Part shown: positions 1 through 64,000 of the stretch, in pieces
Position numbering within the stretch: the stretch's first letter is position 1
Layout: each line of letters starts with the position of its first letter
Assembly: GCF_023744375.2 (NCBI RefSeq)
Contig: NZ_CP146284.1
Coordinates: 1,922,001 to 1,986,000 of the forward strand
Length of the DNA: 64,000 nt
Direction: 5' to 3'
Source: Parabacteroides sp. AD58
Lineage (GTDB): Bacteria; Bacteroidota; Bacteroidia; Bacteroidales; Tannerellaceae
Notes under the pieces: model-generated
Databases searched by the model: none
What the model was told of the DNA's origin: nothing
What the model saw: only the letters and a program-made list of their open reading frames with translations
Made by a program: the position numbers and the translations under genes

Positions 1-1
1 T

Positions 2-316
2 CTCCTGCAATTAAAGGAAGATCCACAGCATACCAATCTTTCCCGGCAGGAATGGGAAACCTTGTTTGCCTTCACCGACCTGTTATTCAACAACACCCTC
101 TCGTCCTTGCAGGAGAAATATAACCTCACCCGCCATGAGCAGGAAATCTGTTGCCTGCTGAAGTGGCAGTTTTCCCGCAAGGAACAACTTGCCGTCTTCA
201 ACAATACCTCCGAAGCACTTGCCAAATCGAAGAACCGCCTCAAAAAGCATCTCCAACTCGACGACAAGACCGATTTGGATTGGTTTGTCTGGCAACAGTG
301 CTTAAACCAACACTGA
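2..316 (+). CDS. C-terminal end of a helix-turn-helix regulator (partial)
   Basis: The reading frame is open from the first bases of the window and stops at 314-316, so only about 104 residues are visible and the true start lies outside. The last 60 residues (YNLTRHEQEICCLLK ... SKNRLKKHL) resemble the LuxR-like helix-turn-helix that ends many Bacteroidales TPR-type or sensor-type regulators: an LT-x-x-E entry, a leucine-rich helix and a basic recognition helix. Family and target are not determinable from this piece. A long tandem-repeat array begins 37 bp after the stop. Confidence 0.6.
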   Translation, partial: LLQLKEDPQHTNLSRQEWETLFAFTDLLFNNTLSSLQEKYNLTRHEQEICCLLKWQFSRKEQLAVFNNTSEALAKSKNRLKKHLQLDDKTDLDWFVWQQCLNQH

Positions 317-353
317 AACATCTCCCGAAAAGAGCGAAAAAGATTGCAGGAGC

Positions 354-983
354 ACATTTGATACACCAAATCACCCGTTGCGAGGTCGCGTGAGCACATT
401 TGATGCACCAAATCACCCGTTGCAAGGGTGCGTGAGCATATTTGATGCACCAAATCACCCGTTGCGAGGTCGCGTGAGCACATTTGATGCACCAAATCAC
501 CCGTTGCGAGGTCGCGTGAGCACATTTGATGCACCAAATCGCCCGTTGCGAGGTCGCGTGGGCACATTTGATGTACCAAATCGCCCGTTGCGAGGTCGCG
601 TGAGCACATTTGATGCACCAAATCGCCCGTTGCGAGGTCGCGTGGGCACATTTGATGTACCAAATCGCCCGTTGCGAGGGTACAAGGGTACATTTGATGC
701 ACCAAATCACTTGTTGCGAGGGTGCAGGAGCAGATTGTAGATCGACAAACACCCCTTGCGGAGTTGCGTGGGCAAATTGAAGACCGACAAACACCCCTTG
801 CAGGGTCGCATGGGCAGATTGATGACCAACAAACACCCCTTGCAGGGTCGCGTGGGCAGATTGAAGATCGACAAACACCCGTTGCGGGGTTGCGTGAGGG
901 GATTGAAGATCGACAAACACCTGTTGCGAGGTCACAAGGGGAGATTGAAGACCGACAGACACCTCCTGCAAGTCTGCAAGAGC
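354..983. repeat. 42-bp tandem array, 15 units in two sequence classes
   Basis: Units start at 354, 396, 438 and so on every 42 bp through 942 with no length variation. Nine class-A units (354-731) carry a dyad ATTTG-n6-CAAAT, and six class-B units (732-983) replace it with TTG-n8-CAA. All share a GC-rich second half containing a dyad of the form GCGA-n2-TCGC or a degraded version. In class A the two dyad centres fall at unit positions 10.5 and 31.5, exactly 21 bp apart. Units 5-6 and 7-8 look like a recent 84-bp duplication because they share the same alternating variants. Because 42 is divisible by three, spurious open frames run through it on both strands. No spacers, so not CRISPR. Confidence 0.93.
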
Positions 984-1131
984 GATTGCCTGCGTATCTT
1001 TTTCCTCCCTTATCTGTCCGCATTCTACCCGTATTTTATCTTCCTTGTCCTTATAAACTACTGAACCACAATAGATAGAGAAGAGTTCCATTTGTCCGCC
1101 TATAAAATAAAGGAATCCGATAAAGCCATAC

Positions 1132-1139
1132 TACCTTTG
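1132..1139 (+). promoter_or_regulatory. Promoter -7 box for the DUF4837 gene
   Basis: TACCTTTG matches the Bacteroidota -7 consensus TAnnTTTG and lies 55 bp before the start codon at 1195. No convincing -33 TTTG is visible at the usual distance. Confidence 0.5.
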
Positions 1140-1194
1140 CCTCTGTACTTTTTCACTCATATTTGTTTATTCAGGTTTAATAGAAAATGGCTTT

Positions 1195-2190
1195 ATGAAA
1201 ACGAAACATCTACTCTCGATTCCTCTCCTGTTGAGTGGAATCGCATTACTCGGACTGGCGAGTTGTAATTCCGGTTCCATCATCAAGCGGGCCACCGGAG
1301 TTCCGTATGAAGTACTGGTTGTAATGGATACGAGCTTATGGAAAGGACAAGTTGGAGAAGCAGTCCGCGATAAACTCCAGGAATCCTACCCTGCCCTGCC
1401 TCAGGCGGAACCAACGGCTGCCATCTCCTATTGCGAACCGGCATCTTTCAACGATTTCATGCGTTATGTACGCAACATCCTGTTGGTGGATATCAATCCT
1501 AACGCTTATACAAAAGTCTCACTCATTGCCGACAAGGATGTATGGGCCAATGGGCAACAAGTGATGCGTCTTCAGTCTCCTTCAGCAGATTCTCTGTTGT
1601 TGTATATGCAAGGGAAGAACAATGATATTCTAACCTATATCCGGCAACTGGAACAGAAACGCTATGCCCAATATCTGCAGGAAAACCACAACAGCCTGCT
1701 GGCAGAAAAGACACGTTCATCTCTGCAGCTGGAAATCTGTGCCCCGGAAGAGATGAATTCTTCGCAGATCGATTCTACATTTCTCTGGTTTTCCAACAAT
1801 GCGAACACCGGACGGATGGATCTGATCTTCTATGCTTTTCCAGCAGAAAATGCTGACGCGCTTGACAAGTCGCATCTTGTAGCCATGCGAGACTCAGTAA
1901 CCCGACTGCATATTCCAGGTTCGTTTGAAGGATCGTACATGACAACAGAAAGTCGTTTTCCAGTCGAATATGAACCATTACCCAACGGGAAACAGCCAGG
2001 TGCTGTGATACGTGGCTTGTGGAAAATGCAAGGCGACATGATGGGCGGACCATTTGTCTCGTATGCCTGGTATGATGCGCCCCGCCATCGGGTAGTTGTA
2101 GCAGAAGGATTCGTCTATGCTCCCGAAACCAACAAGAAACTCTATATGCACCGGCTGGAATCCGCCCTGCTCACGGCACGGATTTTATAA
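1195..2190 (+). CDS. DUF4837 family lipoprotein
   Basis: A 331-residue protein with a lipoprotein signal (basic start, hydrophobic stretch, LLGLASC lipobox with Cys about residue 25), so probably anchored in the envelope. The body matches my memory of DUF4837, a Bacteroidota-only family of unknown function (an early VPYEVLVVMD segment, a RGLWKMQGDMMGGPFVSY block near the end). It is preceded by a TACCTTTG box. Its last 6 bases overlap the end of the convergent methyltransferase gene. No function should be inferred beyond envelope location. Confidence 0.8.
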   Translation: MKTKHLLSIPLLLSGIALLGLASCNSGSIIKRATGVPYEVLVVMDTSLWKGQVGEAVRDKLQESYPALPQAEPTAAISYCEPASFNDFMRYVRNILLVDINPNAYTKVSLIADKDVWANGQQVMRLQSPSADSLLLYMQGKNNDILTYIRQLEQKRYAQYLQENHNSLLAEKTRSSLQLEICAPEEMNSSQIDSTFLWFSNNANTGRMDLIFYAFPAENADALDKSHLVAMRDSVTRLHIPGSFEGSYMTTESRFPVEYEPLPNGKQPGAVIRGLWKMQGDMMGGPFVSYAWYDAPRHRVVVAEGFVYAPETNKKLYMHRLESALLTARIL

Positions 2191-3576
2191 CACTAACCGA
2201 CGGATTTCTTCCGGATTATAACTGCTGCGGATGCGCCACTCTTGCGGATAAAGGTTATTCGCCCGGTTTCCTAAATTCTTCACGAATCCGATAGGACGCT
2301 GCTGATAAGTCAGCAAGACATACCCTTTCTCCGCATCAGCCGGAAGCACCAGCGCTTCTTTCCGGAAATAACGGATAGCCGTCTCATCATCCACTTCACA
2401 TAGGGGGAAAGCTGTTGGATTTAAGGCTGTACTCAACGCCAATGCTTGCGCCGGCACCCAGTCTTTTCCCTTCCATTCGCCCAATTCGATTCCTGCAGAA
2501 AGGATATGAAGTTTCTCTTGCAGTAATGGATAGATTGCTTGTACTTCGGAGGGCAGCAAAGACAGACGACTATCATTCCAGACGGGTTGATAAGTCTCGC
2601 TTGCACGAACAGCAGCAAGGATGGATGCCGGGATGTCGGGTTGCTTCTTACCTTTCTGTTTCTTGTCTTTATTCTTGGTCTTGATCCGAAGCTCCTCTCG
2701 TTCGCCATCTGCTTTCCGCAGAGCCGCCAGAAAAAAGCCTTCACCGCGTGTCCGATGTGGGAAAAACCGATATACCGGATTTGCATATTTCAAGGCTCCA
2801 CACACGCCCCAAGCATCTTCGATCGGAATAGACAATGGCTCGGCTCCCAGTTCATCGATGATGTATTGGATGTTCTCCTCATCTTCTTCCGTATTATACG
2901 TACAAGTACTGTACACCAGCAAGCCACCGGGTTTCAGGGCATTCCAGATATCATGAAGGATACGCCGCTGACGGGAAGCACAAAGCCCGACATTCGCCAC
3001 ACTCCACTCACCCGTACTATCTGTATCCTTACGGAACATGCCTTCGCCCGAACAGGGCACATCTGTTACAATCACATCAAAGAGATGAGTCAGTTCCCCC
3101 ACTTCTGCCGGATCATTATTCGTGACAACATGGTTCGGATAGCCCCATTTCTGGATATTCTCTGCCAGAATATAGCTGCGCGACCGGATTACTTCATTGC
3201 TTACCAGTACACTTCCTTCGGGAAGAAGGCTCAACAGATGAGTAGATTTTCCTCCCGGTGCCGCACATAAGTCCAGACAGACCACCGGTTCCTGAACATA
3301 CGTCCGGACTGCCTGTTCAAGGAACATCGACGAAGCCTCCTGTACATAATAAGTGCCATTTTGGAACAACGGGTCGAAAGTGAACGAAAGGCGTTCGGGC
3401 AGATAATAACCCAGCTGGCTCCACGGAACCGGAGTTGCCTCCGGCCGCTTGTCGCTCTTCTTCGGATTTATTCGGATACTAACCGGGACATCCGCCATCA
3501 ACGCTTTTTCCAGTTCTGTATATTCGTCGCCTAAAAGTACCCGCGTACGGGTAATAAAATCAATAGGAAGTGCCAT
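2185..3576 (-). CDS. RsmB/RsmF-like rRNA (cytosine-C5)-methyltransferase
   Basis: A 463-residue NOL1/NOP2/Sun-type enzyme that would transfer methyl from SAM to C5 of a cytosine in rRNA. Visible features are the SAM-binding CLDLCAAPGGKSTHLL motif (about residue 107), the DVPCSGEGMFRKD motif with one conserved Cys, and STCTYNTEEDEENI with the second. The C-terminus holds a PUA-like RNA-binding tail ending NLGNRANNLYPQEWRIR, as in RsmF rather than RsmB. I chose the start at 3576 (MALPIDF) because it follows the divergent promoter at 3598-3605. Bacteroidales often carry a truncated RsmF of this size. Confidence 0.88.
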   Translation of the reverse strand: MALPIDFITRTRVLLGDEYTELEKALMADVPVSIRINPKKSDKRPEATPVPWSQLGYYLPERLSFTFDPLFQNGTYYVQEASSMFLEQAVRTYVQEPVVCLDLCAAPGGKSTHLLSLLPEGSVLVSNEVIRSRSYILAENIQKWGYPNHVVTNNDPAEVGELTHLFDVIVTDVPCSGEGMFRKDTDSTGEWSVANVGLCASRQRRILHDIWNALKPGGLLVYSTCTYNTEEDEENIQYIIDELGAEPLSIPIEDAWGVCGALKYANPVYRFFPHRTRGEGFFLAALRKADGEREELRIKTKNKDKKQKGKKQPDIPASILAAVRASETYQPVWNDSRLSLLPSEVQAIYPLLQEKLHILSAGIELGEWKGKDWVPAQALALSTALNPTAFPLCEVDDETAIRYFRKEALVLPADAEKGYVLLTYQQRPIGFVKNLGNRANNLYPQEWRIRSSYNPEEIRRLVL

Positions 3577-3597
3577 GTGTGCATGAATTGTTTCGTG

Positions 3598-3605
3598 CAA
3601 AAGTA
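3598..3605 (-). promoter_or_regulatory. Promoter -7 box for the RsmF-like gene
   Basis: Read leftward the sequence is TACTTTTG, a TAnnTTTG match 22 bp before the start codon at 3576. It is separated by one base from the rightward -7 box at 3607-3614, so the two divergent transcripts start within a few turns of DNA. Confidence 0.6.
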
Positions 3606-3606
3606 C

Positions 3607-3614
3607 TACATTTG
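3607..3614 (+). promoter_or_regulatory. Promoter -7 box for the RsmI-like gene
   Basis: TACATTTG, a TAnnTTTG match 16 bp before the start at 3630, implying a very short leader of about 10 nt. A TTG at 3588-3590 is a possible -33 element, overlapping the start region of the divergent transcript. Confidence 0.6.
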
Positions 3615-3629
3615 CGGAAAATTAGAACT

Positions 3630-4334
3630 ATGCAAGCATCATTATATCTGATACCGGTCACCTTGGGCGATACCGAACATCGCCGGGTATTGCCGGACTA
3701 TAACCGGGATGTCATCTTGGGCATCCGTCATTTCATTGTCGAGAATGTCCGCACGGCACGCCGCTTCTTGAAGAAAGTGGAACCATCCATTGTGATCGAC
3801 GACTTGACTTTCTATGAACTGAACAAGCACACATCGCCTGAGCAGGTGGCAGGCTATCTGAATCCGCTGGCTCAAGGCGAATCGGTAGGTGTGATTTCCG
3901 AAGCCGGCTGTCCGGCTGTAGCCGATCCGGGAGCCGATGTGGTAGCGATTGCCCAGCGCAAACATTATCGGGTCGTTCCTCTGGTAGGTCCGTCGTCTAT
4001 TATTTTATCCGTGATGGCATCCGGATTTAACGGACAGAGTTTTGCTTTTCATGGTTATCTGCCTATCGATGCAGCGGAACGTACCAGTACCATCAAGAAG
4101 CTGGAAGGACGGATTTATGCCGAGAACCAGACGCAGCTCTTTATCGAAACGCCTTACCGCAACCGTAAACTGGCAGAAGAACTGATCCGTACCTGCCGCC
4201 CGTCCACGAAGCTGTGTATTGCGTCGAATATCACTTGTGCAGATGAATGTATCCAGACACGTCCGGTTAAGGATTGGGCCGGGAAGTTACCCGATTTCGA
4301 CAAGAAACCGACCATCTTCTTAATCTATAAATAA
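3630..4334 (+). CDS. RsmI-like SAM-dependent methyltransferase (tetrapyrrole methylase fold)
   Basis: 234 residues of the COG0313 type, related to RsmI, which 2'-O-methylates C1402 of 16S rRNA. Visible motifs are [19 protein letters not shown] (about residues 87-105), corresponding to the GTPGISDPG loop of RsmI, and [15 protein letters not shown], the SAM-binding region. It is shorter than the classical E. coli enzyme of about 286 residues, which is common in Bacteroidota. The start is ATG at 3630 because the promoter box ends at 3614; the upstream extension of the frame would overlap the divergent promoter. One base separates it from the next gene, so the two are probably co-transcribed. Confidence 0.8.
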
Positions 4335-4335
4335 T

Positions 4336-4917
4336 ATGGGAAACTACGAAGCACATCCAACAGCCGTCATCGACGAAGGCTGTCAGATCGGAGAAGGCAC
4401 ACACATCTGGCACTTCTCGCACATCATGTCAGGCTGCCGTATCGGGAAGTATTGTAATATCGGGCAAAATGTAGTCATCTCGCCCGGTGTAGAAATCGGT
4501 AATCAGGTAAAGATTCAGAACAACGTGTCTGTCTATACCGGTGTTATCTGTGAAGACGAAGTTTTCTTAGGACCCAGTTGTGTCTTCACCAATGTAATCA
4601 ATCCGAGAAGCGCCATTTCCCGCAAGCATGAATACCGGAGTACCCGTGTGAAACGAGGAGCCACCATCGGAGCCAATGCCACCATTGTCTGCGGACATGA
4701 CATCGGCGAATATGCCCTCATCGGAGCGGGAGCCGTTGTTACCAAAGACATTCCGCCTTATGCCTTAGTCGTAGGCAATCCGTCCCGACAAATCGGCTGG
4801 GTCAGTGAATACGGCTGCCGCCTCGAATTCGACAAACACGGCCACGCTGTCTGTCCGGAAAGCGGAGAACATTACATCTTAGAGAATAATCAAGTGCGGA
4901 AAATAAAGAATGGATAA
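4336..4917 (+). CDS. WbpD-like sugar N-acetyltransferase (left-handed beta helix)
   Basis: 193 residues made largely of hexapeptide repeats ([IV]GxxxxI pattern from residue 8 to about 150), the left-handed beta-helix of trimeric acyl-CoA acyltransferases. It looks closest to WbpD/WlbB-type UDP-2-acetamido-3-amino-glucuronate N-acetyltransferases, which build O-antigen or capsule sugars ([31 protein letters not shown] near the end is typical). The C-terminus carries a short [11 protein letters not shown] segment seen in that subgroup. No other nucleotide-sugar genes are adjacent, so the precise substrate is inference. Confidence 0.75.
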
Positions 4918-4950
4918 TTGACCGGCGAACTCCGATTGCAATTATCCATT
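4909..4950 (+). terminator. Stem-loop at the end of the acetyltransferase gene
   Basis: A perfect 12-bp inverted repeat (4909-4920 with 4939-4950) whose left arm includes the stop codon. It sits between convergent genes and could stop transcription or protect the 3' end. There is no strong U-tract, so an intrinsic terminator is only possible. Confidence 0.4.
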
Positions 4951-4975
4951 CACTACTAGGAATATTTTTAGATTG

Positions 4976-6223
4976 TCAATGATCAAGCGCAGGCAAAATG
5001 TCGGAAAGTATTTTATCGGTCGCACCTACCTGGCTGGCCACGAAATCGCCTGCGGCTTTTCCGGCGGCCTGCATCACTTCCGGGTGCGTGATAAACTCGT
5101 TCATCTTATCTTCAAACTCTGCTATCGAATGAATTGAGAAACCACCGCCAACCTCTATTAAGTCTTTGGCTTCCTTAAACTTCTTATAATTCGGACCGAA
5201 CAGCACCGGAATACCATAAACAGCCGCTTCGAGTGTATTGTGGATGCCGACTCCAAAACCACCACCGATATAGGCCATCTCGCCATACCGATAGACTGAG
5301 GATAAGAGGCCAAAGTTATCTATAATCAGGCAATCCTTACCTTCCAAGTCTTTTTCTGACTGGACTTCCGTCAGACGGATAAAAGGCCGTTCCAGCAGTG
5401 CTGCAATCGAAACCAGATGACTCTGGTGAATTTCGTGCGGAGCAATGATCAGTTTCATCCGTTCCTGCTTGTTGAAATACGGAATAATTACCTGTTCATC
5501 CTGTGGCCAGGAACTGCCTGCCACTAATGTCAGCAGTTTCTCTCCTTTTTCATTATGCACGAACTTGTCGATCAGCGGCAAATCCTTGGCCTGATTCCGA
5601 ACTTCCTGAACCCGGTCGAAACGCGTATCGCCTGTTACTGTCACATTGTGAATGCCATATTCGGCCAACAACGCCTTTGAACGTTCATCTTGCACATACA
5701 AGTGCGTGAAGCAGTGTAACATTTTCCGATAAGGAGCGCCAAACCACTGGAAGAACAACTGGTCAGGACGGAAAATGGCGGAGATAATATAAACCGGAAT
5801 ATTCCGTTTCTTGAGAGCGGCTAAATAATTCCCCCAAAATTCATATTTGATAAAGACGGCAGCTACCGGATGTGCCAGCTTCAGGAATTTGTTCACCCGA
5901 TAAGGAGTGTCGAAGGGCAGATAGCAAATGACATCGGCACCGGCATAATTCTTGCGTACCTCATATCCCGAAGGAGAAAAGAATGTCAGCAGGATTTTAT
6001 ATTGCGGATACCGGGCCTTGATCCTCTCCATCATAGGCCGTCCTTGCTCAAACTCGCCCAACGAGGCCGCATGGAACCAGATATATTTTTCTCCCGGCTG
6101 AATCTGTGTACGCAGAATACGGTTGGTACGCCATTGCCCCAGACGCATGGTCCGTGCTTTCTTATGAAACGGAGCGATCAATTCGATGATCAGGGAGTAT
6201 AAATGAATAAGCAGGCTGTACAT
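4976..6223 (-). CDS. waaA: 3-deoxy-D-manno-octulosonic acid (Kdo) transferase
   Basis: 415 residues, the normal size for WaaA/KdtA, a GT30 enzyme that adds Kdo from CMP-Kdo to lipid A precursors at the inner membrane. Recognisable parts are the N-terminal membrane anchor (residues 1-20), IWFHAASLGEFEQGRPMMERI, LLTFFSPSGYEVRK, and the C-terminal CMP-Kdo binding part with YIGGGFGVGIHNTLEAAVYGIPVLFGPNYKKF. Bacteroidetes use a single WaaA for the Kdo core. It is transcribed leftward, downstream of gltX, with 182 bp between the two genes. Confidence 0.92.
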   Translation of the reverse strand: MYSLLIHLYSLIIELIAPFHKKARTMRLGQWRTNRILRTQIQPGEKYIWFHAASLGEFEQGRPMMERIKARYPQYKILLTFFSPSGYEVRKNYAGADVICYLPFDTPYRVNKFLKLAHPVAAVFIKYEFWGNYLAALKKRNIPVYIISAIFRPDQLFFQWFGAPYRKMLHCFTHLYVQDERSKALLAEYGIHNVTVTGDTRFDRVQEVRNQAKDLPLIDKFVHNEKGEKLLTLVAGSSWPQDEQVIIPYFNKQERMKLIIAPHEIHQSHLVSIAALLERPFIRLTEVQSEKDLEGKDCLIIDNFGLLSSVYRYGEMAYIGGGFGVGIHNTLEAAVYGIPVLFGPNYKKFKEAKDLIEVGGGFSIHSIAEFEDKMNEFITHPEVMQAAGKAAGDFVASQVGATDKILSDILPALDH

Positions 6224-6405
6224 GGTTATTTAGGAGGTTAATAAGTAGACAAGTTGACAAGAGAACAAATTAACAAGGACTGAAGTCTTATCTTTCCTTG
6301 TTTATTCATCTGCTTATCAACTTATCCACTCTGTTTGTTTTATTTCTATTATCAAATGAAGTCCCGTCAATCCGTCACTTTATCAACGGTCTGCTTCATT
6401 TCTTC

Positions 6406-7923
6406 TTATCCCAAAACGTCAATAGCACGCTGGATACGACGAATCGTTTCTTCCTTACCCAAGGCTTCTGTGATATCAAAGATATGCGGACCCTTGCCTT
6501 CGCCAACTAAAGCCAAACGGGTGGCATTCATGATATTTCCCAAGTGATAGCCTTTGCTTTCAATCCAGGCTTTTGCCACATTTTCGGTACTTTCAATATC
6601 AAACGGCTCATGTGCGCGCAAGACTTCGATGAACTCTGTCAGCTGGGCAGCGCTGTCTTCTTTCCAGCGTTTCTTCCGGGTCTTTTCGTCATATTCAGTC
6701 GGAGCTACAAAGAAGAAGGCACATACATTCCACAGCTCCTTGATAAAGCTGACGCGGTCTTTCATCATGCCGACCACTTTCTCGACATAGGCTGGATCAG
6801 CCTCCACGCCATGCTCTTTCAAGATTGGCATGAACAAAGCGGCAATTTCCTTGTTGTCTTTCCGCTGAATATACTGGTGATTAAACCATTTTCCTTTCTC
6901 GTAGTCGAACTTCGCACCGCTCTTGCTGCAATGAGCCAGATTGAAGGCTTTGATCAGTTCGTCCATACTCATCACTTCCTGATCATTTCCCGGATTCCAG
7001 CCTAACAAAGCCAGGAAGTTGACAACCGCTTCCGGAAGATAGCCACTTTCACGATAACCCGAAGAAACATCACCGGTCTTCGGATCATGCCATTCCAACG
7101 GGAAAACCGGGAATCCCAGACGGTCGCCATCGCGCTTACTCAGCTTTCCGTTACCTTCGGGCTTCAGCAGCAATGACAGATGGGCAAACTGAGGCATCGT
7201 ATCGGCCCAACCGAAATAACGATACAGCAGAACATGCAACGGAGCACTTGGCAACCACTCTTCACCACGGATCACGTGTGTTACTTCCATCAGGTGGTCG
7301 TCTACAATGTTAGCCAAGTGATAGGTTGGCAGTTGGTCTGCTGATTTATACAGCACCTTATCATCCAGAATTGATGAATTGATAACTACTTCTCCACGAA
7401 TCAAATCATGCACATGTACGTCTTCATTCGGTTCAATCTTGACACGAACAACATACTGATTGCCGGCATCTATCAGCGCCTTTGTCTCTTCCGGAGAAAG
7501 AGTCAGTGAATTACGCATCTGCATACGGGTAGATGCGTCATACTGGAAGTTTGGAATTTCCTTCCGCTTTGCCTCCAGTTCCTGTGGAGTATCAAAAGCA
7601 ATATAGGCATGACCGGCTTCCAACAGCTGGTCTACATATTTCTTATATATTTCACGACGTTCGCTCTGGCGATATGGGCCATAGTTTCCTCCGAAACCGA
7701 CTCCCTCATCGAAATGAATACCTAACCAGGTAAGTGCTTCAATAATATAAGCCTCTGCTCCCGGCACGAAACGCTGTGAATCAGTATCTTCAATACGGAG
7801 AATCAAGTCTCCGCCATTTTGCTTGGCAAATAGATAATTGTATAAAGCTGTACGAACTCCTCCGATATGCAAAGCTCCTGTTGGGCTCGGTGCAAAACGG
7901 ACTCTTACCTTTCTTTGAGTCAT
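6406..7923 (-). CDS. gltX: Glutamyl-tRNA synthetase
   Basis: 505 residues; charges tRNA-Glu with glutamate in the cytoplasm. The class I signature is clear: [24 protein letters not shown] (HIGH motif at residues 19-22) and KLSKRDGD (KMSKS equivalent, about residue 257). The C-terminal all-helical anticodon-binding part is complete. A TACTTTTG -7 box lies at 7952-7959, 29 bp before the ATG. The region after the stop (6224-6405) has no gene and contains degenerate GTTGAC/GTCAAC words. Confidence 0.96.
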
Positions 7924-7951
7924 AATCTTACTGGATTAAATAATATTGGGG

Positions 7952-7959
7952 CAAAAGTA
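7952..7959 (-). promoter_or_regulatory. Promoter -7 box for gltX
   Basis: Read leftward: TACTTTTG, a full TAnnTTTG match 29 bp before the gltX ATG, preceded by an A-rich stretch. Confidence 0.55.
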
Positions 7960-8135
7960 CGCCTTTTTTTTCTGTTAATAAACTTTTTTGCGTACATTTC
8001 GCCGACAAATGAATATGGGAAGTTGTCTGGTTATGAATAAATGAGGTTATAAGGTTATGAGATTGTAAGTTAACCTTATCAACTTGCCAACGAGAACCGG
8101 GGCAACTCATCAACTCAAAAACGAATAAACGAGAT

Positions 8136-10169
8136 ATGAATATTAAGAATTACAACGTACATCCGTCTATATTTTTTATCATAGCAGCCTTACTGATGGC
8201 TTACTTCTTTCCACGTGACGCAAAGTTCAAATATCAGTTCTACGAAGGGAAACCCTGGCGTTACGGACTGCTGACGGCTCCGACCAATTTTCCTATCTAT
8301 AAAACCGACGCACAGGTGAAGGAAGAACAAGACAGCGTATTGAAAAAGTTCCAGCCGTATTACCGGGTGAACCAAGAAATCGAGTCCAACCAGATCGATA
8401 AACTGCGTGCCGATTACAACAGTCGCCTGAACCAGCGCGTCACAGCAGCTTATATGCAGTATATTGAAAAGATGCTCCAGCAGCTGTATGGTAACGGAAT
8501 TATCTCAGCGGAAGAAATGGAGAAGTTGCACGCAGAAGGATATTCACAGATTAATCTGCTGCGCAATACCGTTTCTTCTCCACACTACGTATCAGACTTT
8601 TTCACTGTCAAATCGGCTTATGAGTTTATTATCAACAATTGTCCTACTACGTTAAACCGATCGCTGCTGCAGGCATGCGACATCAATAATTATCTGGTTG
8701 AGAATGTCAGTTATGATACTGATATGTCCGACCGCGTCAAACAGGAGTTGCTGCAAAGCGTCCCGATTTCGACCGGTGTCGTTCAGGCCGGCGAACGCAT
8801 TGTCGACCGGGGAGAGATCATTGACTCCCAAACTTACAATGTGCTTCGTTCTTTAAAGAAAGTCTATGAATCCAAATCCGGAGGAAATCAGCGGCACAAC
8901 CTGATGCTGGCCGGACAAATCATCCTCGTCTTCGGTATCCTCTTCTGCTACTGGCTTTATTTATGGTCGTTCCGCATCAAGTTCATGCATAACCGGCGTA
9001 ATGCCTTTTTCCTGATATGCTGTATTTTCATGCCTGTCTTTCTAACCGAGATCTGTGTAACATACAGCATTTTCAACATCTATATCATTCCGTATGCCAT
9101 CGTTCCGATTGTGGTCCGCACGTTCTTCGATTCGCGGACGGCCTTGTTCACGCACCTGATCACTGTGCTGGTCTGCTCCATCATGGCACCTTTCCCGCAT
9201 GAGTTCCTTATCCTGCAGATCATTGCCGGCATGGTGGTGACTTTCAGTCTGCGCGAATTATCTGAACGATCCCAGCTGATGCGCTGTTCGTTCTTCGTCT
9301 TCCTATCATACGCACTTGCCTACTTGGGACTGGTGCTTTACCAGGATGCCGACCTCAACAAAATCCATTGGATGATGATGCTTTACTTCGGCATCAACCT
9401 TATCCTGCTTATGTTTACCTATGTTCTCGTCTATATGCTGGAAAAGACATTCGGCTATCTATCAACCATAACATTAGTGGAACTGTCGAACATCAATTCA
9501 GGCATCTTGAAGAAACTGAGTGAGACGTGTCCAGGCACCTTCCAACACTCACTGCAAGTCTCCATCATCGCTTCCGAAGCAGCTGCCAAAATTGGAGCCA
9601 ATGCACAGCTGGTCAGAACCGGAGCCATGTATCACGATATAGGCAAGATGTGTAATCCGATCTTCTTCACCGAAAATCAGAACCAGCAGAATCCGCACGA
9701 CGGTCTGTCATTCGAAGAAAGTGCTCAGATGGTGATCAGCCACGTCACAGAAGGAGTCAAGATTGCAGAGAAAGCCTCTTTGCCCAAAGAAATTATTGAT
9801 TTTATCCGCACCCACCACGGACGCGGTAAAGCCAAGTATTTCTACAACTCTTTTAAGAACAAATATCCCGACAGGGAAGTGAATGAAGAACTGTTTACTT
9901 ATCCCGGACCGAATCCATTCTCCAAAGAAACGGCCATTGTAATGATGGCGGACTCGGTCGAAGCGGCTTCACGCAGCCTGAAGGAACACACCGTGGAAGG
10001 TATTCAGCAACTGGTCAATAAGATCATCGAGACGCAGATTGCCGACGGATTGCTGAAGAACGCTCCGCTCACCTTCCGGGATGTGGAATCCATCAAGCAG
10101 GTCTTCATCGAGAAGCTGAAGATCATGTATCACACCCGCATCAGTTATCCTGACTTGAAGAAGAAATAA
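8136..10169 (+). CDS. 7TMR-HD family phosphohydrolase (PgpH-like, probable c-di-AMP phosphodiesterase)
   Basis: 677 residues in the order of PgpH: an N-terminal membrane anchor (about 13-25), a periplasmic 7TMR-HDED region to about residue 250, a run of hydrophobic helices (about 258-455), then a cytoplasmic HD domain. The HD part shows FQHSLQVSIIASEAAAKIGA, GAMYHDIGKMCNPIFF (HD plus IG), ISHVTEGVKIAEK and IRTHHGRG, all metal ligands. PgpH in Gram-positives hydrolyses c-di-AMP; Bacteroidota homologues are assumed to do the same. Its final 29 bp overlap the 3' end of the convergent phosphatase gene. Confidence 0.88.
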   Translation: MNIKNYNVHPSIFFIIAALLMAYFFPRDAKFKYQFYEGKPWRYGLLTAPTNFPIYKTDAQVKEEQDSVLKKFQPYYRVNQEIESNQIDKLRADYNSRLNQRVTAAYMQYIEKMLQQLYGNGIISAEEMEKLHAEGYSQINLLRNTVSSPHYVSDFFTVKSAYEFIINNCPTTLNRSLLQACDINNYLVENVSYDTDMSDRVKQELLQSVPISTGVVQAGERIVDRGEIIDSQTYNVLRSLKKVYESKSGGNQRHNLMLAGQIILVFGILFCYWLYLWSFRIKFMHNRRNAFFLICCIFMPVFLTEICVTYSIFNIYIIPYAIVPIVVRTFFDSRTALFTHLITVLVCSIMAPFPHEFLILQIIAGMVVTFSLRELSERSQLMRCSFFVFLSYALAYLGLVLYQDADLNKIHWMMMLYFGINLILLMFTYVLVYMLEKTFGYLSTITLVELSNINSGILKKLSETCPGTFQHSLQVSIIASEAAAKIGANAQLVRTGAMYHDIGKMCNPIFFTENQNQQNPHDGLSFEESAQMVISHVTEGVKIAEKASLPKEIIDFIRTHHGRGKAKYFYNSFKNKYPDREVNEELFTYPGPNPFSKETAIVMMADSVEAASRSLKEHTVEGIQQLVNKIIETQIADGLLKNAPLTFRDVESIKQVFIEKLKIMYHTRISYPDLKKK

Positions 10170-10632
10170 CACGGGCCAGAAGTCCTCGGCAGGCATCTTC
10201 CAGCAGGTCGAGGACAAGCTCAAAACCTTCTGCTCCACTATAATAGGGATCAGAGACATAATCGTACAGCCGATTCGTCGCATATTCCATCATCTGATGA
10301 ACTTTCTTCTCCGAATCCAGATCGGGAGCCATTTCCTTCAAGTCGTCTACATTCCGATTATCCATTCCGATAATCAGATCGAAATCATAGAAATCCTGTG
10401 TCTGGACCGGACGGGAAATGGAATCCAACCGATAGCCCCGACGGATAGCATGGGCTCGCATCCGCGGATCAGCAGGTTCTCCTTCATGATAACCGATAAT
10501 ACCGGCCGAGTCAATCAGAAAACGATCTGCCATTCCGGCATCTTTCACCAGCTTCTTCATCACTGCTTCGGCCGACGGCGACCGGCAAATATTCCCTAAA
10601 CACACAAATAGGATTTTGTATTTCTTTTCCAT
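10141..10632 (-). CDS. Low-molecular-weight protein tyrosine phosphatase
   Basis: 163 residues, a complete cytoplasmic LMW-PTP. The P-loop is CLGNICRS (Cys11 and Arg17 of the C-x5-R motif) and the general-acid Asp is in DPYYSG near residue 128. The closest relatives act on bacterial tyrosine-kinase targets such as exopolysaccharide chain-length regulators, but no kinase lies nearby. Its 3' end overlaps the 3' end of the HD phosphohydrolase gene by 29 bp, so the two transcripts are mutually antisense there. It follows priA on the same strand at a distance of 96 bp. Confidence 0.9.
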   Translation of the reverse strand: MEKKYKILFVCLGNICRSPSAEAVMKKLVKDAGMADRFLIDSAGIIGYHEGEPADPRMRAHAIRRGYRLDSISRPVQTQDFYDFDLIIGMDNRNVDDLKEMAPDLDSEKKVHQMMEYATNRLYDYVSDPYYSGAEGFELVLDLLEDACRGLLARVISSSSQDN

Positions 10633-10728
10633 ATATTTTGAGTTTGTTTGCTTTCAAATCGACGGATAAACAAGGCTTCGGTTGCTGGGGGAACTTATAA
10701 ACCGGCAAGCTTCTGAAACCTCTCCTAC

Positions 10729-13197
10729 TTACAACGGATCCACATCATAATGTACCAGCAATTGACGGAACTCCGTGCTCTGCTTCATCTCCTGCTGCAC
10801 GGACTCCAGTATGTCACGGACTTGCGGGATTGAAGCGGCAATCTCGATTTTCATCACGATCTTGCGAATATGAAGCAGCTGGATATAGGAAACAGGCGGC
10901 GTAACAGGACCCAGCACGCGGTCGCCCAAGCGCCGGCGCAACCGTTCAGCATACTGCCGCGATTGTTCATCGAGCACCGTCGGATTCTTCGACCGAAGAA
11001 CCAGGATAATCAGGCGGTAATAAGGCGGATAACGGAACATGCTCCGTTCCGCCAGTTGCCAGCTGACCATTTCCTTATATGCCCGCTGCGTCACCATCTG
11101 GATTAACGGATGATCGGGTTGCGAAGTCTGCAAGACTACGACACCCTGTTTATCCCGTCTTCCGGTGCGGCCGCTCACCTGCATCATCAGCTGGAAAGCC
11201 CTTTCATGTGCCCGAAAGTCCGGATAATTCATCAGACCGTCGGCGTTCAGAATACCCACCACGGCCACATGACTGAAATCCAGTCCTTTCGAAATCATTT
11301 GCGTACCGATTAGAATATCAGTCTTCTGCTTCTCAAAGTCGCCAATGATCCGTTCATAGGCTGTACGCGTACGGGCTGTATCCAAATCCATCCGGGCCAC
11401 CCGTGCAGCAGGAAAGAGCAAAGCGATCTCTTCTTCCACCTTTTCAGTGCCAAAGCCCAACGGACGGATATTCACCGAATGGCATTCCGGGCATTCTGAC
11501 GGAACACGCACAGTAAAGCCACAATAATGACACACCAGCTTCTGGTGAAACTTATGATAGGTCATGCTCACATCACAGTGCTGGCAACGCGGAATCCAAC
11601 CGCAGTCCTTACATTCTATCATCGGCGCAAAGCCACGGCGATTCTGAAACAAGATCACCTGTTGTCCGCTTTCGAGCGCCTGCCGCATCTTCTCTATCAG
11701 GATTGGTGAGAAAAGCGTATCTTTCATCTGCTTCCGCCTTTTCAATTCGCGGATATTGGCCAGGATCATCTCAGGAGGCGAAGCGGCTCCGTAACGAACC
11801 GGCAACTCTACCAAGCCGAACTTGCCGGTCATGGCATTGAAATAAGAGTCGATCGACGGCGTAGCCGAACCCAACAGCACTTTGCCCCCATGCATCTGTG
11901 CCAGAATAATAGCTGCATTACGGGCATGATAACGAGGCGCCGGATCCTGTTGCTTATAGGTCGTTTCGTGTTCCTCATCAACGATAATTAATCCCAGACT
12001 GCTAAACGGTAGGAAGATCGACGAACGCACGCCCAAAACCAGCATCGGACCTTTGCCATGCAACAGCTTGTTCCATACTTCCACCCGTTCGTTGTCCGAG
12101 AATTTGGAGTGATATACCAACAACTGATCCCCGAATATCTTCACCAGACGGTCGGTTATCTGCGTCGTAATCGCAATCTCGGGCAAGAGATAAAGTACTT
12201 GTCTCCCACTTCTCAAGACCTGCCGGATCAAATGAATATAGATTTCGGTCTTTCCCGACGAAGTAACTCCATGTAACAGGCACACTTCCTTTTCGGCAAA
12301 GACATCCAGAATCTTTCCGTACGCCGCCTGTTGTTCGTCGGTTAAGGCATGCGGTTCTTCCAGACGGCACATCCTTGTCTGCAGGCGGCTGACTTCTTTC
12401 TCATAACTCTGCAAGATGCCCCGTTTCAATAAACCATCGAGAATCGCAGCACTCTGCCCGCTTTTCTCCAACAATTCCTTTTTCGAAACTTCCTGCTTTA
12501 GCACCGGATTCAATGCGTGGGTCAAATCGAGAAAGCTGACCAGCAGTTGCTCCTGTTTCTTTGCCCGTTTCACGACATCAAAGGCTTCCTGCATCCGGTC
12601 TTCGGTTGCCCAGTCGGGATGTAGTCGGACATACGTCTGCGTCTTAGGAACAAAACCTTGTTTCAGTTCCTCATTGACACCCACAGCTCCTTTCCCCATC
12701 AGCGAAGCAATAACCGGAACAATGTTACGCAAACCGGTTTTCTTCTCCAAATCAGAAACCGTCTGCTTGACTACATTCCGTCCGAAAGCATCCAATACTG
12801 CCTGCTCGTTGGGTTTCAACGGAGCATCAGCCTCATAGTCGGGGTTATAAGTAACTGTTGTCTCGCTTTCCAGCTTCAGGCCGGAAGGCAAGGCCGCCTT
12901 ATAGACATCGCCCAGTTTACAGATATAATATGAGGCAATCCATTCCCAGAAGCGTAATTGCGGACGGCGTAAAATAGGTGTCGCATCCAAAATCGAAAAG
13001 ATTTCCTTCACTTCATAGTCCGTCTGCGGCTGACGATCGTGCACATCTACCACAATCGCCGTGTAAAAGCGTTTCTTTCCGAAATGCACAATCACACGAC
13101 TGCCACGGACCACCAGCGACTCCAAGTCGGCCGGAATCCGATACGTATATTGATTCTCCAGCGGAAGCGGGAGTATGACATCTGCGTAGGTACTCAT
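10729..13197 (-). CDS. priA: Primosomal replication restart helicase
   Basis: 822 residues; restarts collapsed replication forks by reloading the replicative helicase. Domains in order: 3'-DNA-binding domain (1-110), a winged-helix region, superfamily-2 helicase with GVTSSGKTEIYI (Walker A) and LIIVDEEHE (Walker B), a zinc region with eight Cys in pairs (CKDCGW, CQHCD, CHYC, CPEC), and the C-terminal helicase lobe. I chose the ATG at 13197 because a TATCTTTG -7 box sits immediately upstream at 13205-13212, which places the upstream extension of the frame outside the message. The leader is nearly absent, so translation may start close to the 5' end. Confidence 0.95.
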   Translation of the reverse strand: MSTYADVILPLPLENQYTYRIPADLESLVVRGSRVIVHFGKKRFYTAIVVDVHDRQPQTDYEVKEIFSILDATPILRRPQLRFWEWIASYYICKLGDVYKAALPSGLKLESETTVTYNPDYEADAPLKPNEQAVLDAFGRNVVKQTVSDLEKKTGLRNIVPVIASLMGKGAVGVNEELKQGFVPKTQTYVRLHPDWATEDRMQEAFDVVKRAKKQEQLLVSFLDLTHALNPVLKQEVSKKELLEKSGQSAAILDGLLKRGILQSYEKEVSRLQTRMCRLEEPHALTDEQQAAYGKILDVFAEKEVCLLHGVTSSGKTEIYIHLIRQVLRSGRQVLYLLPEIAITTQITDRLVKIFGDQLLVYHSKFSDNERVEVWNKLLHGKGPMLVLGVRSSIFLPFSSLGLIIVDEEHETTYKQQDPAPRYHARNAAIILAQMHGGKVLLGSATPSIDSYFNAMTGKFGLVELPVRYGAASPPEMILANIRELKRRKQMKDTLFSPILIEKMRQALESGQQVILFQNRRGFAPMIECKDCGWIPRCQHCDVSMTYHKFHQKLVCHYCGFTVRVPSECPECHSVNIRPLGFGTEKVEEEIALLFPAARVARMDLDTARTRTAYERIIGDFEKQKTDILIGTQMISKGLDFSHVAVVGILNADGLMNYPDFRAHERAFQLMMQVSGRTGRRDKQGVVVLQTSQPDHPLIQMVTQRAYKEMVSWQLAERSMFRYPPYYRLIILVLRSKNPTVLDEQSRQYAERLRRRLGDRVLGPVTPPVSYIQLLHIRKIVMKIEIAASIPQVRDILESVQQEMKQSTEFRQLLVHYDVDPL

Positions 13198-13204
13198 TGT
13201 AGAG

Positions 13205-13212
13205 CAAAGATA
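13205..13212 (-). promoter_or_regulatory. Promoter -7 box for priA
   Basis: Read leftward: TATCTTTG, 8 bp before the chosen ATG. Such a short distance suggests a near-leaderless transcript, or that an unseen promoter further upstream is also used. Confidence 0.5.
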
Positions 13213-13244
13213 CAAACAGATACAAGCAAACAAAGCACTTTCCC

Positions 13245-13294
13245 CATAAAAAACAAGTTGGCCAGACTCCAATCTTCAGAAGTCCAGCCAACTT
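13245..13294 (-). terminator. Intrinsic terminator after the beta-barrel gene
   Basis: Leftward-reading hairpin with arms AAGTTGGC (13287-13294 pairing with 13255-13262) followed by a GTTTTTT tract at about 13248-13254. It separates the beta-barrel gene from priA. Confidence 0.75.
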
Positions 13295-13320
13295 ATTTCC
13301 TCCAAATCGTTTTTATCACC

Positions 13321-13899
13321 TTAGAACAGAATCGCTGCCGAAATCAGCCAGCCACGGTTCTTTCCGTCTATTTCCAACTTCTTTATACTATAATTGTCAG
13401 TCAAGCCCAACTGATAGGTCGCACTGATCTGCAAATGCTGGATCAGCTCCACACCGGCTCCTATATTCAGGCCGGCACTGAAGGATTTGGATTCAATCTG
13501 ATCGCTCAGAACGTCCCAGAACTTGCCACCGCCCAGACGGAAACCGACATACGGACCTGCTGCAGCAAACACCTTCACAGCCGGAATGCCAATCTTCCAT
13601 TTCAAATTGACCGGTATATTCAAATAATCAGACTTGACCGTCTGTGTGCCTATTTCCATACCTGTCTGCGAATACAGAATAGAGGCATCAAAACCCAGTC
13701 CCACTAACGGAGCCATCAGTTCAATGGTCGGACCGATATGAAAACCCGTCAGATTCTCCGTAGAAAAATTCTCCGGCAAATTTGTAAAGTGGATGCTCGA
13801 TATATTAGCACCACCTTTAATACCCCACTTAAACTGGGCTTGAGCCGGAACCGCCATCCAGGCAACCAACGCCAATATCAACAAATAAACTCGCTTCAT
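13321..13899 (-). CDS. Outer-membrane beta-barrel protein (PorT-like)
   Basis: 192 residues with a cleavable signal peptide (MKRVYLLILALVAWMAVPAQAQ) and then alternating hydrophobic strands ending in LISAAILF, a C-terminal aromatic as expected for outer-membrane insertion. The FKWGIKGGANISSI opening is typical of the small eight-strand barrel family (OMP_b-brl_2). Substrate is unknown. A TATCTTTG box lies at 13935-13942, 35 bp upstream, and a strong terminator follows, so it is probably monocistronic. Confidence 0.85.
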   Translation of the reverse strand: MKRVYLLILALVAWMAVPAQAQFKWGIKGGANISSIHFTNLPENFSTENLTGFHIGPTIELMAPLVGLGFDASILYSQTGMEIGTQTVKSDYLNIPVNLKWKIGIPAVKVFAAAGPYVGFRLGGGKFWDVLSDQIESKSFSAGLNIGAGVELIQHLQISATYQLGLTDNYSIKKLEIDGKNRGWLISAAILF

Positions 13900-13934
13900 A
13901 CTTCCTGCTTTTAATGATTATCTATTTATGTAAA

Positions 13935-13942
13935 CAAAGATA
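13935..13942 (-). promoter_or_regulatory. Promoter -7 box for the beta-barrel gene
   Basis: Read leftward: TATCTTTG, a full consensus match 35 bp before the ATG at 13899. Confidence 0.55.
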
Positions 13943-13987
13943 ATACATACAATGTTGAGAAAAAAGATTTTTATTATCCGGAAATTC

Positions 13988-14686
13988 TCAACTGATCCGA
14001 ATAGACTCAAACGGCAAGCGCTCTACCGAATTAAAATATTGCTTCAACAACCATTCCTGAGCCTTGAGTTTGATCATAGACTGGCGATAATCTTCGCTGA
14101 AGTGCCGTTGGTTCTGCGGCCGCCAGCGTTCAAACTGGGCCATGGCATTGAGCTTTTCTTCCAGCGTATTACGAATAATGCCCCGGCTTTGCAATTCTTG
14201 GTAAAGGATACTGGCTAACGGAATTTCGGAATCCGGATGAGCTTTATAGTCATGAAACCGTCTGATAAGCAAACGGTTCATGCACTCGTCATTGTATTCC
14301 TTACTTACGCCTGGTAACGCCCGGACATTCTTTTCCTGTTCTGCCCGCTTGACGGCACGATACCGGAGATCACTCATTTTATAGCCTTTCAACCATTTAC
14401 TGAAAGTCCTGTAATTCAGTCCGACGTAGTCGCCAAACTCCTCTTTCGCTCCTAATTCAAAACAGATGCAAACCTCTTCCATCCGTAAAAAGCCGTAGCT
14501 TTCATAGAGGTCTTTGGTCAGTTGTGCCGCCAGCAAAGTGAGTTCATGCCGCATCGGGATTTTAAAGCCCAACAGCATATACGTATCGGAAAGCAGATCA
14601 ACCATTCTTTTACTGACAAACTGATTGTCAAACTGTGTAATCGGAGGCTGTCTCAATGCCATTTGTAAACGAATATCCAAAGCCAT
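13988..14686 (-). CDS. Uncharacterised protein of a phage-like replication module
   Basis: 232 residues, soluble, rich in charged helices, with no signal peptide. I do not recognise a named domain; the segment LAAQLTKDLYESYGFLRMEEV ... GLNYRTFSKWLKGY resembles small replication-associated proteins beside DUF4373 genes in Bacteroides prophages. The ATG at 14686 lies inside the upstream gene, giving a 59-bp overlap in another frame and implying translational coupling. The alternative starts are TTG 14695 and ATG 14662. Its role, possibly helicase loading or regulation, is inference from the partner. Confidence 0.6.
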   Translation of the reverse strand: MALDIRLQMALRQPPITQFDNQFVSKRMVDLLSDTYMLLGFKIPMRHELTLLAAQLTKDLYESYGFLRMEEVCICFELGAKEEFGDYVGLNYRTFSKWLKGYKMSDLRYRAVKRAEQEKNVRALPGVSKEYNDECMNRLLIRRFHDYKAHPDSEIPLASILYQELQSRGIIRNTLEEKLNAMAQFERWRPQNQRHFSEDYRQSMIKLKAQEWLLKQYFNSVERLPFESIRIS

Positions 14687-15638
14687 GGTTTTCAAACATT
14701 TGTTGGGTTAATAATTTTGCTTCTTCTGCTACCTGCATCATTTCTTCGTATCTTGATTTCCGTGCCGCCGGCTTGTTGATCCTGACTTGCGGGATCGCCG
14801 CCGTTTTGCTTCCGGCCAAAATCTGCATATCCGTTTCCCAATGGTTATGTCGCCACCAGGCGATGAACCGCGATTGATATTCTTTCCGGGTCCTTACGGT
14901 ATCTCCGAGTGCCCGCAAAAGATTGAAATCGTCGAAGTATCTCATGGCATCATAGGCATTTTCCAGCAATGAAGTGCCTTTCCCACTGATGCGAATCAGT
15001 AGGTTACACCAGTCGCCGTCATTCAGCAGATCCATTTTCCACTGATCCCATTGATCTTTCAATAACGATTGATCGTTTTCGCGCGCAGGCGCGCCACTCT
15101 CTCTCTCAATTATAAATATACTTTCATTTTCTTTACTATCCTTTTCTTTACTTTGTGCACTTTCCACGGTTTGAACTGGCGTTTCAGCTGCGGAAATGAG
15201 AGTTTCCTCTGCGTTAACTGATGTATTCGCTGCCATTTCTTCTTTCACTGCCGTAACCGGAACAAGCAAGTATTGCTTCTCCAATTTCCGTTCATTCAGG
15301 TAACGGCCCTTCGCCGCGATGTACCGTTCCTGAATGGCTTTAGACGTCAGAATACTCTGTTTCCACAATCCGGCATCGAACAAGCCGATTTCAACCATAT
15401 AGTCAAGCATGGTTTTCACTTCCTCATCTTCGATGTCCAACTGGTCCGACAGATCGAACAAATAGTCTTGATCAACCTGCACATAGAATGAGCTTTCGTA
15501 GATATCACACAAAAGCATAAAATACAGAAGGACACCCGGCGTTTTATGCTTCTTCATCAAACGCCGTATTTTGATATCTTTCAATACATGAGTGTCGATC
15601 GGGAAATAATCTAATCCTAATTTTACTGGCCTTGCCAT
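14628..15638 (-). CDS. DUF4373 / Lin1244-Lin1753-type protein, phage-like replication initiator
   Basis: 336 residues. The first 95 (MARPVKLGLDYFPIDTH ... LDYMVEIGLFD) are the Lin1244/Lin1753-type winged-helix domain found in phage replication proteins related to DnaD; a long low-complexity Ala/Glu/Ser/Lys linker follows (about 125-190), then a C-terminal helical part with WDQWKMDLLND and QSRFIAWWRHNHW. I start it at ATG 15638, not upstream, because the TATCTTTG box at 15702-15709 would lie inside the longer version. A 10-bp iteron-like array lies immediately behind the promoter. No integrase, capsid or other phage gene is present. Confidence 0.75.
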   Translation of the reverse strand: MARPVKLGLDYFPIDTHVLKDIKIRRLMKKHKTPGVLLYFMLLCDIYESSFYVQVDQDYLFDLSDQLDIEDEEVKTMLDYMVEIGLFDAGLWKQSILTSKAIQERYIAAKGRYLNERKLEKQYLLVPVTAVKEEMAANTSVNAEETLISAAETPVQTVESAQSKEKDSKENESIFIIERESGAPARENDQSLLKDQWDQWKMDLLNDGDWCNLLIRISGKGTSLLENAYDAMRYFDDFNLLRALGDTVRTRKEYQSRFIAWWRHNHWETDMQILAGSKTAAIPQVRINKPAARKSRYEEMMQVAEEAKLLTQQMFENHGFGYSFTNGIETASDYTV

Positions 15639-15701
15639 ATAAGTATCAGGACAAGTTTTTATGGGTTCGGCAACAGCGCCTCTTCCTCTCTTGTCACGAA
15701 A

Positions 15702-15709
15702 CAAAGATA
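15702..15709 (-). promoter_or_regulatory. Promoter -7 box for the replication module
   Basis: Read leftward: TATCTTTG, giving a leader of roughly 55 nt before ATG 15638. The iteron-like array begins about 20 bp upstream, overlapping the -33 region, so binding there could repress the promoter. Confidence 0.55.
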
Positions 15710-15728
15710 CGGCAGCCCAAAATCGCAG

Positions 15729-15810
15729 TGTGGATCAATGTGGATCAGTGTGGATCAATGTGGACGAAATGGGATCAATGTGGATGAAATGGGATCAAAG
15801 TGGATGAAAA
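15729..15810. repeat. 10-bp direct-repeat array with DnaA-box-like 9-mers
   Basis: Eight consecutive 10-bp units from 15731 to 15810. On the leftward strand four 9-mers match the canonical DnaA box TTATCCACA at 8 of 9 positions: TGATCCACA at 15729-15737, 15739-15747 and 15749-15757, and TCATCCACA at 15779-15787. Two weaker ones are at 15759 and 15799. GATC occurs in five units. The array is directly upstream of a replication-initiator-like gene, which suggests iterons of a former phage or plasmid origin, or a DnaA-controlled promoter. Confidence 0.8.
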
Positions 15811-15867
15811 ATCAGACGCTGATTTTTAACTCTCGTTACTTTTGAACAAAAAACCGGCGTATTTTCA

Positions 15868-15911
15868 TGAAAAGGTAGGCAGGAATTGATGAAAACATAG
15901 GCAGGAAATTA
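15868..15911. repeat. Two-copy 22-bp direct repeat
   Basis: Two adjacent 22-bp copies (15868-15889 and 15890-15911) share TGAAAA-n2-TAGGCAGGAA. They lie between the tRNA terminator and the 10-bp array. No gene is present in 15811-15928 and I see no other structure there. Confidence 0.6.
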
Positions 15912-15928
15912 ACGCCTTCCGGAAAGGC

Positions 15929-15966
15929 AAAAAACAAAAAGAGCAGCTATCAAAAAATAGCTGCTC
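15929..15966 (-). terminator. Intrinsic terminator of tRNA-Thr
   Basis: Leftward hairpin with a 10-bp perfect stem GAGCAGCTAT (15941-15950 pairing with 15957-15966) followed by a T-rich tract at 15929-15940, starting 5 bp after the tRNA 3' end. Confidence 0.85.
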
Positions 15967-15971
15967 CACAG

Positions 15972-16044
<73 letters not shown>

Positions 16045-16053
16045 AATGATTTT

Positions 16054-17208
16054 CTTGAGTTCAACTTATAAATGCAACTTTTTGGGTGCGGATAATAAGC
16101 AATAAAAACATTTATTTTTCAGAGAGGAAAGAGAGACAATGTCCCCCTTTCTCTCACTCTGAATGGATAAAGTTTGCTATCTTTGCTTTAATTGTCCGTC
16201 CAAAGAAAAAAAAGTTGCAGATGAGCAAACATATAACCGAGGAACAAAGGTATGCAATTTCTATGATGTTGCAAATACCGATGAGCAAAAAAGCAATAGC
16301 GGAAGCTATCGGAGTAGATAAAAGCACTGTTTACAGGGAGATAAAGCGCAATTGCGACGCCCGAAGTGGTAGCTATAGCATGGAGCTTGCCCAGCGAAAA
16401 GCAGACAGGCGCAAGCAGCAAAAACATCGCAAGGAAGTGCTTACACCGGCAATGAGAAAACGGATAATAAAGCTGTTGAAGAAAGGATTCAGCCCGGAGC
16501 AGATTGTCGGCAGGAGCCGCTTGGAGGGAATTGCGATGGTATCTCACGAAACGATATATCGCTGGATTTGGGAGGATAAGCGGCGGGGTGGCAAACTGCA
16601 CAAATATCTTCGCAGACAAGGTCGCAGGTATGCCAAACGTGGTTCTAAAAATGCAGGGCGAGGATTTATCCCAGGCAGGGTGGATATTGATGAGCGTCCC
16701 GAGATAGTGGAACTGAAGGAGAGATTTGGTGATTTAGAGATAGATACAATTATTGGTAAGAACCACAAAGGTGCCATTCTTACCATTAACGACAGAGCAA
16801 CAAGCAGGGTCTGGATACGCAAGTTGTCGGGAAAAGAAGCCATCCCGGTAGCTAAGATTGCAGTATGGGCACTGCGGAAAGTGAAAAACTTAATACACAC
16901 AATTACGGCTGACAATGGAAAGGAGTTTGCAAAGCACGAGGAAATTGCGCAAAAATTGGAAATAAAATTCTATTTTTGCAAACCATACCACTCATGGGAA
17001 CGTGGTGCCAATGAAAACACCAACGGGCTTATCAGGCAGTATATCCCAAAGGGTAAGGACTTTAGTGAAGTAACCAACAAACAGATTAAGTGGATTGAAA
17101 ATAAACTCAATAATCGACCTCGTAAAAGACTTGGATACCTCACGCCAAACGAAAAATTTAAACAAATTATTAATCAGAATTCTGTTGCATTTGCAAGTTG
17201 AATTCAGC
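16054..17208 (+). mobile_element. IS4351-like insertion sequence (IS30 family), 1155 bp
   Basis: Terminal inverted repeats are imperfect: the left end reads CTTGAGTTCAACTTATAAAT and the right end, reversed, GCTGAATTCAACTTGCAAAT. Directly flanking TTT triplets at 16051-16053 and 17209-17211 fit a 3-bp target duplication. The resulting 1155 bp equals the length I recall for IS4351, the Bacteroides element flanking Tn4351 (ermF, tetX). No resistance gene accompanies this copy. It is inserted in the 5' leader of tRNA-Thr(CGT). Confidence 0.88.
16221..17201 (+). CDS. tnpA: IS30-family transposase (IS4351 type)
   Basis: 326 residues, the length I recall for the IS4351 transposase. The N-terminus has the IS30 helix-turn-helix (ITEEQRYAISMMLQ, AIAEAIGVDKSTVYREIKRN); the DDE core shows LEIDTIIG (first Asp), ITADNGKEFA (second Asp) and ERGANENTNGLIRQY (Glu). 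It appears intact, so the element may be active. Its own -7 box TATCTTTG is at 16178-16185, 35 bp before the ATG at 16221; the upstream in-frame extension to 16086 has no family support. Confidence 0.95.
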   Translation: MSKHITEEQRYAISMMLQIPMSKKAIAEAIGVDKSTVYREIKRNCDARSGSYSMELAQRKADRRKQQKHRKEVLTPAMRKRIIKLLKKGFSPEQIVGRSRLEGIAMVSHETIYRWIWEDKRRGGKLHKYLRRQGRRYAKRGSKNAGRGFIPGRVDIDERPEIVELKERFGDLEIDTIIGKNHKGAILTINDRATSRVWIRKLSGKEAIPVAKIAVWALRKVKNLIHTITADNGKEFAKHEEIAQKLEIKFYFCKPYHSWERGANENTNGLIRQYIPKGKDFSEVTNKQIKWIENKLNNRPRKRLGYLTPNEKFKQIINQNSVAFAS

Positions 17209-17224
17209 TTTCTTTAAACCGCCG

Positions 17225-17232
17225 CAAAGATA
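17225..17232 (-). promoter_or_regulatory. Apparent tRNA-Thr -7 box, now cut off by the IS
   Basis: Read leftward: TATCTTTG just after the stop of the 17239-17700 gene. Without the IS the start point would be about 16 nt before tRNA-Thr. With the IS, 1.15 kb separates them. The -33 element is not clear. Confidence 0.55.
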
Positions 17233-17238
17233 TAAACT

Positions 17239-17700
17239 CTATTTGACATCTGAAAGAAGTTTAGCCAAAAAATCATCTAAATCTGCATCCAAATCTTTCA
17301 GAAGCGGGTCGTCGAGGCGCAAGGTATCATCATCTAAAAACAAGAGTTCGTCGATGACTACGAACGATTCGTCGGTCAGACTGATTGACAACGGCTTGAC
17401 AAAACGCGGATTCTCAAACACGTTCTTGGCTACCAAAGTCGACAAAGCCTGTTTGACGGCCGTAATGACGCGTTTGTTGAAGGCATTTTCTTCTTCCGAG
17501 TTATTCACCCAGTCAAAAATAATGGTTTTGTCTACCAGATTTTCATCCTCATCATATACCTGCAATTCGCCACTTTCAGCATCTGCCTGTACATAAATAT
17601 CGCTGATATCGTTCAGTTTGGTATCGGCTACCATCTTCTCAACGGTGGATGTCAGAAATGATTCTAAAACCGATTGTATTTGCGACGGACTTGCTGCCAT
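17239..17700 (-). CDS. Conserved hypothetical acidic protein
   Basis: 153 residues, no signal peptide or membrane segment, strongly acidic at the C-terminus (LLFLDDDTLRLDDPLLKDLDADLDD). I do not recognise a domain. The start at ATG 17700 is favoured by a good Shine-Dalgarno-like AAGGAAAGGAG 9 bp upstream, unusual in this window, which rejects the longer frame to 17772 that would run into the preceding lipoprotein gene. Likely cytoplasmic; function unknown. Confidence 0.65.
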   Translation of the reverse strand: MAASPSQIQSVLESFLTSTVEKMVADTKLNDISDIYVQADAESGELQVYDEDENLVDKTIIFDWVNNSEEENAFNKRVITAVKQALSTLVAKNVFENPRFVKPLSISLTDESFVVIDELLFLDDDTLRLDDPLLKDLDADLDDFLAKLLSDVK

Positions 17701-17758
17701 AGTTATACTCCTTTCCTTAATTAATTCGTTTGGATACCAAAAGTAGTAATAATTTGGA

Positions 17759-18796
17759 TTATCTGCTACCAATTTGTGTATTTAGTTTCTTATCTGCCAG
17801 AATTCGTGCCTTCAATACCTCTGAATAGGCTTTCAGCAGTTCCGTATTCCGACTTTTTTCGCCATACGACTCCATGAAAAAATCATACGATTTCTTCGCC
17901 CACTCATAGGCTTTATCCAGCTGGCTTTGCATTTCGTAGCAAAGGGCGATATTAGACGCCAACTTGGCCTGCTGATGCTTCGACGAAGTAGACTCAAACT
18001 CGCGGAGCCAGATAGCTTTAGCTGTATCCCATTTGCTGGAAGAGGCAAAGGCGGAAGCTTCTTTCCAACGGGAATCGGCATTACTGTAATACCAGCGCGT
18101 CTCTTCAGTCCAGTGCGGAACAAAATAGCCCGACACTTTGCTGCCCAATGCCGAAGCGGCCATCCGCAAGGCCTCATCGGCTGTCGGCAAGTAATAGTTC
18201 AGCATCCTCAAATCCTCGGCAGCCTGCTGGAACTCAACCGAATCTTCAATGAGGATGGTTGCTAGCGAATTGTCGCGATCGGGCAGATAAGCCCGCATCA
18301 CACCCTGCATTTTGACGGTGATGGTTCCCGTTAAATAACCAGCGCCAATGTTCACGTCTTTGCGCTCCATGGCAAAAAGCATCTTATCGAGCGAGATAAC
18401 GGCATCTGCATCGTTCGAACGGCACAAAGCATCTACCTGACGGCGTGTCAGCTTCTGGTCGACCAGGCTGCTGCCTGCATCGCGCAAAGGATCATGAAAA
18501 AGGAGAACATCCTCGAAGTAGGAGGCATCCAGAATGGCCGTTCCGCACGAAGCGCACAGATCGAACAAGGCACTGTCGGCCTTGGCACGAGCCGTATCCT
18601 GCACAACACCCAACAAAGAATAGGTATAACCCGACTTTTCCGGCTGTGCAATGGCATTGTTCACCATCAGCACTTTCCGTACGTCTTGTGGGAAAGTGAC
18701 TTCACCTGGATTGCAGGTCTCGATGCCTACATAATTTATTCCTCCACAGGCTGTCAACAATAACGACAAACCTCCTAAGTATATCTCCTTTTTCAT
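17759..18796 (-). CDS. DUF6340-like lipoprotein with C-terminal TPR-like helices
   Basis: 345 residues with a lipoprotein signal (MKKEIYLGGLSLLLTAC, Cys17). The middle contains VDALCRSNDADAVISLDKMLFAME and the end has a TPR-like stretch (KLASNIALCYEMQSQLDKAYEWAKKSYDFF). The arrangement matches Bacteroidales lipoproteins annotated DUF6340, of unknown role. It follows the sugar isomerase gene by 39 bp on the same strand, so the two are probably one transcript. Confidence 0.65.
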   Translation of the reverse strand: MKKEIYLGGLSLLLTACGGINYVGIETCNPGEVTFPQDVRKVLMVNNAIAQPEKSGYTYSLLGVVQDTARAKADSALFDLCASCGTAILDASYFEDVLLFHDPLRDAGSSLVDQKLTRRQVDALCRSNDADAVISLDKMLFAMERKDVNIGAGYLTGTITVKMQGVMRAYLPDRDNSLATILIEDSVEFQQAAEDLRMLNYYLPTADEALRMAASALGSKVSGYFVPHWTEETRWYYSNADSRWKEASAFASSSKWDTAKAIWLREFESTSSKHQQAKLASNIALCYEMQSQLDKAYEWAKKSYDFFMESYGEKSRNTELLKAYSEVLKARILADKKLNTQIGSR

Positions 18797-18835
18797 ATCA
18801 CAATATTTCCTGAAGGCAATCGGCCTTCACTGTCA

Positions 18836-19687
18836 TCAAATTAATTCACTTACAGCCTTGAAATACCCGATCGACTCGGCAATTCCGAGGAAAGGATCTT
18901 TCATGTCTTTCTCGTATTCCAAGCTGCATTTACCTGTATAATTCACCTTCCTCATCATCTGGATCAAGGCAGGGAAATCAATCTTTCCGCGTCCTATTTC
19001 GATGCCGCGTCCGGCTTTAGTCGAATCGGTCACATCCTTGATGTGCATATCGAATACACGCGTATGATACTTCTCCAAATCAGTTACCGGATTACAGCCG
19101 TTACGCAAGTCATGGCCTACATCCAGACACATACCGATACGCGGATCCAAATCCTTCGTATGTTCCCAGACGTCGGTTGCATCCGGATAAGTCTTGATAT
19201 CGGGTCCGTGCAAATGGATCGCATAATGGAAATCATATTCCTTTACTTTCTTATCCACATAAGGCAACAGCTCATAATTAGGAACACCGACAATCAGCTT
19301 CACTCCTACCCGTTTGGCATATTCGAAAGCCCGGTCGATCTCCGCCTCGCTCTTCATGTAAATTGGTCCCACGGCATAACCGGTAACGCCGAATTCGGCA
19401 CAACGGGCATGGAAAGCCTTGATCTGTTCGTCCGTACTATCCAATGGCAAATGGAAATCCTTGATACACAAATAATGGACATCCAGTCGCTGCATCGTGC
19501 GAAGCGTCGTGTCCAAGTCGAAATTGACGAATGTATAACCTGCCATTCCCAATTGGAACGGATTGACAGACTTAGGTGCCTTCGGAATAATCCGCGACTT
19601 TTCTTCGGCGTGCGACATGGCTGATGTACCCAACAACAAGGCACCTGCCAAACTCTGTTTGAAGAATTTTCTCCTCGTATTGTTCAT
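18836..19687 (-). CDS. Secreted sugar phosphate isomerase/epimerase-like TIM barrel
   Basis: 283 residues. The N-terminus is a twin-arginine-type signal (RRKFFKQSLAGALLLGTSAMSHA), so it works in the envelope, folded before export. The rest is an AP-endonuclease-2/xylose-isomerase-like barrel: conserved CLDVGHDLRNG, DMHIKD and GKCSLEYEKD carry probable metal ligands (Asp, His, Glu). Enzymes of this type often accompany Gfo/Idh/MocA oxidoreductases and glycosidases in keto-sugar pathways. The substrate is unknown. Start ATG 19687 follows a TACATTTG box at 19720-19727. Confidence 0.8.
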   Translation of the reverse strand: MNNTRRKFFKQSLAGALLLGTSAMSHAEEKSRIIPKAPKSVNPFQLGMAGYTFVNFDLDTTLRTMQRLDVHYLCIKDFHLPLDSTDEQIKAFHARCAEFGVTGYAVGPIYMKSEAEIDRAFEYAKRVGVKLIVGVPNYELLPYVDKKVKEYDFHYAIHLHGPDIKTYPDATDVWEHTKDLDPRIGMCLDVGHDLRNGCNPVTDLEKYHTRVFDMHIKDVTDSTKAGRGIEIGRGKIDFPALIQMMRKVNYTGKCSLEYEKDMKDPFLGIAESIGYFKAVSELI

Positions 19688-19719
19688 ATATATCAGAATT
19701 AAAGTTGAATCATTTGAAG

Positions 19720-19727
19720 CAAATGTA
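19720..19727 (-). promoter_or_regulatory. Promoter -7 box for the sugar isomerase gene
   Basis: Read leftward: TACATTTG, 33 bp before the ATG at 19687, within the 152-bp gap after the GH30 gene. Confidence 0.5.
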
Positions 19728-19839
19728 CACAAAAAAAGTAGTTGCTTCCTATGAAACAACTACTTTTTCTTTCTCCTACCCTAATTTTTAAGGGTGATTA
19801 TCTCTTATTAGGAAAGCGGAAAGTACCTGCTTTGCCTCT

Positions 19840-21318
19840 TTATTTCCGCCAAAGAAACGTATTGATTGAACGCGGAGCGAGTTGTGGCGCATAGATTTGT
19901 CCGTCGACAGAGAACGGATATACTTTCGGTTCGGCAGATTCATTCGATACCACCACTACGATACTCTGATCCGGATTAACAAATGCCAGTAATCCTTTTG
20001 CATCGCCATCGGCTGCCAGTTTGAAAGCACCCGGTTGCACATAGTGACTGACGTGCTTCATGATATAATATTCCGGAGTATAGCGATAGGATTTCTGGTC
20101 TGCATCAACTACTACCAAAGAGTTCTGAGCCCAGCCCCAGCGACTGATGCCTCCGTCTTCGAGCGAGATATTCCAATACAGATAAGCCGAAGTTCCGTTG
20201 TTCAGATAATGTTGCATCAGCTGCCAGGCGTACAATGCCGCGTCCCAGGTATTCTTTCCGTCGCCACACTCCTGTTCTGTCTGGTACAGCTTCAACGCTG
20301 GATAACGCTGGTGAATGGATGCGATGGCTCCTTTCCCAGCCCATTGGAAACCGACGCCACGGATGTATTTGCTACTCTCCGGATCATTCAGCAAGGTATC
20401 TACCAAGGCGGCATTCGGACGTTCCATTGTTCCGAACATCACTTCGATACCTTTCTCTTCCATGGCCGGGCCCAGATAGTTGCCCACAAACTCGGCCAGT
20501 CCGGCTGCCGTCCAGCAACAACTCGGGAATATCTGTGCCGAATTGAATTCATTCTGCGGCATCACCATCGAGATGTTAATACCTTCTTTCCGATAGGCAT
20601 CGATGAATTTGGAGAAATAAAGCGCATAGGCCGAGAAATATTCCGGCTCACAGATGAACATATCCGTTCCTTCACGCCCCTGACGATCTTCCGGCAAACC
20701 ATTATCCACAATGGTTGTCATATACGTACTTTCGCCCTCTTGCAGTTTCTTGTTCAGGCTGCCCGCCGTTTTCGGAGTCGAAACACTTGCATAATGCTGG
20801 TTATGCTTCATCCACGAAGGTGGCGACCACGGAGAAGCCCACAGCTTCAAATCCGCATTATACTTCAAGGCATTTTGGATAAACGGAATCAGCGTCTGTT
20901 TATCATTGGCTATCGTAAACGACTCCATGGCAAAATCGCCCGCCTGTTCATCATACGAATACCAGTCGCGTGAGAAATCGTTGGCGCCTACCGGCATGCG
21001 AGCGATGGTGAAGTTGGCCCCGAAGTTGGGATAAAACAATTCTTCGAGTACCCTTTCCCGATCGGCCGGTTCGAGTTTATTCAACGACATCCAGCCCAAC
21101 TCATTGAAACAGGCCCCGAAGCCTTCGATCTGCTGTTGCACATCGGTTGTCTTGATCGTGACCAAAGGTTCCACACTCGCCTCTGCCACCGGAAGCGGTT
21201 CTTCCGTTTGCCAGCAAGCCGTTTCTGTAGAAGCGACCCATTCTAACTGGGGTTTGCCCTGGCAAGAAAGCAAACCTCCTACCAAAATAATTGAACCAAG
21301 TAATGTATGTGTTTTCAT
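19840..21318 (-). CDS. Glycoside hydrolase family 30 lipoprotein (glucosylceramidase-like)
   Basis: 492 residues, lipoprotein signal MKTHTLLGSIILVGGLLSC (Cys19). The GH30 fold is recognisable from QQIEGFGACFNELGWMSLN, FTIARMPVGANDFSRDWYSYDE and LWASPWSPPSWMKHN. The likely acid/base Glu is in VMPQNEFN and the nucleophile Glu in YQTEQECGDG, with the C-terminal beta-sandwich attached. Family activities include beta-glucosidase, glucosylceramidase and beta-1,6-glucanase; a beta-glucosidic bond is inferred. It follows the beta-propeller lipoprotein gene but has its own TACCTTTG box at 21397-21404. Confidence 0.9.
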   Translation of the reverse strand: MKTHTLLGSIILVGGLLSCQGKPQLEWVASTETACWQTEEPLPVAEASVEPLVTIKTTDVQQQIEGFGACFNELGWMSLNKLEPADRERVLEELFYPNFGANFTIARMPVGANDFSRDWYSYDEQAGDFAMESFTIANDKQTLIPFIQNALKYNADLKLWASPWSPPSWMKHNQHYASVSTPKTAGSLNKKLQEGESTYMTTIVDNGLPEDRQGREGTDMFICEPEYFSAYALYFSKFIDAYRKEGINISMVMPQNEFNSAQIFPSCCWTAAGLAEFVGNYLGPAMEEKGIEVMFGTMERPNAALVDTLLNDPESSKYIRGVGFQWAGKGAIASIHQRYPALKLYQTEQECGDGKNTWDAALYAWQLMQHYLNNGTSAYLYWNISLEDGGISRWGWAQNSLVVVDADQKSYRYTPEYYIMKHVSHYVQPGAFKLAADGDAKGLLAFVNPDQSIVVVVSNESAEPKVYPFSVDGQIYAPQLAPRSINTFLWRK

Positions 21319-21396
21319 ATAAACCCTTTAAAATTTGACGACTATAGAATTTATATCCATAAAATTGAAGATTAAAATGAAGATCACACTCAGATG

Positions 21397-21404
21397 CAAA
21401 GGTA
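21397..21404 (-). promoter_or_regulatory. Promoter -7 box for the GH30 gene
   Basis: Read leftward: TACCTTTG, 79 bp before the GH30 ATG and touching the end of the preceding beta-propeller gene. Confidence 0.5.
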
Positions 21405-21405
21405 A

Positions 21406-22590
21406 TCATTCCTTTACTTTAACCATAAACAAAACCGGATTACACTCATCCGTATCTATGTTCGGTAATTTCTCTTCGATCATTTTTCTTAGTTTATCTG
21501 CCTTTTCTGTAGTTAAAGCACCTTCTTTTATCCGATCATCAAAATGATCCAGACTTCCTTGTATTAAATCTACGTCTCGTAGTAAAAGCAGATAGTCTTT
21601 ATACTGACCTATAGGATGGCCACTTCCTATAAACAGAAAATCGTCGTTCCAATACTGGTAAGTCTTGACCTCTTTTTTCACTTTGTCATAAATGCTCAGA
21701 ACCGGGACAATCACATTGATACTTTTGATAAAGACCTTATCGTGGATTTCAAAAACACCTTGAATTCCTGCTATCGTCCTTTTTTCCAAAAGGACATCTA
21801 TGGAGCGGCGAACGTCATGCTTGATATCCATCCTATCCTCCGGTGCCATGCTTCGATCCTTATAATCGATATAATATACAGGGGATAATTTTTCACCTGA
21901 CAAAACAAATACAGAGTCATTCATATCTTGCGCAAACAAGATGTCGTTTTCTCTTTTGCAGAATACACAGTCATGACTTTTGGGCAAGTCGGACATGGGA
22001 TAATATTTTTCAACTAAGTCTCCATTGATATCTTTAATGACCAAGGAATAAAGAGGAACACCATAACGTGCATCTTCTCTATATAAATAGAACAGTCCAT
22101 CCTGATACTCCATATTCGTCGCAGAATAATCCATCGGGATTGTTTTTATGAATTCATTATCGAAGGAAAATACAAATACTTTCTTCCGGACACCATCAAA
22201 TATGTATATCAACCTGTCTTTTTCATTAATCGAAAAATCATCCACATCAGCACATTCCTCCGGTCCTTGCCCCCGGCTACCGATCCGGTATAAAAATTTA
22301 CCACTACGGTCGAACGTATAAATACCTGCACTATTGAATCGTTCCATCACAAAAATGAAGTCTTCAGACAGCACTACTTTTTTGATTTCCCCTAAAATGG
22401 ATTCATCCGTAAATTCTAATGGTATCATTTCTACTGCTTCCGCAAACTCAGAAAACCTTCCGTTGTAGGTTTCAAAGTCGGTTATCGGAATACTCTCCAT
22501 ACCGGAAGATTCATTAGATTCACTTTGTTTTTGGGTACAGCCACACAAAAACAGGCTGAATACGATGGATAATAAAAGATATTTTTTCAT
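21406..22590 (-). CDS. 6-bladed beta-propeller lipoprotein
   Basis: 394 residues with lipobox LFLCGC (Cys about 18), then repeats of the NHL/BF3164-like propeller type: FVMERFNSAGIYTFDRSGKFLYRIGSRGQGPEE is a diagnostic blade (F-D-x-x-G-K-F). Bacteroidales have many such surface lipoproteins of unknown role, often next to RagB/SusD or peptidase genes. Start ATG 22590 was chosen because MKKYLLLSIVF begins a normal signal; the 20 extra residues upstream are not signal-like. Confidence 0.8.
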   Translation of the reverse strand: MKKYLLLSIVFSLFLCGCTQKQSESNESSGMESIPITDFETYNGRFSEFAEAVEMIPLEFTDESILGEIKKVVLSEDFIFVMERFNSAGIYTFDRSGKFLYRIGSRGQGPEECADVDDFSINEKDRLIYIFDGVRKKVFVFSFDNEFIKTIPMDYSATNMEYQDGLFYLYREDARYGVPLYSLVIKDINGDLVEKYYPMSDLPKSHDCVFCKRENDILFAQDMNDSVFVLSGEKLSPVYYIDYKDRSMAPEDRMDIKHDVRRSIDVLLEKRTIAGIQGVFEIHDKVFIKSINVIVPVLSIYDKVKKEVKTYQYWNDDFLFIGSGHPIGQYKDYLLLLRDVDLIQGSLDHFDDRIKEGALTTEKADKLRKMIEEKLPNIDTDECNPVLFMVKVKE

Positions 22591-22642
22591 TTTCTTGAAG
22601 TATAAAGTTAGTTGAGAATTATTTGATTTCAACATGAAAAGC

Positions 22643-23039
22643 CTACTCATACGCCGGATTCAATTTATAAAACACCAATGCCGGATTTGTATCATCCGTA
22701 CCCGCATTCATGATTTTCAGATACTCTTCATTGGCCAAATGCGCGTTTTCCTTGATAGGAACAGGTGTGAATGAGGTGACAAAAAAGTCGCCATACAGGC
22801 AAATGGGATTACCGATCGAAAACATACCTTTTTTCAACACTTGATTGCGTGTACGATAAGGCTTTCATATCGGTTGCATCAATCTCAGTATAATCACTTT
22901 CAACCCGAGGAATATTGCCGACATTATCACTGACCACCAGTTTCATTTCCTGTTGATCCACTTCCGGAGCTGCTTGTTTTTTACCTGTACAGGAGAACCC
23001 CAAGACTAAGGTTACCAAAATAGAAATGTGTTTGTTCAT
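22643..23039 (-). pseudogene. Frameshifted remnant of a beta-propeller-type lipoprotein gene
   Basis: Two short frames read on across a run of six A (leftward strand, 22829-22834). The first (from ATG 23039) has a lipoprotein signal (MNKHISILVTLVLGFSC) and ends in a nonsense tail YVFDR; removing one A joins it to GMFSIGNPICLYGDFFV and to a C-terminal end NPALVFYKLNPAYE. The joined product is only 131 residues, with a blade-like start and a propeller-like tail, so the middle also seems to have been deleted. It stands directly upstream of the intact propeller gene and may be a decayed paralogue. Confidence 0.6.
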
Positions 23040-23350
23040 CGTATTTTGTTTTTTAGATTAATGATTTTTTTCACTTCCAACGATAAGAAAAAAGGCCTAC
23101 AAGTACATCAGGTCTTAACGTGTAAAACATGGTATTCGCTTTCATACAATGGCTAAATTGTGAGATTTTATCAACTGATTATAAATTCGCATAGCCTAGA
23201 GAAAAATCATACTAAGCCTTACACAAAAGTAGCTTTTTTTAAATAAAAACAAATGTTTTTTGAGAAAATCATTCCTCATTCTTTCTTTTTTCCCCTATTT
23301 ATTATACCTTTATCGGCGTGAGCGATCTTTGTTTTGCTTCAAAGTTTCCG

Positions 23351-23575
23351 TGTAAGCTGCACGAAGTCGGTGTAGGGCTACAGAAGTCCCATGCAGGCTG
23401 CACGGCGTTTTTGTAGGCCTACAAAAGTCTCTTGCAGGCTGCACGGCGTTTCCGTAGGCCTACAAAAGTCTCTTGCAGGCTGCATGGCGTTTCCGTAGGC
23501 CTACGACGGGTTCATGCAGGCTACACGGGGTTTTTGTAGGGCTACGACAGATTCATGCAAGCCTGCACGAAAATT
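23351..23575. repeat. 41-bp tandem array, about 5.5 units
   Basis: Units begin at 23351, 23392, 23433, 23474, 23515 and 23555. Each has two perfect dyads in its best copies: TGCAG-n-CTGCA centred at unit position 8 and GTAGGCCTAC centred at 28.5, exactly half a period apart. The flanks of the dyads vary. The array occupies most of the 594-bp spacer between a decayed lipoprotein gene (leftward) and the DUF6261 gene (rightward). The rest, 23040-23350, is AT-rich and I see no gene there. No spacers, so not CRISPR. Confidence 0.92.
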
Positions 23576-23633
23576 TTGAAGCACAACAAGAGTCTATCAC
23601 ACAGTTTTTTAGTTGTTAATTTTTAAAACGCCT

Positions 23634-24392
23634 ATGAATATGGAAAAACAAGTTGACACCATCGCCCTTAGCAGGTTTTCCAATTACGCACATTACAATT
23701 ATATGGATGTTGTGTATAAAAACATGAGTTCATTGCTTATTTTGGGAGAGAAACTGACAACAGAACTCCCAATTTTTAAAGAAAAACTGGACAATGAAAA
23801 CGAAGTGCTGGTACAATCGAGGAAAAACGACCTGACCGAAGAGATCGAGGTGGGCGACGACCAACGCGACAACGGGTTGAGCGGATATGCCCAAGTGCTG
23901 AAAGGATTCTTATGTTTGAAAAGCGGTGAGCAATATGAAGCGGCCAAAAAGCTGGACAAGCATTTGTCTGATTTCAATTTGTCGCCCCGCATGTCGCTCA
24001 TCAAGCAAACGGGTGCGATGAAGAATCTCATTGAAGATCTGGAGACGACTTATACCTCGCAGGTCACCTCTTTGGGATTGACGCCATTCGTCACTATGAT
24101 GAAAGAGGGCAACACCGCGGTCGACACCAACCTGCAAGCCCGTGATGCCCGAAGTGCCGGAAAGATGAAGGCCGCCGTACTGACAGCCCGCAGCGAAACG
24201 GACGAAATCTACAACAAGATCATCATGAAGATCAACGCCCTGGCGATCGTAGATGAAGTGAATGCCGACGAATACGGACAACTAATCGACGAACTGAACG
24301 CTCAGATCAAACACTACAAGGAACAGGAATTGACCCCGAAAACGAAGAAGGCAGACGATAGCTCTACTTCTGATAGCGACACCAATGCCTAA
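23634..24392 (+). CDS. DUF6261 family protein
   Basis: 252 residues, soluble, almost entirely helical, without a signal peptide. It matches the Bacteroidales family annotated DUF6261 (opening LSRFSNYAHYNYM, then long helices and a charged tail KTKKADDSSTSDSD). Function is unknown. Start ATG 23634 is taken because MNMEKQVDTIALSRF is the family-like N-terminus. It stands alone, with a tandem array directly upstream and a strong terminator downstream. Confidence 0.75.
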   Translation: MNMEKQVDTIALSRFSNYAHYNYMDVVYKNMSSLLILGEKLTTELPIFKEKLDNENEVLVQSRKNDLTEEIEVGDDQRDNGLSGYAQVLKGFLCLKSGEQYEAAKKLDKHLSDFNLSPRMSLIKQTGAMKNLIEDLETTYTSQVTSLGLTPFVTMMKEGNTAVDTNLQARDARSAGKMKAAVLTARSETDEIYNKIIMKINALAIVDEVNADEYGQLIDELNAQIKHYKEQELTPKTKKADDSSTSDSDTNA

Positions 24393-24439
24393 CCGTTCTA
24401 TCCGGAATACGAATAAAAGAACAAATATACGTAAACGAA

Positions 24440-24467
24440 AAAAGCAGGAACACAGTCCTGCTTTTTT
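24440..24467. terminator. Terminator between DUF6261 and susD
   Basis: Hairpin AGCAGGA-n6-TCCTGCT (24443-24449 with 24456-24462) with T6 on the right and an A-tract on the left, so it can serve both convergent transcripts. Confidence 0.85.
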
Positions 24468-24565
24468 CATTTCAATAGGGAGACACAAACAGGCGTCAGC
24501 GACGCAACTTTTTCCATCGATTTGTACAGCCTCTCAAAATTAGCACTAATATTTATACATTGGCA

Positions 24566-26449
24566 TTACCAACCCGGATTTTGTACTAAAGACGGACATC
24601 TCTTCAATTCTTCCTGTAAAATCGGATACAGATAAGACTTCGGAGAAGTAAATACACGTCCATCCTCTACCGTGAAACGTTCCATACGATACGTCTTACC
24701 GTTTACAACAATCTTACCGTTCGGATCTTCTACCGGTCTCATACCATGAGACTGACGCTGGTTCTTCGGATAAGGCCAGTCTGAAGGATCAACATTCGAT
24801 TCAGTACCGTAGTTCTCCGGTTCCAGATACAAACGAGAAGTCCAATAACGATTGTTTTCATAGAACAATTCCACACGACGTTCACGCTGGATATATTCGT
24901 TCATCAATTCTTTATCGGTCTTAACAGCCGGCGGCATCGGAGACATAAATGAACGGGCACGTACCTGATTGATCAAATCATAAATTTCTTCGTTCGGACC
25001 ACTCAATTCATTGACAGCTTCACAATAGATATAGATAAATTCAGGTAAACGCCAAATTGCCGGACCGCTTATTGAATGTCCACCATGACCTCTGTCCCAA
25101 CCATCTTTATAGAATTTTCTCAGATAGTATCCTGTATGAGAAGCCTGATCCAAATAACTGCCACTTACAGCATCGTTTCCTTCTGCTGTATTCAATTGTG
25201 CACCACCATACCAAGAACCATGATAACGGATATCACGATAGAAACGAGGGTCTCTTTGTACACTTTCATATGGATTACCATCATCATAGCCATCTTTCAC
25301 AGCATGGTCACAATAAATTGGATAACCATATCCATCCGGACCGATATATTCATATTCATCTACCTGTTCCTGCAACGGACGCTGACGAGCGTGTCCACCC
25401 TGAGAAGGAGGCAATACGTCACCAGACCAACCTGTATCCTTATCTTTTGTTACGAACCAAACCCACTCATCCTGAATAGCATTCATGTCATACATCATTT
25501 GCCACAAACGCTGTTGAACTTTCTTATTATTTGTTTCAGCATTTCCATCTACATCTCGGAAGTCGTCCTTATCGTATGTTTCATACAATTTATAACGAAG
25601 CGAACCATCTGTTTTCTTACATTCTAATACAGCTTTAGCAGCATCTCTGGCTAATTCCCAACGCTTCGGATCATAACCATATTCAGACTTAAATACACGT
25701 GTATCATTGGGTAAGTTTCCACCATTCCACATCGGAGTTGCAGCCATCCAGCGAACCATAGCCTTTAAGCCTAAGCAAGCTCCTTTATCAACACGTCCAA
25801 AATATTGGCCTCCGTTCCATGCATCTACCCGTGCATAAGCAGAATCAGCATCTGCACAGATCTTATCTACCATCGAATGAAATGATTCTTTTTCAAAAGT
25901 CATATCATCACCTGGATTGATGACTCGGTTTACATAAACAGCTTCACCATATGCACGAATTAATAAATAATGCATATAACCCCGTAAGAAATAAACTTCA
26001 CCAATTCTTCTCTGCAAATCACCTTCACGGCCATCTTGCGGATTATCCGGAGTATTATATTTCTTTACACCTTCTAATATAATATTAGCTGAACGAATGG
26101 TCGTATATAAGTCATCCCAATATTGCCAATAACTACTATTGGAAGGCATACCCTGAGACGGACCATAATTTCCTACCCAAAACTGATAAGGAATGGCACT
26201 TTCATGACTACTAGCACTACACTCATCCGAAATACTAGATATACTAAAATGGTTTAAATACAATAACGGACGATTGGCAAACTTTGCATGTGCATACAAA
26301 TCTGTAACTAACGATTCTACTTTGTCAAAACGAGTAAAAACTTGCTGTTCTGTTGTCTTGTCGTCCGGTGTACGATCCAAATAGTCTTCACAAGAAGTAA
26401 AGCTCAACAGACCTGCTAACAAACCCGCCAATATATATAATCTTTTCAT
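24566..26449 (-). CDS. SusD/RagB-family glycan-binding outer-membrane lipoprotein
   Basis: 627 residues, lipobox LLSFTSC (Cys20), then EDYLDRTPDDKTTEQQVF, the classic SusD opening. The TPR region with RRIGEVYFLRGYMHYLLIRAYGEAVYVNR and the C-terminal INQVRARSF plus ERRVELFYENNRYWTSRLY are both characteristic. It forms the lid of the SusC transporter on the cell surface. Expressed with the SusC gene 19 bp upstream. No degradative enzyme gene is attached in this window. Confidence 0.96.
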   Translation of the reverse strand: MKRLYILAGLLAGLLSFTSCEDYLDRTPDDKTTEQQVFTRFDKVESLVTDLYAHAKFANRPLLYLNHFSISSISDECSASSHESAIPYQFWVGNYGPSQGMPSNSSYWQYWDDLYTTIRSANIILEGVKKYNTPDNPQDGREGDLQRRIGEVYFLRGYMHYLLIRAYGEAVYVNRVINPGDDMTFEKESFHSMVDKICADADSAYARVDAWNGGQYFGRVDKGACLGLKAMVRWMAATPMWNGGNLPNDTRVFKSEYGYDPKRWELARDAAKAVLECKKTDGSLRYKLYETYDKDDFRDVDGNAETNNKKVQQRLWQMMYDMNAIQDEWVWFVTKDKDTGWSGDVLPPSQGGHARQRPLQEQVDEYEYIGPDGYGYPIYCDHAVKDGYDDGNPYESVQRDPRFYRDIRYHGSWYGGAQLNTAEGNDAVSGSYLDQASHTGYYLRKFYKDGWDRGHGGHSISGPAIWRLPEFIYIYCEAVNELSGPNEEIYDLINQVRARSFMSPMPPAVKTDKELMNEYIQRERRVELFYENNRYWTSRLYLEPENYGTESNVDPSDWPYPKNQRQSHGMRPVEDPNGKIVVNGKTYRMERFTVEDGRVFTSPKSYLYPILQEELKRCPSLVQNPGW

Positions 26450-26468
26450 ATTCTTTCTTCCTCCTTAA

Positions 26469-29400
26469 TTAATATGTTATATCTATACCAAAATTGAATA
26501 TACGCTGAATTGGATACCATGAACCATCGCCATTTTTTGTTTCCGGATCAACATCTACGTCATCCAATCCATCAAATGTCAACAAGTTCATACCTTGAAC
26601 ATAAAAACGTACATTTTGTAATCCGGCAAAACGGATAAGATGCTTCGGTAATGTATATCCAATTTCCACATTCTTCAAACGTAGGTAAGAAGCATTATAC
26701 AAGTACAAACTACTATTCGAATTTTTATTATTGTCATTTGTACCAATTGTTAAACGTGGATAAGTTGCCACATCTTTCGTTTCTTCAGTCCAACGATTGA
26801 AATGCATAGGCTTCACCTTACCAATCTGGTCTTGGTCAAACTGTGGGAAATCCCATACAGCAGCGCCATTTAACAAAATGCTGGAATTAGCAGCTCCCTG
26901 GAACAATAGGCTCAAGTCAAACCCTTTATACTGGATACCTACCGGAATACCAAACTGGATTTCAGGTGTTCGCGGATTACCCATGGCGCGGCGGTCATGT
27001 TCATCGTCGATCTTACCATCACCATTCTGGTCTTTGTACACTACATCACCCGGATACAATTTACCCCAAGGTTGGAAACCTGATCCACCATTCATGGCAT
27101 TCAACTTATCTGCTTCAGCCTGGTCATATACAAAGTGATCAAATTCATAAACAAAATATTCATCAATTCTTTTCCCTGTATTGGCTCTCCATTCATTCTC
27201 ATAAGAGACCTCATTCATAAACTTGATTTTGTTTCTAGCGAATGTAAAGTTCGGCTTGATATAATATCTGAAATCTTCACCAATATTTCCATTCCATCCA
27301 ATTTCAAAATCAATCCCCTGATTATCTACAATACCTGAATTAATGAAAGGAGCGTCTTTTCCGACAATTCCCGGATAACCCAGTTTATTCCCATCACTCA
27401 GGTTCGTAATGATATCATAGCGATGTTCGAAGAAATAATCTGCAGAGAAGGTTAATCGTTCATTAAAGAAAGAAGCATCAAGTCCGACATTCAACTTACG
27501 AGCTTTTTCCCAAGTCAGATTAGGATTCGCAAAATTACCTTCTTTTAATCCTGAATAACCATTACCAAATTCATTTACACCAAATGAATAGCCATCACCT
27601 CCTTGAAAGAACTGCAAATAAGCAAAACGGTCATCATTGTTATCAGAGATCTTATCACTACCGACCAAACCATAAGAAGCTCTTAACTTCAAATTGCTTA
27701 ACCATTTTTCTGCACCCTGCATAAACCGTTCACGAGAAATCACCCATCCGATAGACCCTGCGGGGAATGTACCATAGCGTTTACCAGGAGCAAAGTTTTC
27801 AGATCCATTGTATCCAATATTGAACTCTGCTAAATACTTATTCTGGAAAGCATATGTAGCACGTGCCGTCATACCTTGATAACGATAGGCTACCCGATTA
27901 TCGTAACTTCTATTGGAACGATTAAACAAAACCATGGCAGAAACATCATGATCGCCAAAAGTCCTCAGATAATCCAACTTTAACTGATAATAAGTTTTAC
28001 TTTCGGCTGCGTTATGACTAAATCCATTTTCTATCGTTTCATCCTGATCATACCACGGATTTCCTAAAATATAAGCCCCTGTATAATTCGGATTATTCAT
28101 ATAAATAGAACCATAACTGCCTTCAGCAGGTTGGAAAGTCGCATATTTTGAGAAATTCATGTATCCATCTGCTCGATCCCCTAATTTTCGGTTAATCCAG
28201 TTACCTTCAGAAGCATCATACGAGAAGACACCTTCGATTTTTAATCCCTTAGTGATAAAATCTAATTTATGACCAATAGCAAATGATCCGTTCAAATAGG
28301 TATTCTTTTCCTGCAAATATCCTCGTCTTGACAATTCACCCAAAATATTTCTTCGATGCTTATAATCACCATATAACATGCCATATGGATTGTTCAATTC
28401 ATATGTTTCATTGGCAGGATTACCATTACTTTCTACAACAATTGGCAGATAAGGAGGAAGAGTATTACACAATTTAACTACTTCAGAAGCAGATGTTCCA
28501 GGAGCCCGTCTATCTGTAATGCGAGCACCCAAATCTACGCGAACATAAAAATCTTTGGTAATATCCACATCTACATTCGCTCTAAAGTTATATCGCTTAA
28601 ATTTAGCTTGAGTATCTGTTTCTGTTACATCCGTATGCTTATAGTTTCCACCTTGTGAATAATAGTTAGCCATCACATAATATCTGGCACGTTCAGAACC
28701 ACCACGTATTGACAAACTATAATCTTGCTGCATACCGGGTTTGAAAGCATAATCGAAATAATCCCAATTATAACCTAATCCATCTGAATTATCGCCTTTA
28801 GCCTTCCGATAATTGGCAATTGCTTCATCAGTAAATAATTCCAACTTACTTGGATCGGTTGTCGGATTACTGTTGATCATCGCCTCATTATATAAAGTCG
28901 CATAATCAGCTGAACCTAAATATTTAGGGAATTTTACTGGAGAGTTTGTTCCCACAGAAGCTTTGAAATTCACACTTGGTTTTTCAGAAGCTTTACCACG
29001 TTTTGTTGTAATGATGATAACACCATTGGCACCACGTACACCATAAGGAGCTGTTGCTGAAGCATCCTTCAAAATAGTAAATGTTTCGATTTCTTCAGGA
29101 GCCAGATAACTCATGTCACGTTCTACTCCATCCACAATAACAATTGGTGATTTATCACCATAAGTACCCATACCACGGATTCTCAAATCAGCTCTATCTA
29201 CACCTGGTTCACCACCACCAAACTGATTGACCATCAAACCAGGCATTCGACCAGCCAATGCATTATTCAAATTGGCAGTCGGACTTTGTTTCAAATCTTT
29301 GGTAGTAATCGTAGATACAGAACCCGTTATGGTTGCTTTCTTTTGTGTCGTATAACCGACAACAACCACTTCTTCCAAAGCTTTCGAGTCTTCCACCATC

Positions 29401-30005
29401 TTAATGGTCAAATCACTCCGCCCATTAATCTTAACTTCCTGAGCCTGATAACCAATATAAGAGAACACCAAGCTTGCACCAGAATATGGAGCCATAATTT
29501 CAAAATTACCATCCATATCCGAAACAACACCGGTCATCGTTCCTTTCACCATGATATTCACACCAATCAAAGGACCATTTGCATCTAAAACACGTCCTTT
29601 AACTCTAAAACCTTCCTGAGTAACCGTCGGTCCAGCATCTTCTGTGTTTCTGTCATTTAAAGCGTAGAGAACGACTTGCCCATCTTCTACTTTAAATGAG
29701 CAGTTTTGATCCTTCAAGAGAATATGTAACATTTCTTCCAAAGTTACATTTTCAGTCTTGCATGTCACTCTAGCTTCATCATTTAATACGTTGTTTGAAT
29801 AAACAATACTTACACCGGCCTGTTCTTCTATTAGTTCTAAGGCTTGTTTTAAAGTTTTGTTTTTACAAGTTAAGGAAACTTCATCAGCAAGAATATTTGC
29901 ATACATTCCAACTGAAACACAACTACACAACCCAATTGTTAAAACTCGCCTAATAGACTTTTGTCTCATCAACAATTGAGGAGAATAATTTAATAAACGC
30001 TTCAT
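26469..30005 (-). CDS. SusC/RagA TonB-dependent transporter with STN signalling domain
   Basis: 1178 residues. Domains in order: signal peptide (to about 40), STN/secretin N-domain (about 45-110, VSIVYSNNVLNDEARVTC), carboxypeptidase-like regulatory domain (about 135-205, GRVLDANGPLIGVNIMVKG), TonB box and plug (LEEVVVVGYTTQKKATITGSVST), and a 22-strand barrel ending FNFGIDITY. The STN domain fits control by the adjacent FecR anti-sigma factor, which STN-bearing transporters signal to. The RGANGVIIITTKRGK motif is diagnostic of the SusC group. Substrate unknown. Confidence 0.97.
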   Translation of the reverse strand: MKRLLNYSPQLLMRQKSIRRVLTIGLCSCVSVGMYANILADEVSLTCKNKTLKQALELIEEQAGVSIVYSNNVLNDEARVTCKTENVTLEEMLHILLKDQNCSFKVEDGQVVLYALNDRNTEDAGPTVTQEGFRVKGRVLDANGPLIGVNIMVKGTMTGVVSDMDGNFEIMAPYSGASLVFSYIGYQAQEVKINGRSDLTIKMVEDSKALEEVVVVGYTTQKKATITGSVSTITTKDLKQSPTANLNNALAGRMPGLMVNQFGGGEPGVDRADLRIRGMGTYGDKSPIVIVDGVERDMSYLAPEEIETFTILKDASATAPYGVRGANGVIIITTKRGKASEKPSVNFKASVGTNSPVKFPKYLGSADYATLYNEAMINSNPTTDPSKLELFTDEAIANYRKAKGDNSDGLGYNWDYFDYAFKPGMQQDYSLSIRGGSERARYYVMANYYSQGGNYKHTDVTETDTQAKFKRYNFRANVDVDITKDFYVRVDLGARITDRRAPGTSASEVVKLCNTLPPYLPIVVESNGNPANETYELNNPYGMLYGDYKHRRNILGELSRRGYLQEKNTYLNGSFAIGHKLDFITKGLKIEGVFSYDASEGNWINRKLGDRADGYMNFSKYATFQPAEGSYGSIYMNNPNYTGAYILGNPWYDQDETIENGFSHNAAESKTYYQLKLDYLRTFGDHDVSAMVLFNRSNRSYDNRVAYRYQGMTARATYAFQNKYLAEFNIGYNGSENFAPGKRYGTFPAGSIGWVISRERFMQGAEKWLSNLKLRASYGLVGSDKISDNNDDRFAYLQFFQGGDGYSFGVNEFGNGYSGLKEGNFANPNLTWEKARKLNVGLDASFFNERLTFSADYFFEHRYDIITNLSDGNKLGYPGIVGKDAPFINSGIVDNQGIDFEIGWNGNIGEDFRYYIKPNFTFARNKIKFMNEVSYENEWRANTGKRIDEYFVYEFDHFVYDQAEADKLNAMNGGSGFQPWGKLYPGDVVYKDQNGDGKIDDEHDRRAMGNPRTPEIQFGIPVGIQYKGFDLSLLFQGAANSSILLNGAAVWDFPQFDQDQIGKVKPMHFNRWTEETKDVATYPRLTIGTNDNNKNSNSSLYLYNASYLRLKNVEIGYTLPKHLIRFAGLQNVRFYVQGMNLLTFDGLDDVDVDPETKNGDGSWYPIQRIFNFGIDITY

Positions 30006-30027
30006 AATACTAGATTTTATTAATATG

Positions 30028-31113
30028 TTATTTTCCGTTAGCTTTTATTTCATACTTCGATTCCACCTCTCCTGAAGATACGGTAAAAAGCAAAGAATTT
30101 AAAATACTTACTAATGGGTTCTTCAAATCCAACCTCCCTGAAATCAACATCCCATCCAAATTCTCATCCTTCAAAACAATTTTCACATTATATATTTTTT
30201 CCAATTTTCGAATGACATTTTTCAGTGGTTCTCTTTCAAATTTCAAACGACCATCTATCCAAGATATATAATTAGAGACATCTACTGACTCAAGCTTTTC
30301 ATTTGCTTTATCCGCCGCATAAGTATAACATTGATTCGGCTCCAAAATCATTGTTTCTTTGTTTCCGTCCAATGCTATCTTGCCCGAAACTAATACTGCC
30401 TGAAACAATTCTGCCTCTTGATCAGAAAGTACATTAAATTTAGTACCCAAAACCTCGACCGTCTTATAAGCTGTCCTTACACAAAAAGAACTTTTGCCAT
30501 CTTTTACTACTTCAAAGTAAGCCTCACCTTCCAAATAAACTTCTCTTTTCTCCGAGTCAAACTCATCAGGATAAACCAAAGAAGAGCCAGAATTAAGATA
30601 GACTATCGAGTTATCTGCTAAAACTAATTTTGTTCTTTTACCGTAAGGAACAAACACTGCATTTAATTGCTTTCCTTCTCTTTTTTCAATTTGAGTCGAG
30701 TCATTAATAACAATCTTTTCATTATTATTATAACTAATCAGAGCAGAAGAATCTTTCAATGAAACAATCTGCTTATCAGCAACTTTTAAAGTTATCTCTG
30801 TTCTTTTCTCAACATCACTCAATAGCGCCTGATATTCTTCTATAGAATCTTGATTAGAACCAACAAACTGAGACATTCCCCAAAACACTCCTAAACAACA
30901 AGCAGCAATACCAATCGCTATTTTTATCCATGGAGCTTGTTTCTTCTCTTTCTGATAAGAAGGTATATAGAAATCAGTCAAAGAACAGATCAACATCAAC
31001 TCTTTATAACGAGTCTTATTTTTATCATCCTTTTCAATCCAAGAAAGAATAGCCCGAGCTTCTTCTATCGTGCATTCTCCTTTTATATATTTAATCAAAA
31101 GTTCGTCAGACAT
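30028..31113 (-). CDS. FecR-family anti-sigma factor
   Basis: 361 residues: an N-terminal cytoplasmic sigma-binding part (MSDELLIKYIKGECTIEEARAILSW), one membrane helix (about 74-92, IAIGIAACCLGVFWG), then the periplasmic FecR domain (VPYGKRTKLVLADNSIVYLNSGS, EVYLEGEAYFEVVKD, VEVLGTKFNV) and DUF4974-like C-terminus. It should receive the STN signal from the transporter and release the sigma factor. The start at 31113 matches the canonical N-terminus; the longer frame would overlap the promoter region. It lies 22 bp before the SusC gene, so the three are coupled. Confidence 0.93.
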   Translation of the reverse strand: MSDELLIKYIKGECTIEEARAILSWIEKDDKNKTRYKELMLICSLTDFYIPSYQKEKKQAPWIKIAIGIAACCLGVFWGMSQFVGSNQDSIEEYQALLSDVEKRTEITLKVADKQIVSLKDSSALISYNNNEKIVINDSTQIEKREGKQLNAVFVPYGKRTKLVLADNSIVYLNSGSSLVYPDEFDSEKREVYLEGEAYFEVVKDGKSSFCVRTAYKTVEVLGTKFNVLSDQEAELFQAVLVSGKIALDGNKETMILEPNQCYTYAADKANEKLESVDVSNYISWIDGRLKFEREPLKNVIRKLEKIYNVKIVLKDENLDGMLISGRLDLKNPLVSILNSLLFTVSSGEVESKYEIKANGK

Positions 31114-31219
31114 ATTCAAAATATTAACCTTCTCTAAATTAAAATACACGTAAAATAGAGATACACCCTAAAACAAAATGGCAATATTTGAATAAAAAAG
31201 TGTTAATATCAAAAAAGAA

Positions 31220-31795
31220 TTATTCAAAAAAGGCTTTCCTAATCTCCAATAAGGCTTTTGTAATGTGATATTCTATTGTTTTTTCTAATAGTTGCATTCT
31301 CTCAGCTATTTCTTTATTTTTCAAACCCTCTTTTCTACTCATTAAAAAAATCTGCCTTGTTTTTTGTGGCAATTTATTAAGAATATTTTTCAATTTCACT
31401 TCATATTCATTCGATAGCAAAGAACACAATGTTTCATCTTCCAATACATATAAATTACTACGCTGATAAATTTGCTCCTCTGTCAAAGAAGACAAATCAA
31501 CCATTTCCAAATGTTCCTTTCGCAAGTAATTTAAACACAAATTCCGAGTAATTACCAATAAATAGCCACTTATATCTTCTACATCTTTTAATTCGGCATG
31601 TTTATTCCATAAGGCTACAAAAACGTCCTCGACTATTTCCTCTGCAACAAATTCGTTTTTGACATATTGCAATGCATACTTATACAAGCGCTTCTGATAT
31701 ACATCCATAATATCACGCAACGCCCGACTGTTACCAGAACTTAATTGAGCAATAAGTCCTCGTACCATTGCACATATTTCATACACGACTATCAT
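31220..31795 (-). CDS. ECF RNA polymerase sigma factor
   Basis: 191 residues, sigma-70 regions 2 and 4 in order: ALRDIMDVYQKRLYKYALQYV ... EEIVEDVFVALW (region 2) and LPQKTRQIFLMSRKEGLKNKEIAERM (region 4). It lacks region 3, as expected for ECF factors. It heads the sigma-FecR-SusC-SusD order typical of transenvelope polysaccharide or iron sensing loci. The ATG at 31795 and the one at 31768 are both possible starts; the second gives the usual short N-terminus. Confidence 0.92.
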   Translation of the reverse strand: MIVVYEICAMVRGLIAQLSSGNSRALRDIMDVYQKRLYKYALQYVKNEFVAEEIVEDVFVALWNKHAELKDVEDISGYLLVITRNLCLNYLRKEHLEMVDLSSLTEEQIYQRSNLYVLEDETLCSLLSNEYEVKLKNILNKLPQKTRQIFLMSRKEGLKNKEIAERMQLLEKTIEYHITKALLEIRKAFFE

Positions 31796-31962
31796 TACAG
31801 TCCATATATAATTTATACGACAAAATTATTAAATAAAATGAAATAACGATACTCATTTATTTCTAAAATCAATGTTTACTTCATCCATTTATTCTTTGTC
31901 CCAAATAATCTATAACAAAAAAGGATTCACATTCATATATTTCACTATACAAAACACTCAAC

Positions 31963-32001
31963 AAAAAAAGTTTCTATTGCCTTTTATAACAATAGTAACT
32001 T
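31963..32001 (-). terminator. hisS terminator
   Basis: Leftward hairpin (AAGTT-n-CTATTG at 31968-31979 pairing with 31990-32001) with a T7 tract on the leftward strand at 31963-31969. The remainder of the 246-bp gap (31796-32041) is AT-rich without other structure that I can see; the sigma-factor promoter presumably lies near 31800-31850. Confidence 0.75.
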
Positions 32002-32041
32002 TTGGATTTTTTGCTGAGATATATAAAATCGCCTGATAACT

Positions 32042-33397
32042 TTAGAACAGCGCTATCAATTCATCCACTGTAAGCAACTGCTGCTCGCCAGTGATCATAT
32101 TCTTGACATTGATTTTGCCTTCTGTCATTTCGGTTTCGCCGACGATAGCCACATACGGGATTTTTTTCGTATCAGCATAACTCATCTGCTTTTTCATCTT
32201 GGCTGACTCCGGATATAATTCGGTACGAATACCGGCAGCGCGAACCTGGGCAACTAAAGGCAACAGATAGGCTTCTTCTTTTTCTCCGAAATTGACGAAC
32301 AGAAGTTGTGTTGTCTGCAAAGCATCTTTCGGATACAGATCCAACTGATTCAATACATCGAAGATACGATCAGCACCAAAGGAAATACCTACTCCTGAAA
32401 CGCCTTCCATTCCGAACACTCCTGTCAGATTATCATAGCGGCCACCACCGGTAATACTTCCGATCTGCACATCCAAGGCTTTCACTTCGAAGATAGCACC
32501 CGTATAATAGTTCAAGCCACGGGCCAACGTCAAATCCAATTCCAGTTCGGCACGCAAAGCTAATTTCTCAATCCGATCCAAGATGAATTCCATCTCGGCA
32601 ATTCCCTTCATACCGGTTTCAGAAGTTGCCAGAATTTCTTTTAATGAAGCGATCTTTTCCCGGTTCGTTCCGCTCAACATAATCACCGGCTGCAGCTTAC
32701 TGATGGCCTCTTCAGAAAGACCCTTTTCACGCAGCTCTTCGTTCACCTTCTCCAAACCGATTTTATCGAGTTTGTCGATAGCCACGGTAATATCAACGAT
32801 CTTATCTGCCGCGCCTAATATTTCGGCTATTCCCGACAAGATTTTCCGGTTATTCATCTTGATGCACACCCGGATACCGAAACGATGGAATACTTCATCC
32901 ATGATCTGAATCAGTTCCACTTCATTGATCAAAGAATCCGAACCAACCACATCACCATCACACTGATAGAATTCACGATAACGGCCTTTCTGCGGACGAT
33001 CGGCACGCCAAACCGGCTGTATCTGATAACGCTTGAACGGGAAAGAAATCTCATTCCTGTGCTGCACCACGAAACGGGCAAACGGAACGGTCAAGTCATA
33101 ACGCAAGCCTTTTTCGCAGGCTTTTGCCGCAAACTTCACCGGATTCTTTTCCAGCAGCTCTTCACAGGAAATGCTCGAGAAACAATCGCCTGAATTCAAG
33201 ATCTTGAAAAGCAGTTTGTCTCCTTCTTCGCCATATTTACCCATCAGGGTAGACAGGTTTTCCATGGCCGGTGTTTCAATCTGCTGGAATCCGTACAAAT
33301 GATAGACATCACGGATTGTATTGAATATATAATTACGTTTCGCCATTTCCTCCGGCGAAAAGTCTCTTGTTCCTTTAGGGATAGATGGTTTCTGCAT
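32042..33397 (-). CDS. hisS: Histidyl-tRNA synthetase
   Basis: 451 residues; charges tRNA-His. Class II motifs are visible: motif 1 around [19 protein letters not shown], motif 2 ([23 protein letters not shown]), the histidine A-loop ([15 protein letters not shown]) and motif 3 ([13 protein letters not shown] ... [12 protein letters not shown]). The C-terminal anticodon domain ([21 protein letters not shown]) is intact. It precedes mnmA in the sense of genome order but is downstream of it in transcription, with 75 bp between. Confidence 0.96.
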
Positions 33398-33472
33398 GTT
33401 TATTTCGTTTTTAGTTTATTCATTCTTATTGAGTAAGGTTTCCGTTGACAAGGCTTTAGATACTGAACGCCG

Positions 33473-34567
33473 TTATCTTGTCAACTCGTTACCTGTTTCA
33501 TCGTTTATAATCATACCGCTGCCCAGACACAAATGATGGTCCTTATCATAAACCACACCGTATTGTCCGGGAGCAATACCCTGGATCTTATCATCCGATT
33601 CGATACGGTAAACATCTCCAATCCGGCGGATACAGCCATGCGTAAACTCAGGCGTATGACGTACTTTAAAGGTTATTTCCTTGGCGTCGTCAAATTCGCC
33701 CCAGATATCTTCGGTGATAAAATCAAAGCCGTGCATATTGATCACTTTGCCATACTGCGTTTCCGGATCATAGCCATTGGATACATAAATAATATTCCGA
33801 CGGATATCCTTCTTGATGACAAACCACGGACCGCCGCTTAATCCCAGGCCTTTTCGCTGACCGATGGTATGGAACCAGTATCCGTTGTGCTTGCCCAAGA
33901 CTTTGCCCGTTTCCAGCTCGATAATCTTTCCTGGTCGCTTACCTAAATAGCGTTCGATAAAATCATTATAGTTGATTTTCCCCAAGAAGCAGATTCCCTG
34001 GCTGTCTTTACGTTTCGCACTGGGTAATTTCTGTGCTTCAGCAATCGCACGGACTTCGCTCTTCATCAGATGTCCGATCGGGAACATCAGTTTCTGTATC
34101 TGCAACCGCGTGATCTGCCCCAGAAAGTCGGTCTGATCTTTTACCGGATCTTTAGCCGTCGAAAGCCAGACTTTCCCATCGATTTCCGTCGTCGTCGCAT
34201 AATGCCCGGTTGCAATCTTGTCGAAGTCTTTTCCCCATTTCTCTTCAAAGCAACCAAACTTGATGAACTTATTACACATCATATCCGGATTCGGAGTCAG
34301 TCCGCGTTTCACCGAATCAATGGTATAACTCACCACTTTGTCCCAATATTCATCATGCAACGAAACTTGCTCAAAGCGGCAACCATATTTCTTGGCGATA
34401 TAAGAAGTTATTTCTATATCTTCCTCTGCCGGGCAATCAATGTATCCGTCTTTGTCTTCCATTCCGATACGGATATAAAAGATAGTCGGATCATATCCGG
34501 CCTCCTTCAACATGTGTACGACAACCGAGCTGTCTACTCCGCCTGAAACTAAAGCTGCTATTTCCAT
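33473..34567 (-). CDS. mnmA: tRNA-specific 2-thiouridylase
   Basis: 364 residues, making 2-thiouridine at U34 of Lys, Glu and Gln tRNAs. PP-loop SGGVDSSV at residues 8-15, then conserved [11 protein letters not shown] with one catalytic Cys (of CNxxIKF) and the second Cys within [16 protein letters not shown]. The C-terminal beta-barrel contains [25 protein letters not shown] box lies at 34593-34600, 26 bp before the start. Downstream hisS is probably co-transcribed, giving a tRNA-related operon. Confidence 0.95.
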
Positions 34568-34592
34568 AAATATCTATTTTCTTTCTCCCCTG

Positions 34593-34600
34593 CAAAGGTA
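34593..34600 (-). promoter_or_regulatory. Promoter -7 box for mnmA
   Basis: Read leftward: TACCTTTG, a full consensus match 26 bp upstream of the ATG. Confidence 0.55.
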
Positions 34601-34671
34601 CATATTATTAAGGAATACCCTGCATTTTTAACCAAATGATATTTCAGCTGCCAACTATTCATCTTTTGTAT

Positions 34672-36033
34672 TCATCTTTTGGCCACTGCTTCTTTTCGTT
34701 TCATCTCCAACAATACGCCTCCTGACAGCGGAATAGCCAATACAAAGGTAAACATGTCTGATACAGCCTGACACATTTCAACACCCTGCAAACCTAAGTA
34801 ATAAGGCAGAATAAAAATCAACGGGATGAAAAACAATCCCTGACGGGCAGATGCCAGGATAGTAGCTCTGACCGATTTACGAATGGTCTGCAGCATCATA
34901 TTACTCAATATGATCCACGCGCCTAACGGATAAGTAATCAATTGCCAGCGCAAAGCTGCCGAACCGGTTTCAATCACCAACGGATCGCCTTTCCGGAACA
35001 AGGCAACGATTTCTTCGGCATAACCCATTCCGGCCACCGAACAGCACAGTAAAAAGATAAAACCCACTTTGACACTGAACCAGAAACCCTGCCGAACACG
35101 AGCATACAACCCGGCTCCATAATTAAATCCACATAAAGGCTGGAAACCTTGACCGAAACCTATCAGGAATGAATTGATAAACATACCGATCCGCGACACA
35201 ATAGACATGCCGGCAATGGCAGCATCACCATAATTACCGGCAGACACATTCAAGAAGATAGTCGAAATACTGGCCAGTCCCTGACGGGCCAATGAAGGTG
35301 TTCCTCCTCCGATAATCTCTTTCACGAAGCTCCATGAAAAAGTAAAATTCCGGTAATGAATGCGGATATTACCTTCACGACGCCCCATATAAAACAGCAG
35401 GCAAAAGCTAAACACCTGACTGATTACAGTGGCTATAGCCGCACCTGAAATTCCTAAATCGCAGACAAAAATCAAGATCGGGTCCAAGATTACATTGGTT
35501 GCCGCACCCGCAACAATTCCCACCATGGCATAAGCAGCATTTCCCTGAAAACGCATCTGGTTGTTCAAGACCAGCGAAGCAATCATAAAGGGAGAACCCA
35601 ACAATATAATTCCCAGATACCGCTCCGTATAGGGTAGAATCGTTGGCGTCGAGCCCAAGGCATACGAAAGCGGACGGAGCAGCAATAGTCCGAGCAGCAT
35701 AAGAATCACGCCCAGCGACAACGCCAGGAAAAATCCGGTAGCCGCCATCCTGCTGGCAGCTTCATCTTCTTTAGCTCCCAATTTGCGGGAAATATAATTA
35801 CCGGAACCGTGACCAAAGAAAAAGCCGACAGCCTGTATGATCGACATGACAGAAAATACAATTCCTACTGCAGCAGTCGACTGAGTATTAATCTTCCCCA
35901 CAAAATAGGTATCGGCGATGTTATAGAAAGAAGTAACCAGCATACTGACAATGGTTGGAACGGCCAGTGTCATAATCACTTTAGGCACCGGAGCCGTCGT
36001 CAGATACTTAAAATTGTCTTTTGTTCGATGCAT
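34672..36033 (-). CDS. MATE-family multidrug/organic-cation efflux transporter
   Basis: 453 residues with about 12 hydrophobic helices, in the NorM/MepA group of cation-coupled exporters in the inner membrane. Conserved elements are PTIVSMLVTSFYNIADTYFVGKIN (helix 1 to 2), MRFQGNAAYAMVGIVAGAATNVILDPILIF and GFGQGFQPLCGFNYGAG. Substrate not predictable. The gene has a 230-bp leader with three strong inverted repeats (36064-36216), unusual beside its neighbours. Confidence 0.92.
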   Translation of the reverse strand: MHRTKDNFKYLTTAPVPKVIMTLAVPTIVSMLVTSFYNIADTYFVGKINTQSTAAVGIVFSVMSIIQAVGFFFGHGSGNYISRKLGAKEDEAASRMAATGFFLALSLGVILMLLGLLLLRPLSYALGSTPTILPYTERYLGIILLGSPFMIASLVLNNQMRFQGNAAYAMVGIVAGAATNVILDPILIFVCDLGISGAAIATVISQVFSFCLLFYMGRREGNIRIHYRNFTFSWSFVKEIIGGGTPSLARQGLASISTIFLNVSAGNYGDAAIAGMSIVSRIGMFINSFLIGFGQGFQPLCGFNYGAGLYARVRQGFWFSVKVGFIFLLCCSVAGMGYAEEIVALFRKGDPLVIETGSAALRWQLITYPLGAWIILSNMMLQTIRKSVRATILASARQGLFFIPLIFILPYYLGLQGVEMCQAVSDMFTFVLAIPLSGGVLLEMKRKEAVAKR

Positions 36034-36063
36034 CTTTATCTCTTTTTATTGCCATTTCCCCAA

Positions 36064-36216
36064 AGGCCGTGAATCCATTGTTCCCGATTCAGGCCTAAAC
36101 GGAACATCTTGTTCCACATTAACTGGTTCTTCCAACAGATAGATTCAAGCAGGTATTGGAAAGGCAGTCAGGTACCAACGCTACTCCGATGAAAAAAGCG
36201 ATGTTACCTGGCTGCC
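36064..36216 (-). promoter_or_regulatory. Structured 5' leader of the MATE gene (class unknown)
   Basis: Within the 233-bp gap after the CBM9 gene three stem-loops are visible: 36163-36216 (GGCAG-n-CAGGTA arms, large loop), 36101-36115 (GGAACA/TGTTCC) and 36064-36096 (AGGCC-n-GAATC arms). Their order before a transporter gene suggests an RNA switch or attenuator. I compared by eye with FMN, TPP and cobalamin riboswitch signature loops and found none, so the ligand, if any, is unknown. Confidence 0.4.
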
Positions 36217-36266
36217 CTTTATTTTCTTCCTTCTTCTTCTGTTATTTCAGTAACAGAACGGGCTGA

Positions 36267-37370
36267 TTATTTCCAGACGAAACCGTCCTGGTTAATCCGC
36301 CATACTGAACCATCTGCTGCCGGCAATGAGATTTCGAACAAGGAAGCTGTCCGTTCTACGGTCATTTTAGCTACCTGTTCAGCCGAACAAATATCTGAAG
36401 CCTTCAGCGCCGTTGCTGTAGCAGCAAATTCGCCTGTCGCTTCCTGATATTCTTTCTGCCGGTAATACAACTGGCGCAACATCCACTTCACCGCTTCCTC
36501 CGGCTTTTCCTGGAAAGTATCTTCGCCCTGGCCAGCCACTTTATCAGAGAATTGAACATAACCCCAGTATTCAGGCAAGTGGATATTGATAATTCCGGTT
36601 GGTGCCCAAACCCAGTTATATTCACGGATCTTATCTTCACCCTTGATCGGGATCTTCACATATTTGCCGTCTTTTACCTCGGTAGTCCATTCCACCCGAG
36701 AGAAATTCACCCGGAACTGATCACCCTTATTCGGAGCACCTTTATGATCATTCATAACCTGATTTAAAGTTTCCCACGGGATGAAGACTTCCACACCCCA
36801 GCCTTTGTCGGTATCATTCGGATTATTGATCGTGCCATCCACCCAAACAGCCGATTTCATACCCGCAAATTCCCAGCCATTCAATACAGCCGGACGGTTC
36901 CGGTATGGCTGGCTCAAATACAAGTCCCAGTCTGTACCCAAGGCATTTACTTCATATTCCAGATAATTGTGCGTATCACCTGTCGGATCGAGGAAGATCT
37001 CGAAGTCATTCTCCAGGAAAATCACACAATCATGCTCTGTCTGATAAGCCCACACATGAGGCTCGTCCATCCAGGCAGCAAAATACATACCTTTTTCGTC
37101 GTATGCCATTTTAGCCCGCGTCTGATACAACGGGGCCGGACGCTTGTCTCCTTCGATATCCGTAAAATCAGAAGTCCACGGAATAGCATCCCATTCGGTC
37201 AGCTTTCCGTCGATTTTGATTTCACCCGGAGCCTTGTAGCAAACATACGTCGGTGCATTCAATGGTGTTACCGGAGAAAAATCAATGTTTTTCTCTTCCG
37301 TTTGTGGTTGTGGCGTACAAGCCAGCAGCGCCCATGAGAGCGCTCCTAAAGTCATCAGTTCCTTCTTCAT
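36267..37370 (-). CDS. CBM9-like carbohydrate-binding lipoprotein
   Basis: 367 residues, lipoprotein signal with Cys at about residue 18 (SWALLAC). The body is a family-9 carbohydrate-binding fold: IKIDGKLTEWDAIPWTSDFTDIEG, ENDFEIFLDPTGDTHNYLEYEVNALGTDWDLYL, then KGWGVEVFIPWETL. In Bacteroidales such proteins bind glycans or their sugar ends at the surface. It lies 6 bp before the end of the gamma carbonic anhydrase gene's spacer region, on the same strand, so it may be transcribed from the anhydrase promoter. Confidence 0.85.
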   Translation of the reverse strand: MKKELMTLGALSWALLACTPQPQTEEKNIDFSPVTPLNAPTYVCYKAPGEIKIDGKLTEWDAIPWTSDFTDIEGDKRPAPLYQTRAKMAYDEKGMYFAAWMDEPHVWAYQTEHDCVIFLENDFEIFLDPTGDTHNYLEYEVNALGTDWDLYLSQPYRNRPAVLNGWEFAGMKSAVWVDGTINNPNDTDKGWGVEVFIPWETLNQVMNDHKGAPNKGDQFRVNFSRVEWTTEVKDGKYVKIPIKGEDKIREYNWVWAPTGIINIHLPEYWGYVQFSDKVAGQGEDTFQEKPEEAVKWMLRQLYYRQKEYQEATGEFAATATALKASDICSAEQVAKMTVERTASLFEISLPAADGSVWRINQDGFVWK

Positions 37371-37376
37371 ATTATT

Positions 37377-37913
37377 TTATTTATGTTCTTTGTTGTCTTC
37401 TTCCGTGTACCACGAAGAATACATATGATAGTTCTTGGCGATTTTCTGGTTTATTTCTTTCGACTGTTCCGGATCAACTTTCTTGACAAACTTGGCCGGA
37501 ACACCGGCATAAATACTTCCCGGTTCAACAATGGTTTTACTCAATACAACAGAGCCGGCAGCCACGATAGCGCCTTCTCCAATGACAGCATGGTCCATGA
37601 CGACGGCTCCCATACCGATCAGTGCGCCATGACAAATCTTGGCGCCATGGATGGTTACATTATGACCGATGGAAACATCATCACCGATTTCAATCGTCGA
37701 TTTTTCATACAACGTATGCAACACCGAACCATCCTGAATGTTCACACCATTACCGATACGGATGGAATTGACATCGCCGCGTACAACAGTTCCAAACCAG
37801 ACACTGCAACCTTCACCGATTTCAACATCACCGATAATCGTTGCGTTATCGGCTAAAAAAGTATCTTTTCCGATTTTCGGAGTAAAACCTCTTACTGATT
37901 TAATTAATGCCAT
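37377..37913 (-). CDS. Gamma-class carbonic anhydrase-like protein
   Basis: 178 residues, almost entirely left-handed beta helix. The metal-site histidines are visible in SVLHTLYE, IGHNVTIHGAKICHGALIGMGAVVM. Family members interconvert CO2 and bicarbonate or are catalytically weak homologues. Its stop is 6 bp before the CBM9 ATG, so the two are probably one transcript with no obvious functional link. A terminator-like hairpin (37947-37981) separates it from the upstream aminopeptidase gene. Confidence 0.88.
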   Translation of the reverse strand: MALIKSVRGFTPKIGKDTFLADNATIIGDVEIGEGCSVWFGTVVRGDVNSIRIGNGVNIQDGSVLHTLYEKSTIEIGDDVSIGHNVTIHGAKICHGALIGMGAVVMDHAVIGEGAIVAAGSVVLSKTIVEPGSIYAGVPAKFVKKVDPEQSKEINQKIAKNYHMYSSWYTEEDNKEHK

Positions 37914-37946
37914 AGAGCTTGTGAGTTATTTAGTTTATAGTTTTAT

Positions 37947-37981
37947 AAGTTGACGGGCAGACAAAGTTTCCCCGTCAACTT
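37947..37981 (-). terminator. Hairpin after aminopeptidase P
   Basis: 11-bp inverted repeat AAGTTGACGGG (37947-37957) pairing with CCCGTCAACTT (37971-37981), in the 85-bp gap after the aminopeptidase stop. The following bases are AT-rich but not a clear U-tract. The arms are also part of the GTTGAC words seen in other gaps. Confidence 0.5.
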
Positions 37982-37998
37982 ATTCTTTTGCCATCTCT

Positions 37999-39786
37999 TT
38001 AAATTTCGGCTGTCTTTTCCTTCAGCCAAGCGCGTTCGTCGTCTGTCAGATACGGACTCAGCTTTTCATATACAGTCTGATGATATTTATTCAACCAAGC
38101 ATGTTCACGGGCCGACAGCATAGAAACAATTACCAGACGCGTATCGATATAACACAAGGTCAGCGTTTCCATTCTCAGGAATTTACCAAATTCCGTCTCG
38201 CTGTCTTCACATATCTCGATCATATTCTCGGTACGGATTCCGTATTGTCCGGCACGATACATAGCCGGCTCGTCACTCATTACCATACCAGCTTCCAGAA
38301 CAACCGGATTTTCTTCCATTCGAATGCTCTGCGGACCTTCGTGTACATTCAGGCAATGCCCAATGCCGTGTCCGGTGCCATGCAGGTAATTGATGCCGGC
38401 ATCCCAAAGAGCTTTACGTGCTAAAATATCCAACTGGCTACCTCTCATACCCACCGGGAATTTACATTTACCCAAGCTGATAGTTCCCTTCAATGCCCGG
38501 GTAAAGTCTTTCTTCATCTGTTCAGTCGGTTCACCCAAGGCTATCGTACGGGTTATATCCGTTGTTCCATCCAGATACTGGGCACCACTGTCCAGCAGAT
38601 AAAGGCTTTCCGGTTTCAGCTCCACATCGGTTTCCGGAGTCGGAGAATAATGAACCACAGCTCCATGCGCACCGTAACTGGAAATGCTGGCAAAGCTATC
38701 CATAACGTATAAAGGTTGTTCAGCACGCAAAGCCGTCAGCTTGTGACTGGCACTCAGTTCGGTTACTTTCTCGCCGGCAGCCATCTGTTTTTCCAGCCAA
38801 TAATAGAATTTGGTCAAGGCAACGCCATCCTTCACAACGGCATTCCGGTATCCTTTCCGCTCCGTTTCATTCTTGATACTCTTCAATGTATTAGCCGGAG
38901 AGATACCTTCAATAATCTGGGCAGATTGAGGCAATGCATTGCAAATAGCCACATTCGTAAGCGCTGTATCCAGATAAACGCGCGTATGTTCCGGCAAACG
39001 GGACAGATAAGTCGTCAGACAAGAATAGTCGGCCAAAACGACGCCTTCCTTCTTCAGACGTTCTCCCACTTCAACTGGCACTTTCTTCGGGTCAATAAAA
39101 AGAACGTTCTCATCATTGGATACAAACATGTATGCAACCCCAACCGGATTGTAGGCTACATCTGTTCCACGGATATTACAAGTCCAGGCTACTTCATCCA
39201 AGGCTGAAAGCACCGTACAATCAGCTCCAGCCTGATGCAGACGCAAATTGATATCATTCAGTTTATCTTCCGTAGAGCGACCACTCAGTTCTACCGGCAA
39301 ATCAAAAATGGGAGCTCCCGGAAGTGCCGGACGATCTTTCCACAGCTCGTCCAACAATGCACAGTCTGTATTCAGTTCGATACCATTTCGAGCTAACGAA
39401 TGCTTCAGGTTTTTAGCATCAGCCGCACTGTAAGTAGCACCATTCAACCCAACTGTTTCCTTCGACTTCAATTCAGACAATAAGAAATCCGTAATTGAAG
39501 GAGTATCGGGCAATTTCAACCGATATAAATCGATGCCACTGCCTTCCAGCTGCGCTTCAGCTTGCAGGAAATACCGGGAGTCAGTCCACAAACCGGCCTT
39601 TTCCAATGTTACCACTACAGTTCCTGCCGACCCGGTAAAACCGGAAATCCATTCCCGATACTTCCAGCATGCTGCCGGATACTCACTCATGTGCGGATCG
39701 GTTGTTGGAATAATATAAGCTGAAATATTCTGCTTTTTCATGGCTTCCCGCAAGGCAGAAAGCCGTTCTGGTATTTGTGTTTTCAT
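37999..39786 (-). CDS. Xaa-Pro aminopeptidase (M24 family, aminopeptidase P)
   Basis: 595 residues, releasing N-terminal residues ahead of proline. Two creatinase-like N-terminal domains (residues 1-300) precede the pita-bread catalytic domain. Metal ligands are visible: Asp in LLDSGAQYLDGTTDITR (two Asp), His in HGTGHGIGHCLNVHE, Glu in GIRTENMIEI and Glu in LRMETLTL. The size and C-terminal tail match the long cytoplasmic form of eukaryote-like AMPP1. A TAACTTTG box lies at 39814-39821. Confidence 0.93.
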   Translation of the reverse strand: MKTQIPERLSALREAMKKQNISAYIIPTTDPHMSEYPAACWKYREWISGFTGSAGTVVVTLEKAGLWTDSRYFLQAEAQLEGSGIDLYRLKLPDTPSITDFLLSELKSKETVGLNGATYSAADAKNLKHSLARNGIELNTDCALLDELWKDRPALPGAPIFDLPVELSGRSTEDKLNDINLRLHQAGADCTVLSALDEVAWTCNIRGTDVAYNPVGVAYMFVSNDENVLFIDPKKVPVEVGERLKKEGVVLADYSCLTTYLSRLPEHTRVYLDTALTNVAICNALPQSAQIIEGISPANTLKSIKNETERKGYRNAVVKDGVALTKFYYWLEKQMAAGEKVTELSASHKLTALRAEQPLYVMDSFASISSYGAHGAVVHYSPTPETDVELKPESLYLLDSGAQYLDGTTDITRTIALGEPTEQMKKDFTRALKGTISLGKCKFPVGMRGSQLDILARKALWDAGINYLHGTGHGIGHCLNVHEGPQSIRMEENPVVLEAGMVMSDEPAMYRAGQYGIRTENMIEICEDSETEFGKFLRMETLTLCYIDTRLVIVSMLSAREHAWLNKYHQTVYEKLSPYLTDDERAWLKEKTAEI

Positions 39787-39813
39787 CGCATGCTATTTTT
39801 TTAATGTCAAAGG

Positions 39814-39821
39814 CAAAGTTA
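39814..39821 (-). promoter_or_regulatory. Promoter -7 box for aminopeptidase P
   Basis: Read leftward: TAACTTTG, a TAnnTTTG match 28 bp before the ATG at 39786. Confidence 0.45.
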
Positions 39822-39860
39822 ATCATTTTATTTAATCTTACAAGGCAGAATCCGGTGAAT

Positions 39861-39904
39861 AAAAAAGGCGTTGCCTGAAGTCATTTTGCTTCCGGCAACG
39901 CCTT
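39861..39904 (-). terminator. galM terminator
   Basis: Perfect 11-bp stem (AAGGCGTTGCC at 39865-39875 with 39894-39904) followed leftward by T6 at 39861-39866, 25 bp after the galM stop. Confidence 0.85.
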
Positions 39905-39929
39905 TGACATTACAAAATATTCCGTAATT

Positions 39930-41081
39930 TTATTTCACACTGAACTTATAGATACATTCGCTCTTGTAAGTCTGTCCCGGTTCCAATACGACACTTGGGA
40001 AATCCGGATGATTCGGAGTATCCGGATAATGTTGTGATTCCAGACAGATGGCGCCACGGCGTGGATAAACGACACCATGTTTTCCATTTTCCTTTTCAGC
40101 CATCATATTTCCGCAATAAACCTGCAGGCCAGGTTCGTTAGTATAAACCTGCATCTGGATGCCACTGGTCGGAGCAACGACCGTTGCTGCTACCTGATTG
40201 ATATCACCCTTCGTATTCAATACCCAGTTATGATCGTAACCACCAGCTTTTACCAGCTGTTCGAAGTCGCCATTAATACGGTCGCCGATTGTAACCGGTT
40301 CACGCAAATCCATCGGAGTTCCTTCTACCGGAGCGATACCCGTCGGAATAAACAACGTATCTACCGGAGTGTAATTGTCGGCATTGATAGAAAGCTGATG
40401 ATCCAAGATCGTAGAACCTGCCACACCCGACAGATTGAAATAGCTGTGATTAGTCAAGTTAACCACTGTTTTCTTATCGGTTGTTGCTTCATACTTAATA
40501 TCCATTGCATTATCGTCAGTCAAGGTATAAACAACCTTTACATTCAGATTACCCGGGAAGCCGGCTTCTCCGTCTTTTGACACATACGTCAATTCAACAG
40601 AATTATCACTCAGTTGCTTGGCATCCCATATCTGACGGTCGAAACCGTTCGGTCCGCCATGCAAGCAGTTCGTCTTATCATTCTGCGGCAGTGTATATTC
40701 AACGCCATCCAAAGTAAACTTACCATTCGCAATACGGTTGCCATAACGGCCGATCAAAGCACCGAAATTTCCTGTGCTGGAAATATAATCCTGCAATTTA
40801 TCATAACCCAATACGACATCCGTCATTTTTCCGTTCTTGTCAGGAACCATCATCGAAACCCAACGGCCGCCCCAGTTGGTAATACAAGCTTCAGCGCCCT
40901 TTGCGTTTTTCAATACATACAAAGCTACCGGTTTGCCATCTACTTCAGAAGTAAAATCGGCCGGATTCAAACCAGAAAGAGTTGTTGCCGGAGCTGCGGC
41001 TTCTTCTTTTTGCTGTTGTTTCTGAGCACACGACAGCATCATGCACAAGGCCATGGCTGCCACACAAAATTTTTTAATCAT
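39930..41081 (-). CDS. Aldose 1-epimerase (galactose mutarotase), exported
   Basis: 383 residues. A lipoprotein signal (Cys about 18 in ALCMMLSC) makes this an envelope-anchored version of the normally cytoplasmic enzyme. The mutarotase fold shows GRYGNRIANGKFTLDG, NHSYFNLSG (catalytic His), NADNYTPVDTLFIPTG, and TNEPGLQVYCGN (catalytic Glu about 320). It interconverts anomers of galactose or glucose released outside. Promoter TATCTTTG at 41114-41121. Array 41297 lies further upstream. Confidence 0.92.
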   Translation of the reverse strand: MIKKFCVAAMALCMMLSCAQKQQQKEEAAAPATTLSGLNPADFTSEVDGKPVALYVLKNAKGAEACITNWGGRWVSMMVPDKNGKMTDVVLGYDKLQDYISSTGNFGALIGRYGNRIANGKFTLDGVEYTLPQNDKTNCLHGGPNGFDRQIWDAKQLSDNSVELTYVSKDGEAGFPGNLNVKVVYTLTDDNAMDIKYEATTDKKTVVNLTNHSYFNLSGVAGSTILDHQLSINADNYTPVDTLFIPTGIAPVEGTPMDLREPVTIGDRINGDFEQLVKAGGYDHNWVLNTKGDINQVAATVVAPTSGIQMQVYTNEPGLQVYCGNMMAEKENGKHGVVYPRRGAICLESQHYPDTPNHPDFPSVVLEPGQTYKSECIYKFSVK

Positions 41082-41113
41082 CGTGTCTAAAATTTAAGAT
41101 TCTCAATTGCCAG

Positions 41114-41121
41114 CAAAGATA
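41114..41121 (-). promoter_or_regulatory. Promoter -7 box for galM
   Basis: Read leftward: TATCTTTG, 33 bp before the ATG. The 22-bp tandem array starts about 175 bp further upstream. Confidence 0.55.
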
Positions 41122-41296
41122 CGTTTTTCCTGGATAAAGCAAGACAAAATCCTATTGATTCTTTCTTCTCGAAATTCCCACCAAATCTTTTTCGCAAACA
41201 AGAAGTAAAAAAAGGCCTGACAGATAAAGAACAAACAGACTTTATTCCCCGAAGCTGTAAATATCTTATTAAAATGTCTTTTTAAATAAACCGTTT

Positions 41297-41365
41297 CACC
41301 CGGGTGAGACGATCGTTCCACCTATGTGAGACGATCGTTCCACATAGGTGAAACGATCATTCCAC
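41297..41365. repeat. 22-bp tandem array, left part, interrupted by an IS3 element
   Basis: Three complete 22-bp units start at 41297, 41319 and 41341; a fourth begins with CAC at 41363 and continues on the far side of the IS at 42961-42982. Each has two dyads: CACC-n2-GGTG-like (CACCCGGGTG, CACCTATGTG, CACATAGGTG) centred at unit position 5.5 and ACGATCGT centred at 16.5, exactly 11 bp apart. Confidence 0.92.
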
Positions 41366-41564
41366 TGTCATTTAACGAATTTGGTTGACTTAAAATCTCT
41401 TTATAAATAGAAGGGGTTGACTGTAGTTTAACTTATTTATATACTGAGTTGACTCATTTTTTTGTTATTCACCCTGCAGGTTGTCTTTTCTTATTTTGGG
41501 CAAAAATAAACAAAGATCTTTTATCCTGATAAAAATAATGAAAAAACCACCGCGGTGGTTTGCC

Positions 41565-42494
41565 TTACGGCTGGAGGCGCGAAGCCTCCAAAGAGTTTGT
41601 CTCCACCTGGTTGGCAGAAACGAAGGCATTAGACATTTCTCCTTGGATGGCTAATTCCCGATAACTCTTCCAGCGTTTCTTTATTGTTCCCCTCATTGCG
41701 GAGGCTTCAGCAGGAGTTATACCGTCCAGACTCAAATGAGGACGCTCATTGTTATAGAAATCGACCGCTATCCTTATAGCTGATTTAACTTCCGATACGC
41801 CGTAAAAGGATTGCCCCAAAAGGAGTTCATTCTTAATTGTATTGTTGACTCGTTCCGCCACGGCATTATCTTTGGGATTGCCGCTTTCGGTCATGCTTAT
41901 CTTTATATGATGTTCCTTCAACCGGGAGATATAACTGTAACAGGCATATTGGACACCACGGTCCGAGTGATGGATCAATCCATTAAGATCCTTGCCCTTA
42001 TAATAGGCCAAGGCCATGTTCAATGCGTCCAAAGGATAACGGGCTTCCAGCGTGTCGCCCACACTGTAACCGATGATTTCCTTTGTGTAGTAATCCGTTA
42101 CTAAAGAAAGATAGCAGAAATCGTACTCGCCCGTTTCCGGCTTTGTCCAGTAAGGTATATAGGTGATATCGCTGACTATCAGCTGGCAGGGACGATCCGG
42201 AATGTATGTCTTAATCAGATTCGGATAGACTGGATACTCATGGTCGGAATCGGTTGTCTTGACGCGTCTTTTCCGTTTACGGACTTTCAGGCCATAACGT
42301 TCGATGATGTCATAGAAACGGTTATAACCCACGCTATGGGAACCAAACCGGCTCTGGTACATCTGCCAAAGCTTGTTCCCTCCTATGCCCGGATCTTTCC
42401 CTCGGATTTCCTTGATAAACTCCACAACGAAAGATTCTTCCATCAGACGTTGCAGTACCTTGTCCTCATGCTTATAGTAGGCTTGTTTACTCAC
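41565..42494 (-). CDS. IS3-family transposase OrfB (DDE integrase core)
   Basis: 309 residues of the rve/IS150-like catalytic protein: an HTH_21 segment (GIGGNKLWQMYQSRFG) followed by the DDE core with IVSDITYIPYW (first Asp), LIHHSDRGVQYAC (second Asp) and PKDNAVAERVNNTIKNELL (Glu). The frame stays open upstream to the A7 run at 42575-42581, so the real product is a fusion with OrfA made by -1 frameshifting. The extension carries RRLHERDRERYKVVPLCRLLGV, typical of OrfB starts. Confidence 0.93.
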   Translation of the reverse strand: MSKQAYYKHEDKVLQRLMEESFVVEFIKEIRGKDPGIGGNKLWQMYQSRFGSHSVGYNRFYDIIERYGLKVRKRKRRVKTTDSDHEYPVYPNLIKTYIPDRPCQLIVSDITYIPYWTKPETGEYDFCYLSLVTDYYTKEIIGYSVGDTLEARYPLDALNMALAYYKGKDLNGLIHHSDRGVQYACYSYISRLKEHHIKISMTESGNPKDNAVAERVNNTIKNELLLGQSFYGVSEVKSAIRIAVDFYNNERPHLSLDGITPAEASAMRGTIKKRWKSYRELAIQGEMSNAFVSANQVETNSLEASRLQP

Positions 42495-42559
42495 ACCAAG
42501 CAGACGGCACAGGGGAACGACCTTATACCGTTCCCTGTCCCTTTCATGCAGCCTACGGA

Positions 42560-42919
42560 CTACTTGGTGCCAGCTTTTTTTAGCTTTATGCCATACACTT
42601 CCTCGCCATAGGCGACCATCTCTTGGTAGAAATCTGCGCGCAAACGCTCTTCGGCCAATGCTTTCTTCAGTGACGACAACTCTTCGAGGAGCTTCTTGTA
42701 GTCTTCCGGCGTCACGTCTTTTCCTTGCTTTTTCATGAGTTCTGCTTCTAGAGGATTTTCTCGTTCAAAGGTAGCTATTATTCGATAAATGCTCGAACGA
42801 CTTACTCCATATTGTTGAACCACTTCCTGGATGGAGACGTTGTCTTGCTTTACCAAACGGAAAATCTCTCTTTCCTGATTCTTCCGAAACTTCTCTTGTT
42901 CATAATTGCTTTCTTTCAT
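42560..42919 (-). CDS. IS3-family transposase OrfA
   Basis: 119 residues. A helix-turn-helix (VSIQEVVQQYGVSRSSIYRIIATFE) is followed by a coiled-coil (PEDYKKLLEELSSLKKALAEERLRADFYQEMV). The last codons contain an A7 slippery run (leftward strand at 42575-42581) where the -1 shift into OrfB would occur. Confidence 0.9.
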   Translation of the reverse strand: MKESNYEQEKFRKNQEREIFRLVKQDNVSIQEVVQQYGVSRSSIYRIIATFERENPLEAELMKKQGKDVTPEDYKKLLEELSSLKKALAEERLRADFYQEMVAYGEEVYGIKLKKAGTK

Positions 42920-42960
42920 CTTCTTGTTTTTTAGGAGTCAACCTTATTTACAAAAAGACA

Positions 42961-42982
42961 CACAAGGGTGAAACGATAAAAT
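42961..42982. repeat. Right part of the interrupted 22-bp array
   Basis: CACAAGGGTG followed by AAACGATAAA continues unit four of the array at 41297 after the IS3 element; the first CAC is the target duplication. The second dyad is degraded here and the array ends. Confidence 0.75.
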
Positions 42983-43020
42983 TATAACAGGAAAAGGATC
43001 TCTTATTCATCTATTCCCTT

Positions 43021-43028
43021 TATCTTTG
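43021..43028 (+). promoter_or_regulatory. Promoter -7 box for hemW
   Basis: TATCTTTG about 95 bp before the hemW ATG. Because the IS3 element is upstream, the -33 region is still native but the array that lay close by is now separated. Confidence 0.45.
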
Positions 43029-43123
43029 CCTAGAGAAAGAAACAGAAGATTGGCAACAACCTTCAGAAAAACGATTATCAGTACACGGAAAAGGCTCGAA
43101 TTCCCGAGCAAAATACACAACGT

Positions 43124-44251
43124 ATGGCAGGCCTTTATATACATGTTCCTTTTTGTCAGAAACGATGTCTGTATTGTGATTTCTACTCCAATACCGACAT
43201 GGGATACAAAGAAGCTTATCTTTCGGCTTTGATCCGGGAGATGGAACTCCGCAAGAATTATCTGGAAGGAGAAACATTGGAAACCATTTATTTCGGTGGC
43301 GGAACGCCGTCTCAGCTATCTGTTGAAAATCTCAATCAGCTATTTGAAGCCATTTACCGGAATTTCCCGGTGAATCAGGATATGGAAATCACCCTCGAAG
43401 CCAATCCCGATGATATGACTCCTGCCTATGTGGCCGCACTGCGCTCGTTGCCTGTCAACCGGATCAGTATGGGCGTACAGAGTTTTGATGCAGCCGACCT
43501 GAAGTTTCTCAACCGGCGTCACGACCGCGAGGAAGCGCTCCGTGCCGTACGTCTCTGCCAGGAACACGATTTATATAATATAAGTATAGATCTGATTTAC
43601 GGACTTCCCGGACAAACACCCGAGAAATGGCAGAAGAATCTCGACGAGGTTCTCCGGCTCGATATACCGCATATCTCGGCTTATCATCTGATCTATGAAG
43701 AAGGAACTGCCTTATACCGTTTGCTGGAAGCCGGGAAAATCACTGCAGTCGATGAAGACACCAGCCTGACTCTTTTCACCCTTCTGATTGAAAACCTGGC
43801 GGCTGCCGGCTATCAGCATTACGAGATTTCGAACTTTGCCCGCCCAGGTTGGTACGCGCGCCACAACAGTTCGTATTGGAAAGGCAAGAAATACCTCGGT
43901 CTTGGTCCGTCGGCTCATTCCTACAACGGCACGGAACGCGAATGGAATGTAGCCTCTCTTCCCGAATGGATCAAAGGCATCCGAACAGGAAAGCCTGCCC
44001 TCGAAAATGAACAACTGGATGAAAATACGCGTTATAATGAATATATTATGACTCATCTGCGCACGATGTGGGGAATTGATCTGAACGAACTGTCAGAGAA
44101 ATTCGGAGAGAAAAAGTTAAAATATTGCCTGAACTTAGCACAAACGTACGAGAAACGTCATTTATTGTTGCAAAAGGACGGAAAATTAACATTGACAAAA
44201 GAAGGAATCTTCGTCTCCGACGGAATCATGAGTGACCTGCTTTGGGTATGA
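43124..44251 (+). CDS. hemW: Radical SAM heme chaperone
   Basis: 375 residues. The radical-SAM cluster is CQKRCLYC (CxxxCxxC, from about residue 11), followed by FGGGTPSQLS, NRISMGVQSFDAADLKFLNRRHDREEA, and NISIDLIYGLPGQTPEKW, all typical of HemW, once named HemN-like. HemW binds heme for transfer to membrane respiratory proteins and is not a coproporphyrinogen oxidase. Start ATG 43124 gives the standard MAGLYIHVPFC opening. A short G/C hairpin with T5 follows at 44261-44275. Confidence 0.93.
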   Translation: MAGLYIHVPFCQKRCLYCDFYSNTDMGYKEAYLSALIREMELRKNYLEGETLETIYFGGGTPSQLSVENLNQLFEAIYRNFPVNQDMEITLEANPDDMTPAYVAALRSLPVNRISMGVQSFDAADLKFLNRRHDREEALRAVRLCQEHDLYNISIDLIYGLPGQTPEKWQKNLDEVLRLDIPHISAYHLIYEEGTALYRLLEAGKITAVDEDTSLTLFTLLIENLAAAGYQHYEISNFARPGWYARHNSSYWKGKKYLGLGPSAHSYNGTEREWNVASLPEWIKGIRTGKPALENEQLDENTRYNEYIMTHLRTMWGIDLNELSEKFGEKKLKYCLNLAQTYEKRHLLLQKDGKLTLTKEGIFVSDGIMSDLLWV

Positions 44252-44260
44252 ATTTTAACA

Positions 44261-44275
44261 AAACCGCCGGTTTTT
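44261..44275 (+). terminator. Short terminator-like hairpin after hemW
   Basis: AAACC-n3-GGTTT with T5, 10 bp after the hemW stop. The stem is short, so termination is probable but not certain. Confidence 0.5.
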
Positions 44276-44299
44276 AGGACGAAGTATATGTTAACGAGT

Positions 44300-44329
44300 A
44301 CATTTTTTGCACAGAAAGACAAAAAATGT
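44300..44329. promoter_or_regulatory. Operator-like inverted repeat before the zeta-toxin-like gene
   Basis: Perfect 10-bp inverted repeat ACATTTTTTG (44300-44309) and CAAAAAATGT (44320-44329) with a 10-bp gap, just upstream of the -33 box at 44339. Position and symmetry fit a dimeric regulator site, possibly of the small downstream protein. Confidence 0.5.
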
Positions 44330-44338
44330 GTTGTAAGA

Positions 44339-44371
44339 TTTGCATAATTAGAAAACTATTCTCTATATTTG
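44339..44371 (+). promoter_or_regulatory. Complete promoter of the zeta-toxin-like operon
   Basis: TTTG at 44339-44342 and TATATTTG at 44364-44371 with 21 bp between, the Bacteroidota -33/-7 arrangement. The start point should fall about 15 nt before the GTG start codon. Confidence 0.7.
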
Positions 44372-44393
44372 TGCCGTAAAAATACAGATAGAA

Positions 44394-44969
44394 GTGCCTT
44401 ATTTATATATAATAGCGGGTTGTAATGGAGCAGGCAAGACAACTGCCTCCTTCACGATTCTACCGGAAATGCTGAAATGTAAGGAGTTCGTTAATTCCGA
44501 TGAGATAGCAAAAGGTCTATCTCCCTTTAATGCCGATAGCATTGCGGTTGCCGTGGAAGCAAGTCGTATTATGTATAGACGAATCAAAGAACTCATTGCA
44601 GCAGGTCAAACTTTTGCAATGGAAACGACACTGGCTACGAGATCGGTTGCGAATCTGATCAAAGAAGCCCAAAGGGAAGGATATTACGTGACATTGTTGT
44701 ATTTCTGGCTGAACACGCCGGAATTGGCGATTGAACGTGTCAAAATGAGAGTGGCCGCTGGCGGTCACAATATTCCGGAGATGACCATTCGTAGAAGATA
44801 CGAAGCCGGAATACATAATCTTTTTGAATTATATCTTCCTATTTGTGATTACTGGATGATTACAGACAATTCTATGTCGCCGATGGAAGTAATTGCCAAA
44901 GGCTTCAAGAATGAGAAAAAAGAAATATTCAATCAGGTTATTTATCAAAAACTTGAAAGTCATGAGTGA
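44394..44969 (+). CDS. Zeta-toxin-family P-loop kinase
   Basis: 191 residues with GTG start at 44394. Walker A is GCNGAGKTT (about residues 9-17). The zeta-like pattern follows: FVNSDEIAKGLSPF with the conserved Asp, then AMETTLATRSVANLIKEAQREGY (ETT-x-S/T segment) and RVKMRVAAGGHNIPEMTIRRRY. Zeta toxins phosphorylate UDP-N-acetylglucosamine, but many chromosomal members are uncharacterised kinases. It overlaps by 8 bp the small gene downstream, with an operator-like repeat in front, giving a toxin-antitoxin-like unit in reversed order from epsilon-zeta. No epsilon homologue is seen. Confidence 0.82.
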   Translation: MPYLYIIAGCNGAGKTTASFTILPEMLKCKEFVNSDEIAKGLSPFNADSIAVAVEASRIMYRRIKELIAAGQTFAMETTLATRSVANLIKEAQREGYYVTLLYFWLNTPELAIERVKMRVAAGGHNIPEMTIRRRYEAGIHNLFELYLPICDYWMITDNSMSPMEVIAKGFKNEKKEIFNQVIYQKLESHE

Positions 44970-45132
44970 GCAAGAACTTAGAGAATTCGAGGAGAATATT
45001 GTGAAAGGTGCGAATGTTGCATTTCAGCGCTTAGTTAGTCAGAAAAAGAAAGAAGACGGCGAACTGGTATTTTCTCGAAACGGACATATCTTCAGAGTAA
45101 AGGCTTCTGAGCTCGATAAGGTAATGTCTTAA
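44962..45132 (+). CDS. Small protein coupled to the zeta-toxin-like kinase
   Basis: 56 residues, start ATG 44962 inside the last codons of the kinase gene (ATGAGTGA overlap), so translation is coupled. The sequence (MSEQELREFEENIVKG ... VFSRNGHIFRVKASEL) is half helical, charged, and has no known domain I recognise. Candidate antitoxin or regulator by position; that is inference only. Confidence 0.65.
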   Translation: MSEQELREFEENIVKGANVAFQRLVSQKKKEDGELVFSRNGHIFRVKASELDKVMS

Positions 45133-45171
45133 TTAAAATTCTCGATATCAAAAGAACACAGCTTTATAAAA

Positions 45172-45208
45172 ACGGATAGCTCCTTTCGGAACTATCCGTT
45201 ATTTTTTT
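45172..45208 (+). terminator. Terminator of the zeta-toxin-like operon
   Basis: Hairpin ACGGATAG-n-TCC (45172-45183) pairing with GGAACTATCCGT (45188-45199), then T7 at 45202-45208. It lies just after the small gene and just before the stop of the convergent peptidase gene. Confidence 0.85.
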
Positions 45209-45210
45209 GT

Positions 45211-47370
45211 CTATTTCACGATTTCCATTTCTTTCAACAGATAATCGGCTCCGGCATACTTGTCAATCAGGAATAAGACATAGCGAATATCTACAATGAT
45301 GCTTCGCTGGTAATCAGGCAGATATTCGATATCACCGCCGACACCTTCCCAATTGCGGTCGAAGTTAATACCGATTAATTCGCCCTCAGCATTCATCACC
45401 GGACTTCCGGAATTACCGCCCGTCGTATGCGTAGTCGCACACAATGCCACCGGCATCTTTCCATTGGCCGCAGCATAAGGGCCGAAGTCTTTCTTCGCAT
45501 ACAAGTCTTTCAGGCGCTGCGGAACGACGAATTCCCAATTGGTCGAATCTTCCTTTTCCATCACACCGTCAAGTGTTGTCTGGCAACCATAATAATCACA
45601 ATCCCGCGGACTGTATCCTTTGATCTGACCATACGTCAAACGCAGGGTGAAATTGGCATCCGGCCATTGAGCTTCTCCTTTATTCATCCGCAACAAACCT
45701 TCCACATACGTACGGTGAGCCAGATTATATCCGTCATCAAACTGCTTCAGCGCCTGATTAAGTTCCCGTTGTTCAGCCTTCACGGAAAGGGCAAACTGAA
45801 TCATCGGATCTTGTTCCAGTTCTTTTGCCGTAGGATGAGCAATAAAGCGGCTGAAGTTTTCCTGACTGCCGAAGATAGACTTTTCAAACAGTTCATCGAC
45901 AAACTTATCGACATCACCTTTATATTTCTTATCGATATTGGCGAAATAAGCCGGCTCTACTTTCGTAGGAACCAGACGGCGATATTCTTTCAGCATAACC
46001 TTTGCTATTTTACGGTCTACCTCCGGTGCATAGTCTTTATCATAGAAACGCCGGAATGCATTCGACAACAGGAACAATTGTTTCTTGATTCCTTTCTGAT
46101 CGTCTTTTGTCAAAGCAGTAATCAACGTATCCACATCGGTTGGCACACTGGTAAATTCAATACCTCTTACGATGGCTTCGTCCAACATCCATTTCCGGGA
46201 ACGCAGATCCTTACGGTCTGATACAATCTGTTCAAGAGTAAGCAGTGCCTCTTCATATTGCGGCTGGCATTCTTTCTTTCCCCAAGCCAGCAAAGCTTCC
46301 TGTTCATCACGTTTGACCTGTTCGAAGTTCCGCTTGTTAATAGCCCAGTTACTTCCAATCGAATTCTTATAGGCATTCTCAGAGCTGGCATACTTGCTGG
46401 CATATTGGATACGCACTTTCGGATCTTTCAGCATCTCTTCGAGCATGGCTTTCTGCCGCAACTCCCGGATATTAATTCGGACGGCATTGTCGATATCACG
46501 ACGTTCAGCCACTTCCCAGGAAGTATAATATTTATTGGTCCGTCCGGGGAAACCCATAATCATGGCAAAGTCGTTTTCCTGAAAGCCCTTGATCGAGATC
46601 TTCATCCAGCGCTTTGGATGCAAAGGCACGTTGGTCTCGGAATAAGGAGCCGGATTTCCGTTCTTATCCGCATAGACACGAAAGACAGAAAAGTCGCCTG
46701 TATGGCGCGGCCACATCCAGTTGTCGGTATCAGCGCCAAACTTTCCGATAGCCGAAGGCGGCGTTCCTACCAGACGGACATCCGAATAAATCTTCTTCGT
46801 GAACATATAATACTGATTACCTCCGAAGAAAGGCTTGATTTCTACTTCCGTCCCCGGATTATTCTGCAAGAACTTCTTGCCGACTTTCTTTTCTGCCAGC
46901 TTGTTCAGGAAACTGGGTGACAGATAATTCATACTGTTCGGATCTTTATCTTTAGCAAGTTCTGCCTTCACATAATCTGTTACCTCATCAATCTTGTCGA
47001 TAAACGTAACCGTCAGTCCCGGATTCGGTAACTCCTGATCACGTGTGGTGGCCCAGAAACCATCCGTCAGATAATCATGATCAACCGTACTATGTGACTG
47101 GATAGATCCATATCCACAATGATGATTGGTGAGCAACAAGCCGTCGGGCGAAACAATTTCTCCCGTACAACCGCCACCAAAGATGACTACCGCATCTTTC
47201 AGTGATGCCTGATCCGGACTATAGATATCATAATCCTGCAACTTGAGTCCAAGGCTTTTCATCTCGTCGAACTTCTGCTCCTTCAGCAACGGAAGAATCC
47301 ACATACCTTCATCCGCTTTCAAAGGCAACGCCAACAAGACAGTAGCGACAAATAAGAATAATCTTTTCAT
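45211..47370 (-). CDS. Peptidase S46 dipeptidyl peptidase (DPP11-like)
   Basis: 719 residues with a signal peptide (MKRLFLFVATVLLALPLKA), so periplasmic. The serine-peptidase triad is seen at TNHHCGYG (His) and TTGGNSGSPVMN (Ser). S46 enzymes cut dipeptides from peptide N-termini for amino-acid-fermenting Bacteroidales such as Porphyromonas. The INFDRNWEG motif has Arg where DPP11 (Asp/Glu at P1) has Arg and DPP7 has Gly, from my recollection of that family, so DPP11-like specificity is likely. Alternative start ATG 47376 adds two residues. Confidence 0.93.
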   Translation of the reverse strand: MKRLFLFVATVLLALPLKADEGMWILPLLKEQKFDEMKSLGLKLQDYDIYSPDQASLKDAVVIFGGGCTGEIVSPDGLLLTNHHCGYGSIQSHSTVDHDYLTDGFWATTRDQELPNPGLTVTFIDKIDEVTDYVKAELAKDKDPNSMNYLSPSFLNKLAEKKVGKKFLQNNPGTEVEIKPFFGGNQYYMFTKKIYSDVRLVGTPPSAIGKFGADTDNWMWPRHTGDFSVFRVYADKNGNPAPYSETNVPLHPKRWMKISIKGFQENDFAMIMGFPGRTNKYYTSWEVAERRDIDNAVRINIRELRQKAMLEEMLKDPKVRIQYASKYASSENAYKNSIGSNWAINKRNFEQVKRDEQEALLAWGKKECQPQYEEALLTLEQIVSDRKDLRSRKWMLDEAIVRGIEFTSVPTDVDTLITALTKDDQKGIKKQLFLLSNAFRRFYDKDYAPEVDRKIAKVMLKEYRRLVPTKVEPAYFANIDKKYKGDVDKFVDELFEKSIFGSQENFSRFIAHPTAKELEQDPMIQFALSVKAEQRELNQALKQFDDGYNLAHRTYVEGLLRMNKGEAQWPDANFTLRLTYGQIKGYSPRDCDYYGCQTTLDGVMEKEDSTNWEFVVPQRLKDLYAKKDFGPYAAANGKMPVALCATTHTTGGNSGSPVMNAEGELIGINFDRNWEGVGGDIEYLPDYQRSIIVDIRYVLFLIDKYAGADYLLKEMEIVK

Positions 47371-47488
47371 ACGCATTGTTCTATTTGTTATTAAAATCAC
47401 TTTTTTAGTTTGTCAGTTTTTGAGCTTGCCAGTTCTCACGATTCTTTCCCTTAAAGCAACAGAACTTATCAACCCAAAAACTCATCAC

Positions 47489-47962
47489 CTATTGGTTCCA
47501 TTCTGTAAAAGGATGTTGGGTAAGCATCGAATTGTAATACCTCCGATCACCAGTCACTTCCTTTCCTGCCCAAGCCGGCATGACAAACGGTTCATCCTCA
47601 GCTTCCAGTTCGATTTCTGCCATAATCAATCCTTCGTTGGCTCCATGGAAAACGTCGATTTCCCATACATGATTCCCGACTTTAGCCAAATGACGTACCT
47701 TATCAATAGCTCCCGGTTCGCAAAGACGGAGCAGTTGTTCGGCATCATCCAAAGGAATAGTCTGTTCGAATTCATACCGGCTCATGCCTTTTTCGTCGGA
47801 AGGACCTTTAATTGTCAGGAAACCGTTCTGATCCTGAATCCGGACACGTACGGTCTTTCCCGGTTGAGAACAGATATAACCTTGCACGATCCGTTTGCTG
47901 GCATACACATCTGCCGAGAAATCACCCGTAACCAAAAACTTCCGTTCTATTTCAGTGTGCAT
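47489..47962 (-). CDS. CYTH-domain protein
   Basis: 157 residues. The CYTH signature IERKFLV (residues 5-11, ExExK-like) and paired acidic/basic strands (TVRVRIQDQNGFLTIKG, RYEFEQTIP, WEIDVFHG, MAEIELEAEDEPF) form the triphosphate tunnel. Bacterial single-domain members are usually inorganic triphosphatases or nucleotide-binding proteins; an adenylate cyclase role is not supported. It stands between the S46 peptidase and Smr genes, all leftward. Confidence 0.88.
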   Translation of the reverse strand: MHTEIERKFLVTGDFSADVYASKRIVQGYICSQPGKTVRVRIQDQNGFLTIKGPSDEKGMSRYEFEQTIPLDDAEQLLRLCEPGAIDKVRHLAKVGNHVWEIDVFHGANEGLIMAEIELEAEDEPFVMPAWAGKEVTGDRRYYNSMLTQHPFTEWNQ

Positions 47963-48028
47963 ATTCTCTACTCAAAAATTAAGAATTGAAAGCAGACAAT
48001 GAATTACCCATTGTCACTTTTCAATTGT

Positions 48029-49108
48029 TCATTTAATTGTTACCATCGTCGCACCAAAGCCATATTCACGGAAAGAAGCATCCTGATAGTAATGCTGTTT
48101 GTAACGAGTATTCAGTTCCTTTTCAATCGCCTTACGCAGCACGCCATCACCTTTTCCATGAATGAATACGATCTTCTGCCCTTTCTGAGAAGCATACTGA
48201 TCCATTACTTCCCGGAATTTATCCAGCTGATAATTCAACATATCACTGTTCGATAAACCACGGATGTCATCCAACAGTTCAGCAATGTGCAAATCGACTT
48301 CAAGGATTGATGAGTTCGCTTCCTTTTTCTTGATAATGGATTGCTTAGGCTGCTTTGACGGACTATCATTACGCACCTTCTGCTGCATGGCTTCCTGCAA
48401 CTCTGAAGCAGAAACCAGCATTTCCCGTTCCGGCAAGTCATTACGCACAATCGGGCAGATAATCGCATCCTCGTCGAAGAAGTCATTTTCCATAAAGCAA
48501 TGCAGTTTATAGAACTTCACGGTATCCAAACGGAGCTCTACTGAAATGGCATTCTTCAAGGAATAAGGTTTGTCTTTCTTAAAGGCAATCAGCTGAACAC
48601 AAATGCGCTCAAGTGCATTCAGGTCTTTCTTTTCAAACTCTTCCAGGAAAATCTTGGTATTGGGTTCGATGGTTCCGTTATAACGGCTTGTCCAGCTGTT
48701 ATTTTCCCGGCTCATATAGTTAAAGAACAGATAGTAATTGCTGTCATTCACAAAGTAAGCCTCATAACCACACTGCTGAATCGCTTTCGGATCGGTCGGA
48801 AGATAAGCCAGATACACATTCAGACGTTCACCTTCGGGAGTTTCTTCTATTTCTTCCTCCGGCTCTTCCGGTTGCTGGCGCTTGCTGGTAATCTGTTTTT
48901 CCAACTCAGCCGCATTGACTTTCGGCTTATTCGAACTATGCACTTGCGGACCATCGCCCACTACTACGCATTCCCGAATCAAAGCCGGTACTTCAAAACC
49001 ATCTTCATCTTCTACCAAAACCTGATCTTTCCCACGGAAAGCCGTTACGATGCCTCCGCCTGTTGTGTTCAGGAAACGGACCTTGTCTCCTACTTTTATA
49101 TTACTCAT
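48029..49108 (-). CDS. DUF2027 and Smr-domain protein
   Basis: 359 residues. N-terminal DUF2027/MutS2-associated-like part (SNIKVGDKVRFLNTTGGGIVTAFRGKDQVLVEDEDGFEVPALIRECVVV) is followed by an acidic linker and a C-terminal Smr domain with VDLHIAEL, IVFIHGKGDGVLRKAIEKELN and the final RYKQHYYQDASFREYGFGATMVTIK. Smr domains nick or bind branched DNA or cleave RNA. Promoter TACTTTTG at 49170-49177. Confidence 0.92.
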   Translation of the reverse strand: MSNIKVGDKVRFLNTTGGGIVTAFRGKDQVLVEDEDGFEVPALIRECVVVGDGPQVHSSNKPKVNAAELEKQITSKRQQPEEPEEEIEETPEGERLNVYLAYLPTDPKAIQQCGYEAYFVNDSNYYLFFNYMSRENNSWTSRYNGTIEPNTKIFLEEFEKKDLNALERICVQLIAFKKDKPYSLKNAISVELRLDTVKFYKLHCFMENDFFDEDAIICPIVRNDLPEREMLVSASELQEAMQQKVRNDSPSKQPKQSIIKKKEANSSILEVDLHIAELLDDIRGLSNSDMLNYQLDKFREVMDQYASQKGQKIVFIHGKGDGVLRKAIEKELNTRYKQHYYQDASFREYGFGATMVTIK

Positions 49109-49169
49109 ATTCTTTTGTGTTTTTATTGTTCTTTTTCTTTTCGTAAGCTACTGCTTCCAGTAGTCTTCA

Positions 49170-49177
49170 CAAAAGTA
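49170..49177 (-). promoter_or_regulatory. Promoter -7 box for the Smr gene
   Basis: Read leftward: TACTTTTG, 62 bp before the ATG at 49108, in the 249-bp divergent spacer. Confidence 0.5.
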
Positions 49178-49311
49178 ATATTTTTCTTTCACTTGTTCAT
49201 AGGAAAGGGCAAGACTTGTGGTTAAACGCTGCCTGTCCTTACAAAGTAAAGGATATGCAACACATAAACAAATAATTGTCGGCCCATATACAGTTATCAA
49301 ATTATTATGAT

Positions 49312-49319
49312 TATATTTG
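49312..49319 (+). promoter_or_regulatory. Promoter -7 box for the first Gfo/Idh/MocA gene
   Basis: TATATTTG, 39 bp before the ATG at 49358. The rest of the spacer is AT-rich with nothing else I can identify. Confidence 0.5.
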
Positions 49320-49357
49320 TCACATGTGATTGTTAACTATAAAAACGGATATAAACC

Positions 49358-50668
49358 ATGACAACGCGTAGAGATTTCCTCAAGCAGGCTTCTCTGTTAG
49401 GAGCCGGACTTACATTCAGTCCTTTTTTTATTCAAGCATCGAATGCTGTCTCAGCAAATGACAAAATCCAAGTGGCATTAATCGGTTGTAACGGTATGGG
49501 ATTTGAAGACCTGAAAGCTTTTCTCCGTAATCCCGAAGTAGAATGTATTGCATTATGCGATATCGATGAAAGTGTACTTAACAACCGGGCTGCCGAGACA
49601 GAGAAAATAACCGGAAAGAAAGTCAAACACCTTTATAAAGACTGGCGTAAGGTAATCGACAATAAAGATGTTGATATTGTTATTGTAGGCACACCCGATC
49701 ACTGGCACTGCCTGCAAGCTGTCTATGCCTGCCAGGCCGGAAAAGACGTTTATTGCGAAAAGCCTTTAGGCAACAGTATTGAAGAATGTAATATTATGGT
49801 TCGGGCTGCCGAGAAGTATAACCGCGTCGTACAAGTTGGCCAGTGGCAACGAAGTGACCCGCACTGGCAAGATGCGATGGCTTTCGTACACAGTGGTAAA
49901 TTAGGAAAGATCCGAACCGTACGTGTATTCTCTTATCAAGGCTGGTGTCCGTCTATTCCGGTTAAGCCTGACGAACCTGTTCCGGCCGGTGTTGATTACG
50001 ATATGTGGTTAGGCCCGGCACCCAAACGCCCGTTTAACCGCAACCGCTTCCACTTTACTTTCCGTTGGTTCTGGGATTATGCTGGCGGACTGATGACAGA
50101 TTGGGGCGTTCACTTGCTCGACTATGCTTTATTTGGCATGAATGTAACGGCGCCGAAGTCTATTATGGCGTCAGGTGGTAAATTCGGTTATCCGGATGAT
50201 GCCTGCGAAACCCCTGATTTATTACAGACGATTTATACCTTCGACGGTTTCACTGTTATGTGGGATCATGCCATCGGCATTGATGACGGAGCCTACGGAA
50301 GAAACCATGGATTAGGCTTTGTGGGAGAAAACGGAACATTGGTTGTCGACCGTGGAGGCTGGGAAGTCATTCCGGAGAAAGTAAACGGACAGGCCCGCAT
50401 GGAAGCTGTTCCTCTGAAGAAAGCCTACGGCGAAGGCGGATTGAACCTGCATGTTAAGAATCACCTGGAATGCATCAAAAGCCGGAACCGTAACTGTAAT
50501 GCCAGCATTGAGATTGGAGCACACATCGCCAAATTCTCTCAGTTAGGGAATATTGCCTACCGGACCGGCAAGAAGTTAAGCTGGGACGGAACAAGTTTCC
50601 ACGACAGTGAAGCCGATGCTTACCTGTGCAAACAGTATCGTGCGCCGTGGGAATTACCGAAGATTTAA
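49358..50668 (+). CDS. Gfo/Idh/MocA-family oxidoreductase, Tat-exported
   Basis: 436 residues with a Tat signal (TTRRDFLKQASLLGAGLTF), so the folded protein is exported with its cofactor. NAD(P)-binding GCNGMGFEDLKAFLRN (about residue 42), the family signature CEKPLG (about 135) and PDHWHCLQAVYACQAGKDVYCEK. The secreted members act on keto-sugars in glycan breakdown; some use NAD tightly bound. It is convergent with the second oxidoreductase gene, with a terminator between. The C-terminal AYLCKQYRAPWELP resembles the second copy's RNPYSLPDWY end. Confidence 0.9.
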   Translation: MTTRRDFLKQASLLGAGLTFSPFFIQASNAVSANDKIQVALIGCNGMGFEDLKAFLRNPEVECIALCDIDESVLNNRAAETEKITGKKVKHLYKDWRKVIDNKDVDIVIVGTPDHWHCLQAVYACQAGKDVYCEKPLGNSIEECNIMVRAAEKYNRVVQVGQWQRSDPHWQDAMAFVHSGKLGKIRTVRVFSYQGWCPSIPVKPDEPVPAGVDYDMWLGPAPKRPFNRNRFHFTFRWFWDYAGGLMTDWGVHLLDYALFGMNVTAPKSIMASGGKFGYPDDACETPDLLQTIYTFDGFTVMWDHAIGIDDGAYGRNHGLGFVGENGTLVVDRGGWEVIPEKVNGQARMEAVPLKKAYGEGGLNLHVKNHLECIKSRNRNCNASIEIGAHIAKFSQLGNIAYRTGKKLSWDGTSFHDSEADAYLCKQYRAPWELPKI

Positions 50669-50695
50669 CGGCTTTATCGGAAGAAGATCATATAT

Positions 50696-50746
50696 AACCC
50701 GGATTTCTCAGGTAATGATTTCATATCAGACCGAGAAATCCGGGTT
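50696..50746. terminator. Bidirectional terminator between convergent oxidoreductase genes
   Basis: Perfect 14-bp stem (50696-50709 pairing with 50733-50746) 27 bp after the first oxidoreductase stop, followed by TTTATTT. The opposite end is T-poor, so the rightward transcript is the main user. Confidence 0.8.
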
Positions 50747-50796
50747 TTATTTCAGCCTCTCGTCAAGAAGGTGACTGCTTTTATCCTTCAGAAGAA

Positions 50797-52146
50797 TTAA
50801 TACCAGTCCGGCAAAGAATACGGATTCCGGTACTGATACCAGTACAGACGATGAGCTGCGGCTTCTTTATCATTGACAAAACTCAACGTAGCCGGATTCC
50901 ATTTCACCGGACGTCCCAACTCGAGAGCAATATTTGTCAGACAACAAAGCGTATTGGTGCTGCAACCCACTTCAACCGGGGCAATCGGATTCTCACGCGA
51001 ACGGACACAATCGATAAAGTTTTGCATGTGCGGCGCGCTGGTTTCATACTGTCCTTTGGCGATCTTCGTTTCTTTCTTCTCCAACAACGACGGATCTGAA
51101 CATTCGATATAACCACGAGCTACCTTAATCCAACCTTTATCTCCGATGAACTGAATGCCCTGCGCATTCGGATTATCTTCCCGATACGGCTGCTCGGTCA
51201 TCACAATGCCGTTGGCATATTTCATGGTTGCATATTTCGTTCCGTTATATCCCTTCGGAATATATTCTACCGGACCGGAACCATCCATTCCGATGGCAGC
51301 CTGGGCAATATCAAACATATGTGCGCCCCAGTCGGAAGTATAACCGTTTCCAGTCTCGCGATACCAGCGCCAAGCGCCCCACAACTGTTCATTCTTTTCC
51401 GGATCCAAGGATATAGGAGGACACAAATCCGGATGATAATGAATCTTCGGATCATTCAACGGGCCCATCCATTGGTTGAAGTTCAAGTTATTGGGAACTG
51501 GCTGTTCCGGCAGATCAAAAGGTTTAGGAGGCTCGCCTACCCGCGCATAGATCTTTTCAATATGACCGATGGCTCCTTGTTGTACCAATGCGATGGCCTG
51601 TTGGAACTCCTTATCCGAACGTTGCTGACTACCTACCTGAAGAACCCGTTTATTCTCCCGTACCGCTTTTACCATCGCCAGTCCTTCCGTAATGGTATAA
51701 GCCAGAGGCTTCTGGCAATATACGTCTTTTCCCGACTGGCAACTATGAATGGTACACAAGGCATGCCAATGATCCGGAGTAGCTACTTCGATGGCATCAA
51801 TATCCTTGCGTTCGAGTATCTCCTCATAGAATTCATACTGATCACACCGCTGCGGCATTCCGTTTTCTGCCTGCCATTTGGTAATACGCCGAACGAAGCG
51901 TTCGCGCTTCATCGAATCGACATCACAACCCGCTGCGACCTGTACGCCCGGACATTGGGCAAATCCGCCAAAATCGCTCAGACCTTGTTGTCCCAAACCA
52001 ATGAAACCCAATACAACCCGATCGCTCGGAGCAATACGAATTCCATTCATACTCCAGCTCGGCAAGATAGTCAATCCCGCCAGACCTAATGCTGAAAAGC
52101 CGAGAAACTCCCGGCGCGTCATTCCTTTCTTTTTTCCGTTTTCCAT
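50797..52146 (-). CDS. Second Gfo/Idh/MocA-family oxidoreductase, Tat-exported
   Basis: 449 residues. Tat signal (TRREFLGFSALGLAGLTILPSW), NAD-binding GFIGLGQQGLSDFGG, family signature CQKPLAY, and PDHWHALCTIHSCQSGKDVYCQK. The middle has DWGAHMFDIAQAAIG, the position of the catalytic residues in related enzymes (the tip of DWG-x-H). Start ATG 52146 gives MENGKKKGMTRREFLG, a normal Tat N-terminus. The gene is 33 bp from the esterase start region downstream in transcription order. Confidence 0.9.
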   Translation of the reverse strand: MENGKKKGMTRREFLGFSALGLAGLTILPSWSMNGIRIAPSDRVVLGFIGLGQQGLSDFGGFAQCPGVQVAAGCDVDSMKRERFVRRITKWQAENGMPQRCDQYEFYEEILERKDIDAIEVATPDHWHALCTIHSCQSGKDVYCQKPLAYTITEGLAMVKAVRENKRVLQVGSQQRSDKEFQQAIALVQQGAIGHIEKIYARVGEPPKPFDLPEQPVPNNLNFNQWMGPLNDPKIHYHPDLCPPISLDPEKNEQLWGAWRWYRETGNGYTSDWGAHMFDIAQAAIGMDGSGPVEYIPKGYNGTKYATMKYANGIVMTEQPYREDNPNAQGIQFIGDKGWIKVARGYIECSDPSLLEKKETKIAKGQYETSAPHMQNFIDCVRSRENPIAPVEVGCSTNTLCCLTNIALELGRPVKWNPATLSFVNDKEAAAHRLYWYQYRNPYSLPDWY

Positions 52147-52178
52147 ATAAGTGTTTCCATTAATAGTAAATAATAAGT

Positions 52179-53048
52179 TCAACTCCGATTAAACCGCTTA
52201 CTGATGAATTCAAGGACAGAAGGCAATGCTGTCCGCCAGTACGTCCATGAATGATAGCCGTCACGAACCCGGAACTCATGCTTGATACCTTTCTGCTGCA
52301 ACAGTTCATGTGCTTCATTATTGCCATGCAACAAAACATCATCATCGCCACAATCAATATAATAAAGTACATTCAGCGGCGTGTCTTCTTTCCAGTCCTT
52401 CAAGATGTGCAGCACACTGTTTTTATACCAGTGTTCCGTCAGATTCCCTTTACCGTATATCCGGTCGAAAAGCTCTCCTCGGGTCGTATGCAACGATTCC
52501 TTCATCCGTTCTTCCGTATAAATGGCGGCACTCAACGGAGCACATGCCGTAAAATAATCCGGATGATGCAAGGTATACAGAAACGCTCCGTAACCTCCCA
52601 TCGACAAACCGGCAATGGCCCGATACTGCTGATCCGTCCGAACCTTGTAAGTCTGCTGGATATAAGGAATCAGTTCCTCGAAAAACATATCCTCGTAAGG
52701 GACTTTCCCATCGTATGAATTGACATACCAGCTTTCTCCCGCATCGGGCATGACGATAACCATTGGAATAGCAATACCCTGCTTAATCGCATCATCGGTG
52801 ATACGTTGCATGTTTCCCATCTGCAGCCAGGAAGTCTCATCGTCTGTCCAGCCATGAAGCAGATAAAGCACCGGGTATTTCCGGTCAGATACGTCATATC
52901 CATCCGGTAAATAAATGGAATAACGGATGTCTTTCCCCATTTTTTCACTACGGAACTGCAATGACTCTTTTACGACACTCTGCGAGAACAGCTGCAAACA
53001 GACTAACAGGCAGAGGCCGATTCCTAAAATTAATTTTCTCATAACCAT
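52179..53048 (-). CDS. Secreted carbohydrate esterase (CE1-like alpha/beta hydrolase)
   Basis: 289 residues with signal peptide (LILGIGLCLLVCLQLFSQS). Alpha/beta-hydrolase with the nucleophile elbow GLSMGGYG (Ser about residue 146), Asp in CGDDDVLLHG, His in DGYHSWTYW. The N-terminus SEKMGKDIRYSIYLPDGY is like esterase D and feruloyl/acetyl esterases of CE1. Predicted to remove acyl groups from glycans. It lies between the sulfatase and the second oxidoreductase, all leftward; gaps of 58 and 33 bp suggest one transcript. ATG 53042 is an equally good start. Confidence 0.87.
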   Translation of the reverse strand: MVMRKLILGIGLCLLVCLQLFSQSVVKESLQFRSEKMGKDIRYSIYLPDGYDVSDRKYPVLYLLHGWTDDETSWLQMGNMQRITDDAIKQGIAIPMVIVMPDAGESWYVNSYDGKVPYEDMFFEELIPYIQQTYKVRTDQQYRAIAGLSMGGYGAFLYTLHHPDYFTACAPLSAAIYTEERMKESLHTTRGELFDRIYGKGNLTEHWYKNSVLHILKDWKEDTPLNVLYYIDCGDDDVLLHGNNEAHELLQQKGIKHEFRVRDGYHSWTYWRTALPSVLEFISKRFNRS

Positions 53049-53106
53049 ACTACAATTTTATAGGTTCTTTATTGATTTAATACTTAGCTCGCAACCGCCG
53101 TCCGAC

Positions 53107-54582
53107 TTATTTCAATATGGTGAATGCCGGATCGTGCACGGTTTCCATCCGTTGCTTCAGTTCTGCCCGCAACTGACGGATAAGTTCCGGATGTTTACCG
53201 GCTATATTATCCAGTTCGAAAGGATCAGCTTTCCGGTCAAACAGATATTCATCCGTTATCACACCATCCTTGTATCGGACAGCATACGTATATTGAAGAG
53301 TCCGTACGCCACGCGCACCTGTTGTCAGGTTCTTTCCGGTTTCATTTACGGCACCATAAAACATATAAAGCTGGGAAGAAGGCATCTTCTCCCGGCTGCC
53401 CCGGATCTGTTCACTCAAGTCGCGGGTCTGGACAGTAACGGGAATTTCCTGCTGAAAGCCCATCAGCGACAAGATCGTCGGACAGAAGTCTTCAAGAGAG
53501 ATAAGCAACTGGTCGTCTTTCCTCGGAGTAAGCTGTTTCCCATACGAAATCAGAAAAGGAACCCGCATAGCCTCTTCGTAAAAGATATTCTTCCCGATGT
53601 TATTGTGCATTCCCATCGAATCGCCATGATCCGAGACAAAGACGACGATCGTATTGTCATACTGCCCATTTTCCTTCAGCGCCCGAATAATCCGTCCGAA
53701 TTGTTCGTCCACTCCCGTTATGCAGGCATAATAATCCGCCACACTCCGCTTGAACAAGTCGATATATTTTTCGTCAGACTGCATCAGACTCGGTAAAGAC
53801 CGGGCAATCGAATCCACATTCAACGACGCATATTCCTGTTTATACCGGTCAGGGACCAGCTCATATCCAGTATGAGGCGGATTCATCGACACCATCAGGG
53901 CAAAAGGTTTGCCTGCCGAACGGATACTGTCCGGATACTGAATCGCCAGGTCGGCTTCATATTCCGGTCCCCATTGATTTACATAATAAAACTCATCCCT
54001 TTTTGAATCTTTATTCCAGTAAAGCGGACGCAAATGCTGGTCGTATGTTCCATAAGCTACCCAATAATCAAAGCCATGCCTTCTTTTGGGCGGGCACCAT
54101 TCATTCCAGGCCATTTCTCCTTTGTTGTTCGAACAGTCCACATACGGAGCGTAAGGTTTATCCAAATGCCATTTCCCGATGTATGCCGTTGCATATCCGG
54201 CCTGTGCCAATACATCCGACCAACAGGTCAGATCCTGCCGCAGTTCCACATTCTGATGCGCTGATACCGACTGGCAATTGGTCAACACTCCATTCTCGTG
54301 CGGATAAGCCCCGCTTAAAAACATACCTCTTGCCGGAGAAGATACCGGATAACCGCTGACTGCCTGAGTCAGAACGACAGCTTCCTGAGCAAACCGATCC
54401 AGATTCGGTGTTTTAACCGCCTCTTTTCCCCGGAAACCCAGCGCATCGCCCCGAAACTGGTCGGCCATCACCACCAGCAAATTGGGATGTTCTTCGGTAG
54501 CAGCCTCAACATCACTATACGAAGAGACAAATAAACCCACGCAGCCGATCAGCCATATCCGATTATTTTCAGTGTTTTTCAT
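53107..54582 (-). CDS. Secreted sulfatase, serine-type formylglycine site
   Basis: 491 residues. The arylsulfatase fold is clear: LLVVMADQFRGDALGF (metal Asp), PVSSPARGMFLSG, which fits the serine version of C/S-x-P-x-R with Ser converted to formylglycine, and VSDHGDSMGMHNNIGKNIFYEEA. Ser-type sulfatases need an anaerobic maturase (anSME), which is not in this window. Start 54582 gives MKNTENNRIWLIGCVGLFVSS, a signal; the upstream stretch would overlap the promoter. It probably removes sulfate from a fucosylated glycan together with the neighbouring esterase and fucosidase. Confidence 0.92.
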   Translation of the reverse strand: MKNTENNRIWLIGCVGLFVSSYSDVEAATEEHPNLLVVMADQFRGDALGFRGKEAVKTPNLDRFAQEAVVLTQAVSGYPVSSPARGMFLSGAYPHENGVLTNCQSVSAHQNVELRQDLTCWSDVLAQAGYATAYIGKWHLDKPYAPYVDCSNNKGEMAWNEWCPPKRRHGFDYWVAYGTYDQHLRPLYWNKDSKRDEFYYVNQWGPEYEADLAIQYPDSIRSAGKPFALMVSMNPPHTGYELVPDRYKQEYASLNVDSIARSLPSLMQSDEKYIDLFKRSVADYYACITGVDEQFGRIIRALKENGQYDNTIVVFVSDHGDSMGMHNNIGKNIFYEEAMRVPFLISYGKQLTPRKDDQLLISLEDFCPTILSLMGFQQEIPVTVQTRDLSEQIRGSREKMPSSQLYMFYGAVNETGKNLTTGARGVRTLQYTYAVRYKDGVITDEYLFDRKADPFELDNIAGKHPELIRQLRAELKQRMETVHDPAFTILK

Positions 54583-54634
54583 GCTTGCTATCCATATAAA
54601 ATCCAGTAGCTTCACAACGTAAGCCAAACTTCCA

Positions 54635-54642
54635 CAAAGATA
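54635..54642 (-). promoter_or_regulatory. Promoter -7 box for the sulfatase operon
   Basis: Read leftward: TATCTTTG, 53 bp before the ATG at 54582. The 22-bp array begins 155 bp further upstream. Confidence 0.55.
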
Positions 54643-54796
54643 AAAAACTGTTGACATAAAAACAGCAAAAAGAGACAATTTTATATAGAAATGATAATCT
54701 GATCCTCCAAATACCGACAAAATCAAGGAAAGAAGATTGACAATTCATGTCTTTCACGGGAAGACTTACTATTTTCTTCGTTTATTTTTAATTAAA

Positions 54797-54884
54797 TCAC
54801 CATAGTGAATTAATTAATTCACTAATATGATGCGATCAATTCACCAATATGAATCAATTAATTTACCTATGTGAATCAAATAAT
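54797..54884. repeat. 22-bp tandem array, four units, TTCAC/GTGAA type
   Basis: Units start at 54797, 54819, 54841 and 54863 without length change. The first has a perfect dyad TCAC-n4-GTGA centred at unit position 6.5 and AATTAATTAATT centred at 17.5, exactly 11 bp apart. The other units keep one or both in degraded form (TTTACCTATGTGAATC is nearly symmetric). The array lies in the 444-bp spacer between the fucosidase 3' end and the sulfatase promoter. The remaining bases hold a weak hairpin (TTGGCAAGGAA at about 54951 with TTCCTTGCCAA at about 54989). Confidence 0.9.
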
Positions 54885-55026
54885 CTGTCAAAAGTTTTCA
54901 AATAAATAACCTGAGGAGGAATCTAAATTATTCCGTGATAAAACAATAATTGGCAAGGAATTACAGACCGGATTCAGGTCCTTTTCTTCCTTGCCAACTT
55001 ATTCATTCAGAAAAAACAGATACGGC

Positions 55027-56421
55027 TTACTTGGTATATACCGAAAGATTCTTGATAAGGGGCGTATCAGCTGATTCTACAATCCGCAAACGAAGAGCCG
55101 AAAGCGACGGAGGATTTTCCAATAATTCAATCCGTTTGTGTCCGACACAACTGCCTTCGGCCAGCCGGACCCATTTCTTCCCGGCTTTTCCTTCCAGTAT
55201 GTATTTCCGGACCCGCTCACCTTGCGTAATATCTTCCTGCATAACCACATGAGTTATTTCTGCCGGTTTTTCCCAAGAAAGTATATATTCATTGCCTTGG
55301 CCTCCCATCTGTTTGAATGGATGACCATACTTTTGAGCAATGGCTTGCCCAAATTCAGCCAAACGCAAGGAATCAGCAGCCGGAATCAAGCCCCGGTCGT
55401 CTGGAGTCAAACCTAAAATCAAGGTCGAGTTACGGCCAACCGACTTCTCATACATATCCATTAGGTTCTCCAATGGAAAGATGTGTGCCTCATCGCCCGG
55501 CTCCCAGAACCATTCATGCCGACCATTATAACCACGCAAAGGAGTATCCGACATGGCCGGCATATAATAGCCGCCGTTCGGATCGCCCGTCTTCAGCAAA
55601 TGATTGCCATCCTTAAAGATCTCATCCTGGTTTTTAGAATGCGAATAAGGAAAAGGATAAGTTCCCCAGCAAGGATAAGAGACCGTTCCCGTCTCCGATC
55701 CGCCCCAACGAATATCGGCCCGCTGACTGTTGTGGTAGAAAATAATATTCTTCTGGTATTTCTCTACTATCGGCAAAATATCAGCTCCACCTAATTCGGG
55801 TCCGTGACCGCCACCATCATACCAGACAATCGCCAGATCGCCATAACGGGACATCAATTCTTCGGTCATTCCTTCACACATCTTATTATAGAATGCCTGC
55901 CGGTTTTCCTGAAACTTCGTTCCATCCTGCGGCATCATAAAGTCATGCACTCCTAAGAATGAATTCCAACGGATGCCAATATAAATACCCGGCTTCAAGC
56001 CATACTTCCGGCAAGAATTGACAAAGTCGCGCACAATATCTCCTTTTCCGTCTTTCCACTTCAAGGCTTTCAGGCAATACGGATTGACATCCGACTGATA
56101 AAGCGCAAAGCCCGTCTCATGTGTTGCCGTCAGAATTGCAATCTTCGCACCCATGCCTTTGGCACTTCGTATCCACTGATCCGTATCATACTGCTCCGGA
56201 TAGAAGATATTCATGTCCGGAATCGGCGTAATCCGGTTATATTCCTGATTGTATTGCTTCCCGTCAAATACATGCAGATCATAATGAAATACAGCCGTCA
56301 GCTCCGCCTCCTGCCAGGTAATCTGTGCCGGTTTCGGCAGTGGAACAGATGTTTTCTCTTCCGCCCAGCCCAGACTGATACAACCAGCCAGTAAAGTAGC
56401 CAGCATCCATTTCTTATTCAT
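55027..56421 (-). CDS. Alpha-L-fucosidase (GH29)
   Basis: 464 residues with a signal peptide (MLATLLAGCISLGWAEE). GH29 segments are visible: AVFHYDLHVFDGKQYNQEY, AKGMGAKIAILTATHETGFALYQS, KPGIYIGIRWN, LAIVWYDGGGHGPELGG (catalytic nucleophile Asp), and NSTLILGLTPDDRGLIPAAD. It releases terminal alpha-L-fucose. Its ATG at 56421 lies inside the last codons of the upstream hydrolase gene (8-bp overlap), so the two are translationally coupled. The GH29 C-terminal domain is at residues 370-464. Confidence 0.93.
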   Translation of the reverse strand: MNKKWMLATLLAGCISLGWAEEKTSVPLPKPAQITWQEAELTAVFHYDLHVFDGKQYNQEYNRITPIPDMNIFYPEQYDTDQWIRSAKGMGAKIAILTATHETGFALYQSDVNPYCLKALKWKDGKGDIVRDFVNSCRKYGLKPGIYIGIRWNSFLGVHDFMMPQDGTKFQENRQAFYNKMCEGMTEELMSRYGDLAIVWYDGGGHGPELGGADILPIVEKYQKNIIFYHNSQRADIRWGGSETGTVSYPCWGTYPFPYSHSKNQDEIFKDGNHLLKTGDPNGGYYMPAMSDTPLRGYNGRHEWFWEPGDEAHIFPLENLMDMYEKSVGRNSTLILGLTPDDRGLIPAADSLRLAEFGQAIAQKYGHPFKQMGGQGNEYILSWEKPAEITHVVMQEDITQGERVRKYILEGKAGKKWVRLAEGSCVGHKRIELLENPPSLSALRLRIVESADTPLIKNLSVYTK

Positions 56422-58168
56422 GATCAAGTTTCTTTTGTTCCTTCAGAAAATCCACAATACGGTCCAACCAAGTGTAACTTCCGGTTCCAGGACTCGCCTT
56501 GCTTTGGAAACAGTGATTGCGCAAAGCCAAGGTATGAAGCTCGGACTGAATGCCCATGCTTCGCATCTTTTCCCATACTTTTACCGAACCCATGGCAGAA
56601 TATACATCGGCATCGCCATGAATGAAAAGCATCGGTGCTGTACTTAGGTCGAAACTGAATTCCGGAGCTAACGTCACATTCTCATCATTCCCCTTATTTG
56701 TATTTGGCCCATCAAAGCCATCTGAAAGAACATAAGCCGGATAGATGCCAATGCCCCATTGCACATCACAAGGAAGTTTATCAATTTCATCTATCGGCAA
56801 GTAAGAATTATGTCGAGAAGAGGTAACACCCATCAACGTAAGATGTCCGCCAGCCGAACTGCCCATTATACCTATCTGATCCGGATCAAGTCCGTAAGTT
56901 GCAGCCTGAGAACGAACAAGGCGGATTGTACGCTGCAAATCTTCCCAAGCTGTTATATGTTTGGATAATCCTTTAGGACGAGGCGTCCGGTAACGGAGCG
57001 TAACCACAGTCATACCTAGTTTATTGAGAAGTCTACGTGCCGGAGCAACTTCAAACCCATTCGGATCATTGCCTTCATACGATCCTCCACTATAGATAAT
57101 TTGTATAGCCTTTGTCTTTAATACTTTGGGGAAGTGCCACTCAATATAAGGCAACAGCTGATGTTCTTGTGCATTGGGCATCTTACCGTCAGGCCATACA
57201 TTTTGTTTCACTACTTCTTTCCGGTCTTCATCACCCGCATAACGTGTCATAATATCAACCTCCTGATCAAGCGGTCCCATAATACCTATCTGGCGAAGGA
57301 ACTCGACTCCGCGCTCTAAGCCATAAGCTCCATGCCCTTTGTTAGGATACAAATGCAATTCAGCCGGTATATTCATACTGCGCAGTTTATGATAAACCAA
57401 CGTACTGCCGTTGGGAGAATATTCATCCATTCCTCCATGATGCAGACTCATCGGACAGGTTTTATCATCAAAACGGAAACAAGCAGACAGCCGTACATCA
57501 GGTCCGTATCCTTGTAACCAGGCAGGTATTCCGGCTTCACCATCCGTTGTTACGTAAGCAGGTGCATTTACAATCGCATAATTGATATGACAAGGGATTG
57601 TGTCAAACTGATCAATCGCTTCATAGGCCGGAACAGAAGAACTCGTAGCCAACATCAACGCCAGATGAGAACCTGCCGACATGGAAATAACCCCTATTTT
57701 TTCAGGATCAAAGCCATGTTTCCCCGCTTCACTTCTAACAAGGCGGATTGCGCGTTGTCCGTCTTCCCAAGCCGTCTGATAAATAGGTATTCCGATGGGA
57801 CGAGGCGTACGATAAACCAGATTCACACATTGAAATCCTAAATCAGAGAATGTTTTCTTCCACAGTTCAATCAGATTCATATCACAACAACTGTTATAAG
57901 CGCCACCTGATATAAGCACCATACATGCCTTATTGGCTATGGCCGGATCCGGCTTTTCATACCATTCCAGATAAGCAATCCGATGTTTGTCGGCATCAAA
58001 GTCAGCCTTCTCTGCCTCATCCAACATAGAAGCTATCTGATGTGACTGCGCATCCGGCATCTTGTCTGCAGGCCAGATAGGCTGACGTTCTTGGGCATTA
58101 CCATAAAAGGCACATAACAGCCCAACCAAGAGAAACATTACCCTCTTCAATTCAACTTTTGCATCCAT
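56414..58168 (-). CDS. Tandem-duplicated alpha/beta hydrolase, secreted (probable glycan esterase)
   Basis: 584 residues with signal peptide (LKRVMFLLVGLLCAFYGNAQ). The mature protein is two copies of an esterase-like domain. Copy 1 (about 40-310) has VNLVYRTPRPIG, TAWEDGQRAIRLVRSEA and nucleophile elbow SMSAGS; copy 2 (about 320-584) has VTLRYRTPRPKG, TAWEDLQRTIRLVRSQA and SSAGGH. Each ends in its own Asp/His-like region (HHGGMDEYS and HGDADVYSA). The similarity of the blocks indicates an internal duplication. Operon head, followed by the fucosidase. Start ATG 58168. Confidence 0.87.
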   Translation of the reverse strand: MDAKVELKRVMFLLVGLLCAFYGNAQERQPIWPADKMPDAQSHQIASMLDEAEKADFDADKHRIAYLEWYEKPDPAIANKACMVLISGGAYNSCCDMNLIELWKKTFSDLGFQCVNLVYRTPRPIGIPIYQTAWEDGQRAIRLVRSEAGKHGFDPEKIGVISMSAGSHLALMLATSSSVPAYEAIDQFDTIPCHINYAIVNAPAYVTTDGEAGIPAWLQGYGPDVRLSACFRFDDKTCPMSLHHGGMDEYSPNGSTLVYHKLRSMNIPAELHLYPNKGHGAYGLERGVEFLRQIGIMGPLDQEVDIMTRYAGDEDRKEVVKQNVWPDGKMPNAQEHQLLPYIEWHFPKVLKTKAIQIIYSGGSYEGNDPNGFEVAPARRLLNKLGMTVVTLRYRTPRPKGLSKHITAWEDLQRTIRLVRSQAATYGLDPDQIGIMGSSAGGHLTLMGVTSSRHNSYLPIDEIDKLPCDVQWGIGIYPAYVLSDGFDGPNTNKGNDENVTLAPEFSFDLSTAPMLFIHGDADVYSAMGSVKVWEKMRSMGIQSELHTLALRNHCFQSKASPGTGSYTWLDRIVDFLKEQKKLDHE

Positions 58169-58590
58169 ATTTTTCACTATTAACATATTAACGGAATTAA
58201 CTCAGTGCTTATTCAACATTGCGAACCGGTTTACCATTTTTGTAGTTAATAATCATAATGCGGAATTACTGGCGGGCTTTTCATCCCGACTCAATTAGGA
58301 GATATGTCTTTCACGTATCCTTTACATAATGTCATACAATCATGGGTTGCCGTAGTCTGCTTCAACTTCATTCAAATATGAATACTTTTCCATATTTGAC
58401 TTTCTCAGATCCAAAGAAGGTATAACTTCATTTAACATCAAAGAGCCGTATTCAAAAAGCTGTACTTAATTTACCTCTTCAGATTTCCCGATTGTGCAAA
58501 TATAAACATTATTCACCGTAAGAGACAGCCTTAACTATAAATTTGAAACGGTTTCTTTTTATTTCTGGTTTTTACTCTTCATAAAATCTG
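58169..58590. other. 422-bp spacer with a distant promoter box
   Basis: No gene that I can support. A leftward TATATTTG at 58496-58503 implies a leader of about 320 nt before the hydrolase ATG if it is the promoter. Within it are a hairpin TCAAATATG-n8-CATATTTGA (58373-58400 region) and a leftward 15-codon frame ending at about 58212. No known RNA family is recognisable. The MFS gene ends at the right edge. Confidence 0.4.
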
Positions 58591-59817
58591 TCAGCTTCTA
58601 TGTAGCTTCTTCAAAGCCCAGCTCATTCGATAATATACGGCATGAAAAGATGTGGCTAAAGCCATCATCAAGAGGATAAGCAGAACTCCGACAAAGATAT
58701 TCCAGCCGTATTGTGATAAAATAATGCCGGTTAACGAACCTAACAAACTGGAACCTGCATAATAAAACAGCCAGTAAATGCTGGTCGCACTGCTTTTGGC
58801 TTCGCCGGCATGGATGGAAACAATCCGGCTTGCCATTGTATGGGCACTGAAAAAGGCAAAGGTAAAGATTCCTAATCCGACGATAATGGCGACCAACTGC
58901 TGAATCCAGAGCAGAGACAGACCTATACACATGAGAAGCAGCGAAGCCTGTAACAGGACTTCCGGGCGATACCGGTCTGACAAGGTCCCGGTTACAATCG
59001 AACCGGCTACTCCGGTTATGTACATCATAAAGATCATGGCAACCCACTGATGGGGCAAACCAAACGAAGGGGATTCCAGCAGGATGGAAAGATAATTGTA
59101 AACACTGACGAAAGTTCCCATGGAAAGGGCGGCAATTCCATACATCCGGAGAAAGACAGGCTGCCCCAAGAGTATCTTCATCTGATTTACCTGCTGTCTT
59201 ACGGAAAGCTTCCTACGGATATTATGCTGTGATGCCGGAATCTTCCGGACAAAAATATAGCCTAACAGCAAACTGACCAGACCTATCAGCGCCGCTGCGT
59301 ACTGCCATCCGCCCCAACCCGAAAGCAATGTGCTGGCAACACGACCTGACATTCCGCCAATGGTATTGCCACTTAAATAAAGACTGATGGCAAGTCCGAT
59401 GACCGACCGGTCTACTTCATCGGTCAGATAAGCCAAAGCGACGGCCGATACTCCCGATAAGGCAAAGCCTTTCATGAAGTTGATGACCAGCAGCCACATG
59501 AATCCGGTGATAAACGAAGAGGCTATCGTCAGCAAAGAAGAGAGCAGCAGAGCCATGCCCATCAGTTTCTCCCGCCGAAAAGCGTCGGCCTTGAAAGCAA
59601 AGAACAACAAACCCGTTGCCATTCCGATGGTTGAAGTGGATACAGCCAGACTGCTGGTTGGCAAATCGACCTGAAAAGAACGACACAAATCTGACAACAT
59701 GGGCTGAAACAAATATAATTGGGCGAATACGGATAAGCCGGAAAGAAACATACAATTGCGAATCCGATGGAATTTCTTCACTTCGTCGCTCGGATGTATA
59801 GCTGATGAATACTTCAT
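58591..59817 (-). CDS. Major facilitator superfamily transporter
   Basis: 408 residues with about 12 hydrophobic helices; an inner-membrane permease of the AraJ/YnfM-like type (opening CMFLSGLSVFAQLYLFQPMLSDLCRSF and LRREKLMGMALLLSSLLTI-like loops). Substrate not predictable; efflux of sugars or drugs is common for this group. A TACTTTTG box lies at 59849-59856, 32 bp before the ATG, so it is transcribed by itself. Confidence 0.88.
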   Translation of the reverse strand: MKYSSAIHPSDEVKKFHRIRNCMFLSGLSVFAQLYLFQPMLSDLCRSFQVDLPTSSLAVSTSTIGMATGLLFFAFKADAFRREKLMGMALLLSSLLTIASSFITGFMWLLVINFMKGFALSGVSAVALAYLTDEVDRSVIGLAISLYLSGNTIGGMSGRVASTLLSGWGGWQYAAALIGLVSLLLGYIFVRKIPASQHNIRRKLSVRQQVNQMKILLGQPVFLRMYGIAALSMGTFVSVYNYLSILLESPSFGLPHQWVAMIFMMYITGVAGSIVTGTLSDRYRPEVLLQASLLLMCIGLSLLWIQQLVAIIVGLGIFTFAFFSAHTMASRIVSIHAGEAKSSATSIYWLFYYAGSSLLGSLTGIILSQYGWNIFVGVLLILLMMALATSFHAVYYRMSWALKKLHRS

Positions 59818-59848
59818 GATAATGTTGAATACATAATGTTTGATGCCC

Positions 59849-59856
59849 CAAAAGTA
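59849..59856 (-). promoter_or_regulatory. Promoter -7 box for the MFS gene
   Basis: Read leftward: TACTTTTG, 32 bp before the ATG at 59817. The gap to queA also contains the queA terminator. Confidence 0.5.
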
Positions 59857-59929
59857 GATGATTTGTCGGAAAGGCCTGGTATGACAAAAATTCTTTTTTT
59901 CTATAAGCGTTATTGATAAAACCGAAAAA

Positions 59930-59987
59930 GGGCATAAAACGACAAGGTTTCAGCCTTACTGCCTGCTTGCAGAGACTGAAACCTTGT
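59930..59987 (-). terminator. queA terminator
   Basis: Leftward hairpin with perfect 12-bp arms ACAAGGTTTCAG (59942-59953 pairing with 59976-59987) followed by GTTTTATG, 23 bp after the queA stop. Confidence 0.75.
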
Positions 59988-60009
59988 CTGATTTAATCAC
60001 AACTATTCT

Positions 60010-61230
60010 TTATAACAGCAACGAGCTGTCGCCATAACTCAAGAATCGGAAATCATGACTGAGGGCATAATCATAGATAGTCCGCCAGTTCCCTTTGACA
60101 AAAGCCGAGATCAGCAACAGCAATGTACTCTTGGGCTGGTGGAAATTCGTAATGATTCCACGGACAACCTTAAACTCATAGCCCGGGGCAATAATAATCT
60201 GCGTAGCCGTAACCAGCTTATCGGCCTGATGTCGGTCCAGATAATCCAGAATCAACTGCAGGGCATCGGCTACCGGAATCTGGTTGTTTGCCTCCTCGTA
60301 AGGCATCCATTGGTTCACAACCAGCTCTTCTGAAGTAGCATCCGGATGAAAAGCCAGTTTCACTCCTATATAATACAGACTTTCCAAAGTACGCACAGAA
60401 GTAGTTCCCACGGCAATTATCTTTCCCAAGTTCTTCTGAATACGTTCGATTGACGAACGACGGACGGAAATAAACTCCGTATGCATCTCGTGCCCTTCGA
60501 TGGTTTCACTCTTGACCGGCTTGAAAGTCCCGGCACCCACGTGCAAGGTTACTTCCTCACGGCCGATACCATGCGCATCTACATCCGCCAGAACTTCGGG
60601 TGTAAAATGCAAACCGGCAGTCGGAGCCGCTACCGATCCTTTTATCTTAGAATAAACCGTCTGATAGGTTACCAAATCGCTCTTTTCCGTTTCCCGGTGC
60701 AAATAAGGAGGAATCGGCAGAACTCCGGCCGCATCCAGCAGGTCGGCAAACGTATATTTTGGATTATCCCAGGTAAATTCAATCCGGTGGCTGTCGCCAT
60801 GACTTTCTTTCTTTTCGGCCGAAAGCGTCACTTCCTCGCCTTGAACAGTCACCTTCTTGGTCAGAATACCTTCTTTCCATTTCTTCAGATTTCCCACCAG
60901 ACAAATCCAACTGCATCGTTCCGTCTGTTGAAAGATCAAGGCATAATCATGCGGTTCGGCAGGTTCCAGGCAAAATACCTCAATCCGCGCACCGGTTGCC
61001 TTCTGAAACAAAAGCCTTGCCTGAATAACCCGCGTATTGTTGTAAACCAGCAGTGAACCCTTGGGCAAATAATCGGCTATATGCTTGAATACACTTTCCG
61101 AAATCTGTCCGTCTTTATATAATAACAGTTTCGATTCATCCCGTTTTGCCAGAGGGAATTTGGCAATTCGCTCATCCGGCAGCGGATAATCGTAATCTTC
61201 TATGCGTATCTGTTGTGTCTTGTTACTCAT
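60010..61230 (-). CDS. queA: S-adenosylmethionine:tRNA ribosyltransferase-isomerase
   Basis: 406 residues, making epoxyqueuosine on tRNA from SAM and the preQ1-modified base. Typical QueA stretches are DYPLPDERIAKFPLAKRDESKLLLY, LVYNNTRVIQARLL, GSVAAPTAGLHFTPEVL, EVTLHVGAGTFKPVKSE and TTSVRTLES, with HQPKSTLLLLISAF close to the end. The start at 61230 (MSNKTQQIRIEDYDYPLP) was preferred over the longer frame because the -7 box TACTTTTG is at 61250-61257, immediately upstream. A tandem array occurs between it and thyA. Confidence 0.95.
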   Translation of the reverse strand: MSNKTQQIRIEDYDYPLPDERIAKFPLAKRDESKLLLYKDGQISESVFKHIADYLPKGSLLVYNNTRVIQARLLFQKATGARIEVFCLEPAEPHDYALIFQQTERCSWICLVGNLKKWKEGILTKKVTVQGEEVTLSAEKKESHGDSHRIEFTWDNPKYTFADLLDAAGVLPIPPYLHRETEKSDLVTYQTVYSKIKGSVAAPTAGLHFTPEVLADVDAHGIGREEVTLHVGAGTFKPVKSETIEGHEMHTEFISVRRSSIERIQKNLGKIIAVGTTSVRTLESLYYIGVKLAFHPDATSEELVVNQWMPYEEANNQIPVADALQLILDYLDRHQADKLVTATQIIIAPGYEFKVVRGIITNFHQPKSTLLLLISAFVKGNWRTIYDYALSHDFRFLSYGDSSLLL

Positions 61231-61249
61231 CTTCCTGTTTTTTATCCTG

Positions 61250-61257
61250 CAAAAGTA
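61250..61257 (-). promoter_or_regulatory. Promoter -7 box for queA
   Basis: Read leftward: TACTTTTG, 20 bp before the ATG, about 90 bp from the edge of the 21-bp array. Confidence 0.5.
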
Positions 61258-61344
61258 CAAATATAGGCTGAATAAATACTTCCTGCCTCCGGTTTATTTC
61301 CTAAATCCCGGCAAGAATACATCCGAAAGAGACGAACAATTCTT

Positions 61345-61431
61345 TAGTTCACGGCGTGAACTAAGTAATCCACGACGTGAACTACTTAATCCAAGCCGTG
61401 AACTAAGTAATCCGCGCCGTGAACTAAAGAA
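61345..61431. repeat. 21-bp tandem array, four units, TTCAC/GTGAA type
   Basis: The motif CGTGAACTA recurs at 61355, 61376, 61397 and 61418. The first unit has the perfect dyad TAGTTCAC-n3-GTGAACTA (61345-61363); the others keep GTGAACT and lose the left arm in steps. A second dyad is weaker (ACTAAGT). It lies in the 337-bp divergent spacer between queA and thyA, with promoter boxes about 90 and 107 bp away. Confidence 0.9.
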
Positions 61432-61537
61432 TTTCCAGGCACCTTCGGAAGTTTATCTACAGGCAACAAAAGAAATATCCCGGCGCTTTCTGATGAAAGA
61501 ATTCCGCCATCACACCCGGAAATACAGAAATAAATAG

Positions 61538-61545
61538 TACCTTTG
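61538..61545 (+). promoter_or_regulatory. Promoter -7 box for thyA-folA
   Basis: TACCTTTG, 22 bp before the thyA ATG at 61568. Confidence 0.55.
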
Positions 61546-61567
61546 TTCCATTAAGCAGAAAAATAGA

Positions 61568-62362
61568 ATGAAACAATATCTTGATTTGCTCAACCGTGTA
61601 CTGACAGAAGGCGTTCATAAAGAAGATCGTACCGGTACGGGCACAACCAGTATCTTCGGCCATCAGATGCGATTCAACTTGGAAGAGGGCTTTCCGTTGC
61701 TGACAACGAAAAAGCTTCACCTGAAATCCATCATCTATGAATTGCTCTGGTTCTTGAAAGGTGATACCAACGTAAAGTATTTGCAGGACAATGGCGTGCG
61801 GATATGGAACGAATGGGCCGATCCGGACGGGAATTTAGGACACATTTATGGTTATCAATGGCGTTCGTGGCCCGATTATAAAGGAGGATCGATTGATCAG
61901 ATCAGCGAAGCTGTCGAGACGATCAAACACAATCCCGATTCCCGCCGTATCATTGTCAGTGCCTGGAATGTGGGAGATTTGGAGAATATGAATCTGCCGC
62001 CCTGCCATGCTTTCTTTCAATTCTATGTGGCAAACGGACGATTGAGCCTGCAAATGTATCAGCGTAGTGCCGACATCTTTCTGGGCGTTCCGTTCAACAT
62101 TGCCTCCTATGCCCTGTTATTGCAGATGATGGCGCAGGTAACCGGATTGAAAGCCGGAGATTTTGTCCATACATTAGGCGATGCCCATATCTATTCCAAC
62201 CATATGGAGCAGGTAAAACTCCAGCTGACGCGCGAGCCTCGTCCGCTTCCGCGTATGGAGCTGAACCCGGATGTCAAAAGTATCTTCGATTTCCAATATG
62301 AAGATTTTCATTTGATCTGTTACGACCCACACCCGCACATCAAGGGCGTTGTCGCTGTCTGA
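61568..62362 (+). CDS. thyA: Thymidylate synthase
   Basis: 264 residues, the same length as the E. coli enzyme. It converts dUMP to dTMP with methylene-tetrahydrofolate. The catalytic Cys is in [13 protein letters not shown] (about residue 146). Phosphate and folate contacts are visible in [52 protein letters not shown] sequence ([11 protein letters not shown]) and the invariant VKGVVAV end. Next to folA, which regenerates the folate cofactor, 33 bp downstream. Confidence 0.97.
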
Positions 62363-62395
62363 TCAAATAAGGATATATAATAATTGTGTTATACT

Positions 62396-62893
62396 ATGAG
62401 TACTATTTCTATTATCGCTGCCATAGCCGACAACAATGCTATTGGCAAAAATCAGCAGCTTCTGTGGCATTTACCGGCCGACATGAAGCATTTTAAGGAA
62501 TTGACAACTGGTCATGCTATTATTATGGGAAGGAAGACTTTCGAATCCCTGCCCAACGGTCCGTTGCCAGAGCGTAAAAATGTAGTACTGACTACGCTTC
62601 CTGAAGCAGGTTTCGTAAACTGTTTCCCTTGTGAGTCCATGCGCGACGCCTTGGATTTGTGTGAAAAGGAAGACGAAATATTCATTATCGGAGGAGCTCT
62701 GGTATATCGTCAGGCTCTAAGTAAAGCCGACAAAATGTACATTACCCGTGTACATCATGAGTTTGAAAATGCGGATGCTTTCTTCCCGGTAGTGAACTGG
62801 GATTTATGGGAAGAAGTAGACAGACAGGAATTCCCGGCAGACGAGAAGAATACTTATCCTTATACTTTCCTGACATACGTTCGCAAAGCATAA
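62396..62893 (+). CDS. folA: Dihydrofolate reductase
   Basis: 165 residues, reducing dihydrofolate produced by thymidylate synthase. The opening ISIIAAIADNNAIGKNQQLLWHLPADMKHFKEL has the substrate Asp (in LPADM) and the NADPH loop; IIMGRKTFESLP and EIFIIGGALVYRQAL complete the signature. Start ATG 62396 is preferred to the longer frame at 62384 because it gives the normal N-terminus. Forms an operon with thyA. Confidence 0.95.
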   Translation: MSTISIIAAIADNNAIGKNQQLLWHLPADMKHFKELTTGHAIIMGRKTFESLPNGPLPERKNVVLTTLPEAGFVNCFPCESMRDALDLCEKEDEIFIIGGALVYRQALSKADKMYITRVHHEFENADAFFPVVNWDLWEEVDRQEFPADEKNTYPYTFLTYVRKA

Positions 62894-62931
62894 GTTTTAC
62901 TTGAATTTAACACATTCTTTACAACTTTTTG

Positions 62932-63017
62932 CTCTTACTTCTTATCTTATATATAAAGACAATTCAAGTTTCGTGCGCATGGCGAAGCTTAAAACATATA
63001 AGATATGAAGATAAGAG
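62932..63017 (+). promoter_or_regulatory. Long nested hairpin over the start codon of the macroglobulin gene
   Basis: Arm 62932-62952 pairs with 62996-63017, about 20 base pairs with one bulge and one mismatch. A second hairpin (AAG-n-TTCG with CGAAGCTT, 62966-62990) fills the loop. The start ATG (63005-63007) is inside the right arm and a T-rich run (TTATTTTTTT, 63020-63029) follows at once, so it resembles both an intrinsic terminator and a translation-blocking hairpin. It ends the folA mRNA region and precedes the next gene. Confidence 0.6.
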
Positions 63018-64000
63018 CATTATTTTTTTCCGCCCTATTGATCCCGGTAGCTGCTTTAACTGCCTACTATGCGGCTGCCCACCAGGAAACAAGCTCCGGG
63101 TTTTCGATTCCGAAAGATAAAAGTCCATCGGAAGTCATTCAGACACTCGTACAGCACATGCACGATGAACTGGAGAAAGATGCGGATAAGTTTCCGGATC
63201 TGATCCAGGAAACGACCGAATATACCCGGCAGGTTCAGGATTCGGCCACCGCAGCCTTCTTACATTCACTGCTGGCCGAAATGTATCAGTCCTACTATAA
63301 CCAGAAAGGATGGACGATTCGCCAGCGTACGCCGCTACAAGGTTATGTTCCGGAAGATATGCGGGAATGGACATCTAATCTGTTTGAAGAAAAGATAACA
63401 GATGAACTGAAGCAGTCCTTATCTCCGGTTCAGACACTTCAGAACACACCGGCTGAAAGATTTGCCCAGGTGATGAAACAGGGAAAGGATGCCCGGACAT
63501 TGCGCCCTACCTTATATGATTTCCTGCTGCAACGGGCAATCGACATACAGGCCGACGATGCCTATTATCAGGCTTGGTTACAATTCCGCAAGACGCAAAC
63601 GAATCCAAAAGCTGAAACCTTAGTAGCCTTGGATTACCTGCAATACCAATACCGGGAAGGAGAGAAAACAAGAAGTATGTACAAACAGTCGCTCGACTCT
63701 TTACTGACTCGTACGACTGATCCGGAATCCCAGCTGGAAATACAGCTGAACCGCCTGGAGTGGTTACAGCAAGAACCGTATTATTACGCGAACAATGCCC
63801 AGCAGGATTCGGTACGCCAACTCGTTTACGACTTCTGCCAGCAGCAAGTCCAGGCATTTGCCGCTTATCCTCGGGCCAATGAGTTCAAGAACGCCATCGA
63901 ACGGATGGAACAGGCCTCTGTCTCTATCCAGCATAAGAACCAGGTTTATCCGGGAAAAGAACAAGAACTCAAAATCCGTTATAAGCATGTAACGGAACTC
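63005..64000 (+). CDS. Alpha-2-macroglobulin-family protein, N-terminal part (partial)
   Basis: 332 codons open to the window end. A signal peptide (MKIRALFFSALLIPVAALTAYYAAA) is followed by a helical region with DFLLQRAIDIQADDAYYQAWLQF and, at the edge, NQVYPGKEQELKIRYKHVTEL, like the first macroglobulin domain of large Bacteroidales proteins of about 1,800-1,900 residues. Such proteins trap proteases in the periplasm or at the surface. The thioester and bait regions lie outside, so the activity cannot be judged. Confidence 0.7.
   Translation, partial: MKIRALFFSALLIPVAALTAYYAAAHQETSSGFSIPKDKSPSEVIQTLVQHMHDELEKDADKFPDLIQETTEYTRQVQDSATAAFLHSLLAEMYQSYYNQKGWTIRQRTPLQGYVPEDMREWTSNLFEEKITDELKQSLSPVQTLQNTPAERFAQVMKQGKDARTLRPTLYDFLLQRAIDIQADDAYYQAWLQFRKTQTNPKAETLVALDYLQYQYREGEKTRSMYKQSLDSLLTRTTDPESQLEIQLNRLEWLQQEPYYYANNAQQDSVRQLVYDFCQQQVQAFAAYPRANEFKNAIERMEQASVSIQHKNQVYPGKEQELKIRYKHVTEL

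Follow-up and report, generated by a model that had tools for sequence, protein, structure and literature searches.

Five intergenic tandem arrays occur within a stretch of 64,000 nucleotides of Parabacteroides sp. AD58 (hereafter the window). Each carries short inverted-repeat cores, and the question they raise is whether arrays of such different sequence can be built to one plan and, if so, what reads them and how they spread. All five, with the periods of 42, 41, 22, 22, and 21 bp listed for them in an initial annotation, were borne out, as was the splitting of A3 by an insertion sequence (IS; Table 1).

The five arrays and their symmetry

Table 1 Arrays of the window and features of the IS in A3
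Feature	Position	Strand	Description
A1	about 350-970	none	42-bp minisatellite, 15 units, two blocks
A2	about 23351-23575 (array confirmed at 23371-23569)	none	41-bp unit; GTAGGCCTAC and TGCAGGCTGCA palindromes alternate every 20.5 bp
A3, left part	41292-41365	none	22-bp step; dyads 1-3 complete, with CAC-N4-GTG cores, and dyad 4 as its left half
IS3-family insertion sequence	41366-42960	-	within A3 dyad 4; NF033516
Target duplication of the IS	41363-41365 / 42961-42963		3 bp, CAC
IS3 transposase	41565-42494	-	integrase-core ORF, 309 aa
First ORF of the IS	42560-42919	-	119 aa, helix-turn-helix; IS3 match under the family cut-off
A3, right part	42961-42977	none	right half of dyad 4
A4	about 54790-54884	none	22-bp step; four units with AT-rich outer arms
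A5	61340-61431	none	element of 92 bp with four dyads spaced 21 bp apart

Divergent genes flank A3 and A5 (queA and thyA in the case of A5), and two minus-strand genes flank A4. By our own reading of the sequence, the genes on either side of A1 are co-directional, and A2 is flanked by a plus-strand gene and a minus-strand reading outside the ORF list. The first block of A1 extends to about 720 and the second starts at about 730; one unit half is common to both. A5 ends in inverted copies, TTCTTTAGTTCACG..CGTGAACTAAAGAA. The TTCAC..GTGAA-like core with CAC..GTG half-sites described for the three short arrays is indeed common to A3, A4, and A5.

Two alternating dyads with centres half a period apart had been reported for four of the arrays. 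As a circularly self-complementary unit necessarily has two axes at this distance, the right test is to compare the self-complementarity of each unit with that of its own shuffles. The claim stood for A2 (30/41 positions, p=0.0004) and A3 (18/22, p=0.008) and was borderline for A4 (16/22, p=0.049) and A5 (14/21, p=0.060). It failed for A1, neither block of which differed significantly from its shuffles (24/42, p=0.083 for the first; 20/42, p=0.63 for the second). The 21-bp spacing can be read in the A1 consensus, with self-complementarity within chance, and the suggestion that dyad placement in this array is selected was not upheld.

Comparison of orthologous spacers showed that all five arrays are present at syntenic positions in a sister species (G015). 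The A1 ortholog (C2, about 80625-81046) is about 10 units long against 15 in the window, and the repeat is found at two further places in that genome (C30 and C55; three in total). The A2 ortholog is 98% identical across 250 bp with its length unchanged in the alignment, and two weaker matches of 77% each bring the number of places to three. A1 is thus unlike the other arrays: it is a copy-variable 42-bp minisatellite, the symmetry of which is not significant.

Dispersed families with a two-turn step

A3, A4, and A5, initially annotated as single-locus arrays, turned out to be dispersed, multi-copy families of extragenic palindromes. In the sister species, A3 occupies 22 places, A5 at least 23, and A4 at least 17, the latter two counts being lower bounds from a scored subset of the candidates. 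The element is about 90 bp long and consists of palindromic sites in a row, usually four of them, with centres 21-22 bp, or about two helical turns, apart. The edges of A5 are sharp: the edge-to-edge length is 92 bp in 18 of 22 copies, as in the window, and four dyads are present in 18, five in 2, and three in 2 of these copies. The number of sites in A3 is also close to fixed: of its 22 copies, 19 retain all four dyads intact, 2 have one damaged dyad, and 1 is truncated. Both families have terminal inverted repeats, which measure 16 bp in A5. A3-type matches were also obtained in G030, G012, G011, and G031; at seven loci of G030, the row lies inside a longer conserved block with a leader and a tail.

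Among plasmids, A3 had one match, in Parabacteroides distasonis, and A5 had none. The exact A5 core was not matched in viral contigs, in which a search with the row pattern returned 13 stretches, among them direct repeats as well as a few rows of dyads. One viral contig (L369) carries three palindromic sites at two-turn spacing shortly before the ATG of a putative gene. No target duplication was evident by eye in the flanks of A5, either in the sister-species copies or in the window. Neither empty sites nor duplicated targets came to light for the elements themselves, and their mobility is suggested by dispersal.

The two-turn step recurs with other sequences in Bacteroidota. In a sequence-blind scan of 2.84 Mb that permitted steps of 12-40 bp, 27 of 30 dyad lattices were spaced at 20.5-23 bp, most commonly with four dyads per lattice; 19 of the 30 came from G015 and G247, both picked for carrying rows. 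A second-order Markov control (one replicate per group) yielded no lattices. A scan seeded with three dyads gave 35 arrays at 20.5-22.5 bp versus 2 at 16-18 and 25-27 bp combined, and these 35 comprised 11 arrays with three dyads, 19 with four, 4 with five, and 1 with six. In Escherichia coli K-12 (250 kb), the first scan gave two lattices, with steps of 19.5 and 23.5 bp, and the seeded scan a single array at 20.5-22.5 bp, which indicates that the sharp step, and not the density of lattices, is peculiar to Bacteroidota. Several unrelated row families coexist in G015 as well as in G247. The shared dyad plan proposed for the window is supported as exceeding chance, in its two-turn form, by its recurrence with unrelated sequences in other Bacteroidota.

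Insertion, recognition, and spread

The uninterrupted A3 copy of the sister species aligns with the window in two matches that overlap by 3 bp, the target duplication of the IS. The latter interrupts a dyad at a point some 20 bp away from the preceding dyad centre. In the sister species, all 15 left-end matches of the IS that were found adjoin A3 copies (13 copies), at a distance of 6-46 bp. Of the 14 offsets measured from the last A3 dyad centre, 7 were 19-21 bp, 1 was 29 bp, and 6 were 41-42 bp; insertion beside A3 occurs in register with the dyads.

An association with promoters, as put forward initially, was not supported. The phase-locked pattern in the A5 flanks (A..TTT, +18 to +23 and +40 to +45) is equally strong in both directions, with a mean score (maximum 8) of 5.92 toward gene ends (12 flanks) versus 5.42 toward gene starts (31 flanks), and a promoter reading of this motif was rejected. 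With the arrays removed, intergenic DNA of the sister species still showed a 1.56-fold phasing of TTT at 21-22 bp. Such general phasing may explain part of the A5 flank signal; it is not claimed as special, because E. coli shows it too (1.32-fold at 19 bp). The largest cluster of gene neighbours of the rows consisted of HU-related proteins (9 loci). A known array lies upstream of the start of 4 of 19 matches to these proteins in the sister species (C1, C5, C25, and C9), a post hoc observation; for G011 and G247, counting the arrays that the present searches had located, the corresponding numbers were 1 of 22 and 1 of 14.

How the palindromes are read can be judged from their variation. In 83 A3 dyads, gathered with a pattern that already required YAY-N4-RTR and hence biased toward conserved cores, CAC, GTG, and C/G at ±10 are invariant and the centre is hypervariable; two additional dyads carry CGC. 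The half-sites, GTTYCAC/GTGRAAC, resemble those of parS, but the halves are four bases too far apart, and a parS-like reading was set aside. The initial annotation had also considered a hairpin or RNA function, and it is unlikely that the rows act as RNA hairpins or DNA cruciforms, for instance as insulators, terminators, or RNA stabilisers. The palindromes are perfect or near-perfect, one strand of A5 can, by our own reading with pair counts, pair through G.U, and a weak excess of compensated double changes was seen across 23 other arrays (11 versus 7.1 expected, a number reached in 28 of 500 permutations); one A4 position, in a noisy set, gave p=0.039 for a pairing change. Against this, pairing in the A3 dyads fell below expectation at ±6 (0.37 versus 0.47) and likewise at ±7, no covariation was significant in 88 A5 dyads, the ends of A3 mostly border A-rich rather than T-rich DNA in both directions, and Rfam at its gathering threshold matched nothing except tRNA. 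The near-invariant half-sites, the hypervariable centre, and the lack of covariation in A3 together favour recognition of duplex DNA over hairpins, and of the functions proposed, protein binding on one face of the DNA would fit best.

As to the means of spread, one possibility, which we consider doubtful, is that the elements are MITEs similar to BrickBuilt, which an IS-encoded DDE transposase would move in trans, the tandem sites being filler between the ends. Their inverted ends, near-fixed length, some 20 copies, and intergenic location would suit this explanation, as would the leader and tail around the A3-type rows of G030, which recall BrickBuilt. It is countered by the A5 copies without evident target duplication, by element ends that are half-dyads of the row itself, by the window IS, the one IS compared, which inserts into A3 and whose ends are different, and by the recurrence of site number and two-turn step with unrelated sequences. 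Quite unlikely, in our opinion, is that they are REP/BIME/REPIN repeats mobilised in single-stranded form by a trans-acting RAYT (Y1 transposase). Dispersed palindromes between genes, arranged in regular rows and targeted by ISs, have been described for REPs (PMC1525189, PMC2817692), and the repeats of RAYT subclass 2.6 in Bacteroidetes are atypical in having no GT[AG]G (PMC6006769); G031, a carrier of A3-type rows, holds two Y1 matches. However, PF01797 was unmatched in the draft genomes G015, G030, G012, and G011, each with A3-type matches, and was found in 8 of 38 draft genomes of the genus. Neither CAC-N4-GTG pairs 22 bp apart nor CAC-N3-GTG pairs 21 bp apart, the two dyad-pair patterns searched for, occurred at any of 18 Y1 loci (12 in the genus and 6 in G073, G247, and G300). 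The PF01797 search, which covered the 38 genomes and four others, and that for dyad pairs thus lent a RAYT mover no support. By eye, no conserved GT[AG]G foot was seen at the ends of A3, A4, and A5 copies. Local minisatellites, grown by slippage and without further role, are a very improbable explanation for the arrays as a whole: the unit numbers and the non-significant symmetry of A1 agree with it, yet even A1 has its two other places in the sister species, and A3-A5 are dispersed, the copies of A3 and of A5 ending alike and mostly having four sites.

On balance, we lean toward regarding A3-A5, and with less certainty A2, as small non-coding elements dispersed in intergenic DNA, similar to REP/BIME and BrickBuilt, which would carry operator-type rows, be non-autonomous, and serve as IS landing sites. 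A dimeric protein would read each palindrome as duplex DNA, and four dimers would line up along the same face of the helix, in the manner of operator rows of the phage type. The elements may be non-autonomous passengers that an enzyme acting in trans disperses, and the IS3-family IS would use the bound or structured row as its landing site. Rather speculatively, Bacteroidales chromosomes might contain many sequence-unrelated families of one DNA machine, in which rows of four dimer sites, spaced by two turns, act as nuclei for a protein array in helical phase that extends into the flanks. They would form a dispersed system for organising or silencing the chromosome, with co-diversifying binding protein and recognition sequence, and the HU-related proteins encoded just beside some rows are one candidate binder. 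A fixed geometry with changing family sequences points to a common mechanism behind a set of intergenic repeats of gut bacteria; such repeats can be found by their geometry, whereas sequence searches yield unrelated fragments only.

Comparison with known systems

Palindromic sites about two turns apart, for cooperative dimers, are known from the operator rows of phage repressors such as lambda OR. Unlike these, the rows described here exist as about 20 dispersed chromosomal copies per family, next to various genes. Palindromic repeats are preferred targets of IS1397 and ISKpn1 in enterobacteria; the measured insertions in the sister species differ in lying beside the row, at a distance of about 20 or 41 bp as counted from its final dyad centre. 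Among the best-ranked titles, mostly non-subscription, of the literature on Bacteroidetes intergenic repeats, no description of the two-turn, four-dyad plan was found.

In Porphyromonas gingivalis, BrickBuilt comprises 19 dispersed intergenic copies with 23-nt tandem repeats, and MITE464/PgRS has 41-nt tandem repeats (PMC4596501). The elements of the window resemble both in being dispersed and intergenic, with tandem repeats, inverted ends, and predicted stem loops. In BrickBuilt, the number of repeats varies from 1 to 22.8, as opposed to about four sites here, and a leader and a tail of up to about 300 nt with IS-like terminal repeats are present, whereas here about four palindromic sites form the entire element. 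Short target duplications were reported for three of the four testable BrickBuilt copies, and none is evident at A5. The sections of that account consulted touch on dyad symmetry only briefly and give no two-turn plan (PMC4596501).

REP, BIME, and REPIN sequences likewise are dispersed extragenic palindromes, often in regular rows, into which some ISs insert (PMC2817692, PMC6006769, PMC1525189). The present elements differ from the REP/RAYT system in that the sister species and three other carriers have no Y1 match, in that their sites, usually four, lie two turns apart, and in that several families of unrelated sequence share one genome, as in G015 and G247.

Array symmetry, orthologs and dispersal

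All five tandem arrays claimed in the initial annotation (A1 to A5, with periods of 42, 41, 22, 22 and 21 bp) were confirmed by Tandem Repeats Finder and direct reading. The alternation of dyads (palindromic sites) at half-period spacing is in itself no evidence, because two axes separated by half a period are present in every circularly self-complementary unit. Against shuffled units, the proposed symmetry held for A2 (p=0.0004) and A3 (p=0.008), was borderline for A4 and A5 (p=0.049 and 0.060) and failed for A1, whose two blocks were not more self-complementary than shuffles (p=0.083 and 0.63). A sixth array, absent from the initial annotation and with a 10/20-bp period (GTGGATCAAT..), was seen at window positions 15729-15809 between a minus-strand ORF and tRNA-Thr. 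Beside A2, at 22640-23040, a minus-strand reading with a lipoprotein-like start, absent from the ORFs of at least 90 aa, is perhaps a broken gene.

Each array was used as a query against 38 genomes of the genus, among which the sister species G015, reached through thymidylate synthase, was the closest relative compared (82-91% identity in syntenic blocks >600 bp). The arrays do occur at orthologous spacers, all five sitting at syntenic places in G015. The A1 ortholog has approximately 10 units vs. 15 in the window, the A2 copy is 98% identical across 250 bp, the A3 copy lacks the insertion sequence (IS), the A4 copy has diverged with its 22-bp register kept, and the A5 copy adjoins thyA, with queA 2.9 kb off there. 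A5 matched three of the 38 genomes (at least 23 places in G015, and two other genomes with a single weak match each), A3 six (22 places in G015 and more in G011, G012, G030, G031 and G040, the G030 count being a lower bound), A4 two (at least 17 places in G015, the remainder in G017) and A2 four (three places in G015), and A1 matched G015 alone, at three places. An A3-type row of four dyads also lies between a DUF4491 gene and secG in P. distasonis NZ_OY725759. Its flanks match those of the G011 copy at C1:205609, so that G011, judged by these sequences, is probably P. distasonis. NZ_OY725759 (L374) is labelled plasmid 14; since it carries the chromosome-type genes ribH, secG and LptE, it may be a piece of chromosome.

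Element anatomy, surroundings and the insertion sequence

A5 is bounded by TTCTTTAGT at one end and ACTAAAGAA at the other. The window copy and 18 of 22 G015 copies (the 23rd place, close to a contig end, was excluded, and the left edge of one copy, L142, is poorly anchored) are 92 bp long; two measure 113-114 bp and one 71 bp. Four dyads were counted in 18 of these 22 copies, five in two and three in two. The ends of A3 copies are inverted and resemble TTTTTAYCGTTTCAC, and their dyads, CAC-N4-GTG, follow a 22-bp step; of the 22 G015 copies, 19 keep four intact dyads, two show damage to a single dyad and one is truncated. By visual inspection, a longer conserved block with a leader of ~45 bp and a tail of ~75 bp encloses the A3-type row at seven loci of G030. 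Another four-dyad row (TCCTCCG..CGGAGGA-like, 22 bp), unlike A1-A5 in sequence, was noticed at G015 C1:88380 (L280:8380).

In the flanks of A5 an A..TTT motif recurs, phase-locked, at distances of 18-23 and 40-45 bp from the element, with T at +23 in 36 of 45 flanks, and this motif showed no dependence on gene direction. Around A4 (13 copies, 26 flanks), an A stands 36 bp from the last dyad centre in 25 flanks and 58 bp from it in 20. Same-strand TTT trinucleotides recur at 21-22 bp in intergenic DNA of loci L001-L058 and L276-L349; the recurrence in G015 persists with arrays removed, and E. coli peaks at 19 bp. Two clear neighbours were present for 49 of the 62 A3-A5 copies in G015, the others being close to contig ends or in short loci; 18 pairs were divergent, 25 co-directional and 6 convergent, counts that longer divergent spacers could explain. 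Four of the 19 G015 matches to HU-related proteins (TIGR01201) have an array upstream of the gene start.

The left end of the IS has at least 15 matches in G015 (best 40 of 50 candidates). Among the matches listed, 15/15 point away from a neighbouring A3 copy at a distance of 6-46 bp, 13 such copies being involved; A3 copies with 50 bp on each side make up a calculated ~0.1% of the genome. The distance from the first IS base to a dyad centre, measurable in 14 of the 15 (the C10 end is too degenerate), was 19-21 bp in seven cases (in one of these the count passes over a damaged dyad), 29 bp in a single case and 41-42 bp in six, a further row at 75 being discarded as a chance match; the window copy has an offset of 20 bp. 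Repeated in-register insertion near A3, as opposed to one co-copied block, is favoured by the two main offsets, the use of both array sides and the ortholog without interruption.

Coordinates of the IS and of HU-related genes with an array upstream
Feature	Sequence	Position	Remark
Insertion sequence	window	41366-42960	IS3 family; CAC target duplication
HU-related gene (TIGR01201)	G015 C1	28343-28918	
HU-related gene (TIGR01201)	G015 C5	87137-87526	
HU-related gene (TIGR01201)	G015 C25	9796-10194	
HU-related gene (TIGR01201)	G015 C9	609-926	
HU-related gene (TIGR01201)	G011 C1	2794062-2794442	
HU-related gene (TIGR01201)	G247 C4	33639-34022	

Rows of the same plan in other Bacteroidota

Triple CAC-N4-GTG at 22 bp was found in five of 393 genomes of the order (14, 12, 6, 1 and 1 places), and its reversed version in none of the 393. 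The G008 match, made up of repeats of a single ten-letter word, is perhaps unrelated; the rows read out in G073, G300 and G247 had four dyads, mostly with inverted ends. A scan of 2.84 Mb of Bacteroidota DNA for sets of four dyads at equal spacing, whatever their sequence (steps 12-40 bp, threshold 27/36), gave 30 lattices, with steps of 21 bp in 11, 22 in 14, 20.5 in one and 23 in one, the remaining three being at 12, 14 and 16.5 bp. Second-order Markov controls, with a single replicate for each group, gave none. The yields of G015 (9 lattices, 22.9 per Mb) and G247 (10 lattices, 50 per Mb) are biased, both having been selected for carrying rows; the thyA loci, free of this selection, gave five over 1.32 Mb, of which two have a 22-bp step. 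No lattice was found in 160 kb of P. goldsteinii or in 43 kb of G133 and G209, and 250 kb of E. coli held two (19.5 and 23.5 bp). The single gammaproteobacterial thyA locus, L079, was excluded from the scan; at threshold 26 it had two, with steps of 18 and 27 bp.

A search seeded with three dyads spaced 20.5-22.5 bp apart returned 35 arrays, of which some AT-rich ones look like chance (three dyads in 11, four in 19, five in 4, six in 1), and two at 16-18 and 25-27 bp combined; the E. coli figures were one and zero. Two G247 loci carry four site variants identical in kind and order. At threshold 26, 200 kb of G247 (L326-L335) showed 12 lattices that fall into several unrelated families; one example is the TTGTTGATAATTATCAACAA-type row, present at two loci. 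Among viral contigs, L363 has a row of four GCACG..CGTGC palindromes and L369 three TTTCACAGGTGTGAAA-like palindromes, both at a 22-bp step; the latter resembles phage operators in its position shortly before an ATG.

Proposed recognition of the dyads and relation to known repeats

In 83 A3 dyads, CAC, GTG and C/G at ±10 were invariant, somewhat overstated because the search pattern itself demanded YAY..RTR (two CGC dyads were found outside it); positions ±6 to ±9 were variable and the centre hypervariable. Paired positions in these dyads showed no covariation (Watson-Crick 0.37 vs. 0.47 expected at ±6, 0.49 vs. 0.55 at ±7), and there was no pairing excess between adjacent A3 dyads or between ends. 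Covariation was not significant in 88 A5 dyads (smallest p 0.083), and one A4 position reached p=0.039 in 74 dyads, false ones among them. In 23 other arrays, chosen from the sequence-blind and three-dyad-seeded scans, 92 single uncompensated changes far outnumbered 11 compensated ones, which slightly exceed the permuted mean of 7.1 (28/500 permutations). Taken together, these patterns suggest, with moderate confidence, that the palindromes are recognised as duplex DNA by a putative protein.

The arrays are most likely interspersed elements, non-autonomous and built as a row of operator-like sites; their dispersal, edges, spacing, conservation pattern and IS register were observed. Each palindrome would be bound as duplex by a dimer, and four dimers, perhaps cooperating, would sit on one DNA face; the elements would be moved in trans and might affect genes. 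Movement by a RAYT is unlikely, and a MITE-type mover is possible. The nearest named elements are BrickBuilt and MITE464/PgRS of P. gingivalis, and the nearest in behaviour are REPs with targeting ISs. The arrays match neither of these fully.
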